Positions 1 to 64,000 of a DNA stretch of 64,000 bases are shown here, one piece after another. Source of the stretch: Bordetella genomosp. 10 (lineage in GTDB: Bacteria > Pseudomonadota > Gammaproteobacteria > Burkholderiales > Burkholderiaceae_B); assembly GCF_002261225.1 (NCBI RefSeq), contig NZ_NEVM01000002.1, positions 682,001 to 746,000 on the forward strand, written 5' to 3'. The notes beneath the pieces are model-generated. The model saw only the letters and a list, made by a program, of their open reading frames with translations. It was not told the origin of the DNA and did not search any database. A program made the position numbers and the translations under genes. The first letter of the stretch is position 1. Each line of letters starts with the position of its first letter.

Positions 1-1
1 C

Positions 2-691
2 ACGCAGGCCTTCCGGGCCTGGGTGCCTTATCTCTCGCGCAAATACCGCGTCGTGACCTATGACCTGCGCGGCTTCGGCAGGACGGCGCCCGTGGACAGC
101 GAATTCAGGTTCACCACGGACCTGTACGTGGACGACATGGTGCGCGTGATCGGCCGGTTGGCGGGGGAGCCGGTGCATGTCGTGGGGTTCAAGAGCGGCT
201 GCATCAGCACCCTGCGGCTGGCGGCCACGCGCCCGGACCTGGTGCGCTCGATCACCTTGGCGTGCCCGCCCATGGTCGCGCCCGGCGGGGCCGACTGGCA
301 GCCCTTCATGGAAGAGCACGGCATGCGGGCCTGGGCCCGCAAGACCATGCCGGCGCGCCTGGGCAAGGATGCGCCGCCGAGCGCCATCGACTGGTGGACG
401 GACCTGATGGGCGCCACCTCCATCACCACCGCGCGCGCCTACCTGCGCTGGGTGGGAACGACGCGGGCCGGCGACGACATGCCGGCCGTCGCATGTCCCG
501 CCCTGGTGATCATGACCAAGCTGTCGGCGCAGACCAACGCGGCCGCCGGGCAGGTGCCCCCCGAGGTCGTGCAGCAGGGGATGCCGCATGCGGAAATCCT
601 GCTGCTGGATCTGGATTGCTACCATCCGGCGGCGTCGCATCCCGATATCTGCGCGCCGGCCACGCTGGCATTCCTGCAGAAGCTGGCTTGA
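2..691 (+). CDS. Alpha/beta hydrolase, 5'-truncated by window edge
   Basis: The reading frame is open from base 2, so the start lies outside the window; the in-frame GTG at 23 is probably internal. The visible 229 residues form an alpha/beta-hydrolase core with a TYDLRGFGRT strand-turn and the usual C-terminal histidine region (YHPAASHPD). The nucleophile elbow reads VGFKSGC where active family members have G-x-S-x-G, so a lysine stands at the serine position. The fold assignment is firm. Hydrolase activity is doubtful; it may belong to a subfamily without the classical nucleophile. It ends 21 bp before an FMN-dependent dehydrogenase gene on the same strand, so the two are probably co-transcribed. 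Confidence 0.8.
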   Translation, partial: TQAFRAWVPYLSRKYRVVTYDLRGFGRTAPVDSEFRFTTDLYVDDMVRVIGRLAGEPVHVVGFKSGCISTLRLAATRPDLVRSITLACPPMVAPGGADWQPFMEEHGMRAWARKTMPARLGKDAPPSAIDWWTDLMGATSITTARAYLRWVGTTRAGDDMPAVACPALVIMTKLSAQTNAAAGQVPPEVVQQGMPHAEILLLDLDCYHPAASHPDICAPATLAFLQKLA

Positions 692-712
692 TGCGAGGGA
701 AGCGGGACGCTC

Positions 713-1870
713 ATGGGCCGACGACTCGCCGCGTGCCTGAACCTGGACGATTTCGAGGCGCAGGCGCGGCGCCGCCTGCCCCGGCCGATCTTCGGCTATA
801 TCCATGCCGCCGCCGAGGACCGGCACGCGCATGACGGCAATCGCGCGGCCTTTCGCAAGCATCGCCTGGTCACGCGCGTGCTGGTGGACGCGACCGCGCG
901 CAGCCCGGCGGTGGCGCTCTTCGGCGTGCGCTACGCGCAGCCGTTTGGCCTGGCGCCGGTCGGGCTGAGCGCGCTCTACACCTATCGCGGCGATTGCGTG
1001 CTGGCCGAGGTGGCGGCCCGGCGCGGCATTCCCATGGTGATGAGCGCGTCGTCCCTGATCCCCATGGAAACGGTGGCGCGCGTCAATCCCGCCGCCTGGT
1101 TCCAGGCCTATGTGCCGGGCGACCGCGCCCGGATGGACGCGCTGCTCGCGCGCATCCTGAAAGCCGGATTCCGCACCCTGGTCGTCACCGTCGATACGCC
1201 GGCCTATCCCAACAAGGAGGCCTACGCGCGCAGCGGCTTCACGAGCCCGCTGGCGCCGTCGCTGGCCCTGGCGTGGCAGGGCCTGGCCCATCCCGCCTGG
1301 ACGGTGGGCACCTTCCTGCGCACCTTGCTGCGGCACGGCATGCCGCATTTCGAGAACAACTATGCGACCCGCGGCGTGGCCATCATCGCGCGCAACGTCG
1401 AGCGCAGCTTCGCCGACCGCGGCAATTACGGCTGGGACCACCTGGCGCGGATCCGCGCGGCGTGGCCGCATACGCTGGTCGTCAAGGGCGTGCTCGATCC
1501 GCGCGACGCCGTGCTGGCGCGCGACGCCGGCGCGGACGGCATCATCGTCTCCAACCATGGCGGGCGCCAGCTCGACGATGCCGCCGCCCCTTTGGACATG
1601 CTGCCCGAGATCCTGCGCGCCTGTCCGGGCTTGCCCGTGATGCTGGACGGCGGCGTGCGCCGGGGGACGGACGTGCTCAAGGCCTATGCCCTGGGCGCCG
1701 CCTTCGTCTTCGTCGGCCGCCCCTTCGCCTATGCCGCCGCGACGGGGGGCCGGGCCGGCGTCGAACGCGCCGTCGACCTGCTGGCCGCCGAAGTGGACCG
1801 GGATATGGTAATGATGGGAGTAGGACGGGTCGCCGACATCGGGCCCGACTGCCTACGGCCGGCGTCGTGA
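713..1870 (+). CDS. FMN-dependent alpha-hydroxy-acid dehydrogenase/oxidase
   Basis: 385 residues, the full length of the glycolate oxidase/L-lactate dehydrogenase (LldD) family. Members oxidise an L-2-hydroxy acid to the 2-oxo acid with bound FMN. The signature SNHGGRQLD with the catalytic histidine lies near residue 280. The FMN phosphate-binding part (DGGVRRGTDVLKA, then GRPFAYA) follows near residues 305-340. The N-terminal LDDFEAQARRRLP helix is also typical. It follows the hydrolase gene by 21 bp on the same strand. The substrate cannot be assigned; lactate, mandelate and glycolate enzymes share these motifs. Confidence 0.88.
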   Translation: MGRRLAACLNLDDFEAQARRRLPRPIFGYIHAAAEDRHAHDGNRAAFRKHRLVTRVLVDATARSPAVALFGVRYAQPFGLAPVGLSALYTYRGDCVLAEVAARRGIPMVMSASSLIPMETVARVNPAAWFQAYVPGDRARMDALLARILKAGFRTLVVTVDTPAYPNKEAYARSGFTSPLAPSLALAWQGLAHPAWTVGTFLRTLLRHGMPHFENNYATRGVAIIARNVERSFADRGNYGWDHLARIRAAWPHTLVVKGVLDPRDAVLARDAGADGIIVSNHGGRQLDDAAAPLDMLPEILRACPGLPVMLDGGVRRGTDVLKAYALGAAFVFVGRPFAYAAATGGRAGVERAVDLLAAEVDRDMVMMGVGRVADIGPDCLRPAS

Positions 1871-1883
1871 CCTTGGCGCCGGT

Positions 1884-2627
1884 TCAATCGTCGAATTTCT
1901 CGTGGGCGTCCGCCTGGCCCTTCTTCCAGTAGCCGACCAGCTTGGTCCAGGCGCGCGGATGATCGATCTCTTCACGCAGGTAGGCACGGATGGCCTTGGC
2001 CACGCCCGCTTCGGCGGCGGCCCAGACGTAGCCTTCGCCCGCGGGTAGCGCCAGCGATTTCAGCGCCTGCATGACCGGCGCCGGGTCGTCGGCCTGGGCG
2101 GGCGGACGATGCACCCATAGCGCGCTGTGGTCGGCGCGCGTATCGAAACGCTGTTCGTCCTCCGGCCCCGGCACGATCCCCACGGTAAGGATGCGCGTGC
2201 CGGCCGGCGCTTCCTCGACGCGGCGGCCGATGGCGGGCAGGGCGGTTTCGTCGCCGATCAGCAGCCACCAGTCGTAGGACCATTCCACCACCATGGACCC
2301 GCGCGGTCCGCCGAAATCCAGGGTGTCCCCAACCTTGGCGCGCAAGGCCCAGCGCGTGGCGGGACCGGCATCGTGCAAGGCGAAGTCGATGGTCAGGGTC
2401 TGCGCCTGGGCGTCGTGGCGGCGCGGCGTGTAGTCGCGCCGTTCGACCTGGCCGCCTTCGGTGAAGAAGAGCTTGACGTGATCGTCCGGGGCCAGGCTGG
2501 TGAAATCCGCAAGGTCCGGGCCGGCAAGGACGATGCGCTGCATATGGGGAGTGAGCCGCTCGGTGCGCTGCACGACGACCCGGCGGCTCTTCAATTCGAA
2601 ACGGACGCGTTGGGTGGGATGATCCAC
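1884..2627 (-). CDS. Siderophore-interacting protein (FAD-dependent ferric-siderophore reductase)
   Basis: 247 residues, start GTG at 2627 chosen because AAGGAG lies 7 bp upstream (2635-2640); upstream in-frame ATGs lack a ribosome site. Family SIP/ViuB: an N-terminal FAD-binding barrel with RDYTPR at residues 64-69, the GDETALPAI segment of the NAD(P)H-binding half, and the conserved C-terminal GYWKKG. These cytoplasmic enzymes reduce ferric siderophores to release iron. It is transcribed divergently from a TetR gene, and the receptor operon for a ferric siderophore lies just beyond, so a role in iron release after TonB-dependent uptake is a sound inference. Confidence 0.9.
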   Translation of the reverse strand: MDHPTQRVRFELKSRRVVVQRTERLTPHMQRIVLAGPDLADFTSLAPDDHVKLFFTEGGQVERRDYTPRRHDAQAQTLTIDFALHDAGPATRWALRAKVGDTLDFGGPRGSMVVEWSYDWWLLIGDETALPAIGRRVEEAPAGTRILTVGIVPGPEDEQRFDTRADHSALWVHRPPAQADDPAPVMQALKSLALPAGEGYVWAAAEAGVAKAIRAYLREEIDHPRAWTKLVGYWKKGQADAHEKFDD

Positions 2628-2674
2628 GTAGCATCTCCTTGATGGCGGGGCAGCTCCGGAATGGAGCATTTGGG

Positions 2675-2711
2675 ATACTATACAGTATTCGAATACCATT
2701 CGGTATTTGAA
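2675..2711. promoter_or_regulatory. Two inverted repeats between SIP gene and tetR (probable TetR operator)
   Basis: Two AT-rich inverted repeats stand 18 bp apart, centre to centre. The first is ATACT-atac-AGTAT (2675-2688). The second is AATACC-attc-GGTATT (2692-2707), extended by TTC/GAA to 2688-2711. They lie 48-84 bp upstream of the SIP start and about 107-143 bp upstream of tetR, which suits control of both promoters by the neighbouring TetR protein. A partial half-site (GGTATCCGAATA) follows near 2728. Binding is inferred. Confidence 0.6.
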
Positions 2712-2817
2712 ATATGCCTGAATAGCAGGTATCCGAATAAAAGGCATCTAAAATGCGTGGCCGGGCATCGCGGGGCGCTTCGGCCGCGCCGCTTGCCGCA
2801 ATGGAGAAAGCCACGTC

Positions 2818-3408
2818 ATGACGAAACGCATGTCACGGGAGGAGAGCCAGGCGGCGACCCGATGTAAGCTGCTGGCCGCGGCCAGCAAGCTGTTCGCGCG
2901 CGACGGCTATGCCGCGGCCTCGGTGGACCGCATCGCGGCCGCGGCGGGCTTCAGCAAGGGCGCGTTCTACTCGAACTTCGAGAGCAAGGAACAGATCTTC
3001 CTGGAGATACTGGAAGCCCACGGCGATGCCAGCCTGGGCGCGCTGTTGAGCGCCCTGGACGGCGCCGGCGATGCGAAGGCGGCGATCGAGGCCGTGGCCG
3101 CATGGGCCGACGCCACGGCGCGGACGGGGAACTGGTCGCTGCTGGTGCTGGAGCACCAACGCTACGCCAAGCCGGGCAAGCGTTTCGAAAAGACCCAGGA
3201 GGCGGTCTTCCGCTTCCATTGGCGGCGCCTGGGCGAGCGCCTGGCCGCCTACGCGCCGGGCCGCGGCGCCGACGCGGAAATGCTGGGCGCCGTCGTGTTC
3301 GAATTGACGCACGCCCCGGCCATGACCTTCGTGCGGTCCCCCTCGGCGGGGGACCTGGTGCGTTATGCGCTGAGCGCGGCGCTATTGCCGGACCGTCACC
3401 ACTTGTAG
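2818..3408 (+). CDS. TetR/AcrR family transcriptional regulator
   Basis: 196 residues. The N-terminal helix-turn-helix is textbook: AASKLFARDGYAAASVDRIA followed by AGFSKGAFYSNFESKEQI, residues 20-65. The C-terminal ligand domain is not recognisable to a subfamily. Start ATG 2818 has GGAG 12 bp upstream; an in-frame ATG four codons later is possible. It is divergent from the SIP gene, with two inverted repeats between them, so autoregulation and control of the SIP gene are likely. Its 3' end overlaps the convergent TonB receptor gene by 13 bp. Confidence 0.9.
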   Translation: MTKRMSREESQAATRCKLLAAASKLFARDGYAAASVDRIAAAAGFSKGAFYSNFESKEQIFLEILEAHGDASLGALLSALDGAGDAKAAIEAVAAWADATARTGNWSLLVLEHQRYAKPGKRFEKTQEAVFRFHWRRLGERLAAYAPGRGADAEMLGAVVFELTHAPAMTFVRSPSAGDLVRYALSAALLPDRHHL

Positions 3409-5912
3409 GCGACCGTCGCCATCACGGAACGCCGGAACCCGTACAGGCAGGCGTCGGCCGATCCCTCGCACGAGCCGACGTATTCCTTGTCGAACAGGTT
3501 GGTGGCGTTGATGGCGAAGCGCCAGTTGCGGCGCTCGTAGTGCAAGGCGGCGTCGGTCAGCGTGACGGCCGGAATCGCCAGCGAGTTCTGGTTGTCGCCG
3601 TAGCGCGAGCCGATGTAGCGCACGCCGACGCCGAGCCCCACGCCTTGCAGCGGGCCTTCCTGCAGCGTCTTGTCCAGCCACAGGCTGGCCATGTGGCGCG
3701 GCACATCCTGCGGCTGGTTGCCCACCGTCCCGTCGTTGTTGCGCGTGATCTTGGGCGACATATAGGTGTAGGCGCCCACCACCTTCCAGCCCTGCGTGAG
3801 GTCGGCCGTGCCCGACAGCTCGATGCCCTTGACGCGGACTTCGCCGGTCTGCACCGAGAAATTGGGATGGTCCGGATCGGTGGTCAGCATGTTGCGCTGG
3901 GTCAGGTCGTAGGCGGACACCATCATGAAGCTGTTGTAGCCGGCCGGCTGGTACTTCACGCCGACTTCGTACTGCTTGCCGGTGGAGGGCTTGTAGGGCG
4001 TGTTGCTGAAATTCGCGCCCACGTTGGGCAGGAAGGACTCGGAGTAGCTGAGGTAGGGCGCCACGCCGTTGTCGAAGCGATAGACCAGGCCGCCCTTGGC
4101 GGTGGTCTTCTCGTCGTGCTGCGGCGTGGCCGTGCCCGACAGCAGGTCCTTCGAGGAGGTGTCGGCCCAGTCGTGGCGCACGCCGCCCGTCAACGTCCAG
4201 CGGCCCCAGCGGAGCTGGTCCTGCGCGTACAGGCCCAGTTGGCGCACCTTGTCGTCGGTGGCGAAGTCGACCGGCGGCATGGTGTAGGGCTGGCCGTAGA
4301 CCGGGTTCAGCAGGTCGAGCGGGGAGGCTTCGCCGTCCTTTTCGTACCAGCGGTCGTGGGAATTCGAATACTCCAGGCCGGCCAGCGCCGTATGGCGCAG
4401 CGCGCCCGTGGCGAAATCCGCCTGGATCTGCGAGTCCACGGTGACGTTGTCGATCCAGGCGTGGGACTGCGAGGCCATGCGGTCCAGCAGCGCGGTGCCT
4501 TCTTCCACGCCGGCGCCCACCGTCTGCGCCTGGTTGACGTTGGCGTGGCTGTAGCGCAGGTTCTGGCGCACGGTCCAGGTCGAGTTGAAGCGGTGCTCGA
4601 AGGCATAGCCGACGCTGTATTCCTCGCGCTCGAAGCGGTTCAGGTCCGGCTCGCCGATGAACAGGCGCGAGGACAGGCGGCCATAGATGGGGCTGCCGTA
4701 GAGCGTGCCCTCGGCCGGCAGGTATTGGCCGCCGAAGCCTTCCTTGTCGTGCTGGTAGTGGGTCAGCAGCGTGAAGCTGGTGTCGGCGTCCGGCTTCCAG
4801 GTCAGCGAGGGCGCGATGTAGGTGCGCTGGCTGTCAACGTCGTGGACCTGGGTGCCGCCGTCGCGGAACAGCCCCGTCACGCGATAGAGCAGGGTGCCGC
4901 TGTCGTTGAGCGGGCCGCTGAAGTCGCCCGCGACCTGGCGGCGGTCCCAGTTGCCGCCCTGGACTTCCAGTTCGTGCAGCGGGGTTTCGGTGGGGCGCTT
5001 GCTGACCAGCGAGAGCAGGCCGCCCGGGATGTTCTGGCCGTACATCACCGAGGACGGCCCGCGCAGGACTTCGATGCGTTCCAGGCCGTAGGGTTCGACG
5101 CTGTTCGACAGCAGGGTGTAGAGGCCGGCGGTGCTCAGGCCGTCGAGGTAGGGCATGCTGCCGGAGAAGCCGCGCAGCATGTACTGGTCGACGCGTATTT
5201 CGCCGCCGCCGTATTCCTCGGCGACGACGCCCGGCGTGTAGCGCAGGGCCGCGCCTATGGTCTTGGCGCCCTGGTCGCGCACCTGTTCCTTGGTGATGAC
5301 GGACACCGACTGGGGCGTTTCCAGCAGCGAGGCGTCGGTCTTGCTGGCCGTGGCGCTGCGGGTGGCGACGTAGCCGTCGACCGGTCCCCAGGGATTTTCC
5401 ACCGCGGTTCCGCGCACCTCGACGGCGGGCAGGGTGGTCGCAGCGCCTTGGGGCGGGGCCGCGCGCAGGGTGTAGACGCCGCGTTCGCCGCGCAGGACCC
5501 GCAGGCCCTGGCCCTGCGTCAGCCGGTCGAAGCCTTCGTCCACGGTGTAGCGGCCGTTCAGGCCGGGACTGGTCTTGCCCTTCGTCAGGGCGGCGTCGAC
5601 GGAGAGCTCGACGCCCGCGGCGGCGGCGTAGCGGTTGAGCACCTGGTCCAGCGTGCCGGGCGCGATGCGGTAGCTGCGCGCGGCCGCCGCGGCGGCTGGC
5701 GATTGCGCGGCGGCGGGCTGGGCGGCCAGGCCGGCGGCAAGCAGCGTTCCGCCGGCCAGCAAGGCGGCGCGCAAGGCAAGCGCGGCCGGCCGCAGGGCGA
5801 AGGCGGTGCGTCGGGCGGCGGTGGGCGTCCCGGCGGCGTGGGATTCATGAGCGCGGCGGGGCCGTTGCGGCGGTGCGATTTCGGTGGCGGCGGGTTGCGG
5901 GCGGAAGGGCAT
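3396..5912 (-). CDS. TonB-dependent siderophore receptor with signalling (STN) domain
   Basis: 838 residues, outer-membrane ferric-siderophore transducer of the FpvA/FecA kind. A long N-terminus with a hydrophobic stretch (about residues 40-68, ending near QPAAAQS) serves as export signal. It is followed by a STN domain (about 79-130; SYRIAPGTLDQVLNRYAAAA). The plug begins near ATRSATASKTDASLLETPQS, and a long beta-barrel ends in aromatic YKW. Start ATG 5912 was chosen because AGGA lies in front of it and the 24 upstream codons look non-coding. STN receptors signal ligand binding to a FecR-type anti-sigma factor, and fecR and fecI lie directly upstream on the same strand. Confidence 0.93.
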   Translation of the reverse strand: MPFRPQPAATEIAPPQRPRRAHESHAAGTPTAARRTAFALRPAALALRAALLAGGTLLAAGLAAQPAAAQSPAAAAAARSYRIAPGTLDQVLNRYAAAAGVELSVDAALTKGKTSPGLNGRYTVDEGFDRLTQGQGLRVLRGERGVYTLRAAPPQGAATTLPAVEVRGTAVENPWGPVDGYVATRSATASKTDASLLETPQSVSVITKEQVRDQGAKTIGAALRYTPGVVAEEYGGGEIRVDQYMLRGFSGSMPYLDGLSTAGLYTLLSNSVEPYGLERIEVLRGPSSVMYGQNIPGGLLSLVSKRPTETPLHELEVQGGNWDRRQVAGDFSGPLNDSGTLLYRVTGLFRDGGTQVHDVDSQRTYIAPSLTWKPDADTSFTLLTHYQHDKEGFGGQYLPAEGTLYGSPIYGRLSSRLFIGEPDLNRFEREEYSVGYAFEHRFNSTWTVRQNLRYSHANVNQAQTVGAGVEEGTALLDRMASQSHAWIDNVTVDSQIQADFATGALRHTALAGLEYSNSHDRWYEKDGEASPLDLLNPVYGQPYTMPPVDFATDDKVRQLGLYAQDQLRWGRWTLTGGVRHDWADTSSKDLLSGTATPQHDEKTTAKGGLVYRFDNGVAPYLSYSESFLPNVGANFSNTPYKPSTGKQYEVGVKYQPAGYNSFMMVSAYDLTQRNMLTTDPDHPNFSVQTGEVRVKGIELSGTADLTQGWKVVGAYTYMSPKITRNNDGTVGNQPQDVPRHMASLWLDKTLQEGPLQGVGLGVGVRYIGSRYGDNQNSLAIPAVTLTDAALHYERRNWRFAINATNLFDKEYVGSCEGSADACLYGFRRSVMATVAYKW

Positions 5913-5991
5913 GCGGGTGTCCTGGGATCGGAAGCATTGGAGGTCTGTCACCTTGTCTTCCGAACGAAAACCGCAAACCCTCAATCGACGA

Positions 5992-6004
5992 GCGAAAATT
6001 TTTC
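5992..6004 (-). promoter_or_regulatory. Candidate ECF-sigma promoter element ahead of the receptor gene
   Basis: The 200-bp gap between fecR and the receptor gene holds, on the minus strand, GAAAAATTTTCGC followed about 3 bp later by CGTCGAT. This stands roughly 80-95 bp before the receptor start and could be the promoter read by the neighbouring FecI-type sigma factor. The resemblance is loose, because consensus elements for this sigma subgroup vary. No other feature was seen in the gap. Confidence 0.25.
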
Positions 6005-6112
6005 AGCCTGGTTGCCGGCGGGCAGTCCCGCATTCGCCCGGACGGCGTCCATCCGCATCCATGCGGCATTTTTCTCCGGCGCCGCGTTCGCGCCGGCCCC
6101 GCGCCCTGGGCG

Positions 6113-7108
6113 TCATGCACGCCCCGCGCGGGGCGCGACGGTGACCCAGTAGCGGGTGCGGTAGCGCACGTCCACGTTCACCCCCTGGGCCAGGTTGGCC
6201 AGGGCGCGATCGGTGTCGCCCAGCGGAAATACGCCGGTCACCCGCAGATCGCCGAGCGCGGGGTCGGCGCGCAGCAGGCCGCTGCGATAGCGCGACAGCT
6301 CGGCGATGAAATCGATCACGCGCATGTGCTCGGCCACCAGCGTGCCGCGGGTCCAGGACTCCGTGGCGTCGGGCAAGGGCTGGGCGGCCTCGATGGCGGT
6401 GTCCGAGAAGCACGCGCGCAAGCCCGCGCCCAGGCGCTGTGCCGGCGCGTGCCGGGGGACGATCTCGACCTCGCCGCGATAGACGGCGACCTCGGCCAGC
6501 CCGCCGCCGCCGTCGCCCCGCACGCTGTAGTGGGCGTCCTCCGTGCGCACGGCGCCGGCCGCGCATTCGATGAGGAAAGGGCGGCGCCAGGGCGTCGGGT
6601 CCGCGGCGGTGGCGGCATGCACGCGGCCGGCGCGCAGCAGCACGGCGCGCTCGGCCTGGCTGTAGCGGACGTCGACGGCGCTGCGCGTGTCCAGGACCAG
6701 GCGGGTCCGGTCGGGCAGCACGACGTCGCGGATTTCGCCGGTGCCGGTGGCGTAGTCGGCCGTGGCCAATTGCCAGGCGTCGCTGCGCCGCACGGTGTAG
6801 GCCGTGCCGCCGGCCAGCAGCGCCAGCACGCCGGCGCGCAGGACGGCCCGGCGCGGCGCGCGCGAGGGCGGCGCTTCCAGCAGGACGCGGCGGGCGGCGC
6901 GCCGGGGCAGGCCGACGAGCTGTTCCTCCAGGGCGCGCAGGCGCTGCCATGCGCGCTCGTGGTCGGCATGGGCGGCGCGCCAGGCGGCACAGGCGGCGCG
7001 GTCCTCGGCGCTGGCCTCGCCGGACCAGAGGCGCGCCATCCAGAGGCTGGCGCGTTGCACGATGCCGGGGTCGATGGGGGCGTCGTCGCGCGCGGAAGTG
7101 TTCATCAT
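6113..7108 (-). CDS. fecR: FecR-family anti-sigma factor / signal transducer
   Basis: 331 residues. The N-terminal cytoplasmic part has the FecR-type four-helix motif (RASLWMARLWSGEASAEDRA, about residues 20-60) that binds the sigma factor. A single membrane segment follows (AVLRAGVLALLAGGTAYTV, about 87-106). The periplasmic FecR domain starts around residue 125 with DRTRLVLDTRSAVDVRY. The gene starts with ATG-ATG, so the first or second codon may be used. It lies 15 bp after fecI and 200 bp before the receptor gene, the standard order for cell-surface signalling. The anti-sigma role is inferred from family and order. Confidence 0.92.
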   Translation of the reverse strand: MMNTSARDDAPIDPGIVQRASLWMARLWSGEASAEDRAACAAWRAAHADHERAWQRLRALEEQLVGLPRRAARRVLLEAPPSRAPRRAVLRAGVLALLAGGTAYTVRRSDAWQLATADYATGTGEIRDVVLPDRTRLVLDTRSAVDVRYSQAERAVLLRAGRVHAATAADPTPWRRPFLIECAAGAVRTEDAHYSVRGDGGGGLAEVAVYRGEVEIVPRHAPAQRLGAGLRACFSDTAIEAAQPLPDATESWTRGTLVAEHMRVIDFIAELSRYRSGLLRADPALGDLRVTGVFPLGDTDRALANLAQGVNVDVRYRTRYWVTVAPRAGRA

Positions 7109-7123
7109 GCCGGGGCCGCCGCG

Positions 7124-7645
7124 TCAGCCTTGCGTCTCGTCCGGATAGCGGACGGCGTAACAGGCGGCCAGGGCGGCGGCGATGTATTTCTCGACGGAGG
7201 AGACGGATACCTTGAGCAGGGCGGCGATCTCCCGATAGCTCAGGCCGTCGAGCTTGCATAGCAGGAAGGCTTGCCTGGCCTTGGCGGGCAGGCGGTTCAG
7301 CAATTCGTCCAGCTCCATGAGGGTCTGGATGACGATGGCGCGCGTTTCCTCGGAGGGCGCCTGCGACGGCGCCAGCACCGCGACGGTATCGAGATAGGCC
7401 TGCTCGATGTGGCGGCGGCGGTACAGGTCGATGGCCAGGCCCTTGGCGATCTGCGTGAGATAGCGGCGCGATTCGTCGGGCCGGGGCGCGCGGCCGACGG
7501 TCAGCACGCGCACGTAGGTGTCATGCGCCAGGTCGGCGGCATCGCCGGCGTGATCCAGGCGGCGGCGCAGCCAGCCATACAGCCAGCCATGATGCTCGCG
7601 ATACAGGTCCTGCACTTCCCGTTGCAGGGCAAGTTCGGCGGACAT
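7124..7645 (-). CDS. fecI: FecI-type ECF sigma factor
   Basis: 173 residues, the usual length. Region 2 is visible as YREHHGWLYGWLRRRL ... DLAHDTYVRVL (about residues 14-50). Region 4 has LPAKARQAFLLCKLDGLSY followed by the helix-turn-helix REIAALLKVSVSSVEKYI (about 120-160). It heads the fecI-fecR-receptor operon and has a strong Fur box 57-75 bp upstream, so it is probably made under iron starvation and then released by the receptor/FecR signal. Confidence 0.94.
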   Translation of the reverse strand: MSAELALQREVQDLYREHHGWLYGWLRRRLDHAGDAADLAHDTYVRVLTVGRAPRPDESRRYLTQIAKGLAIDLYRRRHIEQAYLDTVAVLAPSQAPSEETRAIVIQTLMELDELLNRLPAKARQAFLLCKLDGLSYREIAALLKVSVSSVEKYIAAALAACYAVRYPDETQG

Positions 7646-7701
7646 GGAGCGTCCCTCTTTCTATCGATTCAATGCGGATGTCGTGAGCGGATTCTATATT
7701 T

Positions 7702-7720
7702 AATAAGAATTATTTGCATT
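7702..7720. promoter_or_regulatory. Fur box ahead of fecI
   Basis: AATAAGAATTATTTGCATT closely matches the interrupted palindrome bound by Fur (core GAATTATT with flanking AAT/ATT). It lies in the only gap between the upstream LysR gene and fecI, in a markedly AT-rich patch of otherwise GC-rich DNA. It would repress fecI-fecR when iron is plentiful. Confidence 0.8.
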
Positions 7721-7738
7721 ATTGATTTGATTGGAGGC

Positions 7739-8830
7739 TCAGGACGGGCGCTTTTTCGCCGCGGCGGTGTTGCGCGCCTGCCCCTGCGAGGCGTCCGCCG
7801 TCCGCCACGGCGGCCGCGGCTGGAAGGCCTTGCGCAGCAGGTCGATGAAGCGCCGCGTGCGCGCCGACTCGACGTGGGCGGCCGGCACCAGGGCGACGAC
7901 GTCGGCATCGGGCAGGCGGTAGCCGGGCAGCAGCGCGACCAGCTTGCCGTCCGTGAGACCGGCCGCGACGTCCCATTCGGAACGGATCATGACGCCCTGG
8001 CCGGCCAGGCACCACTGGTGGATGACGTCGCCGTCGTTGCTCTCCAGGGCGGGGTGGACGCGGACGGTGCGCGACGGCTGCGTTTGGCCCTGCGTGGCCG
8101 GCGGGATGGCCGGTTCGGCGAGCGCGGCGGGGTCCTGGTTTCTTCCGCGGCGCGTGGATGCCGTCCTGGCGCCGCCCGCGGCCCGGGACGCTTTCCGGTC
8201 GGCGAAGCGCCACAGGGTGACGTCCTCGTCGTTCTCGCGCAGCACCAGGCAGGCGTGATGCGCCAGGTCCTCCGGCGTTTCCAGCGCCGGCGCGCGCGCC
8301 AGGTAGGCGGGCGCCGCGCAAAGCAGGCGCCGGTTGGGCGCGACCGGATGCGACACCCAGCGGATGTCGGGCAGTTCGCCGATGCTGACGACCACGTCGA
8401 AGGCGTCCCGGCCATGCGCCGGCGACGGCGGCAGCAGGCTGTCGGAGAGCGACAACTGGACCTCGACGTTGGGGTGTTCGTCGTGGAAGCGCGCGAGCAG
8501 CGGCGCCACGTAGCGCCGGCCGAAGCCGAACGGCGCATGGACCTTGAGCTTGCCCGCGATCACCTGGCTGCGTTCCTGCAGGGCGTCCTCGATCGCCTGC
8601 ATGCGGTCCAGGACCTCGGTGGCGCGCCGCGCGATCAGATGGCCTTCGTGGGTCAGTTGCAGTTGGCGCGTGGTGCGCAGGGCCAGGCGCGCGCCGAGCC
8701 GCGCTTCCAACTGGTTCAGGCGCTTGGTGATGGCCGGCGGCGTGACGTTCTCCGCGCGCGCCAGCGCGGCCAGGCTGCCGAGCCGCTCCAGGGAGAGGAT
8801 GAAACGAAGGTCGTCGATGTCGAGTTTCAT
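7739..8830 (-). CDS. LysR-family regulator with an internal low-complexity insert
   Basis: 363 residues against about 300 for the family. Start ATG 8830 is where the LysR N-terminus begins (MKLDIDDLRFILSLERLGSL; helix-turn-helix about residues 18-45). The substrate domain carries an unusual insert, about residues 212-253, rich in Arg, Ala, Pro and Gln, inside the second lobe, and the C-terminus has a charged tail. The frame is intact through the insert, and both flanks match the family. It is divergent from the DSD1-type gene at 9120 with an 18-bp palindrome between them, so that gene is its likely target. It is not part of the fec system downstream. Confidence 0.88.
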   Translation of the reverse strand: MKLDIDDLRFILSLERLGSLAALARAENVTPPAITKRLNQLEARLGARLALRTTRQLQLTHEGHLIARRATEVLDRMQAIEDALQERSQVIAGKLKVHAPFGFGRRYVAPLLARFHDEHPNVEVQLSLSDSLLPPSPAHGRDAFDVVVSIGELPDIRWVSHPVAPNRRLLCAAPAYLARAPALETPEDLAHHACLVLRENDEDVTLWRFADRKASRAAGGARTASTRRGRNQDPAALAEPAIPPATQGQTQPSRTVRVHPALESNDGDVIHQWCLAGQGVMIRSEWDVAAGLTDGKLVALLPGYRLPDADVVALVPAAHVESARTRRFIDLLRKAFQPRPPWRTADASQGQARNTAAAKKRPS

Positions 8831-8862
8831 GGGAAAGGGGCGCGTTGCGGTATGCGGATGCC

Positions 8863-8934
8863 TGCGAGGCTTTCTGGGGCGGGCCTTCCATGTGAGGTCT
8901 TCCATCCGAGGCCTTCCATTCAAGGCCTTCCGGG
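8863..8934. repeat. 14-bp tandem repeat, five imperfect copies
   Basis: Five units with cores GAGGCTTTCTGG, GGGCCTTCCATG, GAGGTCTTCCAT, GAGGCCTTCCAT and AAGGCCTTCCGG follow each other at exactly 14-bp spacing. They lie between the LysR start and its presumed operator palindrome. The period is not a multiple of three, and the stretch is outside the chosen gene starts. Confidence 0.75.
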
Positions 8935-8940
8935 CAGACT

Positions 8941-8958
8941 ATTAACCTATAGGTTAAT
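8941..8958. promoter_or_regulatory. Perfect 18-bp palindrome, probable LysR operator
   Basis: ATTAACCTATAGGTTAAT is its own reverse complement, and it contains T-N11-A spacings typical of LysR sites. A further half-site ATTAACC follows at about 8974-8980. It sits between the divergent LysR (start 8830) and PLP-enzyme (start 9120) genes. No other feature was seen in the remaining 160 bp before 9120. Confidence 0.7.
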
Positions 8959-9119
8959 TCAAACATGAGATTCGATTAACCCCGGAGCGCGCCCACGCGC
9001 CTACACTCGAATCCATTCCCGCCGGGCGCCGCCGCGGTTCGGGGAGGCGCCGCCGGGCCTTCCTCGCATCGCCCATCGCGGCCGTCTTTTCTTTCGACAA
9101 CATTCCCCGCCTATCCGCC

Positions 9120-10256
9120 ATGCAACTCGCCGACCTGGAAACCCCGCAACTGATCCTCGACCGTGAACGCCTCGACCGCAATATCGAGCGCCTGCGCACG
9201 CGGCTGGCGCCGTTCGGCGTGAGCCTGCGGCCGCACGTCAAGACCAACAAGTCGGCGGACGTGACGCGGCGGCTAGGCGGCACGGATACGCCGCTCACCG
9301 TGTCGACGCTGAAGGAGGCCGAATACTTCCTCGACCATGGCTGGCGCGACATCCTGTACGCCGTCGGCATGGCGCCCTCGAAACTGCCGCATGCCGAGCG
9401 CTTGATCCGGCGCGGCGCGCGGCTGACCATCATCCTCGACAACGAGGAAACGGCCGAGGCCGTGGCGGCGTTCGCCGGCGCGCGCGGGCTGGACCTGCCG
9501 GTGCTGATCGAGATCGACACCGACGGCCATCGCTCCGGCGTGCGGCCGGAGGACGAGGCGCTGCTGCGCATCGGCGCGCGCCTGCGCGGCGCGCCGGGGC
9601 AGGGGGCGTGGCTGGCGGGCGTGCTGACGCATTCGGGCGAGTCCTACAACTGCCGCTCGCACGAGGCCATCGAGGCATGCGCGGAACAGGAGCGCGCGGG
9701 CGCCGTGCGCGCCGCCGAACGCCTGCGCGCGGACGGCCACGCCGCGCCGGTGGTCAGCGTCGGCAGCACGCCGACCGCGCATTTCGCCCGCTCGCTGGAG
9801 GGCGTGACCGAGGTGCGCGCGGGCGTCTACGTGTTCTTCGACCTGGTGATGCATGGCGTGGGCGTATGCGCGGTCGAGGACATCGCGCTGTCGGTGCTGT
9901 GCACGGTGATCGGCCACCAGCGCGAAAAAGGCTGGCTGATCACCGACGCCGGCTGGATGGCGATGTCGCGCGACCGCGGCACGGCCAGGCAGCCGGTGGA
10001 CCAGGGCTATGGCCTGGTCTGCGACGAAGCGGGCCGCCTCATCCCGGACCTGATCATGGCCGACGCCAACCAGGAGCACGGCATCGTGCGTCACCGCGGC
10101 GATCCCGCCCTGACGCCCATGCTTCCCGTCGGCACGCTGCTGCGCATCGTGCCCAATCATGCCTGCGCGACGGCGGCGCAGTTCGGCGCGTACACGGTGG
10201 TGGCCGGCGGCACGGAAGTGCAAGCCAACTGGCCGCGGTTCAGCGGCTGGGCGTAG
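9120..10256 (+). CDS. DSD1-family PLP enzyme (D-threonine aldolase / D-serine dehydratase-like)
   Basis: 378 residues. It has the alanine-racemase-type N-terminal barrel, with the PLP-binding lysine in RPHVKTNKS (about residues 38-46). The C-terminal beta domain keeps EHGIV and NHACA, the positions that bind a metal ion in D-serine dehydratase and D-threonine aldolase. Members cleave or dehydrate D-hydroxy amino acids. The start ATG follows an AT-rich operator region shared with the divergent LysR gene, and a strong hairpin follows the stop. The exact substrate is open. Confidence 0.85.
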   Translation: MQLADLETPQLILDRERLDRNIERLRTRLAPFGVSLRPHVKTNKSADVTRRLGGTDTPLTVSTLKEAEYFLDHGWRDILYAVGMAPSKLPHAERLIRRGARLTIILDNEETAEAVAAFAGARGLDLPVLIEIDTDGHRSGVRPEDEALLRIGARLRGAPGQGAWLAGVLTHSGESYNCRSHEAIEACAEQERAGAVRAAERLRADGHAAPVVSVGSTPTAHFARSLEGVTEVRAGVYVFFDLVMHGVGVCAVEDIALSVLCTVIGHQREKGWLITDAGWMAMSRDRGTARQPVDQGYGLVCDEAGRLIPDLIMADANQEHGIVRHRGDPALTPMLPVGTLLRIVPNHACATAAQFGAYTVVAGGTEVQANWPRFSGWA

Positions 10257-10265
10257 CGCCGCGCG

Positions 10266-10294
10266 CGGGACACGACCTTTCGCGCCGTGTCCCG
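10266..10294 (+). terminator. Hairpin after the DSD1-type gene
   Basis: CGGGACACG and CGTGTCCCG form a perfect 9-bp stem around an 11-base loop, starting 9 bp after the stop. No T run follows, so termination may be weak or Rho-assisted. Confidence 0.5.
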
Positions 10295-10352
10295 AATGCC
10301 AACTTCCGGCACATGACGCCGGACCGAGGATGAAGTCGCTAAACTGCGCTTC

Positions 10353-11255
10353 ATGCAATTCCCGGACCTGAATCTCCTCTACGCGCTCGACGTCCTCCTG
10401 GAGGAGGGCTCGGTGGCCGCCGCCGCGCGCCGCATGAACCTGAGCGCGCCGGCCATGAGCCGCACGCTCGCGCGCATCCGCGAAACGGTGGGGGATCCCA
10501 TACTGGTGAAGGCGGGGCGGGGTCTGACGCCGACGCCCCGCGCGCTGGCCCTGCGCGAGGAGGTGCGCGCCGCCGTGGAGCAGTCGCGCCGGCTGCTGCG
10601 TCCCGAAACGCCCCTCGACCTGTCCACGCTGGAGCGCGGTTTCAACGTGCGCGCCAACGATATCTATACCGGCGCTTTCGGACAGGCCCTGATCGAGCGG
10701 GTGCAGGCCGAGGCGCCCCGCGTGCGCCTGCGTTTCTCGCCGGAGAACGACAGCACGGAGCCCGTGCTGCGCGATGGAACGGTGGACCTCTTCATCAGCT
10801 CCCTGCGCCCGCTGGGCCCGGACATGCACCTGCAGACCATGTTCACCACGCGCATCGTCGGCGTGGCGCGCGAGGATCATCCCATTTTTTCGGGAGAGAT
10901 CACGCCCGCGCGCGTGGCCGGCTTCGACCACATCAGCGTGTCGCGTCTGGGCAAGGCCAGCGGCCCCATCGATGCCGCCCTGGCCGCGCTGGCCCTGTCG
11001 CGCCGGGTCTCGGTGGTCGTGCCGAATTTCCTCGCCGGCATCTTCATGCTGGGCGGCACGGACCTGATCGTCGCCACGCCCGACCACATGGCCGCGGCCG
11101 CGCGGCGCCAGGGCTTGAGGGTGCGGGCCTTCGACCTGCCGCTGCCGCTGGAAACGCTGGTCGTCATGCAGGGCTGGCATCCGCGCTACCAGAACGACGC
11201 CGCGCATCGTTGGCTGCGGAGGATCGTGCGCGACATCTGCCGGCAGGGGACCTGA
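10353..11255 (+). CDS. LysR-family transcriptional regulator
   Basis: 300 residues, canonical length. The N-terminal helix-turn-helix is clear (LLYALDVLLEEGSVAAAARR then SAPAMSRTLARIRE, residues 8-48) in the NodD/LeuO-like style beginning MQFPDLNLLYALDVL. The substrate-binding half is complete. No good ribosome site precedes ATG 10353. It lies upstream of the EmrB/EmrA/OMF genes on the same strand but is separated from them by a strong hairpin, so it may regulate the efflux operon; the target is not proved. Confidence 0.9.
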   Translation: MQFPDLNLLYALDVLLEEGSVAAAARRMNLSAPAMSRTLARIRETVGDPILVKAGRGLTPTPRALALREEVRAAVEQSRRLLRPETPLDLSTLERGFNVRANDIYTGAFGQALIERVQAEAPRVRLRFSPENDSTEPVLRDGTVDLFISSLRPLGPDMHLQTMFTTRIVGVAREDHPIFSGEITPARVAGFDHISVSRLGKASGPIDAALAALALSRRVSVVVPNFLAGIFMLGGTDLIVATPDHMAAAARRQGLRVRAFDLPLPLETLVVMQGWHPRYQNDAAHRWLRRIVRDICRQGT

Positions 11256-11262
11256 ACGCCAG

Positions 11263-11320
11263 GCGCCGGACGGCGTGCCCCGCATCGCGATGCGGCGCGC
11301 CCCATCGTTGCGTCCGGCGC
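11263..11320 (+). terminator. Large nested hairpin after the LysR gene
   Basis: GCGCCGGACG (11263-11272) pairs perfectly with CGTCCGGCGC (11311-11320). The loop itself contains the perfect palindrome CCGCATCGCGATGCGG (11280-11295). The structure starts 7 bp after the LysR stop and separates it from the efflux operon. No T run is present. Confidence 0.5.
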
Positions 11321-11403
11321 ACGCCTGGACTGCAAACTCGTCAATTTTCAAACCGCTGGCCGCTGCTTAAGCTGGGACCTTCTCGCATCCAGGAAGGTTT
11401 GCA

Positions 11404-13056
11404 GTGGACACCTCGACGAGCGCCGGCGCGCGCATCCCGGCCTCCCGCCTCGACCGCGCGCGCCCGGCGCCTGCCGCTTCGGCGCCAGCGCATGCCACCG
11501 CCACGGCCCCGGGCAGGACCATGGCGGCGGCGGGGCCCGCCCATGGCGGCAGGCGCATCGCCGCGGGTTTCGCCGGCGTGTTGCTGGCCGTCGCCTGCGC
11601 CCAGGTCAACGACCACGTCACCGAGATCGCGCTGCCCGATTTGCGCGGCATCTTCGGCGTCAGCCATGACGACGGCGCCTGGCTGACCACCGTCTATCAA
11701 GCCACGCAGGTCATCGCGGCCATGTATGCGCCCTGGTGCGCCGCCACCTTCACGCTGCGCCGCTTCACCCTGGCGGCGCTGGCGGCCTTCGCCGCGCTGG
11801 GCCTGTGCATGCCGTTCGCGTCCGGCCTGGGCTGGCTTTACCTGCTGCGCGGGCTGCAAGGCCTGGCGGGCGGCTGCCTGCCGCCCATGCTGATGACCGT
11901 GGCGCTGCGTTTCCTGCCGGCGGGCATCAAGCTCTACGGCCTCGGCGCCTATGCCCTGACCGCCACCTTCGCGCCGAACCTGGGCATGCCCCTGGCGGCC
12001 CTGTGGGGCGAGTACGCCGGCTGGCGCTGGCTGTTCTGGCAGATCGTGCCCATGGCCGTGCTGGCCGGCGCGCTGGTGGCCTGGGGCTTGCCGCAGGATG
12101 CGCCGCGCCATGAACGCCTGAAGCAGTTCGACTGGCGCGGCGTGCTCCTGGGCGCGCCGGGCATGGCCATGCTGGTGGTGGCGCTGGAACAGGGCACGCG
12201 GCTCGGCTGGCTGGACTCGCCGTTCATCGCGCTGATGTTCGGCGGCGCGGCGGTCCTGCTGATCCTGTTCGCCATCAACGAATGGTCGCATCCGCTGCCG
12301 TTCTTCAAGATCCAGTTCTTGGCGCGGCGCAACCTGACGTACTCCCTGGCGATCCTGGGCGGCGTGCTGGTGGTGCTGGTGGCCTGGGCGACCGTGCCGG
12401 CCGCCTACCTCGCCGAGACGCACGGCTATCGCCCGTTGCAGACCGCGCCCCTGGGCCTGGCCGTGGCCTTGCCCCAGTTGATCGCGCTGCCCGCCGTGGC
12501 CGCGCTGTGCAATATCCGGCGCGTCGACTGCCGCTGGGTGCTGGCGGCGGGACTGGCCTTGATAGCCTCGAGCTGCCTCGGCGCAAGCTTCATGACGCGC
12601 GACTGGATCCGCGACAACTTCTACCTGCTGCAAGCGCTCCAGGTGCTGGGCCAGCCCATGGCGGTGATTCCCCTGCTGATGTTGTCGACCCACGGCATGG
12701 CGCCGCAGGAGGGACCCTTCGCCTCGGCCTGGTTCAACACGGTCAAGGGATACGCCGGCGTGCTGGGCGCGGGCGTGACCGAGGGGCTCGGTGTCTGGCG
12801 CGAACACCTGCACTCGCATGCGCTGGTGGACCAGATGGGCAATCGTCCGCAGGCCTGGACCCTGATGTTGCACGACATGACCGCGCGCCTGGGCATCGAT
12901 GCGCAGGCGGCGCTGGCGCTGGTGGATGAACGCATCCGCGCGCAGGCGTCGATCCTGGCCTCGGCCGACGTGCTGCGGATCATGGCGGCGCTGGCCGTCC
13001 TGCTGATGCTGTCGATTCCGTTCGTGCCGACGCGGATCGAGCCGCCGAAAGCGTGA
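11404..13056 (+). CDS. emrB: MFS multidrug transporter, DHA2/EmrB family
   Basis: 550 residues, inner-membrane proton-driven exporter of the 14-helix EmrB type. The GTG start at 11404 has AGGAAGG 6 bp upstream; ATG 11521, after a disordered Ala/Pro-rich leader, is an alternative. The first helix is followed by DHVTEIALPDLRGIFGVSHD, and the motif near WLTTVYQATQVIA is typical of DHA2 proteins. It is followed by an EmrA-type adaptor and an outer-membrane factor, together a tripartite pump. The drug or metabolite exported is not readable from sequence. Confidence 0.9.
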   Translation: MDTSTSAGARIPASRLDRARPAPAASAPAHATATAPGRTMAAAGPAHGGRRIAAGFAGVLLAVACAQVNDHVTEIALPDLRGIFGVSHDDGAWLTTVYQATQVIAAMYAPWCAATFTLRRFTLAALAAFAALGLCMPFASGLGWLYLLRGLQGLAGGCLPPMLMTVALRFLPAGIKLYGLGAYALTATFAPNLGMPLAALWGEYAGWRWLFWQIVPMAVLAGALVAWGLPQDAPRHERLKQFDWRGVLLGAPGMAMLVVALEQGTRLGWLDSPFIALMFGGAAVLLILFAINEWSHPLPFFKIQFLARRNLTYSLAILGGVLVVLVAWATVPAAYLAETHGYRPLQTAPLGLAVALPQLIALPAVAALCNIRRVDCRWVLAAGLALIASSCLGASFMTRDWIRDNFYLLQALQVLGQPMAVIPLLMLSTHGMAPQEGPFASAWFNTVKGYAGVLGAGVTEGLGVWREHLHSHALVDQMGNRPQAWTLMLHDMTARLGIDAQAALALVDERIRAQASILASADVLRIMAALAVLLMLSIPFVPTRIEPPKA

Positions 13057-13151
13057 GCGGCGCGCGCGGCCATGGATGCGCGGGCCTGCCTGTCGGCGCG
13101 ATCGCGCGGCCGGCGGCGCGTCCGGGGCCGCATGGTCGATCTCAAGCTTTG

Positions 13152-13212
13152 TTCGAAGGTTTTATTCAAAGGCTTTATTCGAAAGCCTTGTTCGAAAGTT
13201 TTATCGAAGGTC
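13152..13212. repeat. 13-bp tandem repeat directly upstream of emrA
   Basis: The core TTCGAA/TTCAAA recurs at 13152, 13165, 13178 and 13191 (exact 13-bp steps), with a degenerate fifth copy near 13203 that runs into the GAAGG ribosome site of emrA (ATG 13215). Units look like TTCGAAGGTTTTA. The repeat fills most of the emrB-emrA gap, and changes in copy number would alter that leader. Confidence 0.75.
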
Positions 13213-13214
13213 TT

Positions 13215-14267
13215 ATGGCTATGTCCCTTACGAAGAGGAAATTGAAGATAGTCCTGGCGCTGGGCGCGCCGCTGGCGCTTTGCGGCTTGCTGGGCGCCTA
13301 TCGCATGGAGGCGGCCGGCGTGCAGCGCACCGACGACGCCTACGTCGCCGCCGACTACACCGTGCTGGCGCCGCGCGTCGCCGGGCAGGTCAGCGCGCTG
13401 CTGGTCGACGACAACGAGGAAGTGCACGCGGGGCAACTGCTGGCGCGCATCGACGACCGCGACTATGCCGCGGCGGCCGACGCGGCGCGCGCGGACGTGG
13501 CGGTGGCGCAGGCGGCCGTGGCCGGCGCCGACGCCGCGCTGGCGCAGCAGCAATCCGTCATCGCCCAGGCCCAGGCGGCCTTGTCCGCGGCGCGCGCCGC
13601 CCGCGTCTTCGCCCGCGCGGACTACGAGCGCTATGCGGACCTGGCCAGGCATGGCGCGGGCAGCACCCAGAACGCGCAGCAGGCCCGCGCGCGCATCGAC
13701 ACCGCGTCGGCCGAGGTCGAGCGCCAGGCGGCCGCATTGCAGGCCGCGCGCCAGCAGGTGAACCTGCTGCAGGCGCAACGCGAGCATGCGGCGGCGGCGC
13801 TGGCGCGCGCGCATGCCGCCCTGGAAAGCGCCGTCTTGAGCCTGTCGTGGACGCGCATCGTGGCCCCCGTCGACGGCACGGTGGGCCAGCGCTCGGTGCG
13901 TGTCGGCGCCTACGTCACGCCGGGGACGCCGCTGCTGGCGGTGGTCCCGCTGAAGCAGGCCTATGTCGTCGCCAATTTCCAGGAAACCCAGTTGGCCGGC
14001 GTGCGGGCCGGGCAGCGGGCGGATGTCCGCGTGGACACCTTCCCCGACACGGTGCTGCGCGGCGCGGTGGACAGCGTGGCGCCGGCCACCGGCGTCACCT
14101 TCGCGGCATTGGCGCCGGACAACGCGACGGGCAACTTCACCAAGGTGGTCCAGCGGCTGCCGGTGAAGATACGGCTGGACCCGGGACAGCCGGGGTTGGA
14201 GCAACTGCGCGTCGGCATGTCGGTGGAGGCGACCTTGCGCACGGACGACACAGGAGGGGCGCGATGA
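13215..14267 (+). CDS. emrA: EmrA-type HlyD membrane-fusion protein
   Basis: 350 residues from ATG 13215, which has GAAGG 4 bp upstream (ATG 13221 is a second choice). One N-terminal membrane helix (IVLALGAPLALCGLLGAY) is followed by the biotinyl-lipoyl half-motif TDDAYVAADYTVLAPRVAGQ. A long coiled coil rich in Ala, Gln and Arg spans about residues 85-200, and the second half-motif (RIVAPVDGTVGQRSV) follows. It bridges the EmrB pump to the outer-membrane factor in the periplasm. Its stop overlaps the next start (ATGA). Confidence 0.92.
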   Translation: MAMSLTKRKLKIVLALGAPLALCGLLGAYRMEAAGVQRTDDAYVAADYTVLAPRVAGQVSALLVDDNEEVHAGQLLARIDDRDYAAAADAARADVAVAQAAVAGADAALAQQQSVIAQAQAALSAARAARVFARADYERYADLARHGAGSTQNAQQARARIDTASAEVERQAAALQAARQQVNLLQAQREHAAAALARAHAALESAVLSLSWTRIVAPVDGTVGQRSVRVGAYVTPGTPLLAVVPLKQAYVVANFQETQLAGVRAGQRADVRVDTFPDTVLRGAVDSVAPATGVTFAALAPDNATGNFTKVVQRLPVKIRLDPGQPGLEQLRVGMSVEATLRTDDTGGAR

Positions 14268-15727
14268 GACGCCGGTCGGAATTGGCGCTGCTGGTAGGCC
14301 TGTTGCTGGCGGGCCTGACGGGTTGCGCGGTGGGCCCGGATTTCCAGGCGCCGCGAGCGGCCTTGCCCGCGCGGTGGGGGCATGCGGACACGGTCGCGAT
14401 AGCCGATGCGGACGAGACGCCCGACGTCGCCTGGTGGAAGGCCTTCAACGACCCTGTGTTGAATGGGCTGTTGGCCCGCGTCGCGCGCGCCAACCTCGAC
14501 GTCCAGGCCGCCGCCGCGCGCCTGATGCAGGCGCGCGCGGCGCTGGGCGTGGCCGATGCTGGTCGCCTGCCCGGCGTGAACGCGGACGCGTCCTATCGCC
14601 ATGCGCGGTCCAGCGCTCATGGCCTGGCCGACGTGTCCAATCGCGCCGGCGAGGCGGACTACGACTTGTGGCAGGGCGGCGCGGACGCGGCCTGGGAAAT
14701 CGACCTGTGGGGCCGCGTCCGGCGCCAGTCCGAAATGGCCGGCGCCGCCGTCGAGGCCAGCGCCGAACTGCAACGCGACGTCCTGCTGGCCGCCCTGGCG
14801 GCCACCGCCCAGGACTATGTGTCCCTGCGCGGCGTGCAGGCCGAGCGGGAGATCGTGGCGCGGAACCTGGCCATCGCGCGCCACAGCCAGGCCTTGACCC
14901 AACGCCGTTATGACGACGGCGTGGCGACCGGCGTCGACGTGGCCGAAGCCGCGGCGCAAGTCAGCACCATCGAGGCGCGCCTGCCGGCGCTGGACAATCG
15001 CGCGGACCGCCAGATCAACGCGCTGAGCCGGCTGCTCGCCTTGCCGCCCGCCGCGCTGGCCGGCGAGTTGCGCGCCGCCGCGCCCATCCCGGCGCCGCCG
15101 GCGCTCGCGCGCGTGGGCCTGCCCGCCGAGCTGGCGCGGCGCCGGCCGGACATCCGAGCCGCCGAGGCGCGCTTGCACGAGGCGACCGCGGGCATCGGCG
15201 TCGCCGTGGCGGATTTCTATCCGCGCATCACCCTGTCCGGCGATTTCGGCTTGCAGGCCCTGCAATTGAACGAACTCGGCGACTGGGGCGCGCGGATATT
15301 CGGCATCGGCCCCGTGCTGCGCGTGCCCTTGTTCGACGGCGGCCGGCTGCGCGGCCAACTGGCCTTGAGCCAGGCGCGCCAGCAGGAGGCCATGATCGAC
15401 TATCAACGCACCGTCCTGCGCGCCTGGCACGAGGTCGACGACGCATTGGGCGATTACGGCGCCTTGCGGCGGCAGCGCGAAAAACTCGCCGAGGCCGTGG
15501 CCCGGAACGAGACCACGCTGGCGCAGGCGCGCCGTCAGTACCTTGCCGGCGCCGTGGATTTTCTCGACGTGCTGGCCTTGCAGAAAGACCTGCTGGCCAC
15601 GCAGCAAGACCTGGCGCGCAACGATGCCGGCATCGACCTGGCCTTGGTGCGCCTGTTCAAGGCGCTGGGTGGCGGCTGGGAGGCCGACCTGCCCGTCGCC
15701 GCCGCTAACCTTCATGGAGATTCCTGA
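14264..15727 (+). CDS. NodT-family outer-membrane efflux lipoprotein
   Basis: 487 residues from ATG 14264 with AGGAGGGG just upstream, overlapping the emrA stop. The signal peptide ends in the lipobox LTGC (about residue 21), followed by AVGPDFQAP as in OprM/NodT proteins. Two OEP repeats are seen, the second marked by LARRRPDIRAAEARLHEAT near residue 300. It forms the trimeric outer-membrane duct for the EmrAB pump. The stop overlaps the start of the next small gene by one base. Confidence 0.93.
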   Translation: MRRRSELALLVGLLLAGLTGCAVGPDFQAPRAALPARWGHADTVAIADADETPDVAWWKAFNDPVLNGLLARVARANLDVQAAAARLMQARAALGVADAGRLPGVNADASYRHARSSAHGLADVSNRAGEADYDLWQGGADAAWEIDLWGRVRRQSEMAGAAVEASAELQRDVLLAALAATAQDYVSLRGVQAEREIVARNLAIARHSQALTQRRYDDGVATGVDVAEAAAQVSTIEARLPALDNRADRQINALSRLLALPPAALAGELRAAAPIPAPPALARVGLPAELARRRPDIRAAEARLHEATAGIGVAVADFYPRITLSGDFGLQALQLNELGDWGARIFGIGPVLRVPLFDGGRLRGQLALSQARQQEAMIDYQRTVLRAWHEVDDALGDYGALRRQREKLAEAVARNETTLAQARRQYLAGAVDFLDVLALQKDLLATQQDLARNDAGIDLALVRLFKALGGGWEADLPVAAANLHGDS

Positions 15728-16164
15728 TGAAACCGTTGGATCACGCCTTTTTTACCGTGCACGATACGACCCGCTTTCCGGCGGTCATGGTGCGCCCCGC
15801 CGCCGTCCTGCCGGGTTACGCGGCGCAGTGGGAGGTGGAAATGGAGGCGCTGCTGCGGCACGGCGAGCCGTTCGCAGTGCTCTATCCGGAAATGCCCGCC
15901 GAGGAATCCCACGAGGACTACAAGCGCCGCGGCATCTGGCTGAAGCGCCATCGCGAGGCCTTGGCGCGGCTGTGCGCCGCGCTGATAAGCGTCGAGCCCG
16001 ATGCGCGGCGCCGGGAAGCGGCCGTGCAGCGAGGGCGGGGCGTGAGCAAGGCCTTCGGCATCGCCCACTATGCGGTGGCCAGCCTGGACGAGGGACTGTC
16101 CATCGCCTTCGGCCGGGCCCGGCGCCCGCCGCCGCATGACGACCGGGCGGTGACCTACGGTTGA
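15727..16164 (+). CDS. Conserved-looking protein of unknown function, coupled to the efflux operon
   Basis: 145 residues, not recognised. It starts inside the stop of the outer-membrane factor gene (TGATG), so it is translationally coupled and a true operon member. The middle part (residues 40-95) is charged and helical (AEESHEDYKRRGIWLKRHRE), with no membrane segment, signal peptide or cysteine pair. It is predicted cytosolic and could be an accessory or regulatory partner of the pump. That is inferred from position alone. Confidence 0.6.
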   Translation: MKPLDHAFFTVHDTTRFPAVMVRPAAVLPGYAAQWEVEMEALLRHGEPFAVLYPEMPAEESHEDYKRRGIWLKRHREALARLCAALISVEPDARRREAAVQRGRGVSKAFGIAHYAVASLDEGLSIAFGRARRPPPHDDRAVTYG

Positions 16165-16189
16165 GGCGCGCCGCCGCGCGGCCCGGCCG

Positions 16190-17578
16190 TCAAGGCGGAA
16201 ATCCCGCTATCGTTTCCCGCACGGTCCGCAGCACGTCCGGCAAGTCCTCCAGCGGGACGGAACTCAGCCCTAATCGCAGCGCGTGCGGCGCATGCCGGGT
16301 GGTGGCGTAGGCCTCTCCTTTCGACACCGCGATGTCGCGCTGGGCGAGCGCCCGGGCGATGCGGTCCATGCGTAGCTCCGGCGGCAGCGGCAGCCACAGG
16401 AACAGGGACGCCGGATGCGCGATCGGGGTCGGGTCCATGCCCTGGAATACGCGCCGCGCGCAGTGCTGGCGTTGCCGCGCCTCGCGGCGCTGGCGTTGTT
16501 CCAGGCGCGCCAGCGTGCCGTCGGCGATCCAGCGCGTGCCCAAGGCCGTGACCAGCGTGGGCAGGCTCCAATGGCTGGCGCGGATATGGGCCCTCACGCG
16601 TCCGGCCACGGCCGGCGGCACGCAGACATAGCCATAGCGCAGCCCGCTGGCCAGGCTCTTGGAGAGGCTGGAGACATAGGCCGTGCGCTCCGGCGCCTGC
16701 GCCGCCAGGGGCGCGGGCGCGTTCGCCGCGAGGTGCGCGTAGACGCCGTCCTCGATGATCAGCAGGTCGTGGCGGCGCGCCAGCGCGACGAGCCGCCGGC
16801 GCTGCGCCTCGTTCAGGATCCAGCCCAAGGGGTTGTGCAAGGTGGGCATGGCGTAGAGGGCGCGGATGCGATGCCGGCGGCAGAGGGCGTCGAGCGCGTC
16901 CAGGTCGGGCCCTTCAGCCAGCGCGGGAATGGGGTGCAGCGCCAGGCCGTGCGCCTGCGCCGCCATTTTGAAGCCGGGGTAGGTCAGGGCGTCGGCGGCG
17001 ACGGCGTCGCCGGGCGCGAGCAGGGCGCCCATCACGCAATCCAGGCCGTGTTGCGCGCCGTTGACCAGGAAGAGGTTTTCGACGTCGGCGTCGATGCCGC
17101 GCGCGTGCGCCAGGAAGCCGCGCAGGGCGGCGCGGTCATGGCGCCGGCCGCCGGGAGGCTGCTGATGCAGCAGCGCCGCCAGGTCGCCGCCCGCGGCAAG
17201 CTGGCGCAGGGCGTCGCGCAGCATCTCGCCCTGGCCCGGCCAGACGGGATGGTTGAAGGACAGGTCCGCGGTGGCAGTGCTGGCGCGCGCTTCGTCGGCG
17301 GGATCCCATTCGTCCCCGGACGGGCGGTCGCGCACGAAGGTGCCGCGGCCGGTTTCGCCGACGGCCAGGCCCATGGCCTTGAGCCGAGCGTAGACGCCCG
17401 TGGCGGTGGCCACGGCGATGCCGTGCCGCGCGGCCAGGGCGCGATGGGTGGGCAGGCGCGCGCCCGGCGCCAGCCGGCCGGCGCGGATGTCGTCCGCCAG
17501 GCGCGCGGCGAGGGCGGCCGCGCCGGCGTTCTTGCCGTTGCCGGACAGCGCGGCGGGCGCCTTCGTTCGATGGGCCAT
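16190..17578 (-). CDS. MocR/PdxR-type regulator (GntR domain fused to aminotransferase fold)
   Basis: 462 residues from ATG 17578. An N-terminal winged helix (AGRLAPGARLPTHRALAARHGI, about 30-60) is followed by a class I aminotransferase-like domain. PLP contacts are visible: LHNPLG (Asn), IIEDGVYAHL (Asp) and the Schiff-base lysine in SLSKSLASGLRYGYV. MocR proteins use PLP as an effector to control nearby genes. It is divergent from a thioesterase gene, and the 90-bp gap holds an inverted repeat. A TTG/ATG start further upstream at 17611 is less likely because it would cover that repeat. Confidence 0.9.
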   Translation of the reverse strand: MAHRTKAPAALSGNGKNAGAAALAARLADDIRAGRLAPGARLPTHRALAARHGIAVATATGVYARLKAMGLAVGETGRGTFVRDRPSGDEWDPADEARASTATADLSFNHPVWPGQGEMLRDALRQLAAGGDLAALLHQQPPGGRRHDRAALRGFLAHARGIDADVENLFLVNGAQHGLDCVMGALLAPGDAVAADALTYPGFKMAAQAHGLALHPIPALAEGPDLDALDALCRRHRIRALYAMPTLHNPLGWILNEAQRRRLVALARRHDLLIIEDGVYAHLAANAPAPLAAQAPERTAYVSSLSKSLASGLRYGYVCVPPAVAGRVRAHIRASHWSLPTLVTALGTRWIADGTLARLEQRQRREARQRQHCARRVFQGMDPTPIAHPASLFLWLPLPPELRMDRIARALAQRDIAVSKGEAYATTRHAPHALRLGLSSVPLEDLPDVLRTVRETIAGFPP

Positions 17579-17591
17579 GATGCGTACCTGG

Positions 17592-17609
17592 GACAATTTT
17601 TTGATTGTC
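17592..17609. promoter_or_regulatory. Inverted repeat upstream of the mocR gene
   Basis: GACAAT-tttttg-ATTGTC is a perfect 6-bp inverted repeat placed 14-31 bp before the MocR start, in the gap shared with the divergent thioesterase gene. It is a candidate autoregulatory site; MocR sites are often direct repeats, so this is uncertain. Confidence 0.45.
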
Positions 17610-17668
17610 ATAGTCTACGCCGGTACGCTGCGGACATCCTTTCACATCGACATGGAGATCCTAAGCCC

Positions 17669-18151
17669 ATGGATACGTCCGCGCGTCTGCCCATTCTCGA
17701 ATTCCTGCGCCGCCAGATCGACGGCGGCCTGCCGGCCGGCGCGCGCACGTTCATGCGCTACCCCACCGCCATTTCCCAATTGCTGGACTTCCGCCTGATC
17801 GACGTGGGACAGGCCATGGCGGTCGTCGAACTGGACGCGGATGCCGCGCGCCATGGCAATCAGCAGGGCACCGTGCATGGGGGGATGTTGTGCGAGCTGG
17901 CGGACGCCGCCATCGGGACGGCGCATTCGACGCTGATGCAGGAAGGCGAGTCCTTCGCCAGCATCGACCTGAAGGCGACCTTCCTGCGGCCCGTGTGGAA
18001 GGAGCGCCTGCGCGCCCACGCCCGCGCGGCGCACGGCGGCCGCACCGTCAGCCACTATGTCTGCGACATCCTGCGGGAGGACGGCAAGCCGGTGGCGACG
18101 ATCGCCAGCGCGGTGATGACGTTGCGTGGGGACGGCGCGAAGGGACAGTAA
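17669..18151 (+). CDS. PaaI-family hotdog thioesterase
   Basis: 160 residues from ATG 17669 with GGAG 10 bp upstream. The hotdog signature GTVHGGMLCELADAAIGTA lies near residues 68-86, and the beta strands continue through SFASIDLKATFLRPVW. Family members hydrolyse acyl- or aryl-CoA esters in the cytosol. It is divergent from the MocR gene, its possible regulator. The substrate is unknown. Confidence 0.88.
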   Translation: MDTSARLPILEFLRRQIDGGLPAGARTFMRYPTAISQLLDFRLIDVGQAMAVVELDADAARHGNQQGTVHGGMLCELADAAIGTAHSTLMQEGESFASIDLKATFLRPVWKERLRAHARAAHGGRTVSHYVCDILREDGKPVATIASAVMTLRGDGAKGQ

Positions 18152-18235
18152 TGCCGCGTCCCGGCAGTTCGCGCCTTGCCCTGCGCATGCATCCATCGAT
18201 TTTCCATTTCGGGCCTGAACCCCCGCGGCACGGCG

Positions 18236-19105
18236 CTAGATCGTCACCGTCCCGCGGCCGATCTCGATGACGCGCCCGCCCACCTGCACCTGCCCGTCCT
18301 CGGTCACGTGCAGGCGCAAGGTGCAGGGCCGGCCGACCGCCTCGCCCTGGCTGACGAGATAGCTCGCCGGCAGGTCGCGTCCCTGTTGCAGCAGCCAGCC
18401 TCCCAGGTTGGCGCAGGCCGAGCCGGTGCCGGGATCTTCCACCACCGCGCCGCCCTTGCTGAAGAAATAGCGCGCCAGCACCCGGCCGGGCTGGCCGCCG
18501 CCGGGCGCCTTCTCGAAGGCGAAGACATAGGCCGTCTTGCGGCCCAGGCTGCTGGCCGGCCACGCCTCGAAGCCGCCGCTGTCCAGGGCGGCGCGGCGCA
18601 CGGCGTCGGCGCTGCGCACGGGCACCAGCAACTGGTCGGCGCCGGTGTCGATCCAGCGCGGGGCGTCCAGCAGGTCGTCTTCGCGCAGGCCCAGCATGGC
18701 GGCCAATCGCGCGGGCGGCATGGGTTCGGCGCGATGCTTGAGAGGGCCGGATTGCGGCGCGGTGAAGGTCCATACGTCGTCCCGCGACCACACCGGCACG
18801 ACGCCGGCCAGGAATTCCAGCTTCAGCACGGGCCCGGTCCCGCGCAGCTCGCGCACGACCTGCGAGGTGCCCAGCGTCGGATGCCCGGCGAAGCGCATCT
18901 CGTAGCCGGGCGTGAAAATGCGCACGCGCGCGTCGGCCTGGTCCGAGGGCAGGATGAAAGTGGTTTCCGACAGATTGAATTGCAGGGTCAGCGCCTGCAT
19001 GGTCGCGTCGTCCAGTCCGCGCGCGTCCTCGAACACGCACAACGGATTGCCGCCGAACGTCGATTCGGCGAAGACATTGAGAAGGCGGAACGCGTAGGTG
19101 GCCAT
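18236..19105 (-). CDS. PhzF-family isomerase/epimerase-like protein
   Basis: 289 residues from ATG 19105 (MATYAFRLLNVFAES, the usual PhzF beginning); an upstream in-frame ATG at 19138 is possible. Characteristic motifs are FGGNPLCVF, the catalytic glutamate in NLSETTFILP, GHPTLGTSQVV, and DPGTGSACANLGGWLL near the C-terminus. The diaminopimelate-epimerase-like fold is certain, but most members outside phenazine clusters have no known substrate. There are no phenazine genes nearby. Confidence 0.88.
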   Translation of the reverse strand: MATYAFRLLNVFAESTFGGNPLCVFEDARGLDDATMQALTLQFNLSETTFILPSDQADARVRIFTPGYEMRFAGHPTLGTSQVVRELRGTGPVLKLEFLAGVVPVWSRDDVWTFTAPQSGPLKHRAEPMPPARLAAMLGLREDDLLDAPRWIDTGADQLLVPVRSADAVRRAALDSGGFEAWPASSLGRKTAYVFAFEKAPGGGQPGRVLARYFFSKGGAVVEDPGTGSACANLGGWLLQQGRDLPASYLVSQGEAVGRPCTLRLHVTEDGQVQVGGRVIEIGRGTVTI

Positions 19106-19478
19106 GTCGGGAACGGGACAAAGGTTGGGATGGGGCATTGTAGGATGCCCGCAGCGTTTTTCCTGAATCCTGAATGTTGATCTGCCCGACGATCCATCTG
19201 TTCATACACCTGCCATCCTTAATGAATCAGTCGCGCCGTCTGCATCGCGTATTGCCGCGGGGCACGGCGTATCCGCGGGCTTCTGTCATGCAAAAAACCC
19301 GCGTTTAAAAGAAGCAGGCATATCAGCGCTCGGCGAACACGCGGCGATGCACAGGCGATGATCCTACATGTCCCGGATAGCGTAAAAAACGAGGCAAAAC
19401 CTGAATCATGCCGATTGCGGTTCGTGGACGAGGCCGGTAATAGAATCGCCTTTTTTGACGGCCCAGCCAGGGAGCGAT
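19106..19478. other. 373-bp intergenic region between divergent PhzF and NCS2 genes
   Basis: No gene was seen. The region holds the promoters of the two divergent genes: a sigma70-like promoter for the permease (separate entry) and an A-rich patch near 19290-19310 (GCAAAAAACCCGCGTTTAAAA). I looked for a purine riboswitch ahead of the permease and saw no convincing conserved core. Confidence 0.5.
19415..19443 (+). promoter_or_regulatory. Candidate sigma70 promoter for the NCS2 permease
   Basis: TTGCGG (19415-19420), a 17-bp spacer and TAATAG (19438-19443) stand 35 bp before the start codon. The match is four of six at -35 and four of six at -10, with ideal spacing. Confidence 0.4.
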
Positions 19479-21248
19479 ATGCCCACGACCATACTGCCGC
19501 CCGTCGTTCCGCCGCCGCGCCGGCGTCCCGCCGACCTGATCTATGGCGCGGACGATCGTCTCCCGCCCGCCACCCTGGGCCTGCTCGCCGTGCAGCATCT
19601 GGCCACCGCGCTGGCCCTGGTCGCCTATCTGCTGGCCGCCGCGCGCAGCGCGCAACTCGACACCGCGGACACCCAGTCGCTGCTGTCGGTCACGCTCATC
19701 GGCATGGCGCTGGCCACGGCCATGCAGGCATGGGGCGGCCGGATGGGCGCGGGCCGCCTGCTGGTGCACATGCCCAATCCCTTCATGATCACCTTCGCCG
19801 CCATCGCCATGCAGCGCCACGGCATGGGCGGCATGGCCACGCTGACCTTCGTCGGCGGCGTGGTGGCGCTGGCGATCAGTCCGCTGATGCGGCGGCTGCG
19901 GGCCGTCTTTCCGCCCACCGTGGCCGGCGTGGTGGTGTGCTTCGTGGGCATCTCGCTGATCGGCGTGTCGGTGCGCCATGCCCTGGGGCTGGACGCGCAA
20001 GGGGCGATAGACGGCACCAGCCTGGCCATCGCCGGCGTCACCCTGGGCGCCATCGTCCTGTGCTCGGTATGGGGAACGCGCGGCGTCCGCCTGCTGGCCT
20101 TGTTGATCGGGATAGGCGCGGGCGCGGCCATGGCGGCGATGCTGGGGCAGATCCATGGGGGCGAGGCCTTGTCGCGGGCGCCGTGGATGGCGCTGCCGCT
20201 CATCCATCCGCCTGATTTTTCGGTGACCTCGGATCTCCTGATCGCGGTGGGGCTGATCGCCGTGCTGTCGCAACTGGACACCGTGGGCAGCGTCATCATG
20301 ATGGAGAAAATCGAGGATGCCGAATGGCGGCGCGCGGACATGCGCGGCATCGGACGCGGCGTGCAGGCCAACGGGCTGGGCGATCTGCTGGGAAGCCTGC
20401 TGGGCGGCTATCCCACGGCCATTTCCTCGGCCAACATCGCGCTATGCCACGCCACGCGCTCGACCGCGCGCCGCATCGGCCTGCTGGCCGCGGCGTTCAT
20501 GGCGGCCATCGCCTTCCTGCCGCAGGTGACGCTGGCCTTGACCCTGATCCCCACCGCCGTGCTCGGCGCGGTGGAGTTGTACGCGGCGGCCTTCCTCATC
20601 GTATCGGGCATCGAGCTGATCGCTTCGCGGGCGGTGGACAGCCGCGGCATTTTCACGGTGGGCCTGTCCCTGTGCGCGGGGCTGGCGGTCATGTTCATTC
20701 CCGCCATGCCCAGGCAGGCGCCGGCCTCCATGCAATTGCTGGTGGGCAGCGGCTTTATCGTGGCCGGCGTCGCGGCCATCGCGCTGAACCTGTTTTTCCG
20801 CCTGGGCACCGCGCGCCAGGTGCAACGGGCTTTCGAGCCGGACGGCGCGCCGATCGGCGAGCAGACGATCGCCTTCGTCGAACGCCAGGGCGGGGCCTGG
20901 GGCGCGCGGCGCGACGTCGTGCAGCGCGCCGCCATGGCGGCGCTGGAAGCCGTGGACGTGCTGCAGCAGGATGGCCGGCGTCACCTGCGCGGCGTGCGCG
21001 GCATGTTCGATGAGTTCAATTTCGACATCGAGCTGCTGTACGACGGGCCGGCGCTGACGCTACCCGGCAAGCAGGGGGCCACGCTGCCGTGCCCGCCGGT
21101 CGACGACCTCGACGACAAGGGCTTCGACGCCGCCATCGAGGCGGCCGTGGCGCGGGTGTCGAATACGCTGGTGCGGCATTGGGCGGATCGCGTGGCGAAC
21201 GGCGCGCGGGGCGAGGAAAGGTATTTGCTGCTGCATTTCGATCATTGA
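19479..21248 (+). CDS. NCS2 xanthine/uracil permease family with a long soluble C-terminal extension
   Basis: 589 residues from ATG 19479 (AGGGAG 6 bp upstream). The membrane part has some 14 helices and ends near residue 447. The family signature region is present (LGDLLGSLLGGYPTAISSAN, then IALCHATRSTARRIG, about residues 303-335). Members import nucleobases with H+ or Na+. Beyond residue 450 about 140 soluble residues follow, ending YLLLHFDH. They show predicted helix and strand but no nucleotide-binding motif I can name. Typical NCS2 proteins stop near 430-480 residues. The extension is in frame and well coded. Confidence 0.85.
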   Translation: MPTTILPPVVPPPRRRPADLIYGADDRLPPATLGLLAVQHLATALALVAYLLAAARSAQLDTADTQSLLSVTLIGMALATAMQAWGGRMGAGRLLVHMPNPFMITFAAIAMQRHGMGGMATLTFVGGVVALAISPLMRRLRAVFPPTVAGVVVCFVGISLIGVSVRHALGLDAQGAIDGTSLAIAGVTLGAIVLCSVWGTRGVRLLALLIGIGAGAAMAAMLGQIHGGEALSRAPWMALPLIHPPDFSVTSDLLIAVGLIAVLSQLDTVGSVIMMEKIEDAEWRRADMRGIGRGVQANGLGDLLGSLLGGYPTAISSANIALCHATRSTARRIGLLAAAFMAAIAFLPQVTLALTLIPTAVLGAVELYAAAFLIVSGIELIASRAVDSRGIFTVGLSLCAGLAVMFIPAMPRQAPASMQLLVGSGFIVAGVAAIALNLFFRLGTARQVQRAFEPDGAPIGEQTIAFVERQGGAWGARRDVVQRAAMAALEAVDVLQQDGRRHLRGVRGMFDEFNFDIELLYDGPALTLPGKQGATLPCPPVDDLDDKGFDAAIEAAVARVSNTLVRHWADRVANGARGEERYLLLHFDH

Positions 21249-21271
21249 GCCGTTTTTATTGAACCCTTCGG

Positions 21272-22102
21272 CTAGGGCTTTCGTTGCCGCTGGCGATACT
21301 CGGACGGGGAGCATCCCACGAACCTGGCGAAATCCAGGGCGAGATGCGCCTGGTCGAAATAGCCGAGCTCGGTCGCCAGATCGGAAAGCGCGCCCGGGTA
21401 TCCCTCCGACAGCCGCCATGCCGCCTCCTGGATCCTGAATCGTTGGACCACCCATTTGGGAGGCACGCCGACGTAGTCGTGAAAGAGACGTTGCAGGCCG
21501 CGCAGGCTGCAATCCACCTCGCGCACGAATTGCTCGACGCTGGTCGGGCCGCCTTCCCGCGCCGCGATCGCCATCATGCCTGCTATCCGGTCGACCATGG
21601 GATCGGGTTCCGGAAGCCTGGGAAGAAGCAGGGCTTCCGCGGCCTGGACCATTTCCCGATCCGTGGCGCCGCGCAACACGATTTCCTCGGCTTCCAGTGG
21701 CGCCTGGTCCAGGATCATGCGCGTGGAGACCACGCGATCCGTTATCGCGGCGACGGGCTCGCGCAGGAAGGGCCGGAGGCCGCCGCAGCGGAACCTGACG
21801 CCGATGGCGCGGCCGCAGCCCTTTATCTCGCGGTCGAACACGCCTCGCATGACGCCGAACAGCGCCGTCTTGCCGGGGTCGAAGACCAGGTGGGCATTGG
21901 GGTAGGGCAGCACGCGCTGGATTTCCGGCGAGCGGTCCGCGAGGTCCCATTGCACCACCCAGTGGTAGTCGACGAAAGGGACGAGCGGCGCGGAGGGCGG
22001 GTACCGGTCCAGGCGAAAGCGCGCCTGCGCCCGCGTCGGGTCGAGCACGGCCTTGGGCAGGCGCGTTTGTTCAGGCGAAGGCGAACTGTCGTGTTTTTCC
22101 AA
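21272..22102 (-). CDS. AraC-family transcriptional regulator
   Basis: 276 residues. The N-terminal ligand-binding half begins near YPPSAPLVPFVDYHWVVQWD, a pattern seen in AraC regulators with a DUF6597-like domain. The C-terminal double helix-turn-helix is clear (SLRGLQRLFHDYVGVPPKWV ... LSDLATELGYFDQAHLALDF ... GCSPSEYRQRQ, about residues 190-272). It converges with the permease gene (23-bp gap) and is divergent from the GFA gene at 22160, a possible target. Confidence 0.9.
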   Translation of the reverse strand: MEKHDSSPSPEQTRLPKAVLDPTRAQARFRLDRYPPSAPLVPFVDYHWVVQWDLADRSPEIQRVLPYPNAHLVFDPGKTALFGVMRGVFDREIKGCGRAIGVRFRCGGLRPFLREPVAAITDRVVSTRMILDQAPLEAEEIVLRGATDREMVQAAEALLLPRLPEPDPMVDRIAGMMAIAAREGGPTSVEQFVREVDCSLRGLQRLFHDYVGVPPKWVVQRFRIQEAAWRLSEGYPGALSDLATELGYFDQAHLALDFARFVGCSPSEYRQRQRKP

Positions 22103-22159
22103 GACGGGCCTCCCGGCGTCCTATAGATTCTTCCCTTCCTGCCATGCAAGGAGAAGATC

Positions 22160-22516
22160 ATGCCAGAGAATCGTTATCGGGGCGGCTGCCAATGCGGCGC
22201 GGTCAAGTACGAGGTCGAGGTGGATATCGGCGGCGCGGTGGTCTGCAATTGCTCGCGCTGCAAACCGATGGGTTTCGTGCTCGCGTTCGCGCCGCGCGAC
22301 AAGTTCAAGCTCATCTCCGGCGCCGAGAACCTGACGGAGTATCGTTTCAATACCCACCAGATCCAGCATTTGTTCTGCCGCACCTGCGGCGTCCAGGGCT
22401 TCGCCTATGGCGAGACGAAAAACGGCGACAGGATCGCCGCCGTCAATCTCAATTGCCTGGAAGGGGTGGACGCCCGCGCCCTGAACCCGACGGCGGTGGA
22501 CGGACGCAGCGCCTGA
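22160..22516 (+). CDS. GFA-family zinc protein (glutathione-dependent formaldehyde-activating-like)
   Basis: 118 residues. The zinc ligands of the GFA/CENP-V fold are complete: CQCGAVKYE (residues 10-18), CNCSRC (about 30-35) and FCRTCGVQGF (about 72-81). Start ATG 22160 has AAGGAGAAG 8 bp upstream. Despite the name, most members have no proven reaction with formaldehyde. It is divergent from the AraC gene. Confidence 0.88.
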   Translation: MPENRYRGGCQCGAVKYEVEVDIGGAVVCNCSRCKPMGFVLAFAPRDKFKLISGAENLTEYRFNTHQIQHLFCRTCGVQGFAYGETKNGDRIAAVNLNCLEGVDARALNPTAVDGRSA

Positions 22517-22530
22517 CGCGCCGCGCAGTC

Positions 22531-23115
22531 CTACTGCAGCGTGCCCCAGCGCTCCACCGCCGCTTCGGCGGTCGCCCACTTCCAATTGGCCTGGTCCCGG
22601 CAAGCCGTGGCGGTGAACCATTGTTCCGGCGCATCGGCGGTATCGCCGTCCTGCACGGAAAAGGCGAATTCCTTGCAATCCGCCAGCGCCGACGAAAACT
22701 CGCGGGTCACGCGCACCTTGCCGTGGCCGTTCTCGACCGGCAGGAAGTGCTTGACGCGCCAAGTGCCGGTGCCGTCCACGGGCAACTGGCCGGCCGTCTG
22801 CGCAATGAGTATCTGCTGGTCCGCGTGCATGTTCTTCATGTAGCGGTTGACGGCCTCGTCGGTGACGGCCTGCACGGTGATGCCTATGCCGATGCCAACG
22901 GCCGGATTCGCGGTGACCACGCCGGAAGCCATCGCCGCCGCGGCGCCGCTTGCCGCGCCGATGGACGAGCAGCCGCTGGTCATGAGCGCAATGCAGCCGC
23001 CGAGCACGGCCAGCGCCGCCGGCACGCCCCATCGGCGCGCGCGGCGCTCATGCGGCGGGGAGGACGGCTGGTTGCGCGAGCGAGGGACCTTCCCTGGAAC
23101 GAGGCTCGTGCTCAT
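22531..23115 (-). CDS. Envelope protein of unknown function, paralogue of its upstream neighbour
   Basis: 194 residues from ATG 23115, which overlaps the stop of the upstream gene (ATGA). A hydrophobic segment (VPAALAVLGGCIALM) ends in TSGCSSIG, close to a lipobox, so it is probably exported and possibly a lipoprotein. A Gly/Ala-rich membrane-active-looking stretch (NPAVGIGIGITVQA) follows. The C-terminal half (WRVKHFLPVENGHGKVRV ... DCKEFAFSV ... WKWATAEAAVERWGTLQ) aligns along its length with the upstream gene. No known domain was recognised. Confidence 0.65.
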   Translation of the reverse strand: MSTSLVPGKVPRSRNQPSSPPHERRARRWGVPAALAVLGGCIALMTSGCSSIGAASGAAAAMASGVVTANPAVGIGIGITVQAVTDEAVNRYMKNMHADQQILIAQTAGQLPVDGTGTWRVKHFLPVENGHGKVRVTREFSSALADCKEFAFSVQDGDTADAPEQWFTATACRDQANWKWATAEAAVERWGTLQ

Positions 23116-23726
23116 TGAAGCGAGCCCCACCGGTCCGTCGCCGGCTCCGCCGAGGCCCATTTCCACGTCTTTCCATCGCGGCACACGGACGCGACGTAGA
23201 ACGCGCTGGAGGCCGCGGTGTCCTTGGTCGCGGGCTGGTCGACCGAGAAAACGATCTCCTTGCAGTCGAGTCCGCCGGTGCTTATGGTGCGGCTGACGGT
23301 CACGCGGCCGTGCGCGTCGTCCTCGATGGGGAAGGAGTGATCGATCGACCAGGGCGCCACGCCGCCCACGGCCAGCGGGCCGGCCGCCTTCGCGATGCTG
23401 TTCTGGGTATTGTTGTGGACCACCCGTTCGGTGTACTGGACCCCGGCCTTGGCCAGCGCGACGGCGCCCAGGCCGATGCCGGTCGCCACCGCGGCGTTGT
23501 TCGTCACCTTCGAGGCCAGGGCGGCGCCGCCGATACCGGCGCCCGCTTGCGCGCCTTCCGAATACAGCGAGCTGCAGGCTGAACAGCTCAAGCTCATGAC
23601 CGCGGCCGCGAGGACATACAACGTGACCCGTTTGCCGGAGGCTGGAGCGGGGCTGCTTGCCGGCTTGCCGGCGGGCATCGACGCCCGGTTTATCTGGTAA
23701 TTCTTCAGCGCTGTTGCTTCTCGCAT
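23112..23726 (-). CDS. Envelope protein of unknown function, first of a tandem paralogous pair
   Basis: 204 residues from ATG 23726 (GGAAAGAAG upstream); earlier in-frame ATGs lack such a site. A hydrophobic stretch (VTLYVLAAAVMSLSC) leads to SACSSLYSEG, a lipobox-like end, then Gly/Ala-rich helices. The second half shares the pattern of its neighbour: W-S-I-D-H-S-F-P-I-E, DCKEIVFSV, a conserved CRDG, and the ending W-A-S-A-E-P-A-T-D-R-W-G-S-L-Q. Two cysteines (in DCKE and VCRD) are conserved between the pair and may form a disulfide. No function known to me. Confidence 0.65.
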   Translation of the reverse strand: MREATALKNYQINRASMPAGKPASSPAPASGKRVTLYVLAAAVMSLSCSACSSLYSEGAQAGAGIGGAALASKVTNNAAVATGIGLGAVALAKAGVQYTERVVHNNTQNSIAKAAGPLAVGGVAPWSIDHSFPIEDDAHGRVTVSRTISTGGLDCKEIVFSVDQPATKDTAASSAFYVASVCRDGKTWKWASAEPATDRWGSLQ

Positions 23727-23894
23727 CTTCTTTCCGTGCGGCGAATGGTCGATGTTTCGACTATATGGCTTCCCTGGCGCGCTCGACATCGTCGAGTCGC
23801 CTTTGCGTGCTGCGCATTTTGGCGGAATACGGGTGAAAGAGTGATAAAAAATGAAACAAGAGCGGGTGTCTCCACGTTCTTTTTATTCAAACGC

Positions 23895-24519
23895 TTATGA
23901 AATCCTGGCGATAAAAGCCTTCCATTTCCGTCTGCTCTTCGTAAGCGCGTTTTCATGATCGTCGATCCGGTCTTTCAATTCCATGAATGCGCGCGTGACT
24001 TTGGGAATGGCGTCCTGAAAATGCCGGTCGGGGTCCAGCATGGCGCCCTCGCGGATCACCGGGTCGGGTAGTCGAAGCGTGGGCGTGGTGGGAACCACGC
24101 TCATTCCGACCGCGGCCGCCACGCGTCGAAGCTGCCGGTCGCAGCGGGTGCCGCCGTGCCCGCCATAGGTCACGATCATCGTGGGTTTTTCCCGCCATTC
24201 CCGGTACAGGTGATCGATGGCGTTCTTGAGTACGGCGGGATAGCCCCAGTTGAATTGCGGCGTAATGAAGGCGACGGCGGCGGCGCCCTGGATTTTCTCG
24301 CTCCACGCGAGGGTGTGGGCCTGCGTGTAGCGCCCCAGGGCGGGTATGTCCTGGCTCGTCGTCCATCGGCAGCCGCCATTGCGCGAGGTCGACGACTTCA
24401 TACAGGAAGTCCGGGCCGGCCCGCTGGGCGAGAGATTGCACCCATGCGGCGATCTGAGGGCACTTCCTGCCCGCTCGCGTGCTGCCCATGATCAGCAGCA
24501 CGGTTTTCCTTGCGTCCAT
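23895..24519 (-). pseudogene. NADPH-dependent FMN reductase, frameshifted
   Basis: The two halves of one flavodoxin-like reductase lie in different frames. ATG 24519 (AAGG 7 bp upstream) opens MDARKTVLLIMGSTRAGRK ... LPMDDEP in one frame. The rest (IPALGRYTQAHTLAWSEKIQ ... TPQFNWGYPAVLKNAIDHLY ... TYGGHGG) is in another, to the stop at 23895. The break is at about 24349, where one extra base in GAGCCAGGACATACCC destroys the expected E-P-G-I-P. Removing it gives a complete protein of about 207 residues. I see no slippery sequence, so this is a recent mutation or a sequencing error. Confidence 0.8.
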
Positions 24520-24536
24520 GGCGGCGCCTTCAAAAG

Positions 24537-24551
24537 CATGTACGATACATG
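24537..24551. promoter_or_regulatory. MarR-type operator, copy 1
   Basis: CATGTA-cga-TACATG is a perfect inverted repeat 18-32 bp upstream of the FMN reductase start, in the 64-bp gap to the divergent marR. Nearly the same site recurs at 24583. Confidence 0.65.
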
Positions 24552-24582
24552 TATTATGACGATCCCATGGGCAGGTGTAAAG

Positions 24583-24597
24583 CATGTACGATACACG
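24583..24597. promoter_or_regulatory. MarR-type operator, copy 2, covering the marR start codon
   Basis: CATGTA-cga-TACACG repeats copy 1 with one change, and the preceding bases AG are shared as well. The marR start ATG (24584) lies inside it, so bound MarR would block its own transcription or initiation. Confidence 0.65.
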
Positions 24598-25036
24598 TAA
24601 TGTGGATGCCATCGCGGCGGCGCTCATCGAACTGACCGGGATGCTGAACAGCCCCCGTCAGGACGAAGTGCTGCTGCGCGCGGCGGGCGTGTCGCTGGAC
24701 CGGGCGCTGTTCCCCTTGCTGGTGCGCCTGAGCGCGGCGCCGGCGCTGAGCGTTGCGCAGCTCGCGGAGAGGGCGGGCCGCGATCCCTCCACGGTCAGCC
24801 GCCAGATCGCCAAGCTGGAACGGCTTGGACTGGTCAAGCGGCCCGCCGCCGGCGAAGACATGCGGGTGAGGGCGGCCGCGATTACGAAGGCCGGGGCGCG
24901 CGCGGTCGACGCCATCGTCAAGGCGCGCCGTCAATTGCTAGGCGAGTTGATTGCCGCCTGGCCCACGGCAGAGCAGGAGGCGTTTCCGCTCTTGTTGCGA
25001 AAGTTCACCGATGCGATGAAGGAAAGGCAGGCGTAA
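24584..25036 (+). CDS. MarR-family transcriptional regulator
   Basis: 150 residues. The winged helix is clear: LSVAQLAERAGRDPSTVSRQ then IAKLERLGLVKRPAAGEDMR with the wing (residues 57-90). ATG 24584 has AGGTG about 8 bp upstream. It is divergent from the broken FMN reductase gene, with two near-identical palindromes in the gap, the second over its own start. It probably represses itself and the reductase gene. An effector cannot be inferred. Confidence 0.9.
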   Translation: MYDTRNVDAIAAALIELTGMLNSPRQDEVLLRAAGVSLDRALFPLLVRLSAAPALSVAQLAERAGRDPSTVSRQIAKLERLGLVKRPAAGEDMRVRAAAITKAGARAVDAIVKARRQLLGELIAAWPTAEQEAFPLLLRKFTDAMKERQA

Positions 25037-25100
25037 GCCCGCCGCGCATTGAACTTCCCGCGTCCGCCCTTATCTTACGGGGATCATGGGAGGACTCACT

Positions 25101-26081
25101 ATGCACGCCGCACGCTCCAAATCCTTCGCCGGATCGCTATTGCTGGCCGCCTGCCTGTTCGCCAGCGGCAGCGTGCTGGCCGCCGAGGCCACGCCGGACC
25201 AGGTGTACCAGGCCGCGCAGGCCGGCAACTACCGCCAGGCCCAGGAAATGATGGACCAGATCCTGCGCGATCATCCGAACAGCGCCAAGGCGCATTTCGT
25301 CGAGGCCGAACTGCTGGGCAAGCAGGGCAAGCTGCAACAGGCACAGGCGGAGCTGAATACCGCGCTGCGCCTGGATCCCGACCAGCGTTTCGCCAGACCC
25401 GGTTCGGTGGACGAATTGCGCACGCTGATCGCCTCGGGCAGCGCCGCGCACGCGCGCGGCGCCGCCGGCGGCATTCCCTGGGGGATGATGCTGGGCATCG
25501 CGGCGCTGGTGATCGTCATCGCGCTGGTCATGCAGGCCCGCCGGCGCGCCGCTTATGCGTCGGCCGCTTCCGGGCCTGGTCCTTATGGCTATGGCGGCGT
25601 CACGCGCACCACGCCTTATGGCGGGCCGCCTCCCGCCGGTCCGCAAGGCGGATACGGCTATCCAGGCGGCTATCCGGGCGGACCCGCGCCGGGCCAGGCC
25701 GGCGGCGGCCTGGGCTCCGGCATCCTGGGCGGCCTGGCGACCGGCGCCGCGGTGGGCGCGGGCGTGGCCGCCGGCGAGGCGCTGGTGAACCGGGTGCTGC
25801 ACGGCGGCGCGCCGGCGACGGGCAATGCCGTCGATACCGGCGCGACGCGCGATGCCTCGGCGGATTCCACGGAAGCCGGCTACGACATGGGGGGCAAGGA
25901 TTTCGGCCTGCGCGACGCCGGTTCCTGGGACGATGACGACCCGACCCGCAAGTTGAAGAACAACGACGACGGCAATGGCCAGACCTGGAATATCGACTAT
26001 CCCTGGAGCAATAGCGATGCTTCCGGCGACGGCGGGGATTCCTGGGATAGCGGCGGCGGGTCCGACGACGACTGGACCTGA
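25101..26081 (+). CDS. Exported TPR membrane protein with Gly/Tyr-rich and acidic tail
   Basis: 326 residues. ATG 25101 was chosen because GGAGG stands 7 bp upstream; ATG 25086 is also in frame. Order of parts: signal peptide (ending VLAAEA, about residue 28); TPR-like helices (QVYQAAQAGNYRQAQEMMDQ ... AQAELNTALRLDPDQ, 30-105); one membrane helix (WGMMLGIAALVIVIALVM, about 125-143); a Gly/Pro/Tyr-rich stretch; a Gly/Ala-rich segment that could insert in membrane; and a highly acidic end rich in Asp, Gly, Ser and Trp. The TPR domain would face the periplasm. The function is unknown; a scaffold or assembly role is a guess. Confidence 0.75.
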   Translation: MHAARSKSFAGSLLLAACLFASGSVLAAEATPDQVYQAAQAGNYRQAQEMMDQILRDHPNSAKAHFVEAELLGKQGKLQQAQAELNTALRLDPDQRFARPGSVDELRTLIASGSAAHARGAAGGIPWGMMLGIAALVIVIALVMQARRRAAYASAASGPGPYGYGGVTRTTPYGGPPPAGPQGGYGYPGGYPGGPAPGQAGGGLGSGILGGLATGAAVGAGVAAGEALVNRVLHGGAPATGNAVDTGATRDASADSTEAGYDMGGKDFGLRDAGSWDDDDPTRKLKNNDDGNGQTWNIDYPWSNSDASGDGGDSWDSGGGSDDDWT

Positions 26082-26092
26082 TCGACGGCGCC

Positions 26093-26156
26093 GTCCCGCG
26101 GGCGTGACTGCGGGACGCGCATTGTCCCGCGGCCGCCGCGGCGGGTAGCCGCGGGA
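26093..26156 (+). terminator. Two consecutive hairpins after the TPR gene
   Basis: GTCCCGC/GCGGGAC (26093-26116, 10-base loop) is followed by TCCCGCGGC/GCCGCGGGA (26125-26156, 14-base loop). Both stems are perfect. No T run follows. They begin 11 bp after the stop codon. Confidence 0.45.
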
Positions 26157-26269
26157 TAGGCAGTACAGCGGGGCGATACAGCAGGGAGCGCGAGATTTCG
26201 GTATCGTGGCGTCCGGAATTTTCGATTGGCCCTGCCGCCTTGCTGGCCGGGAATCGCTGGAGGATGTCC

Positions 26270-26794
26270 ATGTCGTCTTTGTGCGCGCGTCAAAGCCGCC
26301 TCGTTCGAGCGCGAACGCATGTCTTTATCGGGGCCTTGCTGGCCCTGGCTCTACAGTCCGCGAACGCCTACGCCAGCGACGTCGGCGAATGCAGGGCGGC
26401 CGGCGGCAAGCTGCTGGTGGGGCAGGTGGTCTCCCCGCCCAAGTTCCGGCACGGCATGTACAAGAAGGGCGTCGAGCTGTCGCATACCCATCTGACCTTG
26501 AAGGACCGGGACGGCGCGACGTATGACGTCGCCATCGACAATGTCTTCGCGTCGGGGTATCGGCCCCATTCGAAAGCCGTGCCGGCGCCGCTGGACACGA
26601 TCGCGGTGGGCGACCGGCTGGAGGTCTGCGGCATTCCCTTCGACGGCGGCATCCATTGGGTCCACAACAATTGCGGCGATACGCCGACCAAGTCGGATCC
26701 CGACGGCTGGATCAAGGTGATCCAGGCCGATGGCAGCATGGGCCCGAACCTGGAAAGCAGCCAGACGTATTGCCGCCTCTGGCCGCGGCGCTAG
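26270..26794 (+). CDS. Secreted protein with DUF3465-like domain
   Basis: 174 residues. GGAGG at 26259-26263 fits ATG 26270 (6 bp) and is too close to ATG 26264. A signal peptide (HVFIGALLALALQSANAYA) is followed by a small beta-rich domain. The block DGGIHWVHNNCGD ... DPDGWIKV resembles the GG-x-HW-x-H ... GW-I pattern of DUF3465 proteins, which have an OB-like fold. Four cysteines in the mature part (GECRAA, LEVCGI, NNCGD, TYCRLW) could form two disulfides. The family has no established function. It stands alone, with no partner gene adjacent. Confidence 0.65.
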   Translation: MSSLCARQSRLVRARTHVFIGALLALALQSANAYASDVGECRAAGGKLLVGQVVSPPKFRHGMYKKGVELSHTHLTLKDRDGATYDVAIDNVFASGYRPHSKAVPAPLDTIAVGDRLEVCGIPFDGGIHWVHNNCGDTPTKSDPDGWIKVIQADGSMGPNLESSQTYCRLWPRR

Positions 26795-26902
26795 CGGCAT
26801 CGCCGGGCGGTTCCGCGCCCATGCGCGTCTTTCCGGGCCCGAATCGCGCCGGTTCCAAGTTCTGGATACCCCGTTCTAAAACAGCGGCATGGCTTCTATT
26901 TA

Positions 26903-26916
26903 AAGGGTAAACCCTT
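26903..26916. promoter_or_regulatory. Inverted repeat upstream of the SDR/E1/E2 operon
   Basis: AAGGGT-aa-ACCCTT inside the wider near-palindrome TTAAAGGGTAAACCCTTAA lies 115 bp before the first gene of the operon, in an AT-rich patch of a 236-bp gap. The FadR-type GntR gene that ends this operon is the most likely binder. No other feature was seen in the gap. Confidence 0.5.
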
Positions 26917-27030
26917 AATTGTAAGATGACCTGATATACGGATAAGCTGTGCGCCATGATGAGCTGTGACGCACGCGCTGCGCACGGACTTCATCTCCAA
27001 TAAATAATTCCCAGATAACGAGACAAGGTC

Positions 27031-27822
27031 ATGGCGATTTCCAGGGAGGCGGCCGGCGCGCATGCGGGCCGGGTCGTACTGTGTACCGGCGCGGCACAAG
27101 GAATAGGACGCGCCATGCTCGACGCTTTTGCCGCCCGAGGGGCGCGGCTGGCGTTGCTGGACATCGACGGCGAGGGGCTGTTCGCCGCGCAGGCGCAACT
27201 TCAGGAAGACTATCCCGGCATCCAAACCTTGTGCGTCGCCGCCTCGGTGGCCGACGACGTCCAGGTGGCGCAGGCTTTCGAAACGGTGCGCGCCCATTAC
27301 GGACGGTTGGACGTGCTGCTGAACAACGCCGGCATTTCGATGAACCGGCCGTCGCTGGAACTGGCGCCGGCCGATTGGCGGCGCGCGATCGATATCGATC
27401 TTTCCGGGGTGTTCTATTGCTGCCAGCAAGCCGCGCGGCTGATGCAGCCGTCCGGCGGCGGCGTCATCCTGAATACGGCCTCGATGTATGGCGTGGTGGC
27501 CGCGCCCGAGCGGGCCGCCTATTGCGCGGCCAAGGCCGGCGTGGTGGCGCTGAGCAAGTCGCTGGCCGTGGAGTGGGCCGGGCTGGGCATCCGCGTCAAC
27601 GCGCTGTGCCCGGGCTATATCCGCACCGCCCTGGTGGACGCGCTGATCGGGCGCGGCGCCCTGGACGCGGAGCGCATCGCCGCGCGCACGCCGCTGGGGC
27701 GCCTCGGCACGCCCGAGGACGTGGCCGCCGTGGCCTGCTTCCTGGCCTCCGACGAGGCCGCCTTCGTGACGGGCCACGCCATGCTGGCCGACGGCGGGTG
27801 GACCGCCAATGGATACCTGTAG
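27031..27822 (+). CDS. Short-chain dehydrogenase/reductase (SDR), classical
   Basis: 263 residues. The nucleotide motif TGAAQGIG lies at about residues 17-24, NNAGIS near 98, and catalytic Ser/Tyr-Lys in the segment to YCAAK (about 165-169). It ends with the ADGGWTANGYL tail of diol/acyl-type SDRs. It reduces or oxidises an alcohol/carbonyl pair with NAD(P). It is the first gene of an operon with the E1 fusion (8 bp gap), so it may supply the 2-oxo or acetoin-like substrate of that complex. Confidence 0.9.
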   Translation: MAISREAAGAHAGRVVLCTGAAQGIGRAMLDAFAARGARLALLDIDGEGLFAAQAQLQEDYPGIQTLCVAASVADDVQVAQAFETVRAHYGRLDVLLNNAGISMNRPSLELAPADWRRAIDIDLSGVFYCCQQAARLMQPSGGGVILNTASMYGVVAAPERAAYCAAKAGVVALSKSLAVEWAGLGIRVNALCPGYIRTALVDALIGRGALDAERIAARTPLGRLGTPEDVAAVACFLASDEAAFVTGHAMLADGGWTANGYL

Positions 27823-27830
27823 GAATCGCC

Positions 27831-30020
27831 ATGCCCAGACTTACGCCATTGACGCCGCGCTCCTCGTGGACCGCGCTGACCGCCACCGATGAGGATTGGG
27901 AGAACGCGGATCCCGCCTTGCTGGGCACCTTGCTGGCCCATTGCCATTTGATCCGCGGTTTCGAGGAGGCCGTCCTGGACCTGGCCGCGCAAGGCCTGGT
28001 GCATGGGCCGGCGCATTCGAGCATCGGGCAGGAGGGCGGCGCGGCCGGCTCCATCGTGACGCTGCGCGCGCGGGACGGCGTCAACGGTTCGCATCGGGGC
28101 CATCATCAGTTCCTGTCCAAGTCGCTGGCGTATCTGTGCCCGGACGGCATCGATCCGCGCGCCGAACTGGCGCCCGCGGTGCGGGACCTGCTGCAACGCA
28201 CCCTGGCCGAAATCCTGGGCCTGGCGCAAGGCTTCTGCAACGGCCGCGGCGGCTCCATGCATTTGCGCTGGACCGAAGCGGGCGCGCTGGGCACCAATGC
28301 CATCGTCGGCGGCGGCGTGCCCATGGCGGCGGGGCAGGCCTGGGCGCATCGCCATGCGGGCACCGATGCGGTGATGGTCAGCTATTTCGGCGACGGCGCG
28401 GTGAATATCGGCTCGGTGCTGGAGACGATGAACCTGGCGGCCGCGTGGAAGCTGCCCCTGTGCTTCTTCATCGAGAACAACCGCTATGCGGTGTCGACCC
28501 ACGTCGAGGAAAGCACCGCCGAGCCGCGCCTGTCGGCGCGCGGCCTGGGCTTCAACATTCCCAGTTGGCAGGTCGACGGAATGGATCCGCTGGCGGTCCA
28601 CCTGGCGATGCAGGCGGCGCTGGCCCATATGCGCGCCGGCAACGGGCCGACGGTGATCGAGGCCGACGTCTACCGGTTCTTCCACCAGAACGGTCCCTAT
28701 GCGGGCAGCGCCTTCGGCTATCGCAGCAAGGAAGAGGAACAGGCCTGGCGCGCGCGCGACCCGCTGGCCTTGATGGCGGCGCGCATGCAGGCGCGCGGCC
28801 TGATCGACGAGGCCGGCGTGCAGGCCTTGCGCGAGCGCGTGCGGGAGGCGATGCGCCAGGCGGTGGCGGCCTTGACCGAAGCCGACGCCGCGGCGGGGGA
28901 AGGCAAGCGCCGCATTCGGCCCGCCTTGTGGCCGTCGCCCGATTTCCGCGACGTCGGCATCCTGGGCGACCTGTCGGAGATGCAGGGCTTGCGCTACGCG
29001 GAGCACGACAGCGGCGAGGTGGCGCAGGCCGAACGGGCATTCATCGACGTCGTGGCCGACGTGATGGACCGGCGCATGGCGCGCGATCCCGGCGTCGTGG
29101 TGATGGGCGAGGACGTGCATCGCCTGAAGGGCGGCACCAACGGCGCCACGCGCGGACTCAGCCAACGCTACCCGGACCGTTGCCTGGGAACGCCCATCAG
29201 CGAGAACGCCTTCGTGGGCCTGGCCGGCGGCATGGCGCTGGACGGCCGCTACCGGCCGGTCGTGGAATTCATGTACCCGGACTTCGTGTGGGTGGCGGCG
29301 GACCAGGTGTTCAACCAGATCGGCAAGGTCCGCCACATGTTCGGCGGGCGCGACGAAGTGCCGCTGGTGTTGCGCACCAAGGTGGCGATGGGCACGGGAT
29401 ACGGGTCCCAGCATTCGATGGACCCGGCGGGGATTTTTGCGACATGTCCCGGATGGCGCATCGTGGCGCCGTCCAATCCCTACGATTATGTGGGATTGAT
29501 GAACTCGGCGCTGCAGTGCCGCGATCCCGTCCTGGTCATCGAGCACGTCGACCTCTACAACAGCAAGGGGCCGGGACCGGTCGACGACTACGACTACCAC
29601 CTGCCGGTGGGCAAGGCGGCGTTACGGCGCAGCGGCCCCGACGTGACGGTGATCGCCTACCTGTCGATGGTGGGGCACGCGGCCGAGGCGATGGACCGCT
29701 GCGGCGTGCGCGGCGACCTGGTGGACCTGCGCTGGCTGGATCGCGCCAGCCTGGACTGGGAGACGCTGGGCGCCAGCATTCGCAAGACCAACAACGTGCT
29801 GATCGTGGAGCAGGGCGCGCGCGGAACGTCCTATGGCGGCTGGCTGGCGGACGAGATCCAGCGCCGTTTCTTCGATTGGCTGGACCAGCCGGTGCAGCGG
29901 GTGACGGGCGGGCTGGCGGCGCCGAGCATTTCCAAGGTGTTGGAACGGGCTGCGGCCGCGCGCACCGATGAAGTGGAAGCGGCGCTGCGCGAAGTCATGG
30001 CCAACCAGGGAGCGGCGTGA
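27831..30020 (+). CDS. Fused E1 alpha-beta subunit of a 2-oxoacid/acetoin dehydrogenase complex
   Basis: 729 residues, an alpha-type and a beta-type E1 chain in one protein. The alpha half carries the thiamine-diphosphate motif GDGAVNIG ... IENN (about residues 187-215). The beta half starts near 403 (AFIDVVADVMDRRMARDPGV) with GEDVHRLKGG, the catalytic-region ENAFVG and the EFMYPDF/DQVFNQIGKVRHM blocks. Separate subunits are usual; fused forms are known in some acetoin/branched-chain-type clusters. It decarboxylates a 2-oxo acid or splits acetoin and acylates the E2 lipoyl group. Its stop overlaps the E2 start by one base. No E3 gene is nearby. Confidence 0.9.
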   Translation: MPRLTPLTPRSSWTALTATDEDWENADPALLGTLLAHCHLIRGFEEAVLDLAAQGLVHGPAHSSIGQEGGAAGSIVTLRARDGVNGSHRGHHQFLSKSLAYLCPDGIDPRAELAPAVRDLLQRTLAEILGLAQGFCNGRGGSMHLRWTEAGALGTNAIVGGGVPMAAGQAWAHRHAGTDAVMVSYFGDGAVNIGSVLETMNLAAAWKLPLCFFIENNRYAVSTHVEESTAEPRLSARGLGFNIPSWQVDGMDPLAVHLAMQAALAHMRAGNGPTVIEADVYRFFHQNGPYAGSAFGYRSKEEEQAWRARDPLALMAARMQARGLIDEAGVQALRERVREAMRQAVAALTEADAAAGEGKRRIRPALWPSPDFRDVGILGDLSEMQGLRYAEHDSGEVAQAERAFIDVVADVMDRRMARDPGVVVMGEDVHRLKGGTNGATRGLSQRYPDRCLGTPISENAFVGLAGGMALDGRYRPVVEFMYPDFVWVAADQVFNQIGKVRHMFGGRDEVPLVLRTKVAMGTGYGSQHSMDPAGIFATCPGWRIVAPSNPYDYVGLMNSALQCRDPVLVIEHVDLYNSKGPGPVDDYDYHLPVGKAALRRSGPDVTVIAYLSMVGHAAEAMDRCGVRGDLVDLRWLDRASLDWETLGASIRKTNNVLIVEQGARGTSYGGWLADEIQRRFFDWLDQPVQRVTGGLAAPSISKVLERAAAARTDEVEAALREVMANQGAA

Positions 30021-31372
30021 TGCCTACGTTGATACGCATGCCGGAGATCTCGGCCAACGCCGCGGCGGCCCAGTTGGTCGAATGGCTGGTGGAGGAAGGC
30101 GCCACGGTGGCGGCCGACGACGTCGTCGCCAGCATCGAGACGGACAAGGCCGTGGTGGACCTGAATGCCGGGACGGCGGGGACCCTGGCGCGCCGGCTGG
30201 CGCGGGCCGGGGACCAGGTGGCGGTAGGCGCCCCTCTCGCGGTGGTGCTGGCGCAAGGGGAATCGGCTGAGGCGATCGAAGCCTTGTTGTCGCAGCAGGC
30301 GGGGAATGGCAAGGCGGTCGCCGCCAGCGCTGCCGCTGCCGCCTCTGCCTCGGCTTCCACAACCGGTCCTGCTTCCACATCCGCAATGCCGCAGGCCGCT
30401 GCGCCGGCTGCTCGTCCCGCCTCCGAACGCTATTTCGCCAGTCCATTGGCTCGCAAGCTGGCGCGGCAAGCGGGCATCCCGTTGGAGGAGCTGCAGGGCA
30501 GCGGCCCGGCGGGCAGGGTGGTCAAGCGGGATATAGAACGGGCGCAGGCTGCCCGGGCGGCCGTTGCGCAGGCCACGGCGCCGGCGGCCGGGGAGACCGC
30601 GGCCGAAGCCGCGTTCGAGCGCATCCCGCATACGCCCATGCGCGCCACCATCGCGCGGCGGCTGACCGAGAGCAAGCAGCACATCCCCCATTTCTACCTG
30701 CGTGGAAAGTGCCGCATGGAGGCGCTGCAAGCCTTGCGCGAGCAACTCAACCACGCGGAACGGAGCGGACGGGAAGGCGCGCACGCGTACGGCTCGTCCC
30801 ACGCGGACCCCGGCCGGCATGCGGCCGGCGAGGCGCCCGCCAAGCGCAGGTTCTCCGTCAACGACTTCGTGATCAAGGCCGCCGCGTGCGCGTTGCGGGA
30901 CCTGCCCGAGATGAACGTGATCTGGACCGACAGCGCCATGCAGCGTTACCGGCAGGTCGATATCGCCGTGGCGGTGGCGACGCCGGGCGGCCTGATCACG
31001 CCGGTCCTGCATGCGGTGGAAGCGATGCCGCTGTCCCGTCTCAACGCGACGATGGCCGAACTGGCCGCCCGGGCCCGCGAATCGCGCCTGCTGCCCCATG
31101 AATACCAGGGCGGGACCTTCGCCATCAGCAACCTGGGCATGTACGGCGTGACGGAATTCGCCGCCATCATCAACCCGCCGCAATCGGCCATCCTGGCCGT
31201 GGGCGCTAGCAACCGCGTCCCGGTGGTCGAGGCGGACGGCCAACTGGGCGCCGGCGTGGTGATGGAATACACCTTGTCGGTGGACCACCGCGCGATCGAC
31301 GGCGCCCTGGCGGCCCGATGGCTGGCGCGTTTCCAGCGCTATATGGAGCATCCGGCGACGATGCTGGTGTGA
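30020..31372 (+). CDS. E2 dihydrolipoyl acyltransferase
   Basis: 450 residues from ATG 30020 (TGATG overlap with E1; GTG 30017 is adjacent). One lipoyl domain with the lipoylated lysine in ETDKAVVD (K43) is followed by an Ala/Ser/Pro-rich linker to about 135. A peripheral E3-binding domain follows (FASPLARKLARQAGIPLEEL, GPAGRVVKRDI), then the catalytic domain with DHRAIDG near residues 422-428. It moves the acyl group from E1 to CoA. The E3-binding domain shows that it recruits a lipoamide dehydrogenase encoded elsewhere. A short Gly/Ser/His-rich insert (SGREGAHAYGSSHADPGRHA, about 250-270) is unusual. Confidence 0.92.
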   Translation: MPTLIRMPEISANAAAAQLVEWLVEEGATVAADDVVASIETDKAVVDLNAGTAGTLARRLARAGDQVAVGAPLAVVLAQGESAEAIEALLSQQAGNGKAVAASAAAAASASASTTGPASTSAMPQAAAPAARPASERYFASPLARKLARQAGIPLEELQGSGPAGRVVKRDIERAQAARAAVAQATAPAAGETAAEAAFERIPHTPMRATIARRLTESKQHIPHFYLRGKCRMEALQALREQLNHAERSGREGAHAYGSSHADPGRHAAGEAPAKRRFSVNDFVIKAAACALRDLPEMNVIWTDSAMQRYRQVDIAVAVATPGGLITPVLHAVEAMPLSRLNATMAELAARARESRLLPHEYQGGTFAISNLGMYGVTEFAAIINPPQSAILAVGASNRVPVVEADGQLGAGVVMEYTLSVDHRAIDGALAARWLARFQRYMEHPATMLV

Positions 31373-31386
31373 TGCCCCCGGATAGC

Positions 31387-31431
31387 GAAGACGGCAATAA
31401 CGAAGACATCGGCAACGAAGACAGCGACAAC
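31387..31431. repeat. 15-bp tandem repeat, three copies, between E2 and the next SDR
   Basis: GAAGACGGCAATAAC, GAAGACATCGGCAAC and GAAGACAGCGACAAC follow without gaps. If the SDR were started at ATG 31372 (TGATG with the E2 stop), they would encode the pentads EDGNN-EDIGN-EDSDN in frame. Confidence 0.75.
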
Positions 31432-31443
31432 GGAAGATTCACC

Positions 31444-32280
31444 ATGGCCAAGCATGACTTCAAAGACCGCATCCTGGTGCTGACGGGCGCCACGGGCGGC
31501 ATCGGCCGGGCGGTGGCGCGGCTGTTCCACGACAGCGGCGCGCGCCTGTACCTGATCGACCGCGACGCGGCCGCCCTCGCGGCGCTGGCGCGCGAGCTGG
31601 GCGCGGACCCGGAACGGGCGGCCGCCGCGACGGCCGGGAACGTCCCGGAGAAGGAGGGCGCCTCGGCCAGGAATTCCGCCCAGGCCCACGATGCCGCCGC
31701 CGCGCGCCTACTCACCCACGCGATGGACGTTTCCTCGCCGCGCGACGCCGACGCCGCCGCGGCCCGCCTCCGCGCGGCGTGGGGCGGCGTCGATTTCCTC
31801 GTGCCGGCCGCGGGCATCTATCCCGCCGACCCGCTCGCCGACATGAGCGACGAGCAGTGGCGCAAGACGCTGGCCATCAACCTCGACGGCGTGTTCTACC
31901 TGACGCAGCGCCTCGTGCCCCTGCTGCGTCCCGGCAGCGCCATCGTCAACATCAGTTCGCTGGCGGCCCACCGGGGCGCATTCCGCAATGCGCACTACAG
32001 CGCTTCCAAGGGGGCCTTGCTCAGCTTTACCCGCAGCATCGCCCGCGAACTCGGCCCCGCCACCCGGGTCAACGCGGTTTCTCCGGGTATCATCGAGACC
32101 CCCATGGTGGCGGAACTGCTCAAGACGCGGGCGGACGAATCGGTGTCCCAGTCCATGCTCAAGCGGCTGGGGCAGGCCCACGAGGTCGCCACGGCCATCG
32201 CCTTCCTGTGCAGCGACGACGCCAGTTTCATTACCGCGCAGGTGCTGCACGTGAACGGCGGCCTGTATGTGCCGGGCTAG
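31444..32280 (+). CDS. SDR-family oxidoreductase with an extra loop
   Basis: 278 residues from ATG 31444 (GGAAG 7 bp upstream). TGATGGIG lies near residues 15-22 and the catalytic YSASK near 185. The loop after the second strand, about residues 60-85 (AAAATAGNVPEKEGASARNS region), is longer than usual and of low complexity. An alternative start at 31372 would overlap the E2 stop and add an acidic 24-residue repeat peptide; I prefer 31444 for its ribosome site. As part of the E1/E2 operon, it probably handles another redox step of the same pathway. Confidence 0.87.
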   Translation: MAKHDFKDRILVLTGATGGIGRAVARLFHDSGARLYLIDRDAAALAALARELGADPERAAAATAGNVPEKEGASARNSAQAHDAAAARLLTHAMDVSSPRDADAAAARLRAAWGGVDFLVPAAGIYPADPLADMSDEQWRKTLAINLDGVFYLTQRLVPLLRPGSAIVNISSLAAHRGAFRNAHYSASKGALLSFTRSIARELGPATRVNAVSPGIIETPMVAELLKTRADESVSQSMLKRLGQAHEVATAIAFLCSDDASFITAQVLHVNGGLYVPG

Positions 32281-32345
32281 CGCCGGGCCATGAACGCATG
32301 TCCGCCCCGCCATCTACAGGCCCGGACGAGGAATCAACGACGACC

Positions 32346-33107
32346 ATGATCGACGCCGCGAAGAAATCCCCCGCCTTCGCCGCGCTGCGCGGCGAGCCGC
32401 CCATCGCGCGCGCCGCCACGCTGCCCGCGGAGGTGGCCGAACGCCTGCGCGGCGCCATCGCGCGGCGCGATATCGTCGATCCCGACAACAAGCTGCCGAC
32501 CGAGGCGGAGCTCGCCCAGGCCTATGGCGTCAGCCGTCCGGTCATCCGCGAGGCCATGTCCCTGCTCAAGGCGGACGGCCTGGTGATCGCGCACCAGGGC
32601 CGCGGCCAGTTCGTCAATCCGGCCGGCAGCAATGTCTTCCGCCTGGAGCCCAACGTCGAAAGCGGCGAAGACCTGCGCGAGTTGTTCGAATTCCTGCTGT
32701 CGGTGGAGGTGCCCGCCACGCGGCTGGCGGCCGAACGCCGCGACGCGCGGGCATTGCAGGCCATCCGGCAGGCCTACGCCCGGCTCTACGACGTGACGCG
32801 CGAAGCGGGGGACGGCGCCGACGAGGACGGCGAATTCCACCGCGCCATCGTCCACGCCAGCGGCAACCGGTATTTCATGGCTTTCTCGGATTTCCTGGAC
32901 GCGCGCGTCCGGCGCATGATCCGGCTGGCGCGCAAGAATACGCGCACGCGCTCGGCGCAATGGGTCTGGCAGGTGCAGCAGGAGCACGAGGCCATCCTGC
33001 GCGCGATAGAGGCGGGCGACGCCGATGCGGCCAGCGAAGCCGCCGCCGCCCACCTGAACAACGCGGCCGCGCGGCTGGCCTTGTACCGGCAGGACGGCGG
33101 CGCCTAG
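32346..33107 (+). CDS. GntR regulator, FadR subfamily (FCD domain)
   Basis: 253 residues from ATG 32346; ATG 32298 is an in-frame alternative. The winged helix (DPDNKLPTEAELAQAYGV, SRPVIREAMSLLKADGLV, about 40-80) is followed by an all-helical FCD ligand domain (EFLLSVEVPATRLAA ... DGEFHRAIVHASGN). The histidines that hold a metal in FCD proteins are present (EFHRAI and the later QQEHEAIL). It is the last gene of the SDR-E1-E2-SDR operon and is likely its repressor, with the inverted repeat at 26903 as candidate site. Confidence 0.9.
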   Translation: MIDAAKKSPAFAALRGEPPIARAATLPAEVAERLRGAIARRDIVDPDNKLPTEAELAQAYGVSRPVIREAMSLLKADGLVIAHQGRGQFVNPAGSNVFRLEPNVESGEDLRELFEFLLSVEVPATRLAAERRDARALQAIRQAYARLYDVTREAGDGADEDGEFHRAIVHASGNRYFMAFSDFLDARVRRMIRLARKNTRTRSAQWVWQVQQEHEAILRAIEAGDADAASEAAAAHLNNAAARLALYRQDGGA

Positions 33108-33149
33108 TCCCACCGCCGGCAGGAGCAAGCCTGGCCCGCGCTGCGGCGG

Positions 33150-33181
33150 CCTGATGTCGCGCCCCTCGGCACGGCATCAGG
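33150..33181. terminator. Weak hairpin between convergent gntR and SDR genes
   Basis: CCTGATG (33150-33156) pairs with CATCAGG (33175-33181) in the 86-bp gap between converging genes. The loop is 18 bases, so it is only a weak candidate bidirectional terminator. Confidence 0.25.
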
Positions 33182-33193
33182 TCATCGATCACC

Positions 33194-34039
33194 TCAGGTC
33201 ATCAACCACCCGCCCGCCACGTCCACCACCTGGCCGGTGATGAAGCGCGCCTGGTCCGACGCCAGGAACAGGCAGGCGTCGGCCACTTCCTCGGGCGTCC
33301 CCAGCCGCCGCAAGGCGGTGATCTCCGCCACCGCGTCGTTGATCTCCCGCGGCACGCTCTTGAGCAGGGGCGTGGCGATGCGTCCCGGCGCCACGCCGTT
33401 GACGGTGATGCCGTACTCGCCCAATTCCCCCGCCCAATGCCGCGTCAGGCCGATCAAGGCCGCCTTGGTCGCCGCGTAATGCCCGGCGACGATGTCGCAA
33501 TAGGCCTTGCCGGCGACGGAGGACATGTTGATGATCCGCCCCTGGCGCCGCCGCACCATATGCGGCGTGGTCAGGTGCGCCATGTAGTACACGCTGTTCA
33601 GGTTGACCGCCATGACGGTCTCCCATTCCTTGGGGGGCATTTCCCAGACCTTGAGGGCACGGCCATCGGTCTTGGGCGAGATGCCGACGTTGTTGACCAG
33701 GATGTCGGCGCCGCCCAGCGCCGCGCCCAGTTGGTCGCAGGCCGCCTGGCAGGCGGCGAAGTCCTGCACGTCCGCGTTGGCGTAGCGCGCGCGATGGCCG
33801 GCGGCCTCGAGTTCGGCCTGCAGCCGCGCCCCGCCTTCCGGATCGCGGTCGATGAGGCCGACGGCGGCGCCCTCGGCGGCCAGCGCGCGCGCGATGGCCG
33901 AACCGATGCCGCCGACCGCGCCCGTGACGTAGGCCGTCTGGCCGGCGAAACGCGCGCCCGGCGCGCCGCCCCCTATGGCGCCGCCCCCGTTTTCACCATT
34001 CCCGTTTGCGCCGCCACTCACGACACCTCCGCCGGCCAT
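33194..34039 (-). CDS. SDR-family oxidoreductase with Gly-rich N-terminus
   Basis: 281 residues from ATG 34039, 2 bp after the stop of the quinone-oxidoreductase gene. A disordered leader of about 30 residues rich in Gly and Asn precedes the nucleotide-binding TGAVGGIG (about 39-46). NNVGIS, catalytic YAATK (about 190) and the DVAGGWLMT end follow. Typical 3-oxoacyl-reductase-like SDR. It is the last gene of the liv operon, so it probably acts on the imported compound or a product of it. Confidence 0.88.
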   Translation of the reverse strand: MAGGGVVSGGANGNGENGGGAIGGGAPGARFAGQTAYVTGAVGGIGSAIARALAAEGAAVGLIDRDPEGGARLQAELEAAGHRARYANADVQDFAACQAACDQLGAALGGADILVNNVGISPKTDGRALKVWEMPPKEWETVMAVNLNSVYYMAHLTTPHMVRRRQGRIINMSSVAGKAYCDIVAGHYAATKAALIGLTRHWAGELGEYGITVNGVAPGRIATPLLKSVPREINDAVAEITALRRLGTPEEVADACLFLASDQARFITGQVVDVAGGWLMT

Positions 34040-34041
34040 GT

Positions 34042-35034
34042 TCACGCCTGCACCTTGAACGCGATCTTGCCGATGTGCCGGCTGCTTTCCATCAGCGCAT
34101 GCGCCTGCGCGGCCTCGGCCAGGGGAAACACCTTGTGGATCACCGGCAGGCATTTCCCCTGTTCCATCAGCGGCACCACCCTCTCCGCCAGGGCCCGGGC
34201 GATGAGCGCCTTGTCGTCGTCGCTGCGGGGCCGCAGGGTCGAGCCGGTGAAGGTCAGGCGCTTGACCATGATGGGCGTGGCGTCGATCTGCGCCTTGGCG
34301 CCTTCCAGGAAGGCGATCTGCACCACGCGCCCCTCCACCGCCAGGCAGCGGAGGTTCTTGTTGATGTATTCCCCACCCACCATATCCAGGATCACGTCGA
34401 CGCCGCGCTTGCCGGTGCCGTCCTTGATGGCGCTTTCGAAGTCCTGTTCCTTGTACAGGATGACGTGGTCGGCCCCGGCCTTGCGGCAGGCTTCCGCCTT
34501 TTCCTCGTTGCCGACGGTGGTCCAGACCTCGGCGCCGAACGCGTGCGCGAGCTGGATGGCCGTCAGGCCGATGCCGCTCGACCCGCCGTGGACCAGGAAT
34601 TTCTCGCCCTTGGCCAGGTGCGCCCGCTCGAACACATTGGTCCAGACGGTGAAGTAGTTTTCCGGCACGCAGGCCGCGGCCAGCAGATCCATGCCCTTGG
34701 GCACGGGCAGGCAATGCCGTTCGTCGGCCAGGGCGTATTCCGCGTAGCCGCCGCCGGGCGTCAGCGCGCACACGGTGTCGCCCACCTTGCGTTCCCGCAC
34801 GTCCGGTCCGACGGCGACGACGCGCCCGGAGACTTCCAGGCCTAGGTAGGGGGACGCCCCCGGCGGCGGGGGATAGGCGCCGGCGCGCTGCAGGCAGTCC
34901 GGGCGGTTGACGCCCGCATACGCCACTTCGATCAGCACCTGGCGTCCGCCGGGCTGTTCCCATTCGCGCTCGGCGAGCACCATGCAGTCGGGCGCGCCGC
35001 CCTGGCCGTGATCGATGTACTTGAATTTAGACAT
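34042..35034 (-). CDS. NAD(P)H:quinone oxidoreductase, MDR family without catalytic zinc
   Basis: 330 residues. It belongs to the QOR/PIG3 branch of medium-chain dehydrogenases: NRPDCLQRAGAYPPPPGASP near residue 50, the NADPH-binding VHGGSSGIGLTAIQLAHAFG (about 140-160), and DVILDMVGGEYINKN. The zinc-binding cysteines of alcohol dehydrogenases are missing, as expected. It lies between livF (14-bp gap) and an SDR gene in one minus-strand operon and may reduce an enone or quinone formed in the pathway. Confidence 0.9.
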   Translation of the reverse strand: MSKFKYIDHGQGGAPDCMVLAEREWEQPGGRQVLIEVAYAGVNRPDCLQRAGAYPPPPGASPYLGLEVSGRVVAVGPDVRERKVGDTVCALTPGGGYAEYALADERHCLPVPKGMDLLAAACVPENYFTVWTNVFERAHLAKGEKFLVHGGSSGIGLTAIQLAHAFGAEVWTTVGNEEKAEACRKAGADHVILYKEQDFESAIKDGTGKRGVDVILDMVGGEYINKNLRCLAVEGRVVQIAFLEGAKAQIDATPIMVKRLTFTGSTLRPRSDDDKALIARALAERVVPLMEQGKCLPVIHKVFPLAEAAQAHALMESSRHIGKIAFKVQA

Positions 35035-35048
35035 GATGAGTTCCGGTT

Positions 35049-35753
35049 TCAGTGTCCGAGATAGGCTTTCTTCACGTGCGGATCATTGAGCAGCTCCGGA
35101 CCGGTGCCGCTGCGCACGATGGCGCCATTTTCCAGCACATAGCCGCGATCCGCCAGCCGCAGCGTCCGGAACACGTTCTGTTCCACCAGCAGCACGGTGA
35201 CGCCGACGGCCGTGACCTGGCGGATGACGTCGAACATCTGCTGGACCAGCAGGGGGGAAAGTCCCAGGGAAGGCTCGTCGAACATCAACAATTTGGGATC
35301 CGCCATCATGCCCCGCGCGATGGCCACCATCTGCTGCTCGCCGCCCGAGAGCGACCCCGCCAACTGGCCCAGCCGTTCGCGCACCCGCGGGAAAATGTCC
35401 AGCACCTCGGCCATCTTGCGCTGGGCGCCGGCCCGCGCGGCGCGCTTGAACGAGCCCATCAGCAGGTTGTCGCGCACGGTGAAGTGCGGAAACAACTGGC
35501 GCCCCTCGGGGATCATGGTGATGCCCGCGTCGACGATGTCGTAGGGCGCGCGGTTGGTCAGGTCCCGGCCCATGAATTCCACCTTGCCGCCGGTGCTGGC
35601 CATGGCGCCGCACAGGGTCTTCAGCGTGGTGGTCTTGCCGGCGCCGTTGGCGCCGATCAGCGTGACGATCTCCCCGGCGTGCACCTCGAAGTCCAGGCCG
35701 TCGAGCACCTGCGTCTTGCCGTAGCCGGAGCGGAGTTTGGAGACTTTAAGCAT
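35049..35753 (-). CDS. livF: Branched-chain-type ABC transporter ATPase LivF
   Basis: 234 residues, the usual LivF length. Walker A GANGAGKTT (about residues 34-42), signature LSGGEQQ (about 136) and Walker B LLMFDEPSLGLSP are intact. It pairs with the ATPase domain of the fused LivM-LivG protein at the cytoplasmic face. Its start overlaps the end of that gene by 8 bp. Liv-type systems carry amino acids, amides, urea or small aromatic and aliphatic acids, so substrate specificity is open. Confidence 0.93.
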   Translation of the reverse strand: MLKVSKLRSGYGKTQVLDGLDFEVHAGEIVTLIGANGAGKTTTLKTLCGAMASTGGKVEFMGRDLTNRAPYDIVDAGITMIPEGRQLFPHFTVRDNLLMGSFKRAARAGAQRKMAEVLDIFPRVRERLGQLAGSLSGGEQQMVAIARGMMADPKLLMFDEPSLGLSPLLVQQMFDVIRQVTAVGVTVLLVEQNVFRTLRLADRGYVLENGAIVRSGTGPELLNDPHVKKAYLGH

Positions 35754-37527
35754 CTTGGTAGTCCTTGCCCAGGTAGGCCTCGATCACGGCGGGATGTTCC
35801 ACCACGTCGCGCGGCTTGCCGCTGACCAGCACGCTGCCTTCGTTGATGACGATGATGCGGTCGGACAGGGCCATGGTGGCCTGCATCATGTGCTCGATGA
35901 GCAGCACGGACACGCCGCTGTCGCGGATGCCGCGGATCATGCGGATGGCTTCCTCGATGTCGGTCGGATTGAGCCCCGCCATGACTTCGTCGAGCAGCAG
36001 GATGCGCGGCCGCGTCGCCAGGGCGCGGGCGATCTCCAGCCGCTTCATGCCGCCCACGGTGAGATTGCGCGCCTCGGTGTGCAGGAATCTGGTCAGGTGC
36101 GTGCGCTCGGCCACTTCGCGGGCGATCCGCTCGGCCTCGTCGCGGTCGGCGGTATTGATGAAGGCGCCCAGCATGATGTTTTCCAGGACCGACAGGCCGG
36201 TGAAAGGCTTGGCGATCTGGAAGGTGCGGCCCAGGCCCTTGCGCGCGAACTGGCTGGGCGTGGCGCATTGCACCCAGGCGCCGCCGGCGTCGCGCAGCGA
36301 GACCCGGCCCTGGTCCGGCGACAGGAAGCCCGACAGCAGATTGAACACCGTCGTCTTGCCCGCGCCGTTGGGGCCGATGACGCCGAGGATTTCGTTGCGG
36401 CCGAGTTCCAGCGAGACGTCGTTGGTGGCGCGCAGCCCGCCGAAGTTCTTGAACAGGTTCTCGGCCTTGAGCACCGGCGTGGCCTGTCCGTCGTTGGCGG
36501 CGGCGGGCGCCGCCGCCGCCCGGACCGCCGCGGCGCGCCGGGCGCCCAGATAGGGCAGGCGATCCAGCATGCGCTCCACCATGGGGCCCAGGGCGCCGGC
36601 CAGCCCGCGCGGGATGGTCAGCACCACGCCGACCAGGATCAGGCCGTAGACCAGCCCGTGCATGCCGTTGCCCGCGCCGCTCAGCCAGCCGCGCGCCAGT
36701 TCGGCGATGGGCAGCACCAGGAAGGTGCCGGCGATGGGCCCGGCGACCGTGCCCAGGCCGCCGATGAGGGCGAACATGGCGACCTGGACCGACAGGTCCA
36801 GCGAGAACGCCGAGCCCGGATCGACGAAGGTGAGATAGGTGATGTGGAAGGTGCCGACGATGCTGGTCAACGCGGCCGAGATCACCGCCGCCAGGATCTT
36901 CATGTTGACGGTATTGATGCCGACCGCGCGCGCCGCGTCCTCGCGTTCGCGGATGGCGATCAGGTAATGGCCCATGCGCGATTTGCGGATCTTCCACGAG
37001 ACCCACAGCACCACGAGGAACAGGCCGTAGGCGATGATCAGGTAGTTCAGCTTCTCGCGGAACACCATCCAGGTCCAGCCGATGTTCAGCGGCAGGCTGA
37101 TGCCGCTGGAGCCGCCGGTCCAGCTTTCCTCGTGGATGACCAGCAGCCGCACCACTTCCAGGATGGCGATGGTGGCCAGCGCGAAGAAGGGGCCTTTCAG
37201 GCGCAGGGTGGGGTAGCTGATCACCACCGCCACCAGCGCGGAGATGACCGCGCCGGCCAGCATGCCTATCCACGGCGTGATGCCGAAGTTCTGCGTCAGC
37301 AGGGTCGCCGTATAGCCCCCTATGCCGTAGAACACGGCGTGGCCCAGCGACAACTGGCCGGCATAGCCGCCGACGATGTTCCAGGCCACGGACATGGCCG
37401 AGAACACGAACAGGAGCACGAAGAGATTGATCCAGAAGGGCGTGTCCAGCAGCGCGGGCACGACGAACATGGCGATCAACAGGATCAGGCTGACGTAAGC
37501 CTTGGGGCTGCGAAAATCCGGAAACAT
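35746..37527 (-). CDS. Fused LivM permease - LivG ATPase subunit
   Basis: 593 residues. Residues 1-325 are a LivM-type permease with about nine membrane segments and the conserved cytoplasmic loop around AIREREDAARAVGIN (192-206). An Ala-rich linker (330-348) joins it to a LivG ATPase, with Walker A GPNGAGKTT at 384-392 and Walker B ILLLDEVMAGLNPTD. The ABC signature is LTVGGMKRLE rather than LSYGQ/LSGGQ, a known LivG variant. Separate livM and livG genes are usual; the fusion recurs in Burkholderiales importers. It is 12 bp downstream of livH. Confidence 0.92.
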   Translation of the reverse strand: MFPDFRSPKAYVSLILLIAMFVVPALLDTPFWINLFVLLFVFSAMSVAWNIVGGYAGQLSLGHAVFYGIGGYTATLLTQNFGITPWIGMLAGAVISALVAVVISYPTLRLKGPFFALATIAILEVVRLLVIHEESWTGGSSGISLPLNIGWTWMVFREKLNYLIIAYGLFLVVLWVSWKIRKSRMGHYLIAIREREDAARAVGINTVNMKILAAVISAALTSIVGTFHITYLTFVDPGSAFSLDLSVQVAMFALIGGLGTVAGPIAGTFLVLPIAELARGWLSGAGNGMHGLVYGLILVGVVLTIPRGLAGALGPMVERMLDRLPYLGARRAAAVRAAAAPAAANDGQATPVLKAENLFKNFGGLRATNDVSLELGRNEILGVIGPNGAGKTTVFNLLSGFLSPDQGRVSLRDAGGAWVQCATPSQFARKGLGRTFQIAKPFTGLSVLENIMLGAFINTADRDEAERIAREVAERTHLTRFLHTEARNLTVGGMKRLEIARALATRPRILLLDEVMAGLNPTDIEEAIRMIRGIRDSGVSVLLIEHMMQATMALSDRIIVINEGSVLVSGKPRDVVEHPAVIEAYLGKDYQDA

Positions 37528-37539
37528 GTCGCGCTCCTT

Positions 37540-38406
37540 TTATTCCGTGCCGACGCCGAACAGGCCGGTCGGGCGCAAGACGAGGATCAGCAGGAAGATG
37601 CCGAAGTACACCACCTCCTTGAGGTCGGGCGCGATGTAGTAGCCGGCCAGCGTATCGACCACGCCGATGATCATCGACCCGGCGACGGCGCCGTAGAGGC
37701 TGCCCATGCCGCCCAGCACGACGATGACGAAGGCGGTCAGCACGAAATAGGTGCCCACGGTCGGAAAGACCGGGTATTGCGGCGCCAGCAGGCCCGCCGC
37801 GATGCCGACGAAGGCCGTGCCCAGGCCGAAGGCCAGCACGTACACCGCCTTGACGTTCACGCCCATGAGCATGGCGGCGTAGCGGTGCTGGGCCACGGCG
37901 CGCAGCGCGCGGCCCAGGTAGGTGCGGTGCATGAACAGGTGCAGCAGGACGGCCAGGACCAGCGCGGCCAGGAAGGTGATCAACTGGCCGGTCACCATGG
38001 CGTAGTTGCCGACCGAGATCGAGTCGGTGCCCAGTTCGACGGGGGCGCGCAGCACGTTGGCGCCGAACACCACCAGGGCCAGGTTCAGCAGGATGGTGGA
38101 GATGCCCACCGTGGCGAAGATCTGGATATGCTCGTCGGCGTTGAGCAGGGGCTGTATCACCAGCCGCTGGGTCGCCGCGCCCAGCGCGAACAGGATGAGG
38201 GCCACCGGCACCAGCCCCACGTAGGGGTGGATGCCGAAATGGCTGGCGGCCAGGTACACGAGGTACATGCCTATCATCAGGAATTCGCCGTGCGCGAAGT
38301 TCACCACGCGCACGACGCCGAAAATCAGCGTCAGGCCCAGGCTGATGATGGCGTAGGCGCCGCCCAGCAACAGGCCGTTGATGATGAGTTGAATCAGGAT
38401 ATCCAT
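37540..38406 (-). CDS. livH: Branched-chain-type ABC transporter permease LivH
   Basis: 288 residues from ATG 38406, with GAGG 7 bp upstream. Eight or so membrane helices and the LivH-specific NFAHGEFLMIGMY (about 38-50) and GRALRAVAQHRYAAMLMGVN loop are present. It forms the membrane pore with the LivM part of the next gene. It lies 140 bp downstream of the binding-protein gene; that gap shows no other clear feature. Confidence 0.93.
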   Translation of the reverse strand: MDILIQLIINGLLLGGAYAIISLGLTLIFGVVRVVNFAHGEFLMIGMYLVYLAASHFGIHPYVGLVPVALILFALGAATQRLVIQPLLNADEHIQIFATVGISTILLNLALVVFGANVLRAPVELGTDSISVGNYAMVTGQLITFLAALVLAVLLHLFMHRTYLGRALRAVAQHRYAAMLMGVNVKAVYVLAFGLGTAFVGIAAGLLAPQYPVFPTVGTYFVLTAFVIVVLGGMGSLYGAVAGSMIIGVVDTLAGYYIAPDLKEVVYFGIFLLILVLRPTGLFGVGTE

Positions 38407-38546
38407 TGAGCAGCCTCGCATATGGAGGACGTGGCGCGCGCCTCCCGCGAAGCGCGCGCCGGCGCTGCCGCGCCGCGTCCTGCCGACAACTTGTATCGGG
38501 GTTGCCCGGCGCGTTTCATGGCGCGCCGCGGTCCCACAGCCCGGGT

Positions 38547-39746
38547 TTATTTATTGAAGACGGGCTTGCCGAGGGCGAGATTGCTGGGGGCGATGGTGAC
38601 CAGTTGGCCGTTCTGCCACTGCATGATGTAGAAGTCCGAGGCCTTGTTCTGGCCGTCCTCGCCGAAATCGAAGCCCCAGCCGTTGGCCGACTGGCCGGCG
38701 GGCTTCTTGTAGGCCAGCACTGCCGCGCGGATCTTGTCCTTGTCGGTCGACTTGGCGTTGGCGATGGCTTCCAGGAAGACCTTGGCGCCGACGTAGTTGG
38801 TCAGGCTGTGGCCGGACTGCGGGTCGCTCTTGTACGCGGCCTTGTAGGCCTGCAGGAACTTGTCCAGGCCGGGCGCGCCGGCGGGATTGATGGAGGATTG
38901 CGGGAAGTCGAGGTCGAACACGCCGTTCATGCCGGCGCCCACGGCCTTGGCGGTGTCGGCCAGCGAATAGCCGCCGCCCGCGCCGATGACGACCTTGGGC
39001 TTGAAACCCGCCGCCTTGGCCTGGTTGAAGTAAAGGATGGCGTCGTTCTGGTAGGCGGTCTGCAGCACCACGTTCACGCCGGCGCCCTTCAGGCGCAGGA
39101 TGAGCGAGGACAGGTCCACCGTCTTGGCCGAGTAGGGCAGCACCTCGGCGACGGTATAGCCCAGTTCCGCGGCGCGCTGCTTCTCGGTGGCGGCCACGTC
39201 GGTGCCGTAGGGGCCGTCCTCGTGGATGATGCCGATCTTGATGTCCTTGGGATTCAGGCCCATGCCCGGCGCGACGATGTCGTGCAGGGCGTTGACCACC
39301 GAGACGCCGTACAGCGCGGTGTTGGGATTGGTGCGGAACAGGTATTTGTAGCCGCGCGTGGTGATCTTGTGCGCCGTGGCGCCCAGTTCGAAGTAGGGCA
39401 CGCCCGCCAGCTCGGTGACCGGCGAGGCGGCGTAGGAGATGCCGGAGGCATAGCTGCCGAACACGCCGACGACGTTGGAGGAGATCAGGCGCTTGGTTTC
39501 CGACACGGCCTGGTTGGGATCGACGGCGTCGGCCTTGAGGATCTCGACCTTCTCGCCGTTGATGCCGCCGGCGGCGTTGACTTCATTGACCGCCAGCTCC
39601 AGGCCGCGGAAGCTTTCCTGGCCCAGCAGGGCCAGCGCGCCGCTGAAGGGGAAAAGCGCGCCGACCTTGATGTCGGCATGCGCGGCCGCGCTGGCCAGCA
39701 CGCCGCAGGCGCCCAGCGCCAAGGCGATTTTCCTGATCTTGAACAT
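38547..39746 (-). CDS. Periplasmic ABC substrate-binding protein, LivK-like
   Basis: 399 residues from ATG 39746 (AGGAG 8 bp upstream). A signal peptide ends AAAHA before DIKVGALFPFSGALALLGQE, the standard start of a type I periplasmic binding protein (Peripla_BP_6). It is first in the liv-QOR-SDR operon and delivers the substrate to the LivH/LivMG permease. Binding residues do not reveal the ligand, but clustering with catabolic genes suggests a carbon source rather than plain amino-acid uptake. Confidence 0.92.
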   Translation of the reverse strand: MFKIRKIALALGACGVLASAAAHADIKVGALFPFSGALALLGQESFRGLELAVNEVNAAGGINGEKVEILKADAVDPNQAVSETKRLISSNVVGVFGSYASGISYAASPVTELAGVPYFELGATAHKITTRGYKYLFRTNPNTALYGVSVVNALHDIVAPGMGLNPKDIKIGIIHEDGPYGTDVAATEKQRAAELGYTVAEVLPYSAKTVDLSSLILRLKGAGVNVVLQTAYQNDAILYFNQAKAAGFKPKVVIGAGGGYSLADTAKAVGAGMNGVFDLDFPQSSINPAGAPGLDKFLQAYKAAYKSDPQSGHSLTNYVGAKVFLEAIANAKSTDKDKIRAAVLAYKKPAGQSANGWGFDFGEDGQNKASDFYIMQWQNGQLVTIAPSNLALGKPVFNK

Positions 39747-40095
39747 ATGTCTCGCTCCTTGTTGATGGTCTGATCGCGGTGCCTTGCCGCTTGCGCGGCC
39801 CCTCGCGCCGCCCCTGCGGGGACGCGTCGGGCGTCCGGTCGAACGCAATGCTCCAGGCTCTGCCCCAGGCCTGCCCGGGGCCTTCGAAAGGGCCCTCGGT
39901 GCGGCGTTGGATGGTACATAATATATGATATATTTTTAAAAAACACCCACCGGCAGGTGATTTATTCTAGAGGGCGACCCAGGCGCGTGCATGGGGGATT
40001 TCCCCAACACGCCGGGCGCCGCGCAACGGATCGCGGGCCACGGCGCGGAGTCATCCGGACTCCCGCCGCGAGCCCGGCGACACAGGAGACGAAGC
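39747..40095. other. 349-bp divergent promoter region between livK-like and SDR genes
   Basis: No gene was seen. The left half is GC-rich leader of the binding-protein gene. The centre holds an AT-rich operator (separate entry at 39921) followed by an A tract and a small CACC-ggca-GGTG inverted repeat near 39947-39958. The right part leads to the AGGAG of the SDR at 40096. Confidence 0.5.
39921..39933. promoter_or_regulatory. AT-rich palindrome, shared operator copy 1
   Basis: ATATAT-G-ATATAT is a perfect palindrome around one base, followed by TTTTA. The same block (ATATATSATATATTTTTA) occurs at 44855 next to the GntR gene. It is about 175 bp from the livK-like start and 163 bp from the divergent SDR start. 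Such runs of AT are very rare in this GC-rich DNA. Confidence 0.65.
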
Positions 40096-40878
40096 ATGTT
40101 CGAGGATTGCAGTTTGCGTGGCCGCAAGGTGTTGATCACCGCCGGCGCCGATGGCCTGGGATTGGAGATGACGCGCCTGTTCCATGCCGCCGGCGCATCC
40201 CTGCTGGTGTGCGACATCAACGCGGCGCGGCTGGACGACCTGCGGCGCGACCTGCCCGGCGTGGCCACCACCGTGGCCGACGTCTCGGACGAGGCGAGCG
40301 TGGCCCGCTTGTTCGAACAGGTCGGCGCGAGCCTCGGCGGCCTCGATATCCTGATCAACAACGCCGGCGTGGCCGGGCCCACGGGTTTCGTGGAGGACCT
40401 GTCCAAGGCCGATTGGGACCGCACGCTGGCGGTGAACATCACCGGGCAGTTCCTGTGCGCGCGCCTGGCCGTGCCGCTGCTGAAGACGTCGACGGCGGGG
40501 GTGATGATCAACCTGTCGTCCGCCGCCGGCCATCTGGGCTTCGCGGGCCGGTCGGCCTATTCGGCTTCCAAGTGGGCGGTGGTGGGCTTCACCAAGTCGC
40601 TGGCGATCGAGCTGGGGCCGCACGGCGTGCGGGTCAACGCCATCCTGCCCGGCGCGGTGGAGGGGCCGCGCATCCGCGCGGTGATCGACGCCAAGGCCAG
40701 GACGCTGGGCCGGCCGGTCGAGGAGATCGCCACGCAGTACGAGAACCAGGCCGTGCTGGGACGCATGGTCACCGCGCGCGACATCGCCAATATGGTGCTG
40801 TTCAACGCCAGCGACGCGGCGCGCAGCGTGACGGGCCAGGCCATCGTCATCGACGGCCTGACGCAGAAACTCTATTGA
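40096..40878 (+). CDS. SDR-family oxidoreductase
   Basis: 260 residues from ATG 40096 with AGGAGACGAAGC in front. The nucleotide-binding motif is the variant TAGADGLG (residues 12-19) instead of TGxxxGxG. NNAGVAG, the catalytic YSASK (about 150-154) and a closing GQAIVIDGLTQKLY follow. It is the first of three co-directional genes (SDR, hydroxyacid dehydrogenase, BKACE) divergent from the liv operon. Confidence 0.88.
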   Translation: MFEDCSLRGRKVLITAGADGLGLEMTRLFHAAGASLLVCDINAARLDDLRRDLPGVATTVADVSDEASVARLFEQVGASLGGLDILINNAGVAGPTGFVEDLSKADWDRTLAVNITGQFLCARLAVPLLKTSTAGVMINLSSAAGHLGFAGRSAYSASKWAVVGFTKSLAIELGPHGVRVNAILPGAVEGPRIRAVIDAKARTLGRPVEEIATQYENQAVLGRMVTARDIANMVLFNASDAARSVTGQAIVIDGLTQKLY

Positions 40879-40899
40879 TTGGATGCGGAGGGCATCGAC

Positions 40900-41871
40900 A
40901 TGGGGATAGCCGCCATCATCGGCTGCGGCCTGATCGGGCAGGGCTGGGCCATCGTTTTCGCGCGCGCCGGCTGGTCGGTGCGCATGTACGACAGCGACCC
41001 GGCCAAGGCCGGGGAAGGGCGCATGCTGGTGGCGCGGCAGTTGCGCACCTTGCGCGACCATGGCCTGTCCGGCGATCCCGACGCCATCCTCGCGCGGGTC
41101 GCGCTGGCCGACACGCTGGAGACCGCCCTGGCGGGCGTCGACTACGTGCAGGAGAATTCGCCCGAGGACCTGGCCGTCAAGCAGGCCCTGTTCGCGCAAC
41201 TGGACGCGCTGGCGCCGGCCACCGCCATCCTCGCCAGTTCCACGTCCAGCATCCGCGCCAGCCTGTTTTCGCGCGAGGTGCCGGGCCAGGCGCGCTGCCT
41301 GGTCGCCCATCCCGTGAACCCGCCGTATCTGGTGCCCGTGGTGGAGGTCTGCGGCGCGCCCTGGACCGCGCCGGAGACGATCGCGCATTGCGTCGCCATC
41401 ATGCGCGAAGTGGGGCAGAAGCCGGTGGTGGTGCGGCGCGAGATCGAGGGTTTCATCCTCAATCGCCTGCAGGGCGCGCTGCTGCAGGAAGCCCTGCGCC
41501 TGGCCGAAGCCGGCTATGCCAGCGTCGAGGACATCGACGCCACGGTCAAGGATGGCCTGGGACTGCGCTGGGCCTTCATGGGACCGTTCGAAACCATAGA
41601 CCTGAACGCGCCGGGCGGCATCGCCGACTATTGCGCGCGCTATAACGGCATGTACCGGTCCATCGGCGCCAGCCAGACCGGCGAGCCGGCGTGGCAGGGG
41701 CCGGCCGTGCAGGACCTGGAGGCGCAGCGGCGCGAGCGCCTGCCGGCGGCCGACCTGCACGCGCGCCGCTTCTGGCGCGACGAACGCCTGATGCAACTGC
41801 TGCGGCACAAGCAGGAGGCCGAGCGCAAGGAAGGCGAGGAACGCAAGGAATGCAAGGAGCGCGGGGCCTGA
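40900..41871 (+). CDS. 3-hydroxyacid/3-hydroxyacyl-CoA dehydrogenase, lambda-crystallin-like
   Basis: 323 residues from ATG 40900 (GGAGGG upstream). NAD-binding GCGLIGQG lies at residues 8-15, the catalytic histidine in AHPVNPPYLVPVVEV (H137), and GFILNRLQGALLQEALRLAE follows. The PVNPP block and the later DGLGLRWAFMGPFETIDLN resemble lambda-crystallin/L-gulonate 3-dehydrogenase and carnitine dehydrogenase more than fatty-acid enzymes. It probably oxidises a free 3-hydroxy acid to the 3-oxo acid. The C-terminal 20 residues form a repetitive Lys/Glu tail. It lies 21 bp after the SDR and 43 bp before the BKACE gene that would use its product. Confidence 0.87.
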   Translation: MGIAAIIGCGLIGQGWAIVFARAGWSVRMYDSDPAKAGEGRMLVARQLRTLRDHGLSGDPDAILARVALADTLETALAGVDYVQENSPEDLAVKQALFAQLDALAPATAILASSTSSIRASLFSREVPGQARCLVAHPVNPPYLVPVVEVCGAPWTAPETIAHCVAIMREVGQKPVVVRREIEGFILNRLQGALLQEALRLAEAGYASVEDIDATVKDGLGLRWAFMGPFETIDLNAPGGIADYCARYNGMYRSIGASQTGEPAWQGPAVQDLEAQRRERLPAADLHARRFWRDERLMQLLRHKQEAERKEGEERKECKERGA

Positions 41872-41914
41872 TCGGGTCCGCCCAAGACGCAAGAACCCCC
41901 ACGGAGAGAGACAC

Positions 41915-42850
41915 ATGGCCACCAAGAAGAAAGTCGTGATCACCTGCGCCGTCACCGGCGCCATCCATACGCCCAGCATGTCGCCGTACCTGCCGGTGAC
42001 GGCCGACGAGATCGCCGAGGCCGCCATCGGCGCGGCCCGCGCGGGCGCCGCCATCCTGCACCTGCACGCGCGCGATCCCGAGACCGGCAAGCCGTCGCAG
42101 GATCCGGCGCTGTTCGAGCCCTTCCTCAAGCGCATCAAGGCCGAGACCGACGCCGTCGTCAACATCACCACGGGCGGCAGCCCGCACATGACGGTGGCCG
42201 AGCGCATGCGCCCGGCGTCGACCTTCAAGCCGGAAGTGGCGTCGCTGAACATGGGGTCGATGAATTTCGGCCTGTTCCCGATGCTCAACCGCTTCAAGGA
42301 ATTCAAGCACGACTGGGAGCGCGAGCACCTGGAGAACAGCCGTTCGCTGATCTTCCGCAACACCTACCAGGACATCGAGGACATCCTGACCATCGGCAAT
42401 GCCAACGGCACGCGCTTCGAGTTCGAGTGCTACGACATCAGCCACCTGTACAACCTCAAGCACTTCATGGATCGCGGCCTGATCAAGTCGCCGCCCTTCA
42501 TCCAGTCGGTGTTCGGCATCCTGGGCGGCATCGGGCCGGACCCCGAGGACCTGATGCATATGCGGCGCACGGCCGACCGGCTGTTCGGGACGGGGGGCTA
42601 CGAGTGGTCCATCCTCGGCGCCGGCCGCGCGCAGATTCCGCTGGCGACCATGGGCGCGGCGATGGGCTCGAACGTGCGCGTCGGCCTGGAGGATTCGCTG
42701 TGGATCGGGCCCGGGCAACTGGCGCAGTCCAACCGGTCGCAGGTCGAGCGCATCCGCACCATCATCGAAGCGCTCAACCTGGAAGTGGCCACGCCCGACG
42801 AGGCCCGCGAGAAGCTGGGCCTGAAGGGCGGAAACAACGTGGCGTTCTAG
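41915..42850 (+). CDS. Beta-keto acid cleavage enzyme (BKACE, DUF849)
   Basis: 311 residues, full length. The zinc-binding HLHARD (H49, H51) and the opening VVITCAVTGAIHTPSMSPYL are diagnostic, with NITTGGSPHMTVAERM further on. BKACE enzymes condense a 3-oxo acid with acetyl-CoA and cleave it to acetoacetate plus a new acyl-CoA. The preceding dehydrogenase gene fits the supply of the 3-oxo acid. Known members act on 3-keto-5-aminohexanoate, dehydrocarnitine and related compounds; the substrate here is unassigned. AGAGAGA stands upstream of ATG 41915. Confidence 0.9.
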   Translation: MATKKKVVITCAVTGAIHTPSMSPYLPVTADEIAEAAIGAARAGAAILHLHARDPETGKPSQDPALFEPFLKRIKAETDAVVNITTGGSPHMTVAERMRPASTFKPEVASLNMGSMNFGLFPMLNRFKEFKHDWEREHLENSRSLIFRNTYQDIEDILTIGNANGTRFEFECYDISHLYNLKHFMDRGLIKSPPFIQSVFGILGGIGPDPEDLMHMRRTADRLFGTGGYEWSILGAGRAQIPLATMGAAMGSNVRVGLEDSLWIGPGQLAQSNRSQVERIRTIIEALNLEVATPDEAREKLGLKGGNNVAF

Positions 42851-42880
42851 GCCACGGCACCCGCCCGGGCGCCGCGCCGT

Positions 42881-43951
42881 TCAGCCGGCGCGCCGCTTCA
42901 GCGCGCCGGCCAGTTCGTCGACGGTGAGCGCATGGCCGAAGTTGGCGGCATGGCGGGCCTTCAGCGTGAGTTCGGCGGCGAGGCGCAATTGCCCGTCGTC
43001 GATGTCACCCGCGCCCAGGGCCTTCAGCGTGGTGGGCAGGCCGGTGGCGGCGTACCAGTCCTCCAGTCCTGCCAGCACCCGGTCGTCGCGCCGTTCCAGA
43101 TCCAATTGAACCAGCAGCCCCAGGGCCACCTGCAAGCCGTGCATGGCGCGGCCCACGCCGGCGATGCGCGGCAAGCCGCGGGTCAGGGCGTGGGCGATGG
43201 ACAGGCCGCCGCTTTCGAAACCCAGGCCGCTCATCAGGATCATGGCTTCGACCGCGCGCTCGAATGCCGGGGTGGGCTGGCCGCTGCCCGCCGCCGACAA
43301 GGCCGCGGCGCCGTCGTCGATCAGCGTGCGGTAGCAACCGTCGGCGATCAACTGCGCCGTCAGCGTGGAGGCGCCGCCGTACATATTGGGACCGCCCGCC
43401 GCATGGCACTGCGCCGCTTCGAATTTCTTGGAAATGGCATCGCCCAGGCCGGCGCGGAAGAAATGCGCGGGCGCGGTCGCCACCAGGGCCGTATCGACGA
43501 TCACCATCGTCGGGTTGAACAGCATGTGCTCGACCGCCACCAGGTTGTGATGCTCGTCATACAGCACATAGTTCTTGCTGGTGGGCGCGTCGTTGGAGGC
43601 GACCGTCGGCACGGTGACCAGGTGGCCGTGCAGGGCGCGGGCCACGGCCTTGCCGGCGTCCAGCGCCTTGCCGCCGCCCACGGCCACCACCGCGCGGGCC
43701 GGCGTGGCGGCGGCGCGCCGGCACAGCGCCTGGATGGAGGCCGGCGTCATTTCGCCTTCGACCGGCAGGACGTGGGTGGCGACCCCGCTCGCCTCGCACA
43801 GGCCGCGCAGCCGCGCGCCGTGGACGTCGAGGACGTAGCTGTCGATGACCAGCGCGGCGTGCGGGCCGAACAGCGCCATCGCCTCGCCCAGACGCGCGAC
43901 GGCGTCCGGCCCCTGGATGTAGCGGCTGGGGCCGCCGAATATTTTCAGCAC
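42881..43951 (-). CDS. Iron-type (group III) alcohol dehydrogenase, glycerol-dehydrogenase-like
   Basis: 356 residues. NAD-binding AVGGGKALDAGKAVA lies near 90-105, followed by VPTVASNDAPTS. Metal ligands of the glycerol dehydrogenase family are visible in GLGDAISKK (Asp), IAHALTRG (His) and GRAMHGLQVALGLL (His). It oxidises a polyol or hydroxy compound in the cytosol. It converges with the BKACE gene and follows the GntR gene on the same strand, 120 bp downstream, in the middle of the catabolic island. Confidence 0.88.
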   Translation of the reverse strand: MLKIFGGPSRYIQGPDAVARLGEAMALFGPHAALVIDSYVLDVHGARLRGLCEASGVATHVLPVEGEMTPASIQALCRRAAATPARAVVAVGGGKALDAGKAVARALHGHLVTVPTVASNDAPTSKNYVLYDEHHNLVAVEHMLFNPTMVIVDTALVATAPAHFFRAGLGDAISKKFEAAQCHAAGGPNMYGGASTLTAQLIADGCYRTLIDDGAAALSAAGSGQPTPAFERAVEAMILMSGLGFESGGLSIAHALTRGLPRIAGVGRAMHGLQVALGLLVQLDLERRDDRVLAGLEDWYAATGLPTTLKALGAGDIDDGQLRLAAELTLKARHAANFGHALTVDELAGALKRRAG

Positions 43952-44071
43952 GATGTCTCCTCGTTCTTATGTCGTCTTGTCCGGCGGGCCCTGCGGCCGG
44001 GGCCGCCGCGCTCGCCGCGCCGCGGATGCGGCGGCCATGCTTCCGACGGCCGCCTGCCGCGCGGCCGGGCG

Positions 44072-44782
44072 TCATTTCCTCGCCGGCACGGCGTCTTCCA
44101 GCGCTTCCTGTTCCTTTTCCTTCTCGATCAGCCAGTCGATCATGATCTTGCCGCCCCAGGAAATGTCGGCTTGCAGGGCCGCGCGCGCGGCTTCGGCGTC
44201 GCGCGCCTTCAAGGCCTCGAGCACGGCTTCATGCCGGTGCTGGCCCTGCGAATAATCCAGGCCGGCGGTCTTGACGTGGAAGACTTTCAGGATGGGGCCG
44301 GTAATGACCCAGAACGATTCCACCGTGGTGCGCAGCACCGGCATGCGGCTGGCTTCGAGGATCGCGAAGTGGAACTTGCGGTTCAGGTAGCTGGCGCGCT
44401 TGGGGTCGGTGGAGGTGCAGCCGATGAACTGCGCCTGCAGGGCCACCAGGTTGTCGAGCTGCTTGGGGGTGATCTGGCGCGCGGCCTCCGCGGCGCCCAT
44501 GCCTTCCAGGTGGAAGCGGATCTGCTGGATTTCGCTGAGCTTGGCCGAATTGACGTAGGGCACGTAGACGGCGGTGGCCGCCTGCATTTCCAGGCCTTGC
44601 TCGCTGATCAGGCGGAAGATGGCTTCGCGCACCGGCGTGATGGAGACGCCCAGGGCCTGCGCGAGCTCGCCGATGATCAGGCGTTCCCCCGGCTCGTACT
44701 GGCCGTTGATCAGGGCTTCGCGGATTTCGTTGTAGACCCGGACCGAGAGATTTTCTTTCTTGACCGGCTTCAGGTTGACCAT
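44072..44782 (-). CDS. GntR regulator, FCD-domain subfamily
   Basis: 236 residues from ATG 44782. Winged helix: INGQYEPGERLIIGELAQAL then GVSITPVREAIFRLISEQGL (about 25-65). The all-helical FCD domain follows, with LNRKFHFAILEAS and GQHRHEAVLEAL. It is divergent from the split transketolase operon, and an AT-rich palindrome in the gap also occurs 5 kb away before the liv and SDR/BKACE genes. It is the best candidate regulator of the whole second half of the island. Confidence 0.9.
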   Translation of the reverse strand: MVNLKPVKKENLSVRVYNEIREALINGQYEPGERLIIGELAQALGVSITPVREAIFRLISEQGLEMQAATAVYVPYVNSAKLSEIQQIRFHLEGMGAAEAARQITPKQLDNLVALQAQFIGCTSTDPKRASYLNRKFHFAILEASRMPVLRTTVESFWVITGPILKVFHVKTAGLDYSQGQHRHEAVLEALKARDAEAARAALQADISWGGKIMIDWLIEKEKEQEALEDAVPARK

Positions 44783-44854
44783 GTCTTGCGCGTCGAAAAA
44801 AGGGAGAGGAAATTTTAGCCTGCGCCGCGCTTTTTTCGGCTTATTCGCTATATT

Positions 44855-44867
44855 ATATATCATATAT
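44855..44867. promoter_or_regulatory. AT-rich palindrome, shared operator copy 2
   Basis: ATATAT-C-ATATAT followed by TTTTA matches the site at 39921 over 18 bases, apart from the symmetric centre base. It lies 26 bp before the transketolase start and 73 bp before the divergent gntR start, a position suited to repression of both. Confidence 0.65.
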
Positions 44868-44892
44868 TTTTACGATAACGAGGAGACAGACC

Positions 44893-45786
44893 ATGGCCCA
44901 AGCGCCTGGCGCGCCCGTCGAGGCGCATCCCGCAAGCGGGGCGGCGGCCCTGGCGCCCGAGCAACTGGCGCGCTTGCGGGAGAAGGCCCGCTTCATCCGC
45001 CTGGAAACGCTGCGGCTGATCGAGATCGCCAAGGTGGGACACTACAGTTCGGTGTTTTCCTGCGCGGAGATCTTCGCCGCGCTCTATTACGACGTCATGC
45101 GCCTGCGCGACGGCGATCCGGGCTGGGCCGGCCGCGACCGCTTCCTCATGGGCAAGGGCCATGCCGCGGTGGGCCTGTTTCCCGTGCTGGCGGACCACGG
45201 CTTTTTCGACAAGTCGCTGCTGGACGGCTACACGCGCCTGGGCAGCCCGCTGGGCGACCATCCGGACATGACCAAGGTGCCGGGCGTCGACTTCAGTTCG
45301 GGCTCCATCGGCCATGCCTTGTCCAACGGCGCCGGCATGGCGCTGGGCGGCCGCCTGGCCGGCGGCGATTTCGATGTCTTCGTCATGCTGGGAGACGGCG
45401 AGATGCAGGAAGGGCAGGTGTGGGAAGCCGCGCTGTTCGCCGCCCACCATCGCCTGGGCCGGCTGGTGGCCATCGTCGACCGCAACGGCTATCAGCTCGA
45501 CGGCAAGGTCGACGACGTCATGGGCGTCGAATCGCTCAAGGACAAATGGTCCAGCTTCGGCTGGCAGGTGCACGAGGTCGACGGCCACGACCTGGCGGCG
45601 CTGGCGCCCCTGCTGCGCCGGCTCAAGGCGGACCGGACGCGCGCGCAACCGGCCTGCGTGATCGCGCGCACCGTCAAGGGCAAGGGCGTGTCCTACATGG
45701 AGAAGGAGCCCGGCTGGCATCTGGGATATCTGGCCCCGGAAGACGCGCGGCGCGCGCGCGAAGAAATCATGGCGCGGGAGATCTGA
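44893..45786 (+). CDS. Transketolase, N-terminal (TPP-binding) subunit
   Basis: 297 residues, the half-length typical of split transketolases. KGHAAVGLFPVLADHGFF lies near residues 85-102, and the thiamine-diphosphate motif GDGEMQEG ... IVDRNGYQLDG near 165-200. ATG 44893 has ACGAGGAGA upstream. With the next gene it makes a complete enzyme that moves a two-carbon ketol unit between sugars. Split transketolases in catabolic clusters often act on unusual sugars (for example sulfofructose), so this is probably pathway-specific. Confidence 0.92.
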   Translation: MAQAPGAPVEAHPASGAAALAPEQLARLREKARFIRLETLRLIEIAKVGHYSSVFSCAEIFAALYYDVMRLRDGDPGWAGRDRFLMGKGHAAVGLFPVLADHGFFDKSLLDGYTRLGSPLGDHPDMTKVPGVDFSSGSIGHALSNGAGMALGGRLAGGDFDVFVMLGDGEMQEGQVWEAALFAAHHRLGRLVAIVDRNGYQLDGKVDDVMGVESLKDKWSSFGWQVHEVDGHDLAALAPLLRRLKADRTRAQPACVIARTVKGKGVSYMEKEPGWHLGYLAPEDARRAREEIMAREI

Positions 45787-45788
45787 CG

Positions 45789-46880
45789 ATGACACGGCAA
45801 GCGAATTCCAGGGACGGGCAGGGCGAAGGGCATGCGCGGAATGACGCGGACCGCGGCGGCGCCGTGGGCGCCGGCACGCACGTCGAGGCGGCCGCGCCGC
45901 GCTCGCCGGACTCCTGGCAGTACCGCGCGCTGAACGCGCTCAATCCCGGGCTGTCCTATTTGTCGGATGCCTTGATTGAATTGACGCAGGCGGGCCATCC
46001 CATCGTGGCGGGCGCCGCCGACCTGCAGTATTCCAACGGCCTGAACCGCTACGCCCAGGCCTATCCCGAGCGGTACGTACAATTCGGCATCTCGGAGCAG
46101 AACATGGTGTCGGCGGCGGCCGGGCTGGCGACGACCGGGCACATGCCTTTCGTCGCCACCTTCGCGTCCTTCCTGGGACTGCTGTGCTGCGAACAGATCC
46201 GCATGGACGTGGCCTATACGCGGCTGCCGGTGCGGCTGATCGGGCACCATACCGGCATCAGCCTGGGTTTCTACGGCACCTCGCATCACGCCACGGAAGA
46301 TATCTCCACCATGCGCGCCATCGCGGGCTTGACCGTGGTGTCGCCCGCCGACGGGCCGCAACTGGCGTCGGCGATCAAGGCCTCGGTCGACTGGCCGGAG
46401 CCCATCTATTTCCGCATCGGCCGCGGGCGCGAGCCGCAGGTGTACCAGGACGGGCAGCCCTTCAGCTTCGGCAAGGCCATCGTGCACGCCGAGGGCGCGG
46501 ACCTGACGCTGATCGCCTGCGGCATCGGCGTGCGGGCGGCGCTGGACGCCGCCCAGGCCTTGCGCGCCGAGGGCCATTCCGTGGGCGTCGTCGACATGCC
46601 CACCATCAAGCCGCTGGACCGCGAGGCGGTGCTGCGCGCGGCCGCCGGCTGCCGTTTGCTGGTCACGGTGGAAGAACACAACGTGCTGGGCGGGCTGGGG
46701 TCGGCGGTGGCCGAGGTGCTGGCCGACGAAGGCCTGGGCGTGCGCCTGTACCGTCACGGCATCCAGGACGAGTACAGCCTGATCGCGCCGCCGACCACGC
46801 TGTACGCCCACTATCGTCTGGACGCCGACGGCGTGGCCCAGGTGGCCCGCGAACAACTTGCCAAGGGGAAACGAGGATGA
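45789..46880 (+). CDS. Transketolase, C-terminal subunit
   Basis: 363 residues, 2 bp after the N-terminal subunit gene. The first 45 residues are a charged, probably disordered leader. The pyrimidine-binding domain follows with FGISEQNMVSAAAGLATTGH (catalytic glutamate of the ISEQ motif, about residue 103), then HHTGISLGFYGTSHHATEDI. The C-terminal domain is marked by EHNVLGGLGSAVAEVL. Its stop overlaps the next gene (ATGA). Confidence 0.92.
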   Translation: MTRQANSRDGQGEGHARNDADRGGAVGAGTHVEAAAPRSPDSWQYRALNALNPGLSYLSDALIELTQAGHPIVAGAADLQYSNGLNRYAQAYPERYVQFGISEQNMVSAAAGLATTGHMPFVATFASFLGLLCCEQIRMDVAYTRLPVRLIGHHTGISLGFYGTSHHATEDISTMRAIAGLTVVSPADGPQLASAIKASVDWPEPIYFRIGRGREPQVYQDGQPFSFGKAIVHAEGADLTLIACGIGVRAALDAAQALRAEGHSVGVVDMPTIKPLDREAVLRAAAGCRLLVTVEEHNVLGGLGSAVAEVLADEGLGVRLYRHGIQDEYSLIAPPTTLYAHYRLDADGVAQVAREQLAKGKRG

Positions 46881-47734
46881 AGACGCCGACGGCCACCGAC
46901 ACGGCCACCACCAAGAACGCGACCATTACCATTACCGGCGAAACCCGGATCTACGGCATCCTGGCCGATCCCATCCATCACGTGCAGACGCCGCAGCGGA
47001 TGAACGAGCATTTCGCCGCGCTGGGCCATGACGGCGTGCTGGTGCCGCTGCACGCGGGCGCGGACACGCTGGCGCAGGTCATCCAGGGACTGCGCGGCCT
47101 GCGCAACCTGGGCGGCGTCATCGTGACGGTGCCGCACAAGACCGCCATCGTCGGGCTGTGCGACGAGGTCAGCGACAGCGCGCGCCTGATCGGCGCCGCC
47201 AACGTGGTGCGGCGCGAGGCCGACGGCCGCATGGTCGGCCACATGCTCGACGGCGAGGGATTCGTCGGCGGCCTGCGCGACGCCGGCGTGGAGCCGCGCG
47301 GCCGCAGCGCCTACCTGGCGGGCGCCGGCGGCGCCGCCAACGCCATCGCCTTCGCGCTGGTGCAGGCCGGCGTGTCGCGCCTGACCATCGCCAACCGCAC
47401 CCGCGCCAAGGCCGAGGACTTGAAGCAGCGCCTGGCGCGGCTGGATGCCGCCGCCGACGTCGTCGTGGGCACGCCCGATCCCTCGGGCCACGACCTGGTG
47501 GTCAACGCCACCTCGCTGGGCTTGCGCGAGGGCGATGCGCTGCCGCTGGACGCGGCGCGGCTGACGCCGGACCAGCGGGTGTGCGAGATCATCATGCAGC
47601 CGCGCGAGACGGCGCTGTTGCGGGCGGCGCGGCAACGGGGCTGCCCGGTCCACTACGGCGCGCCCATGCTGGCGGCGCAGATCGCCCTGATGGCGCGGTT
47701 CCTGGGCGTGCCCGGGCCGGCGGCCGCGGCTTGA
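46877..47734 (+). CDS. Shikimate dehydrogenase-like protein with altered substrate pocket
   Basis: 285 residues, coupled to the transketolase gene by ATGA. The AroE fold is clear: catalytic lysine in VTVPHK (K88), aspartate in LDGEGF (D125), NADP-binding GAGGAANAIAFAL and the ANRTRAKAEDL loop. The shikimate-carboxylate-binding serines are not conserved: where AroE has H-S-x-S-P, this protein has H-V-Q-T-P at 35-39, and N-T-D-G-x-G is L-D-G-E-G. It therefore probably acts on a different hydroxy/oxo acid or polyol. In this context it should be a catabolic dehydrogenase, not biosynthetic AroE. Confidence 0.85.
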   Translation: MKTPTATDTATTKNATITITGETRIYGILADPIHHVQTPQRMNEHFAALGHDGVLVPLHAGADTLAQVIQGLRGLRNLGGVIVTVPHKTAIVGLCDEVSDSARLIGAANVVRREADGRMVGHMLDGEGFVGGLRDAGVEPRGRSAYLAGAGGAANAIAFALVQAGVSRLTIANRTRAKAEDLKQRLARLDAAADVVVGTPDPSGHDLVVNATSLGLREGDALPLDAARLTPDQRVCEIIMQPRETALLRAARQRGCPVHYGAPMLAAQIALMARFLGVPGPAAAA

Positions 47735-47750
47735 GGCCAGAGGAAGGGCC

Positions 47751-49337
47751 ATGGCCGATTTCGATTTCATCATCGCCGGCGGCGGCACCGCCGGCTGCAT
47801 CCTGGCCAACCGGCTGACCGCCGACGGCCGCCATCGCGTGCTGCTGATCGAGGCGGGCGAGGATGCCGCCAGCATGTGGGTCGGCATCCCCGCCGGCTTC
47901 AGCAAGCTGCTGGTGGACCCGCGCTTCAACTGGTGCTTCGCCACCGAGCCCGAGGAAAACACGCGCGGCCGCGTGATTTCCGTGCCGCGCGGCAAGGGCC
48001 TGGGCGGTTCGACGCTGATCAATGGCGGCATCTACGTGCGCGGCCAGCGGCAGGACTACGACGGCTGGGCGGCGGCGGGCGCAGCGGGCTGGAGCTACGC
48101 GGAGGTCGAGCCCTATTTCCGCCGGCTGGAGCGCTATGCGCAGGGCGGTCCGTCGCGCGGCAAGGACGGCCCCATGTACCTGACCCAGGTGCGCGAGCGC
48201 TATCCGCTGGCCGATGCCTTTTTGGCGGCGGCGCGCGAAGACGGGCAGCGCATCAACGAGGACTACAACGGCGAACGCCAGGAAGGCTTCGGCTATTACC
48301 AGGTGCTGCAGAAGGACGGCCGCCGCTGGAGCGCCGCCGACGGTTACCTGAAGCCGGCGCGCGGCCGCGCCAACCTGCGCGTGGAGTCCGAGGCGCGGGT
48401 GCTGCGCCTGGTGTTCGAGGGAAAGCGCTGCGTGGGCGTGGTCTATCGCCAGCGCGGCCAGGACGTGACCGTGCGCGCCGCGCGCGAGGTCCTGCTGTGC
48501 ATGGGCGCGGTGCAGTCGCCGCAGATGCTGGAGCTGTCCGGGATCGGCGATCCGGAACGCCTGCGGGCCCTGGGCGTTTCGCTGGTGCACGCGGCGCCGC
48601 AGGTGGGCGAGAACTACATCGATCACTACGCGACGCGCATGAACTGGCGGGTCAAGGGGACGGTGACCTTGAACGAGATGTCGCGCGGCTGGCGGCTGGC
48701 GCGCCAGGTCGCGCTCTACTATGCCGCCCGGCGCGGCATACTCACCCTGGGGACCGGCCTGGTGCACGGCTTCGTCAAGTCGCGGCCGGAGATGGCGGAG
48801 CCCGACGTGCAGTATTTCTTCGTGCACGCCAGCTACGCCAACGCGGCCGAACGCATCCTCGACCGGCACCCGGGCATGACGCTGGGGGTGGCGCAGTTGC
48901 GGCCGCAATCGGTGGGCAGCATCCACGCCCGCACGCCCGATCCCGCCGACGCGCCGGCCATCCGGCCCAACTTCCTGGCCGCCCAGGCCGACCGCGATGC
49001 CCTGGTGCACGGCATGGAAGCGGCGCGCCGCATCGTCGGCCGGCCCGCGATGGCGCGCTACATCGACGCCGAGACCAGTCCGGGCGCGGCGGTGCGCAGC
49101 TACGACGAATGGCTGGACTTCGCGCGGCGCAACGGGCAGACCATCTATCACCCCATCGGCACCTGCCGCATGGGCGAGGACGAGGCCGCGGTCACCGATC
49201 CGCGCCTGCGCGTGCGCGGCGTGCAAGGGCTGCGCGTGGTCGATGCGTCGGTCATGCCCAGGATGGTCTCCGGCAACACGCAGGCCGCGGTGATGATGGT
49301 GGCGGAGAAGGCCGCGGACCTGATCCTGGAACGCTGA
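47751..49337 (+). CDS. GMC-family FAD oxidoreductase (choline dehydrogenase-like)
   Basis: 528 residues. The N-terminal FAD motif is FIIAGGGTAGCILANRL, followed by the GMC signature GKGLGGSTLINGGIYVRGQ (about residues 82-100). LCMGAVQSPQMLELSGIGDP is the second signature, and catalytic His lies in YHPIGTCRMG (about 462-471). It oxidises a primary alcohol or polyol and passes electrons to a membrane acceptor or oxygen. It is the last gene of the transketolase operon, 16 bp after the AroE-like gene. The substrate is unknown. Confidence 0.92.
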   Translation: MADFDFIIAGGGTAGCILANRLTADGRHRVLLIEAGEDAASMWVGIPAGFSKLLVDPRFNWCFATEPEENTRGRVISVPRGKGLGGSTLINGGIYVRGQRQDYDGWAAAGAAGWSYAEVEPYFRRLERYAQGGPSRGKDGPMYLTQVRERYPLADAFLAAAREDGQRINEDYNGERQEGFGYYQVLQKDGRRWSAADGYLKPARGRANLRVESEARVLRLVFEGKRCVGVVYRQRGQDVTVRAAREVLLCMGAVQSPQMLELSGIGDPERLRALGVSLVHAAPQVGENYIDHYATRMNWRVKGTVTLNEMSRGWRLARQVALYYAARRGILTLGTGLVHGFVKSRPEMAEPDVQYFFVHASYANAAERILDRHPGMTLGVAQLRPQSVGSIHARTPDPADAPAIRPNFLAAQADRDALVHGMEAARRIVGRPAMARYIDAETSPGAAVRSYDEWLDFARRNGQTIYHPIGTCRMGEDEAAVTDPRLRVRGVQGLRVVDASVMPRMVSGNTQAAVMMVAEKAADLILER

Positions 49338-49391
49338 CTGGCGCCGTGTCCCGGCGCTGCGCGCCCATGCGCCCATGGCCGCTTCTCCGGC

Positions 49392-50933
49392 TCAGCCCGC
49401 CCCGGGCGCGGGCGCGTCGTCGGGCGCGGCGCGGCAGGTCCCCGGCGCGTCCGCCCGCGCGGCCGCCTGCCGCATGAACAGCGTGTACAGCGCCGTTCCC
49501 ATCCCCATGCCGATGAACCAACTGTAGTTCGCCAGGCCGCGCAGATCCGGCGCCAGCACGCAGGCGATGGGGACCAGCACGGCCGGGACCAGGGCCTTGA
49601 TGGCGGCCGGGTTGTAGCCCTTGCGATACCAGTAGGCGCCGCCCGGGTCGCGCGTGAACAGGTCGTCGAGCACGATATGCCGCTTGCGCACCAGGTAATA
49701 GTCGGCGACGAGAATGCCGAAGAGCGGGCCGACGAAAGCGCCCAGCACGTCCAGCGTGTAATGGATCATGAGCGGATTGTCGAAGATGTTCCAGGGCGTC
49801 AGCAGCACCGAGCCGATCGCCGCGATCATGCCGCCCGTGTGCCAACTGATGCGCTGGGGCGCCGCGTTGGACAGGTCGAAGGCCGGCGAGACGAAGTTGG
49901 CCACGATGTTGATGCCGACGGTGGCGACCACGAAGGTGAGCGAGCCCAGCAGCACGGCGAAGGTGCTGTCGATCCGCGCGATGGTCTCCACGGGGTCGTG
50001 GATGAACCGGCCGAACACCGGCCGCGTCGCGGCGATGGTGACCACGGTGAGCAGCGAAAAGAACAGGAAATTCACCGGCAGGCCCCAGGCGTTGCCGCGC
50101 CTGACCGCCCGCATCGTGCGCGCATAACGCGAGAAATCGCCGAAGTTCAGCATGGGGCCGGAGAAATAGGTGACCACAAGGGCGATGGCGCCCGCGGTGG
50201 CGGAGACGGCGTGCCAGCCTTCCAGCCGGGTTTCCGACAGGGAAAGGCCGATGTTCGACCAGCCGGCCTTGTGGACCAGCCAGCCGGCGAGGACCGCCAT
50301 CACCACGTACACGGCGGGGCCGCTCCAGTCGATGAAGCGGCGGATCGACTCCATGCCGCGCCAGAACACCGCCGCCTGCGCCGCCCACAACGCGAGATAG
50401 GCGCACCAGCCCAGCGTGGAAAGACCGGCGAAGCCGTGCCGGGCCACGTCGGCGTAGGGCGCCAGTTGCGGCTGGAGCTTGAGCGCCGCGATCAGCAGCG
50501 CGCCGGAGGCCAGGTAGGTCTGGATGCCGTACCAGGCCATGGCGATGGCCCCGCGCACCAGGGCCGGGATGTTGGCGCCATGCACGCCGAAGGCCAGGCG
50601 GCAGACGACGGGGAAGGGCGTGCCGGTAAGCTGGCTGGGTCGCGCCACCAGATTGCAGCAGGCCTGCACGATGAGGATGCCGGCCAGCAGCGCCGTCAGC
50701 ACTTGCCATCCGTTCAGGCCGAGCGCGAACAGGCTGCCGGCGGTGATGTAGCCGCCCACGCTGTGCACGTCCGACATCCAGAAGGCGAAGATGTCGTAGC
50801 TGGTCCAGGTCTGGCGCTTCAGCGGCGCCAGGTCCTCGTTGACCAGGCCCGGGTCGTAGCCGGGCTTGACCGGCCCATTGCCGGCGGGCGGGGACGCGGC
50901 TGCGGCGGTCCCCGGTTCAGGTATCTCGGACAT
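49392..50933 (-). CDS. NCS1-family permease (nucleobase/allantoin/hydantoin type)
   Basis: 513 residues from ATG 50933 (AGGAG 8 bp upstream). The first segment carries the NCS1 pattern NEDLAPLKRQTWTSYDIFAF, then twelve membrane helices with the PVVCRLAFGVHGANIPALVR block near residue 105-125. Members import purines, pyrimidines, allantoin, hydantoins or thiamine precursors with a cation. It converges with the GMC gene and stands alone. It may serve the island or be unrelated. Confidence 0.88.
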   Translation of the reverse strand: MSEIPEPGTAAAASPPAGNGPVKPGYDPGLVNEDLAPLKRQTWTSYDIFAFWMSDVHSVGGYITAGSLFALGLNGWQVLTALLAGILIVQACCNLVARPSQLTGTPFPVVCRLAFGVHGANIPALVRGAIAMAWYGIQTYLASGALLIAALKLQPQLAPYADVARHGFAGLSTLGWCAYLALWAAQAAVFWRGMESIRRFIDWSGPAVYVVMAVLAGWLVHKAGWSNIGLSLSETRLEGWHAVSATAGAIALVVTYFSGPMLNFGDFSRYARTMRAVRRGNAWGLPVNFLFFSLLTVVTIAATRPVFGRFIHDPVETIARIDSTFAVLLGSLTFVVATVGINIVANFVSPAFDLSNAAPQRISWHTGGMIAAIGSVLLTPWNIFDNPLMIHYTLDVLGAFVGPLFGILVADYYLVRKRHIVLDDLFTRDPGGAYWYRKGYNPAAIKALVPAVLVPIACVLAPDLRGLANYSWFIGMGMGTALYTLFMRQAAARADAPGTCRAAPDDAPAPGAG

Positions 50934-51164
50934 GAATGGCGCTCCTCGTATCGGGGCGGCGTCGCGCCCCGGCGGACCTGTCATGCAGGGAAACCTTGAA
51001 GCCATTCTTGGCGCTGGGGGCAGGGAAGCTCAATGCGGGTTAGCCCTCGATTTTTTGCGCTTTGACCGCGCGAGGCGCAAGATTCGGGATATCGGGGTGT
51101 CCGGCCGCTGTTTTGAGCGGGGCCGGACGCGAGACCACCCACCGTATCTGGACTGGAGCCGTAT

Positions 51165-51881
51165 ATGTCCGTATCCTCCGCGCCCGCGGGCGCCCTAGAA
51201 CTGCTTCCCCTGGAAGGGGACACGCGGCAGTTGTTCATCCTGCTGCATGGCGCCGGGGGCGCCGCCGAGAACGTGCGGCCCTTGGCCGAGGCCTTGCGCC
51301 GCGCGTTTCCCCAAGCGGCCATTCTGGCGCCCGCGGGTTTCGAGGCCTTCGACGGCGGCCACGAGGGGCGCCAATGGTTCGCGCTGCGCGGCATCGACGA
51401 CGACAACCGGGCGGCGCGCGTGGCGCAGGCCTTGCCGCCGCTGGTCGAATACATACGCGCCAGCCAGGCGCGCTTCCACCTCTTGCAGAGCGACACCGCG
51501 CTGGCGGGATTCTCGCAGGGCGCCGTCATGGCGCTGGAAACCGTCGCCGCGCACGACGGGCTGGCCGGCCGCGTGCTGGCCTTCAGCGGCCGCTATGCCC
51601 GCATGCCCCAGTGGGCGCCGCAATACACCACCATCCATCTGCTGCATGGCGCCGACGATGCGGTCATGCCGGTCGCGCACGCCGAACAGGCGCAGGCGCG
51701 CCTGAACGAACTGCATGGGGATTCCACCATAGACGTGGCCACGCGCGTCGGCCACGAATTGCATCCGGCCCTGATCGAGCGCGCCATCGTGCGCCTGCAG
51801 ACCTGCGTGCCGCTGCGTAGCTGGGAAGCCGCGCTGGGCCTGAACAACCCGCATCCGCCCAGCGGCTCGGTCATCCATTGA
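51165..51881 (+). CDS. ypfH: YpfH-like esterase (phospholipase/carboxylesterase family)
   Basis: 238 residues. The catalytic triad is complete: nucleophile in GFSQGA (S117), aspartate in HGADDAVMP (about D165) and histidine in VGHEL (about H198). HGAGGAAENV, EGRQWFALRGIDDDNRAARV and TTIHLLHGADD follow E. coli YpfH segment by segment, including the near-C-terminal extension. It is a cytosolic esterase with unsettled physiological substrate. It is convergent with the OMF gene, 9 bp away. The 231-bp gap upstream shows no other feature. Confidence 0.88.
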   Translation: MSVSSAPAGALELLPLEGDTRQLFILLHGAGGAAENVRPLAEALRRAFPQAAILAPAGFEAFDGGHEGRQWFALRGIDDDNRAARVAQALPPLVEYIRASQARFHLLQSDTALAGFSQGAVMALETVAAHDGLAGRVLAFSGRYARMPQWAPQYTTIHLLHGADDAVMPVAHAEQAQARLNELHGDSTIDVATRVGHELHPALIERAIVRLQTCVPLRSWEAALGLNNPHPPSGSVIH

Positions 51882-51890
51882 CCCCGGAAC

Positions 51891-53411
51891 CTACTGCCTG
51901 ACGGGCAGGGACTCGGGTTCGGCGGGCGCGGCCTGCCGGCCTTGCGCTTGCGCCGGCGGGCTCGCGGCATCCTTCACCGCATCCTTTTCCCAGCCGCCGC
52001 CCAGCGCGAGGAACAGCTTGATCTGGTATTCCACCATCTCGGCCTCGGAGGCGGACAACGCGCTTTCGTTGTTGGCCAGCGTGCGCTCCGCGTCGAGCAC
52101 GGTCAGGTAGTCCGTCTTGCCGTACTGGTACAGCTTGCGGGCCTGGCCGGCCGCTTCGGCGCTCTGGTCGCGGGCGGCCTTCAGGGCGTCGTCGCGGTCC
52201 AGTTCGCGGGCGTACATCGTCAGCGCGCTTTCGGTTTCGCGCAAGGCGTTGAGCACGGTCGCGTCGAAGCGGGCATAGGCCGCCTTGGCGCCGGCTTGCG
52301 CCTCGGCGATGCGGGCCTGCACGGCGCCGGTGTTGGGTATGGTCCAGGAGATCAGCGGGCCCAGGCTGTAGCCGAAGCTGCCCTGGCTGCCGAAGCGGTC
52401 GAGGAAGTTGGCGGAACTGGCCGAAAGGCCCAGCGTGATCTTGGGGTACAGGTCGCCCGTGGCCACGCCGATGCGGGCGGTGGCGGCGGCCAGCGCGCGC
52501 TCCGCTTCGCGGATGTCCGGGCGGCGGCGCAGCAGGGCCGCGCCGTCGCCGACCGGGATGGGCTGCTTGATCTCCGGCGGCGTCCTGCATTGCGCCAGCG
52601 CTTGCGGGAATTCGTTGGGCGTGCCGCCCGTCAGCGTGGCGAGGCGGTACAGGGCCACGCGCCGCCTGGCTTCCAGCGGCGGCAGGGCGGCGCGCAACTG
52701 CTCCAGTTGGCCGCGCGCGCGCGTGACGTCCAGGGCCGTGCCGCGGCCCAGGTTCTGCAGCTTCTCGTTGACCTTGACCGACTCGCTCTGCACGTCCACC
52801 GAATGCTGCGCGGAGGCCAGTTGCATGCCGGCCGTGCAGGCGGTGGCGTAGGCCAGGGCGGTCTGCGCCGCGACGTTGGCGCGCATCGCGTCGTAGGCCG
52901 CCTGCGCCGTCGCCTGGTCGGCGTTGGCGGCTTCGATGGCGCGGCGGATCTGGCCGACCAGGTCGACCGTGTACGAGACGCCGGCGCCCATGCTGTAGAA
53001 CCATTCGCTGGGCGGCTCGTAGGTGGGCGCCAACTCGTCGAAGCCGGACGGATGGCCGAACCAGGGCTTGGCGTCGACGTTGAAGGAGGGCTGGGTCGCC
53101 GCCTGCGCCTGGCGCGTGGCGGCGGCCGCGCGTTCCATGTTGGCCGCGGCGACCCGCAGGTCCGTATTGGCGTCCAGCGCCTTGGCGATCAGCGCGTCGA
53201 GTTGCGGATCGTCGTACAGCCGCCACCATTTGCCGGGCACGGCGGCCTGGGCGAAGGCGGCGTTGGCGGCGCCGTTGAACGGCGCGGCCGCCTCGGGGCG
53301 ATTCGCCGCGGCATCCGCCGGGACCTTGTAGTCCGGGCCGACCGTGGCGCAACCGGCCAGGGCCGCGGCCACGGCGAGCGCCGCGAGCTTGGGAAGATGA
53401 AGGGTGCGCAT
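51891..53411 (-). CDS. NodT-family outer-membrane efflux lipoprotein (second in window)
   Basis: 506 residues from ATG 53411 (CCGAGG 6 bp upstream); ATG 53426, overlapping the stop of the previous gene, is an in-frame alternative. Signal peptide with lipobox LAGC, then ATVGPDYKVP as in OprM-like proteins. Two OEP repeats; LLRRRPDIREAERALAAATA marks the second. It completes the FUSC/HlyD efflux system as the outer-membrane duct. It is distinct from the OMF at 14264. Confidence 0.93.
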   Translation of the reverse strand: MRTLHLPKLAALAVAAALAGCATVGPDYKVPADAAANRPEAAAPFNGAANAAFAQAAVPGKWWRLYDDPQLDALIAKALDANTDLRVAAANMERAAAATRQAQAATQPSFNVDAKPWFGHPSGFDELAPTYEPPSEWFYSMGAGVSYTVDLVGQIRRAIEAANADQATAQAAYDAMRANVAAQTALAYATACTAGMQLASAQHSVDVQSESVKVNEKLQNLGRGTALDVTRARGQLEQLRAALPPLEARRRVALYRLATLTGGTPNEFPQALAQCRTPPEIKQPIPVGDGAALLRRRPDIREAERALAAATARIGVATGDLYPKITLGLSASSANFLDRFGSQGSFGYSLGPLISWTIPNTGAVQARIAEAQAGAKAAYARFDATVLNALRETESALTMYARELDRDDALKAARDQSAEAAGQARKLYQYGKTDYLTVLDAERTLANNESALSASEAEMVEYQIKLFLALGGGWEKDAVKDAASPPAQAQGRQAAPAEPESLPVRQ

Positions 53412-53425
53412 GACGGGCCTCGGCA

Positions 53426-54346
53426 TTACGAACGCGGCGCCGGGGATTGCGTCGCGTCGCCGCGCGCCGCGTCGTCCTGCACCACGACCGTCGCGGTCTG
53501 GCCGGACACCAGGCGCACGCCGGCGGGCACTTCGTCGATGTGCACGCGCACGGGGATGCGCTGGGCCAGTCGCACCCAGTTGAAGTTGGGATTGACGTTG
53601 GGCAGCATGTTGGCGCTGGTGCTGCGGTCGCGGTCGGCGATGCCCAGTGCGATGCTGTCGACGTGGCCCTGGATAGTGCGCGCCTCGCCCATCAGTTGGA
53701 CCGACACCCGGTCGCCTTCCTTGATGCGCGGCAGCTTGGTTTCCTCGAAATAGCCTTCGACGTAGAACGAGTTCGAATCGACCAGGGCCATGACGCCGCG
53801 GCCGGCGGCGGCATACGAGCCGACGCGCAGGTCCAGGTTGGTGACGCGGCCGTCGGTGGGCGCCACCACGCGGCTGCGCTGCAGGTTGAGCTTGGCGATG
53901 TCCAGCGCGACCTTGGCTTGCGCCAAGGCCGCCTCGGCCTGTTCGACCTTGGTCTGGCTTTGTTCGCGCGCTTCGGCGGACACCAGTTGGCCCAGCTCGC
54001 GGTTGCGGCGGGCGTCGCGCTGGGCCTGGTCGCGCGCCACGCTCTGCGAGGCGACCGAGGCCTGCGCCTGGTCCAGGGCCAGTTGATAGCGGGCGCGGTC
54101 GATTTCGAAAAGCACGTCGCCCTTCTTGACGTTCTGGTTGTCCGCCACCGGCACGGCCGTGACCAGGCCGGAGACGTCCGGCGCGATCTGCACGACGTAG
54201 GCGCGCACGCGGCCGTCGCGGGTCCAGGGTTCGACTTCGTAGTGATCCCACAACTGCCAGCCGGCATAGGCCGCGGCGACGACCACGATGGTCGTCACGG
54301 CATACCGGGCCAGGGCGGCGGGGCGCAATGCGGAAGGAAGCTTCAT
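53426..54346 (-). CDS. HlyD-family membrane-fusion protein, AaeA-like
   Basis: 306 residues. One N-terminal membrane helix (YAVTTIVVVAAAYAGWQL) is followed by the lipoyl half-motif TRDGRVRAYVVQIAPDVSGL. A short coiled coil (about 75-140) and RVVAPTDGRVTNLDLRVGSY come next. Length and motifs match AaeA/FusE adaptors of aromatic-acid efflux. It lies 4 bp after the DUF1656 gene and one base into the upstream end of the OMF frame. Confidence 0.92.
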   Translation of the reverse strand: MKLPSALRPAALARYAVTTIVVVAAAYAGWQLWDHYEVEPWTRDGRVRAYVVQIAPDVSGLVTAVPVADNQNVKKGDVLFEIDRARYQLALDQAQASVASQSVARDQAQRDARRNRELGQLVSAEAREQSQTKVEQAEAALAQAKVALDIAKLNLQRSRVVAPTDGRVTNLDLRVGSYAAAGRGVMALVDSNSFYVEGYFEETKLPRIKEGDRVSVQLMGEARTIQGHVDSIALGIADRDRSTSANMLPNVNPNFNWVRLAQRIPVRVHIDEVPAGVRLVSGQTATVVVQDDAARGDATQSPAPRS

Positions 54347-54350
54347 GGTG

Positions 54351-54563
54351 CTATCTCGAAAAAATATGCGGTGAAATCAGGACGACGCCGTACAGCAGCA
54401 CGACATACAGGGCAAGGTCGAACAGGGCCGGGTGCCATACCACGCGATACATGCCGAGGCGGGCCAGGACGCGGCGCACGAACCAGGACACGAACAGCGT
54501 GAGAAACGCCAGGACCAGCAGCCAGGGCATGTAAATGCCGTAGATATTGAATTCGCCTATCAT
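54351..54563 (-). CDS. DUF1656 small membrane protein (AaeX-like)
   Basis: 70 residues with two membrane helices (MPWLLVLAFLTLFVSWFV and LFDLALYVVLLYGVVLI). The opening GEFNIYGIYMP is characteristic of DUF1656, the small subunit found with FUSC/HlyD pumps. It overlaps the FUSC stop (ATGA). Its role in the pump is unclear. Confidence 0.92.
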   Translation of the reverse strand: MIGEFNIYGIYMPWLLVLAFLTLFVSWFVRRVLARLGMYRVVWHPALFDLALYVVLLYGVVLISPHIFSR

Positions 54564-56635
54564 GATGCGGACGGGACGTTAGGGGTTGCGGACGGCGCCG
54601 CGGCCAGCACGGGCCGATAGGCCGGCGCCTGGGGAAACAGCGAGCGGCGCAGGCCCACCAGGGCGACGATGGCGCGGTGGCGCGGAACGCCCGCCGTGGC
54701 GCCGCTGACGCGTTCCAGGGCCAGGTCGATTCTTTGCAGGACGCCTTCGCGCTGTTCGGCGACGCCGGCGACGCGGTCGCGGAAGCAGGCCGCGAGGCCG
54801 TCCAGCACGGGGCGTATCGCGGCGTCGGCGACAGGTAGTTCCCGGCGCGCGCGTTGCAGTTCCGCGATTTCGTTGCCGACGCGCAGGTCCAGCAGCGTGT
54901 CTTCTTCCACCGGCTCGCCGTCCTTGTTGCGCTCGGCCAGGCGCGTGTGCAGCAGGCCGATGCGGTCCAGCATGCGCACGGTGAAACTGGCGCGCGCGGG
55001 CGGGCCGTCGGCGCTGGCCATGCTGGCTAGTTCTTTCCAATTGGCCTGCTGGATGCGGCGCGCGCTGTACTCGGCGCTGAGCTTGCGGAACACCGCGGCG
55101 ATGATGGCGGCCGCGGCCACGCCGATGTTCTGCGCCAGGGTGCTGTCGATGAAGGACACCAGGTCGGCGGTGTTGGTGTCGTGCAGGGCCAGCGTGCCGG
55201 TCCAGCCGAACAGCATCGCCATGGCCTTGCCGAAGGTGGTCGGCCGCGCCATGTAGATGCCCAGGATGAACGCCGTCGGGAAAATCGTCAGCGCCACCAT
55301 CTCGAAGGAATGCAGGGCGGGCAGGATGAGCAGCAGGTAGACCGCCGAGATGGGAATGGAGAGCGTGATGTAGATCAGGAACTCCATGATGCCCGGCACC
55401 GGGTTGTCCTGCGTCGCGAAGAAGCAGCTAAAGATGACGGCGAACAGCGCGGCGTTGGCGCCGTAGGTCCAGGCGGTGCCTATCCAGAACGTACAGCAGA
55501 TGATCAGCGCGAAGGCGGCCGCCAGCGAGGACAGCAGGGCGATGCCGTGGTCGCGGTGCAAGGCGCGATTGGACGTGATCGGCATGCGCGGCATGGGGGG
55601 CGGCGCGCCGTTCAGGCCGGCCTGGATGTCGCGCCGCAGCGCCAGCCCTTCCTGGAAGTGGTCCACCAGTTCGCGCAGGCGCGTGCACAGGCTGACCAGC
55701 AACATCGTGTTCCAGTCGGAACCGGCGTCCACGGCGGGCATCAGTTCGGCGATGCGGCGGCGCAGCGCGGCGGCGGTGGCGCGATTGGCGTCGTCGCCGC
55801 TGGAGCGCCCGGCTTCCAGCCAGGCGGCGATGTCGTCGAGTAGCGGCTCCAGGTCCGCCGGCAGGGGAGCGCCGCTGGCCCGCAGGGTGCGCAGGCGATC
55901 CTCCATCGACGACACGATGGGCGTGAGCCCCGCCACGCGGTCCTGCATGGCGACGATGGAGCGCGCCGTCCAGCGGATGTTGCCGGTGTCGTAGGGGATG
56001 TGGGTGGACAGCAGGCGCAGTTGCGTGATGTCGTTGGCGATGGCGCGGCGGTCGCGCGCGGTGCGGGCCTGGGTGTCGCCGCGCAGCACCGCCTGTATCC
56101 ACTGGCGCGCGTCGCGCACGGCGGCTTCCAGGCGGCCCATGACGACGGGGCCGATGCCGCGCGGCAGGATCAGGCTGTGCACCAGCGAGCCGCAGAGGAT
56201 GCCGAGGCTGATTTCCTCCACGCGCGCCAGGGCGGTGTCGAACACCGTGCCGGCGTTGGTGACGCTGGGCAGGGCGATCATGCCCGCGGTATAGCCGGCG
56301 AGCATGAACATGTAGGAACGCGGCGTGCGGTCCAGCACGGCGATGTACAGGCACATGCCTACCCAGAGCGCCAGCGCGCCCACCATCAGCACCGGATAGA
56401 TGGACAGGCGCGGCACCACGAACACCATGGCCGTGGAGCCGATGAAGGTGCCCCCGAGACGGAACACCGCCTTCGAGCGGACCGCGCCGGCCCAGTTCTG
56501 CGACACCACGTAGGCCGTGGTGACCGACCAGAAGGGGCGCGGCAGGTCGATCATCAAGGACAGGTACAGCGCCGCCATGGCCGCGATATAGGCCTTGACC
56601 GAGAACAGCATCTCCTCGCCGGTGGGCGCCTTCAT
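54560..56635 (-). CDS. FUSC-family efflux transporter (AaeB/fusaric-acid type)
   Basis: 691 residues from ATG 56635, overlapping the marR stop (ATGA). There are two sets of membrane helices (about residues 10-165 and 360-500) separated by a cytoplasmic helical domain, the classical FUSC layout. The opening SVKAYIAAMAALYLSLMIDL and RPFWSVTTAYVVSQ are conserved family features. It exports aromatic carboxylates or fusaric acid-like compounds across the inner membrane with its HlyD and OMF partners. Confidence 0.93.
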   Translation of the reverse strand: MKAPTGEEMLFSVKAYIAAMAALYLSLMIDLPRPFWSVTTAYVVSQNWAGAVRSKAVFRLGGTFIGSTAMVFVVPRLSIYPVLMVGALALWVGMCLYIAVLDRTPRSYMFMLAGYTAGMIALPSVTNAGTVFDTALARVEEISLGILCGSLVHSLILPRGIGPVVMGRLEAAVRDARQWIQAVLRGDTQARTARDRRAIANDITQLRLLSTHIPYDTGNIRWTARSIVAMQDRVAGLTPIVSSMEDRLRTLRASGAPLPADLEPLLDDIAAWLEAGRSSGDDANRATAAALRRRIAELMPAVDAGSDWNTMLLVSLCTRLRELVDHFQEGLALRRDIQAGLNGAPPPMPRMPITSNRALHRDHGIALLSSLAAAFALIICCTFWIGTAWTYGANAALFAVIFSCFFATQDNPVPGIMEFLIYITLSIPISAVYLLLILPALHSFEMVALTIFPTAFILGIYMARPTTFGKAMAMLFGWTGTLALHDTNTADLVSFIDSTLAQNIGVAAAAIIAAVFRKLSAEYSARRIQQANWKELASMASADGPPARASFTVRMLDRIGLLHTRLAERNKDGEPVEEDTLLDLRVGNEIAELQRARRELPVADAAIRPVLDGLAACFRDRVAGVAEQREGVLQRIDLALERVSGATAGVPRHRAIVALVGLRRSLFPQAPAYRPVLAAAPSATPNVPSAS

Positions 56636-57162
56636 GGCTGCTGCTCCGTCGATGAGCCGCCCGGCGCCGGCGCGTGGGGCAGGGGTTCGTAGACCGTGCC
56701 CGGCTCGGAATGATGGTGGGCCAGCGAGGACTTCAGGCTTTCGAATACGCGCATGCAGGCCTCGAGGTCGTTCTCGTCGCAGCCGGCGAACAGGCGGCGG
56801 CGCAGGTGCACCAGCATGGTTTCGACGCGTTCGCGCAGTTCGTTGCCCGCTTCGGTCAGGTGCACCGTCTTGGCGCGGCGATCCAGCGGGTCTTCGCGGC
56901 GTTCGATCAGGCCGGCGGCGACGAGCTGGTCCAGCACGCGGACCAGGGAGGGGCCTTCCACGCCCATGGCCTCGGCCAGCACGCCCTGGCGCACGCCGTC
57001 GCCCAGGCGGCCGGCGGTGATCACGGGCCACGCCGTGGCCTGCGACAGGCCGTAATCGGCCAGGGCCTTGTCGGCCGCGGCGCGGTAGGCGCGATGGATC
57101 ACCATCAAATGGGCCGTGAGGGCCATGAGGCGGGTGTCGGCGGGAGTATTCATGAAGCGCAT
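56632..57162 (-). CDS. MarR-family regulator of the FUSC efflux operon
   Basis: 176 residues; ATG 57162 or 57153. Winged helix: QGVLAEAMGVEGPSLVRVLD then QLVAAGLIERREDPLDRRAK (about 60-100). It is the first gene of the marR-FUSC-DUF1656-HlyD-OMF operon, with overlapping stop and start. It is most likely an aromatic-acid-sensing repressor of the operon. The 231-bp upstream gap is AT-rich near its start. Confidence 0.92.
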   Translation of the reverse strand: MRFMNTPADTRLMALTAHLMVIHRAYRAAADKALADYGLSQATAWPVITAGRLGDGVRQGVLAEAMGVEGPSLVRVLDQLVAAGLIERREDPLDRRAKTVHLTEAGNELRERVETMLVHLRRRLFAGCDENDLEACMRVFESLKSSLAHHHSEPGTVYEPLPHAPAPGGSSTEQQP

Positions 57163-57166
57163 TATA

Positions 57167-57174
57167 AGTTAACT
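57167..57174. promoter_or_regulatory. Short palindrome ahead of marR
   Basis: AGTTAACT, within ATAAGTTAACTATT, lies 5 bp upstream of the ATG at 57162 in an AT-rich patch and has the symmetry of a MarR site. It is short, so only a candidate. Confidence 0.35.
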
Positions 57175-57393
57175 ATTAGCATCCTATCAATTAATTTATT
57201 CGCTTATTTTTTGGAAAAGTCCCAGCCAGGGAGGCTGACGGCCATGAGCCGCGGTCCGGAGGCGGGGGTATGTCTGAATCGTCTGGGTGGTATGCAAAAA
57301 ATCATTGGCTCCGGCGGCGGCTATCCCGCAGAATCACGGGCTGCCGGTTTTACCGGCACGCAGAACGCCTTCCCGAACCTAGCCTTGGAAATC

Positions 57394-57831
57394 ATGGATA
57401 CGCCCGTCGCCACGCCGCCGAATGCCTTTCACCTTGCCTTGAACGTGCTGGACCTGGATGAAGCGCGCCGCTTTTATGGCGGCGCCCTGGGTTGCCGGGA
57501 AGGCCGCAGCACGGAGACGTGGGTGGATTTCGATTTCTTCGGCCACCAGTTGTCCCTGCACCTGGGCGAGCCCCTGAAGACCGCGCGCACCGGCAAGGTG
57601 GGCGACAAGCTGGTGCCCATGCCGCATTTCGGCCTGGCCCTGATGCTGCCGCAATGGCAGGCCCTGGCCGAGCGCCTGAAGGCCAGCGGCCAGGTCGATT
57701 TCGTGCTGGCGCCGCAGGTCCGCTTCGAAGGCGAACCCGGCGAGCAATGGACCATGTTCTTCATGGACCCGTTCGGCAACCCGATCGAAGTGAAGGGTTT
57801 CCGCACGCTGGAAGCGCTGTACGCGATCTGA
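57394..57831 (+). CDS. VOC-family (glyoxalase/dioxygenase fold) protein
   Basis: 145 residues from ATG 57394. Paired beta-alpha-beta modules carry the metal ligands expected for VOC enzymes: His in NAFHLALNVLDLDEARRFY, His in PMPHFGLAL and Glu in NPIEVKGF. DPFGNPIEVKGF is typical of uncharacterised bacterial members. It is divergent from marR and followed by a strong hairpin. Reaction unknown. Confidence 0.85.
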   Translation: MDTPVATPPNAFHLALNVLDLDEARRFYGGALGCREGRSTETWVDFDFFGHQLSLHLGEPLKTARTGKVGDKLVPMPHFGLALMLPQWQALAERLKASGQVDFVLAPQVRFEGEPGEQWTMFFMDPFGNPIEVKGFRTLEALYAI

Positions 57832-57844
57832 ACGCGCAGGAACG

Positions 57845-57871
57845 GCGTCCCGCGCGGCAAGCGCGGGACGC
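57845..57871. terminator. Strong hairpin between VOC and enoyl-CoA hydratase-like genes
   Basis: GCGTCCCGCGC and GCGCGGGACGC form a perfect 11-bp stem with a 5-base loop (GGCAA), 14 bp after the VOC stop in a convergent gap. No T run. It may act in both directions. Confidence 0.6.
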
Positions 57872-57913
57872 AAGCAAGCTCCGATGCGCCGCGGGCGCGC
57901 GATATTCCTCGGC

Positions 57914-57963
57914 GGCCGGTACTCAGTGGCCAGTACTCAGTGGCCGCTATTCAGCGGCCGCTA
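57914..57963. repeat. 14-bp tandem repeat at the 3' end of the enoyl-CoA hydratase-like gene
   Basis: GGCCGGTACTCAGT, GGCCAGTACTCAGT and GGCCGCTATTCAGC follow at exact 14-bp steps, with a partial fourth unit GGCCGCTA. The third and fourth units cover the stop codon (57951-57953) of the minus-strand gene. Confidence 0.75.
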
Positions 57964-58742
57964 AAGCGCGGCTTGCGCTTTTCGGCGAACGCCGCCTTGC
58001 CTTCCCGATAGTCCTCGCTGTCGTAGCAGGCGGAAATCAGGGCGTGCGCGGCGTCCATGTCGCGTTCGGCCGGCGGCCTTTCCAATTCCAGGAAGACCCG
58101 CTTCAAGGCCCGCATGGTAAGCGGCGCATTCTCCGCGATCGATTCGGCATAGGCCCGCACGCGCGCTTCCAGCCCGGCGGCCGGCGCCACTTCATGCACC
58201 AGTCCCGCCGCCAGGGCTTCCCCGGCGTCGTAGCGGCGTCCGGTGAAGTACAGGTCGCGGGCACGGCTGGCGCCGATCAGGCGGTTGAGCCGTATCTGGC
58301 CTTGATAGCCGTAGCCCAGCCCCAGCTTGACGGCGGGAATGGCGAAGACCGCATCGTCGGAACAGATGCGGATGTCGCAGCTTGCCGCGTAGTCCATGCC
58401 GCCGCCCATGCAATAGCCCTTGATCATGGCGATGGTCGGCTTGGCGCAGCGGTAGACGGCGTCGTACGAACCCTGGCTGATCTCCTGGTAGCGGCGGTTT
58501 TCCTCGGGATTGGCGCGCACCGCGTCGAAGTTGGAGATATTCGACCCGGCGATGAAGGCGCGGTCGCCCGCGCCCTTGACCACCACCACGCGGATATCGG
58601 GATCGGCCTCGAAATCCGCGATGACGGGGGCGACGGCCGCGGACATCTCCAGGGATACGGCGTTGTGCTTTTCAGGGTGGTTGAAGATCAGCCAGCCGAT
58701 GGCGCCGGTTTTTTGGGACAGGATGCGTTGGGGGCTCGTCAT
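57951..58742 (-). CDS. Enoyl-CoA hydratase/isomerase-like protein with changed catalytic residues
   Basis: 263 residues from ATG 58742. Crotonase fold with the oxyanion-hole segments AFIAGSNISNF (about 62-72) and GYCMGGGMDYAASCDIRI (about 108-125). In hydratases the first catalytic glutamate follows GGG-x; here it is Asp (GGGMD). The second glutamate position (P-E-x-x-L-G) is Ala (IPAVKLG). Simple hydration of enoyl-CoA is therefore doubtful; isomerase, decarboxylase or hydrolase chemistry is possible. It is the last gene of the HyuB-HyuA-CoA transferase-thioesterase operon, 14 bp after the thioesterase. Confidence 0.85.
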   Translation of the reverse strand: MTSPQRILSQKTGAIGWLIFNHPEKHNAVSLEMSAAVAPVIADFEADPDIRVVVVKGAGDRAFIAGSNISNFDAVRANPEENRRYQEISQGSYDAVYRCAKPTIAMIKGYCMGGGMDYAASCDIRICSDDAVFAIPAVKLGLGYGYQGQIRLNRLIGASRARDLYFTGRRYDAGEALAAGLVHEVAPAAGLEARVRAYAESIAENAPLTMRALKRVFLELERPPAERDMDAAHALISACYDSEDYREGKAAFAEKRKPRFSGR

Positions 58743-58756
58743 GGAATGTTCCGGAT

Positions 58757-59203
58757 TCAGGGGGCTTCGAAAGCCGCCAGGCAGGCGGCGCGCAGGGCGG
58801 GCGGCATGGGACGCGGGCGCTTGTCCTCGCGGTCGACCCAGACCCAGGTGATGGCGGCGCGGGCGTGGTCGATGCCGCCATCGCCGGCATCGACCACGTC
58901 GAAAACCAGGCCGACGCTGCTGTTGCCGACGTGGCCGCAGCGCAGGGTCACGGCCAGGCGCGCCGGATAGCCGACCGGCATGCGATACGTGCATGCCTGG
59001 CTGGCGACCACGGACATCAGCCCGGGCGCGGACCGTTGCAGTCCCAGCGCGCCGGACCACTGCATCCGCGCTTCTTCCACATACGCCAGCAGGGTCGCGT
59101 TGTTGACGTGCCCGTCCGCGTCGAGGTCGCCCCAGCGGACGTCCAGGTGCGCGGTGTGCAGCGGCGCCGAGAGCGCGCCGCCGTCGTCGATGATTTTCAG
59201 CAT
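58757..59203 (-). CDS. Hotdog-fold acyl-CoA thioesterase (4HBT type)
   Basis: 148 residues. ATG 59203 has a perfect GGGAGG 6 bp upstream; ATG 59221 would overlap the CoA-transferase stop (ATGA). The 4-hydroxybenzoyl-CoA-thioesterase pattern is clear: VRWGDLDADGHVNNATLLAY, with the catalytic aspartate, near residues 23-42. AAITWVWVDREDKRPRPMP closes the fold. It releases CoA from an acyl-CoA made by the neighbouring CoA transferase/crotonase steps, or serves as a safety valve. Confidence 0.87.
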   Translation of the reverse strand: MLKIIDDGGALSAPLHTAHLDVRWGDLDADGHVNNATLLAYVEEARMQWSGALGLQRSAPGLMSVVASQACTYRMPVGYPARLAVTLRCGHVGNSSVGLVFDVVDAGDGGIDHARAAITWVWVDREDKRPRPMPPALRAACLAAFEAP

Positions 59204-59217
59204 GCCTGGCCTCCCGT

Positions 59218-60441
59218 TCATATCACGCCATCTTGCCGCAGGCGCGCGATGTCGTCCTCCGTGTAATCGAGCTCGCGCAGCACCGCGGCGGTATCGTCGC
59301 CGCGGTCCGGCGCCGCCGTGCGCATCTGGCTGGGCGTGCGGCTCAGGCTGAAGGGCTGGCCCACCATTTCCACCGTGCCCAGGCGGCGATGCCGGACCGG
59401 CGTGGCGATGCCCAGGTGCTTGACCTGCGGATCGGCGAACACCTCGTTCATCCGGTTGATGGGGCCGGCCGCGACCTGGCCTTCCTCCATGCGCTTCATC
59501 CACTCGGCCGTGGTCCGCTGGCGGGTCAGCGCGCTCAGCTCGGCGTTCAGGCTATCGCGGTGATCGGAGCGGCCCTGCTCGGTACTGTACTCCTCGCGCT
59601 CCATCAATTCCGGCACCCCCATGGCATTGACCAGGCGGCGGAACATGGCCTGTTCGCCCGCGGCTATGTTGATGTAGCCGTCGGCCGTCGGGTAGACGCC
59701 GGTGGGAATGGAGGTCGGATGGTTGTTGCCCGGCTGCCCCGGGATCTCCTTGAGGAAGAGCCAGCGCGCGGCCTGGAAATCGCACATCGCGATCATCGCC
59801 TGCAACAGGGACACCTGCACCCATTGCCCTTCGCCCGATACTTCGCGCTCCAGCAGGGCCGTCATGATGGCCATGGCGCAATACATGCCCGCGCCGGTGT
59901 CCGCCACCGCGATGCCGGTGCGCATGGGACCGTGCGCCGGGTCTCCGGTGATGGACATCAGGCCGCCCATGCCCTGCACGATGTGGTCGAAGCCGGGACG
60001 CTTCGCATAGGGGCCGTCCTGGCCGAAGCCGGAGATGCTGGCGTAGACGATGCGCGGATTGACGGCCTTCAGGCTTTCGTAGTCGATGCCCAGCCGGAAC
60101 TTGACGTCGGGCCGGAAGTTCTCGGCGACGACGTCCGCGTCCTTGACCAGCTTCATGAAGATCTCGCGGCCCTCGGGATCCTTCAGGTTGATGGTCAGGG
60201 AGCGCTTGTTGCGATGCAGGTTCTGGAAGTCCGGCCCGTCGCGCAGGCCGCCCCAGCCGTCGCTGACTTCCATGTATTCCGGGCTTTCGATCTTGATGAC
60301 GTCGGCGCCCCAGTCGGCGAACTGGCGGATGCAGGTGGGGCCGGCGCGCACCCGCGTCAGGTCCAGGATGCGGAACCGCTTGAGCGGTCCTTCGCGCCGT
60401 TCGTGGCCGGCGGGAGCAAGGGATTCAGTTTGCGCATGCAC
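59218..60441 (-). CDS. Class III CoA transferase (CaiB/BaiF family)
   Basis: 407 residues from GTG 60441, overlapping the end of hyuA by 17 bp. It has the opening RILDLTRVRAGPTCIRQFAD, WGADVIKIESPEYMEVSDGW, NFRPDVKFRLGIDYESL, and PGFDHIVQGMGGLMSITGDP near residue 165 with the catalytic aspartate region. Family members move CoA from a donor thioester to an organic acid (formyl-, carnitine- or succinyl-type). It is in one operon with hydantoinase-like genes, which suggests that the product of HyuA/B is activated as CoA ester. Confidence 0.9.
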   Translation of the reverse strand: MHAQTESLAPAGHERREGPLKRFRILDLTRVRAGPTCIRQFADWGADVIKIESPEYMEVSDGWGGLRDGPDFQNLHRNKRSLTINLKDPEGREIFMKLVKDADVVAENFRPDVKFRLGIDYESLKAVNPRIVYASISGFGQDGPYAKRPGFDHIVQGMGGLMSITGDPAHGPMRTGIAVADTGAGMYCAMAIMTALLEREVSGEGQWVQVSLLQAMIAMCDFQAARWLFLKEIPGQPGNNHPTSIPTGVYPTADGYINIAAGEQAMFRRLVNAMGVPELMEREEYSTEQGRSDHRDSLNAELSALTRQRTTAEWMKRMEEGQVAAGPINRMNEVFADPQVKHLGIATPVRHRRLGTVEMVGQPFSLSRTPSQMRTAAPDRGDDTAAVLRELDYTEDDIARLRQDGVI

Positions 60442-62584
60442 GTTGTTTCTCGCTTTCTTCGATGGCGGGAGAGGGGACCGGCGCGGACGGGGCGGCGGCG
60501 TCCAGGTGCACGATCAGGCTGCCGCCGGCGTCGACTTCCACCGTCGCCCGTGGCGGCACGATGAGCGTGGAGGAGGCTTCCTGCACGATGGCCGGGCCGC
60601 GGAAGGCCTGGCCGGCCTTGAACGCGCCGCGCTCATAGACGGGCACTTCAGCATAGTCCTTGCGCTCGGCCAGGTACATGCGGCGGGTGCCGCGCGCGGC
60701 GCCGGCGGCCGAGACGGCGCCGGTGTCGACGTCCAGTCCGCCTTCGCCGCCGCCGGCCGAGACCGCCGCGCGGATGTTGATGATCTCGATATTGCCGCGC
60801 GGCGGCACCTGGCCGAAGGTCTTGGCGTAGGTCGCCAGGAAAGCCTCGCGGATGGCGCCGTAGCTGTCCGCCGTATAAGGTCCCGCCGGCAGGTCGGTGA
60901 TGACTTCGAAGCCCTGGCCGGCGAAGCGCAGGTCGGCCGCCCGCTGGCTGCGCGCGGCCGCCCCCTGGCCGGGCAGCGTGGCATCGATGACGGCGCGGGC
61001 GTCGCGCTCGATGCGGCCGTATTCGGCTTCCAGCGCGGCCCAGTCCACGGTTTCCAGCGTCCAGCCGACGCTGACCATGCGGTCGATGCGCGCCGGCGCC
61101 ATCAACAGGCCCAGCGCCGAGGCGACGCCGGCGCCCGGCGGGCAGATGGCGCGCGTCATGCCCAGCCGCCGCGCGATCTCGCAGCCATGCAGGGGACCGC
61201 CGCCGCCGGTGAGGAGCAGCGCGAACTTGCCTGCATGATGGCCGCGTTCGGCGACGTGCACGCGGGCGGCCGCGGCCATGTTCTCGTTGACGATGGAATG
61301 GATGCCCCAGGCGAATTCCGGCACCGACAGGTTCGATTGCGCCGCCAGCGGCCGCATGGCGTCCTCGGCCTTGGCGACGTCGATGGACATGGTGCCGCCG
61401 GCGAAGGCGGCCGGGTCCAGGAAGCCCAGCACCAGGTTGGCATCGGTGACGGTCGGTTGCGTGCCGCCGCGGCCATAGCAGGCCGGTCCGGGCAGCGAGC
61501 CGGCGCTTTCGGGGCCGACCTTCAGCAGGCCCAGCGCGTCCAGATGGGCGATGCTGCCGCCGCCGGCGCCGATCTCGATCAGTTCGATGGTGGAGATCGA
61601 GATCGGCAGGCCGCTGCCCTCGGTCAGCCGTTTTTCGCGGCTGGCCTCGAAGCGATGCGCGATGAGCGGCTTGCCCGCCTCGATGATCGCGAGCTTGGCG
61701 GTGGTGCCGCCCATGTCGAAGGCCAGCACATCCTCGATGCCGGCGCGGCCGCCGAAGAAGGCGCCGGCCAGCGCGCCCGCCGCGGGGCCGGATTCCAGCA
61801 ACTGGATGGGAACGCGCTTGGCTTCGTCGACGTGCGTCAGGCCGCCGTTGGACAGCATCATGAACAGCGGCGCCTGGATGCCCAATTGCTGGATCCGCGC
61901 GTTCATGCGGTCCAGGTAGCCGTCGGCCAGCGGCTTCACGTAGGCGTTGGCCACCGTGGTCGAGGTGCGCTCGTACTCCCGGATCTGCGGCGAGACGTCC
62001 GAGGAAATCGAAATGAACAACTCCGGATAGGCCGCGGCGATGGCGTCGCGCGCCATGCGCTCGTGCACCGGATTGGCGTAGGCGTGCAGGAAGACGATGG
62101 CGATGGACGTGGCGCCCGCGGCGGCCAGGCGGCCGGCCTGCTCGACGGCTTGCGCGACGTCCAGCGGCTGCTGCACGACGCCGTCGGGGCCGATGCGCTC
62201 GGCCGCCTCCAGGCGCAGATGGCGCGGCACCAGCGGACGGGGCAGCTCGATGTGCAGGTCGAACAGCTCGTACTTGTGCTCGCGCGCCATTTCCAGCGTG
62301 TCGCGGAAGCCGGCGGTGGTGATCAGGCCGGTGACCGCGCCCTTGCGTTCGATCAGCGCGTTGGTGAAGAGCGTCGTCGCGTGGATGACGCGATCCACGT
62401 TCGCATAGGGCAGCACCTCGCGCTCGAACAGGGTACGCACCCCGCGGATGACGCCTTCGTGCGGGGCCTTGGGCGTGGTCAATTCCTTGTGCGACGTCGA
62501 CGTGCCGCCTTGGGTGTCGTAGACGACGATATCGGTGAACGTGCCGCCGATGTCGATACCCAGCGCATATTTTCCAGCTTGCAT
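60425..62584 (-). CDS. hyuA: Hydantoinase A / N-methylhydantoinase-type ATPase subunit
   Basis: 719 residues from ATG 62584 (GAGG 8 bp upstream). ASKHA-type nucleotide-binding opening GIDIGGTFTDIVVYDTQGGT, then ATTLFTNALIERKGAVTGLI, DMGGTTAKLAIIEAGKPL and IGAGGGSIAHLD. The family includes ATP-dependent N-methylhydantoinase, 5-oxoprolinase and the acetone/acetophenone carboxylase large subunits. It works with the HyuB subunit encoded 14 bp upstream. Linkage to a CoA transferase and crotonase favours carboxylase- or lactam-opening catabolism over hydantoin use, but this is inference. Confidence 0.9.
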   Translation of the reverse strand: MQAGKYALGIDIGGTFTDIVVYDTQGGTSTSHKELTTPKAPHEGVIRGVRTLFEREVLPYANVDRVIHATTLFTNALIERKGAVTGLITTAGFRDTLEMAREHKYELFDLHIELPRPLVPRHLRLEAAERIGPDGVVQQPLDVAQAVEQAGRLAAAGATSIAIVFLHAYANPVHERMARDAIAAAYPELFISISSDVSPQIREYERTSTTVANAYVKPLADGYLDRMNARIQQLGIQAPLFMMLSNGGLTHVDEAKRVPIQLLESGPAAGALAGAFFGGRAGIEDVLAFDMGGTTAKLAIIEAGKPLIAHRFEASREKRLTEGSGLPISISTIELIEIGAGGGSIAHLDALGLLKVGPESAGSLPGPACYGRGGTQPTVTDANLVLGFLDPAAFAGGTMSIDVAKAEDAMRPLAAQSNLSVPEFAWGIHSIVNENMAAAARVHVAERGHHAGKFALLLTGGGGPLHGCEIARRLGMTRAICPPGAGVASALGLLMAPARIDRMVSVGWTLETVDWAALEAEYGRIERDARAVIDATLPGQGAAARSQRAADLRFAGQGFEVITDLPAGPYTADSYGAIREAFLATYAKTFGQVPPRGNIEIINIRAAVSAGGGEGGLDVDTGAVSAAGAARGTRRMYLAERKDYAEVPVYERGAFKAGQAFRGPAIVQEASSTLIVPPRATVEVDAGGSLIVHLDAAAPSAPVPSPAIEESEKQRACAN

Positions 62585-62598
62585 GGTTTTTTCCTCGA

Positions 62599-64000
62599 TT
62601 ACTGGTGGGCGGCGGCGCCGATGTAGCCGTCCTGCTCATCGCGCAGCGTCGCGGCGGGATCCCGGCGCGCGGCCGGGCCGAAGCCACCGCCGCCGGGCGT
62701 CAGCAGCTCCACGACCTCGCCGGGATTCAGGACGTGCTGGACCTTGGGGTTGACGACGGCCCCGTTCAGGATGACGGCGCCGGGCGCGCCGGACTCGCCG
62801 CCCGCCAGGCCCTGCGCGGCGGCCTCGTCGCGGGTGCGTTCGGCCATGAAGCTGACGACGATGGGCGTCTTGTTGCGGTTCTCGAAGGCGATCGCCTGGC
62901 CCGTGCCGCCGCGGTGCATGCCGGCGCCGCCCGTGCCGCTGCGCAGCCGGCGGTGCCGCACGTGCAGCGGCGACATCTTCTCGATCATCTCCACCGGCGT
63001 GGAGGAGATGTTGCTGGGCCAGGAAAGCACGTTGGCGCCGTCCTGCCGGTGCGAGCCGCCATAGCCGCCGTTCATGAAGAACAGGTTGGTGAAGGGGAGG
63101 CCGGACTCGCGGACGCCGGACAGGTTGACGCACCACAGCGGCGAGCCGACCGCCGCGATGGCGCGCTCGGGCATGGCGTCGGCCAGCGCGCCGATGACCA
63201 TCATGGGCACGAAGTGGCCGATCAGGGCGCGCGCGCCGCCGGCGGCGGGCGGCCTGGAATGGAGGATGCAGCCTTCGGGCGCCTTGACGTGGATGGGCGC
63301 CATCACGCCTTCGTTGTTGGGCACGTTCGGCAGCAGCACCGCGCGCAGGCCGTAGCAGGTGTAGGCGATGGTGTAGGCCAGGCAGACGTTGATGGAGCGC
63401 GGCACCTGCGCATCGGTGCCGGCGTAGTCGACCGTGATTTCCCCGTCCTTTATCGTCAGCGTGAGTTCCAGCTTGATCGGATGGTCCAGCCCGTCGCTGA
63501 TGGCGCTGCGGCGGTACACGCCCTCGGGCAGGCCGCGAATGGCGTCGCGCATGGCTTTTTCGGAGCGGGCGTGGATTTCGCCGGCCAGCGTGTCGATCTC
63601 GCTCAGTCCGCGTTCGGCCATCAACGCCAGCATGCGCGATTCGATCATGCGCAGCGCCGTGAATTGCGCGAAGAGATCGCCCATGACCTGGTCGGGCTCG
63701 CGCACGTTCTTGCGGATGATGCGTTCGAAGGTCTCGTCGATCTCGCCCTTGCGCATCACCTTCATGATGGGAATCTGCAGGCCTTCCTCATAGACCTCGC
63801 GCGCGTCGGCGGAACGGATGCGGCCGCCGATGTCGGGCGCGTGCGCCACCGAGCCGGCCCATGCGACCACCTTGCTGTCGAGGAATATGGGCTTGGCCAC
63901 GGAGATGTCCGGGAGGTGTCCCGTGCCTTGCCAGATGTCGTTGGTGATCAACACGTCGCCCGGTTCAAGCCGGTCCAGCGGGAACGCCTCCAGGAAGTGC
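62599..64000 (-). CDS. hyuB: Hydantoinase B / oxoprolinase-type subunit, 5'-truncated by window edge
   Basis: The frame is open to the window end, so only the C-terminal 466 or so residues are seen. LEPGDVLITNDIWQGTGHLP and DISVAKPIFLDSKVVAWAGS are characteristic of HyuB. The end carries GGGGFGPAARRDPAATLRD, also typical. It pairs with HyuA in an ATP-dependent amide- or lactam-opening, or carboxylating, enzyme. It is the most upstream visible gene of the operon; further members may lie beyond the window. Confidence 0.9.
   Translation of the reverse strand, partial: HFLEAFPLDRLEPGDVLITNDIWQGTGHLPDISVAKPIFLDSKVVAWAGSVAHAPDIGGRIRSADAREVYEEGLQIPIMKVMRKGEIDETFERIIRKNVREPDQVMGDLFAQFTALRMIESRMLALMAERGLSEIDTLAGEIHARSEKAMRDAIRGLPEGVYRRSAISDGLDHPIKLELTLTIKDGEITVDYAGTDAQVPRSINVCLAYTIAYTCYGLRAVLLPNVPNNEGVMAPIHVKAPEGCILHSRPPAAGGARALIGHFVPMMVIGALADAMPERAIAAVGSPLWCVNLSGVRESGLPFTNLFFMNGGYGGSHRQDGANVLSWPSNISSTPVEMIEKMSPLHVRHRRLRSGTGGAGMHRGGTGQAIAFENRNKTPIVVSFMAERTRDEAAAQGLAGGESGAPGAVILNGAVVNPKVQHVLNPGEVVELLTPGGGGFGPAARRDPAATLRDEQDGYIGAAAHQ

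What the first reader, a model, noticed from the sequence alone, without database searches (positions are those of the whole stretch)
33194..49337. Undescribed catabolic pathway joining BKACE, split transketolase and an AroE-like enzyme
A dedicated Liv importer, four SDR/dehydrogenases, a lambda-crystallin-type hydroxyacid dehydrogenase plus BKACE, an iron-type alcohol dehydrogenase, a split transketolase, a non-canonical shikimate-dehydrogenase relative and a GMC oxidase lie together under a common operator. I know no described pathway with this set. A reading consistent with the families: a polyhydroxy acid or branched sugar acid is imported, oxidised several times, cut by transketolase to a two-carbon unit, and a 3-oxo acid is cleaved with acetyl-CoA by BKACE. 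The order of steps is inference.
Basis: partly seen in the sequence, partly recalled or inferred. Interest (0 to 1): 0.75.

Follow-up and report, generated by a model that had tools for sequence, protein, structure and literature searches.

The report
Three-module catabolic cluster, substrate unknown

Summary
The unit was drawn too small. The full cluster is about 27031-49337. Module A: GntR1, two SDRs, fused E1 plus E2 of a ThDP 2-oxo-acid/acyloin dehydrogenase. Module B: Liv importer, PIG3-type dehydrogenase, SDR, AroE-like enzyme, GMC oxidase. Module C: SDR, lambda-crystallin-type dehydrogenase, BKACE. The split transketolase is accessory: two of the four nearest relatives lack it genome-wide, and two genomes hold A+B+C in one run without it. 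BKACE belongs to the 3,5-dioxohexanoate/3-oxohexanoate branch; the AroE-like enzyme lacks shikimate's carboxylate-clamp serines. Best model: a hydroxylated compound is imported, oxidised to a 2-oxo acid or acyloin, cut by E1-E2, and finished by 3-oxidation and BKACE to acetoacetate plus an acyl-CoA. Substrate and order are inferred. I found no description of the set in the searches named.

The parts
27031..27822 (+). SDR0, short-chain dehydrogenase (module A)
   Evidence: Pfam adh_short_C2 227 bits; recurs directly before E1
27831..30020 (+). E1: fused alpha-beta E1 of a ThDP-dependent 2-oxo-acid/acyloin dehydrogenase (module A)
   Evidence: Pfam E1_dh + Transket_pyr + Transketolase_C; in 27 of 29 AroE-like genomes, 8 of 122 others
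30017..31372 (+). E2: dihydrolipoyl acyltransferase, lipoyl + E3-binding + catalytic domains (module A)
   Evidence: Pfam; NCBIfam TIGR01349 432 bits, cutoff 445
31444..32280 (+). SDRa, short-chain dehydrogenase (module A)
   Evidence: Pfam; start uncertain
32346..33107 (+). GntR1, FCD-type regulator (module A)
   Evidence: Pfam GntR + FCD; start uncertain
33194..34039 (-). SDRb, short-chain dehydrogenase (module B)
   Evidence: Pfam; in 42 of 80 AroE-like loci, flank-limited
34042..35034 (-). PIG3-family MDR oxidoreductase (module B)
   Evidence: TIGR02824 455 bits, cutoff 297; in 38 of 80 loci
35049..35753 (-). LivF ATPase (module B)
   Evidence: Pfam ABC_tran
35746..37527 (-). LivM-LivG fused permease-ATPase (module B)
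   Evidence: Pfam BPD_transp_2 + ABC_tran + BCA_ABC_TP_C
37540..38421 (-). LivH permease (module B)
   Evidence: Pfam BPD_transp_2
38547..39746 (-). LivK-type substrate-binding protein (module B)
   Evidence: Pfam Peripla_BP_6; nearest solved chain 8wch, 164 bits
39921..39933 (.). operator ATATATGATATAT between LivK and SDRc
40096..40878 (+). SDRc, short-chain dehydrogenase (module C)
   Evidence: Pfam; travels with BKACE in several genomes
40900..41871 (+). HCDH, lambda-crystallin-type 3-hydroxyacid dehydrogenase (module C)
   Evidence: nearest solved chain 3ado lambda-crystallin, 232 bits; NF004783 445 bits, cutoff 347
41915..42850 (+). BKACE, beta-keto acid cleavage enzyme (module C)
   Evidence: PF05853 368 bits; NF053538 565 bits, cutoff 430
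42881..43951 (-). glycerol-dehydrogenase-like enzyme (accessory)
   Evidence: NF006941 330 bits, cutoff 336; 1kq3
44072..44782 (-). GntR2, FCD-type regulator
   Evidence: Pfam; the longer ORF to 44863 would run into the operator
44855..44867 (.). operator (reverse complement of ATATATGATATAT) between GntR2 and TktN
44893..45786 (+). TktN, N-terminal half of split transketolase (accessory)
   Evidence: Pfam Transketolase_N
45789..46880 (+). TktC, C-terminal half of split transketolase (accessory)
   Evidence: nearest solved chain 6yaj, split transketolase, 219 bits
46877..47734 (+). AroEL, AroE-fold dehydrogenase, not shikimate-type (module B)
   Evidence: start probably later, many relatives are about 265-270 aa
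47751..49337 (+). GMC oxidoreductase (module B)
   Evidence: Pfam; in 61 of 62 full-flank AroE-like loci; nearest solved chain 8b7s

Best explanation
SHOWN BY SEQUENCE: window 27031-49337 is one catabolic super-cluster of three modules that also exist apart and recombine: A (GntR1, SDRa, SDR0, E1, E2), B (Liv importer, PIG3-MDR, SDRb, AroEL, GMC) and C (SDRc, HCDH, BKACE). B, C and the accessory genes carry the GntR2-linked operator; A has a different conserved upstream region. INFERRED MECHANISM: the Liv system imports a hydroxylated, shikimate-unlike compound; GMC, AroEL and SDRs oxidise its hydroxyls; the resulting 2-oxo acid or acyloin is cut by the ThDP E1-E2 complex (E3 from elsewhere in the genome) to an acyl-CoA; SDRc/HCDH oxidise the 3-hydroxyl of the remaining short acid; BKACE, with acetyl-CoA, cuts the 3-oxo acid to acetoacetate and an acyl-CoA. 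The split transketolase and the glycerol-dehydrogenase-like enzyme are a side route for an alpha-ketol or aldehyde product in part of the Alcaligenaceae.
For: A+B+C in one run, with Liv2 and at least LivF and part of LivMG of the Liv1 importer, and no transketolase, in G068 (L136+L156) and G098 (L137+L157). E1-E2, B, C and transketolase together, E1 to AroEL under 20 kb, in 7 genomes (G002, G131, G045, G012, G026, G022, G020). E1 within 20 kb of AroEL in 17 of the 27 genomes of the draw holding both (1 more about 45 kb away, 9 elsewhere). Operator in 42 of 42 vs 0 of 38 loci. The BKACE family model names 3,5-dioxohexanoate; [quoted passage not shown] SDR+BKACE acting on a free 3-hydroxy acid has a genetic precedent (PMC6365646, passages). 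An ALDH (15 of 80 loci) and a GlcD-like oxidase (20 of 80) join the same B core in other lineages, fitting alcohol to aldehyde to acid and 2-hydroxy acid to 2-oxo acid. A further ThDP enzyme type (acetolactate-synthase-like) sits in the AroEL clusters of Sinorhizobium and Halomonas.
Against: No substrate, product or expression data. 18 of 62 full-flank AroEL loci have none of the three ThDP types within about 10 kb, and six AroEL genomes (G025, G027, G029, G031, G032, G034) have neither E1 (E<=1e-100) nor TktC (E<=1e-60) anywhere, so neither step is universal; the acetolactate-synthase-like type was not searched genome-wide. E1 lies on another contig or over 1 Mb away in 9 of 27 genomes. BKACE is common without AroEL (33 of 122), and BKACE also occurs without SDRc/HCDH matches beside it (L144) or with other genes between (L145, L152). 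The roles and direction of AroEL, SDRb and PIG3-MDR and the order of steps are unassigned. Family statistics are not corrected for relatedness.
Confidence: 0.45

Rival explanations
1. One reading: a polyhydroxy or branched sugar acid is oxidised and cut by the split transketolase to a two-carbon unit, then BKACE finishes a 3-oxo acid; the E1/E2 block is a neighbour with another job.
For: TktC directly upstream of AroEL in 14 of 14 genomes that have it in the family draw; same operator; a glycerol-dehydrogenase/glycolaldehyde-reductase-like enzyme lies beside it; LacI-type regulators related to sugar regulators in other lineages.
Against: Transketolase missing genome-wide in G001, G003, G007 and five Pollutimonas/Pusillimonas-group genomes that keep the locus, and in the all-in-one genomes G068 and G098. 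At the position of an Asp in the solved split transketolase it has Tyr, invariant in 35 of 35 C halves; this changes the site but does not exclude transketolase activity.
Confidence: 0.15
2. A cyclitol or other alicyclic polyol is the substrate: AroEL and SDRs make a cyclic acyloin or 1,2-dione, and a ThDP enzyme opens the ring (cyclohexane-1,2-dione-hydrolase-like logic), with ALDH and BKACE finishing the open chain.
For: AroE fold natively handles a cyclohexene acid; the acetolactate-synthase-like enzyme of the Halomonas cluster also matches cyclohexane-1,2-dione hydrolase (159 bits), though plant acetolactate synthase better (206 bits); ALDH in 15 of 80 loci.
Against: The ALS-like enzyme is in only 2 of the 80 loci; AroE relatives include the 5-ketofructose reductase, whose substrate is a sugar; no ring-specific enzyme identified.
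Confidence: 0.2
3. Carnitine-like pathway: HCDH is an L-carnitine dehydrogenase and BKACE a dehydrocarnitine cleavage enzyme, with the choline-dehydrogenase-like GMC acting on a quaternary ammonium alcohol.
For: HCDH's second and third NCBIfam matches are carnitine dehydrogenases; GMC's best are choline dehydrogenase models.
Against: HCDH scores 192 and 172 bits against cutoffs 592 and 414; GMC 551 against 605 and 463 against 732; BKACE passes a different model, for 3,5-dioxohexanoate.
Confidence: 0.05
4. Three independent pathways parked side by side by a shared habit of clustering catabolic genes; no metabolite passes between them.
For: Each module is also found as a separate locus: A with its own importer (L122-L124, L135), C behind another importer (L140, L141, L143), B without E1 in the genome in G025; A has a different upstream region from the operator-bearing genes.
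Against: Repeated joining in different orders in alpha-, beta- and gamma-proteobacteria, including a one-strand run E1-E2-E3-PIG3-SDRb-AroEL-GMC-SDRc-HCDH-BKACE (L136, L137).
Confidence: 0.15

Closest known systems
Oxidative deoxyribonate catabolism (Price et al. 2019, PMC6365646, passages read)
   Same: SDR oxidises a free 3-hydroxy acid, BKACE is proposed to cleave the 3-oxo acid to acetoacetate and an acyl-CoA
   Different: In the passages seen no AroE-like, GMC, E1-E2 or transketolase is named; here an extra lambda-crystallin-type dehydrogenase; whether the BKACEs are orthologous was not tested
BKACE15 of Paracoccus denitrificans (PDB 8RIO/8RIP; PMC11961710, passages read)
   Same: Full-length match, 446 bits (an uncharacterised chain, 3e49, is nearer at 511); same family and likely similar neutral or hydroxylated C5-C6 3-oxo acids
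   Different: Its physiological role is stated there as unknown; its context is said there to suggest aromatic degradation
Split transketolase of Carboxydothermus hydrogenoformans (PDB 6yaj)
   Same: Two-gene transketolase; C half 219 bits over 296 residues
   Different: EDGASHQ there, FYGTSHH here, invariant in 35 of 35
AroE-fold family: P. putida SDH-family protein 4k28 and 5-ketofructose reductase 7cok
   Different: HSxSP of shikimate enzymes reads HVxTP here
2-oxo-acid / acetoin dehydrogenase complexes (E1-E2-E3)
   Same: Fused E1 and lipoyl E2; E3 beside them in relatives
   Different: E1 passes no NCBIfam cutoff (best 242 vs 394 bits); substrate class undecided

Membership tests
BKACE (beta-keto acid cleavage enzymes) | PF05853 domain over full length | tested here: met
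   368 bits, residues 6-303
BKACE, 3,5-dioxohexanoate subgroup (NF053538) | curated equivalog cutoff | tested here: met
   564.8 bits, cutoff 430, residues 1-311
BKACE, 3,5-dioxohexanoate subgroup (NF053538) | cleavage of 3,5-dioxohexanoate with acetyl-CoA | not testable with these tools
   needs assay
Carnitine degradation | L-carnitine dehydrogenase cutoff (NF005471/NF005716) | tested here: not met
   172 vs 414 and 192 vs 592 bits
Shikimate dehydrogenase (AroE) | catalytic Lys and Asp | tested here: met
   K88 and D125 invariant in 24 of 24 aligned; residue roles recalled
Shikimate dehydrogenase (AroE) | two serines binding the carboxylate (HSxSP) | tested here: not met
   V36 invariant in 24 of 24, T38 replaced by A or V in some; aligned to HSFSP of 1nvt; role of the serines recalled
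Shikimate dehydrogenase (AroE) | NCBIfam cutoffs | tested here: not met
   TIGR00507 168.5 vs 200.2; none of the 17 AroE-type models listed is passed
Transketolase, split form | ThDP half and pyrimidine/C half as separate ORFs with GDG and Glu motifs | tested here: met
   GDG in 35 of 35 N halves; GISEQN in 33 and GIAEQN in 1 of 35 C halves, 1 gapped there
Transketolase, split form | two-carbon ketol transfer | not testable with these tools
   needs assay
2-oxo-acid dehydrogenase complex | E1 with both halves plus lipoyl-domain E2 | tested here: met
2-oxo-acid dehydrogenase complex | dedicated E3 in the operon | tested here: not met
   no E3 ORF called between 27031 and 33107; E3 present in relatives L135, L136, L137
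Oxidative deoxyribonate pathway | SDR and BKACE in one gene run | tested here: met
   SDRc and BKACE, with HCDH between
Oxidative deoxyribonate pathway | orthology to the fitness-tested SDR and BKACE | not tested
   reference sequences not retrieved
Glycerol dehydrogenase (GldA) | curated cutoff NF006941 | tested here: not met
   329.9 vs 336 bits

The most novel reading that the evidence does not exclude
An undescribed modular pathway in which a polyhydroxylated compound is taken through an AroE-fold dehydrogenase acting on a non-shikimate substrate, then a ThDP E1-E2(-E3) complex that removes carbon as CO2 or aldehyde and hands a 3-hydroxy acid to a dehydrogenase-BKACE module; each segment can also stand with its own Liv-type importer, so the bacteria can enter the same pathway at three depths. 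A 2-oxo-3-deoxy-type intermediate (2-oxo acid with a 4-hydroxyl) would connect the modules chemically without any extra enzyme type except a thioesterase or CoA-transferase.
Probability: 0.35. Interest if true: 0.75.

Novelty: new variant of a known kind. Interest (0 to 1): 0.5.

Why it matters
If right, it gives a physiological home to a BKACE subgroup whose structurally studied member has no known role, and to a widespread clade of proteins annotated 'shikimate dehydrogenase' that lack the usual shikimate carboxylate clamp. It also gives a ready reporter (a 13-bp operator, genome-wide nearly unique) for finding the inducing compound.

Tried and rejected
Rejected: alternation of transketolase with E1 as mutually exclusive ThDP enzymes. 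It looked so from 10-kb flanks (no locus of 80 held both), but whole-genome searches showed that all 14 transketolase genomes of the family draw also carry E1 and seven hold both within 20 kb. Rejected: carnitine pathway (cutoffs). Rejected as a lead: an 836-aa neighbour of SDRc-HCDH-BKACE in L140 that I first guessed to be a dimethylglycine-type dehydrogenase is a fused Liv permease-ATPase-ATPase. Led nowhere: the context of the transketolase pair in two Xanthobacter genomes (beside a Bax1-I family gene, family-tested in L118 only); the Sinorhizobium route to published phenotypes (no papers searched by locus tag); the solved structure nearest LivK (8wch; ligand not known to me). Literature: searches returned no papers; one (PMC7954740, passages read); four and fifteen listed of 108, listing only, none on this set judging by titles and abstract starts; thirteen on BKACE, of which passages of two were read.

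Limits. One search kept the best 80 of 208 confirmed AroE-like loci, so counts over '80 loci' lean to close relatives. The 24 rows of alignment A1 are the window plus 23 of 120 listed hits (1888 found). Thresholds for gene presence were chosen by me per family (40-60 per cent identity, half the query length), and 18 of the 80 loci have shortened flanks. Gene calls come from a codon-score script trained on the window's own genes, which performs poorly on lower-GC loci (e.g. L063, L066, L146-L148, L154, L165 show few or no genes), so absences there were not counted. Of the 20 regions I rely on L136-L141, L143 and L149; L142 and L150 (in genomes that do have AroEL) show the same C layout; L151 has SDRc-BKACE without an HCDH call, L144 BKACE alone, L145 and L152 the three genes with others between; the rest were poorly called or not used. 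In the family draw the tool counted but did not list 102, 117, 96 and 71 genomes without a match. The AroEL threshold of 1e-90 misses AroE-like genes of 53-56 per cent identity in G068, G098 and G155, which sit in the same run as E1, so '8 of 122' overstates E1 without AroEL. The species label is uncertain: the 98 per cent match is named Achromobacter aloeverae, but another A. aloeverae strain gives 87-90 per cent.


Full report
What is there. The window is from an Achromobacter-like bacterium (the AroE-like protein is 98% identical to one named Achromobacter aloeverae, though another strain of that name gives 87-90%). Two corrections: the 'iron-type alcohol dehydrogenase' is closest to glycerol dehydrogenases, and GntR2 should start at about 44782, because the longer ORF would overlap the operator.

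The operator. ATATATGATATAT occurs at 39921 and, on the other strand, at 44855, and nowhere else in the window within two mismatches; five single-base shuffles gave none. Among the 80 AroE-like loci kept it is present in all 42 that carry GntR2 and in none of the 38 that do not. It stays with LivK where the importer has moved (L051) and with GntR2 where the transketolase is missing (L001, L003, L010). In 28 of 28 whole genomes searched there were 56 exact sites: 54 at this cluster (G023 and G041 partly by spacing only) and 2 elsewhere (G009:C33, G039:C4); the reversed pattern gave 0. That GntR2 is the binding protein is inference.

The real extent. In a draw of 151 genomes of the family, AroEL (E<=1e-90) is in 29 and E1 (E<=1e-290) in 27 of those 29 but 8 of the other 122 (Fisher 1.6e-20, not corrected for relatedness). 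In 17 of the 27, E1 and AroEL lie within 20 kb; in one about 45 kb; in nine on another contig or over 1 Mb away. Module A's upstream region is conserved among four relatives but has a different sequence from the operator, so A is probably not under the same control.

Three modules and an accessory. Elsewhere the genes fall into units. Module A occurs as a separate locus with its own importer, Liv2-SDR0-E1-E2-E3 divergent from SDRa-GntR1 (L124, L135 fullest; L122, L123, L131 partly in view); a glyoxalase-family ORF follows E1 in L135 and, by similarity, in L138 and L139. In G105 it occurs without AroEL at the threshold used (L166). Module B recurs in alpha-, beta- and gamma-proteobacteria: of 62 full-flank AroEL loci GMC is in 61, LivK in 53, SDRb in 34 and PIG3 in 31, the last three limited by the 10-kb flanks. 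Module C occurs behind another importer (L140, L141, L143, in genomes without AroEL at the threshold); the importer was family-tested in L140. In G068 and G098 one strand reads Liv2-SDR0-E1-E2-E3-PIG3-SDRb-AroEL-GMC-SDRc-HCDH-BKACE, with LivF and part of LivMG of the Liv1 importer just beyond SDRa-GntR1; G155 has the same run without BKACE in view (L149). Seven genomes have E1-E2, B, C and transketolase with E1 to AroEL under 20 kb, as in the window (G002, G131, G045, G012, G026, G022, G020).

The transketolase. TktC (E<=1e-100) is in 14 of 151 genomes, all 14 among the 29 with AroEL and directly adjacent to it. But at E<=1e-60 it is absent from 19 of 37 AroEL genomes searched whole, including G001 and G003, two of the four nearest relatives; the other two, G002 and G131, have it. 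In two Xanthobacter genomes it lies away from AroEL. Its GFYGTSHH motif is invariant in 35 of 35 sequences, where the solved split transketolase reads EDGASHQ and chain 6rjb (human, recalled) EDGPSQ. From memory, this aspartate (D469 in E. coli, D477 in yeast) reads the acceptor's 2-hydroxyl, so an acceptor without that group is a reasonable guess, no more.

BKACE and its partners. BKACE passes the NCBIfam model for 3,5-dioxohexanoate:acetyl-CoA transfer (564.8 vs 430). For BKACE15, a solved relative (446 bits; [quoted passage not shown] A pathway in which an SDR and a BKACE degrade 2-deoxyribonate is supported by mutant fitness and growth data, its cleavage step without direct evidence (PMC6365646, passages). 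HCDH fails the carnitine-dehydrogenase cutoffs.

How it may work. Reading the families in an order that fits the lineages: primary alcohol oxidation (GMC, with ALDH in 15 of 80 loci), 2-hydroxy acid oxidation (a GlcD-like oxidase in 20 of 80, or the SDRs), ThDP cleavage of the 2-oxo acid or acyloin (E1-E2), 3-hydroxyl oxidation (SDRc, HCDH), BKACE (counts). In G013 and G135 A and C adjoin with SDRc and BKACE but no HCDH match (L138, L139), so HCDH may serve a second stereoisomer or a second hydroxyl. All of this is inference. The place of AroEL, SDRb and PIG3 is open. Against it: six AroEL genomes have neither E1 nor TktC anywhere at the thresholds used, so at least there another cutting step must serve.

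Novelty. Every part belongs to a known family; I found no description of the combination in the open-access library, which lacks most subscription journals. Hence 'new variant of a known kind'.

Noticed in passing
window 51891-57031: A predicted efflux set beside the cluster: FUSC-type fusaric acid resistance family protein and HlyD-type adaptor and an outer membrane efflux protein.
   Followed up: no
window 57951-64000: Enoyl-CoA hydratase, family III CoA-transferase and hydantoinase/oxoprolinase-type genes on the minus strand, with an NCS1 allantoin-permease-like gene at 49392-51005.
   Followed up: no
L085 4498-6243; L077 8348-10063: Acetolactate-synthase-like ThDP enzyme (NCBIfam PRK06112 subfamily, 963 and 859 bits, cutoff 673) inside AroE-like/GMC/Liv clusters of Sinorhizobium meliloti pSymA and Halomonas.
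   Followed up: partly
L135 853-1650: A 47% identical AroE-like paralogue heads a module A operon with its own Liv importer.
   Followed up: partly
L118, L119: The split transketolase pair stands apart from the AroE-like cluster in two Xanthobacter genomes, beside a Bax1-I family gene in L118.
   Followed up: partly
L087 1-3766: On a Comamonadaceae plasmid, GntR, 3-hydroxyacyl-CoA dehydrogenase and BKACE sit between an altronate-dehydratase family gene and the Liv-SDR-ALDH-AroE-like-FAD oxidase-GMC run.
   Followed up: no
L086 18228-21141: An old-yellow-enzyme family oxidoreductase and electron-transfer-flavoprotein genes follow the AroE-like cluster on an Acidovorax plasmid.
   Followed up: no
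window 26870-27035: A GATAAG-containing element upstream of the E1 operon, conserved in four relatives, distinct from the GntR2-linked operator.
   Followed up: partly
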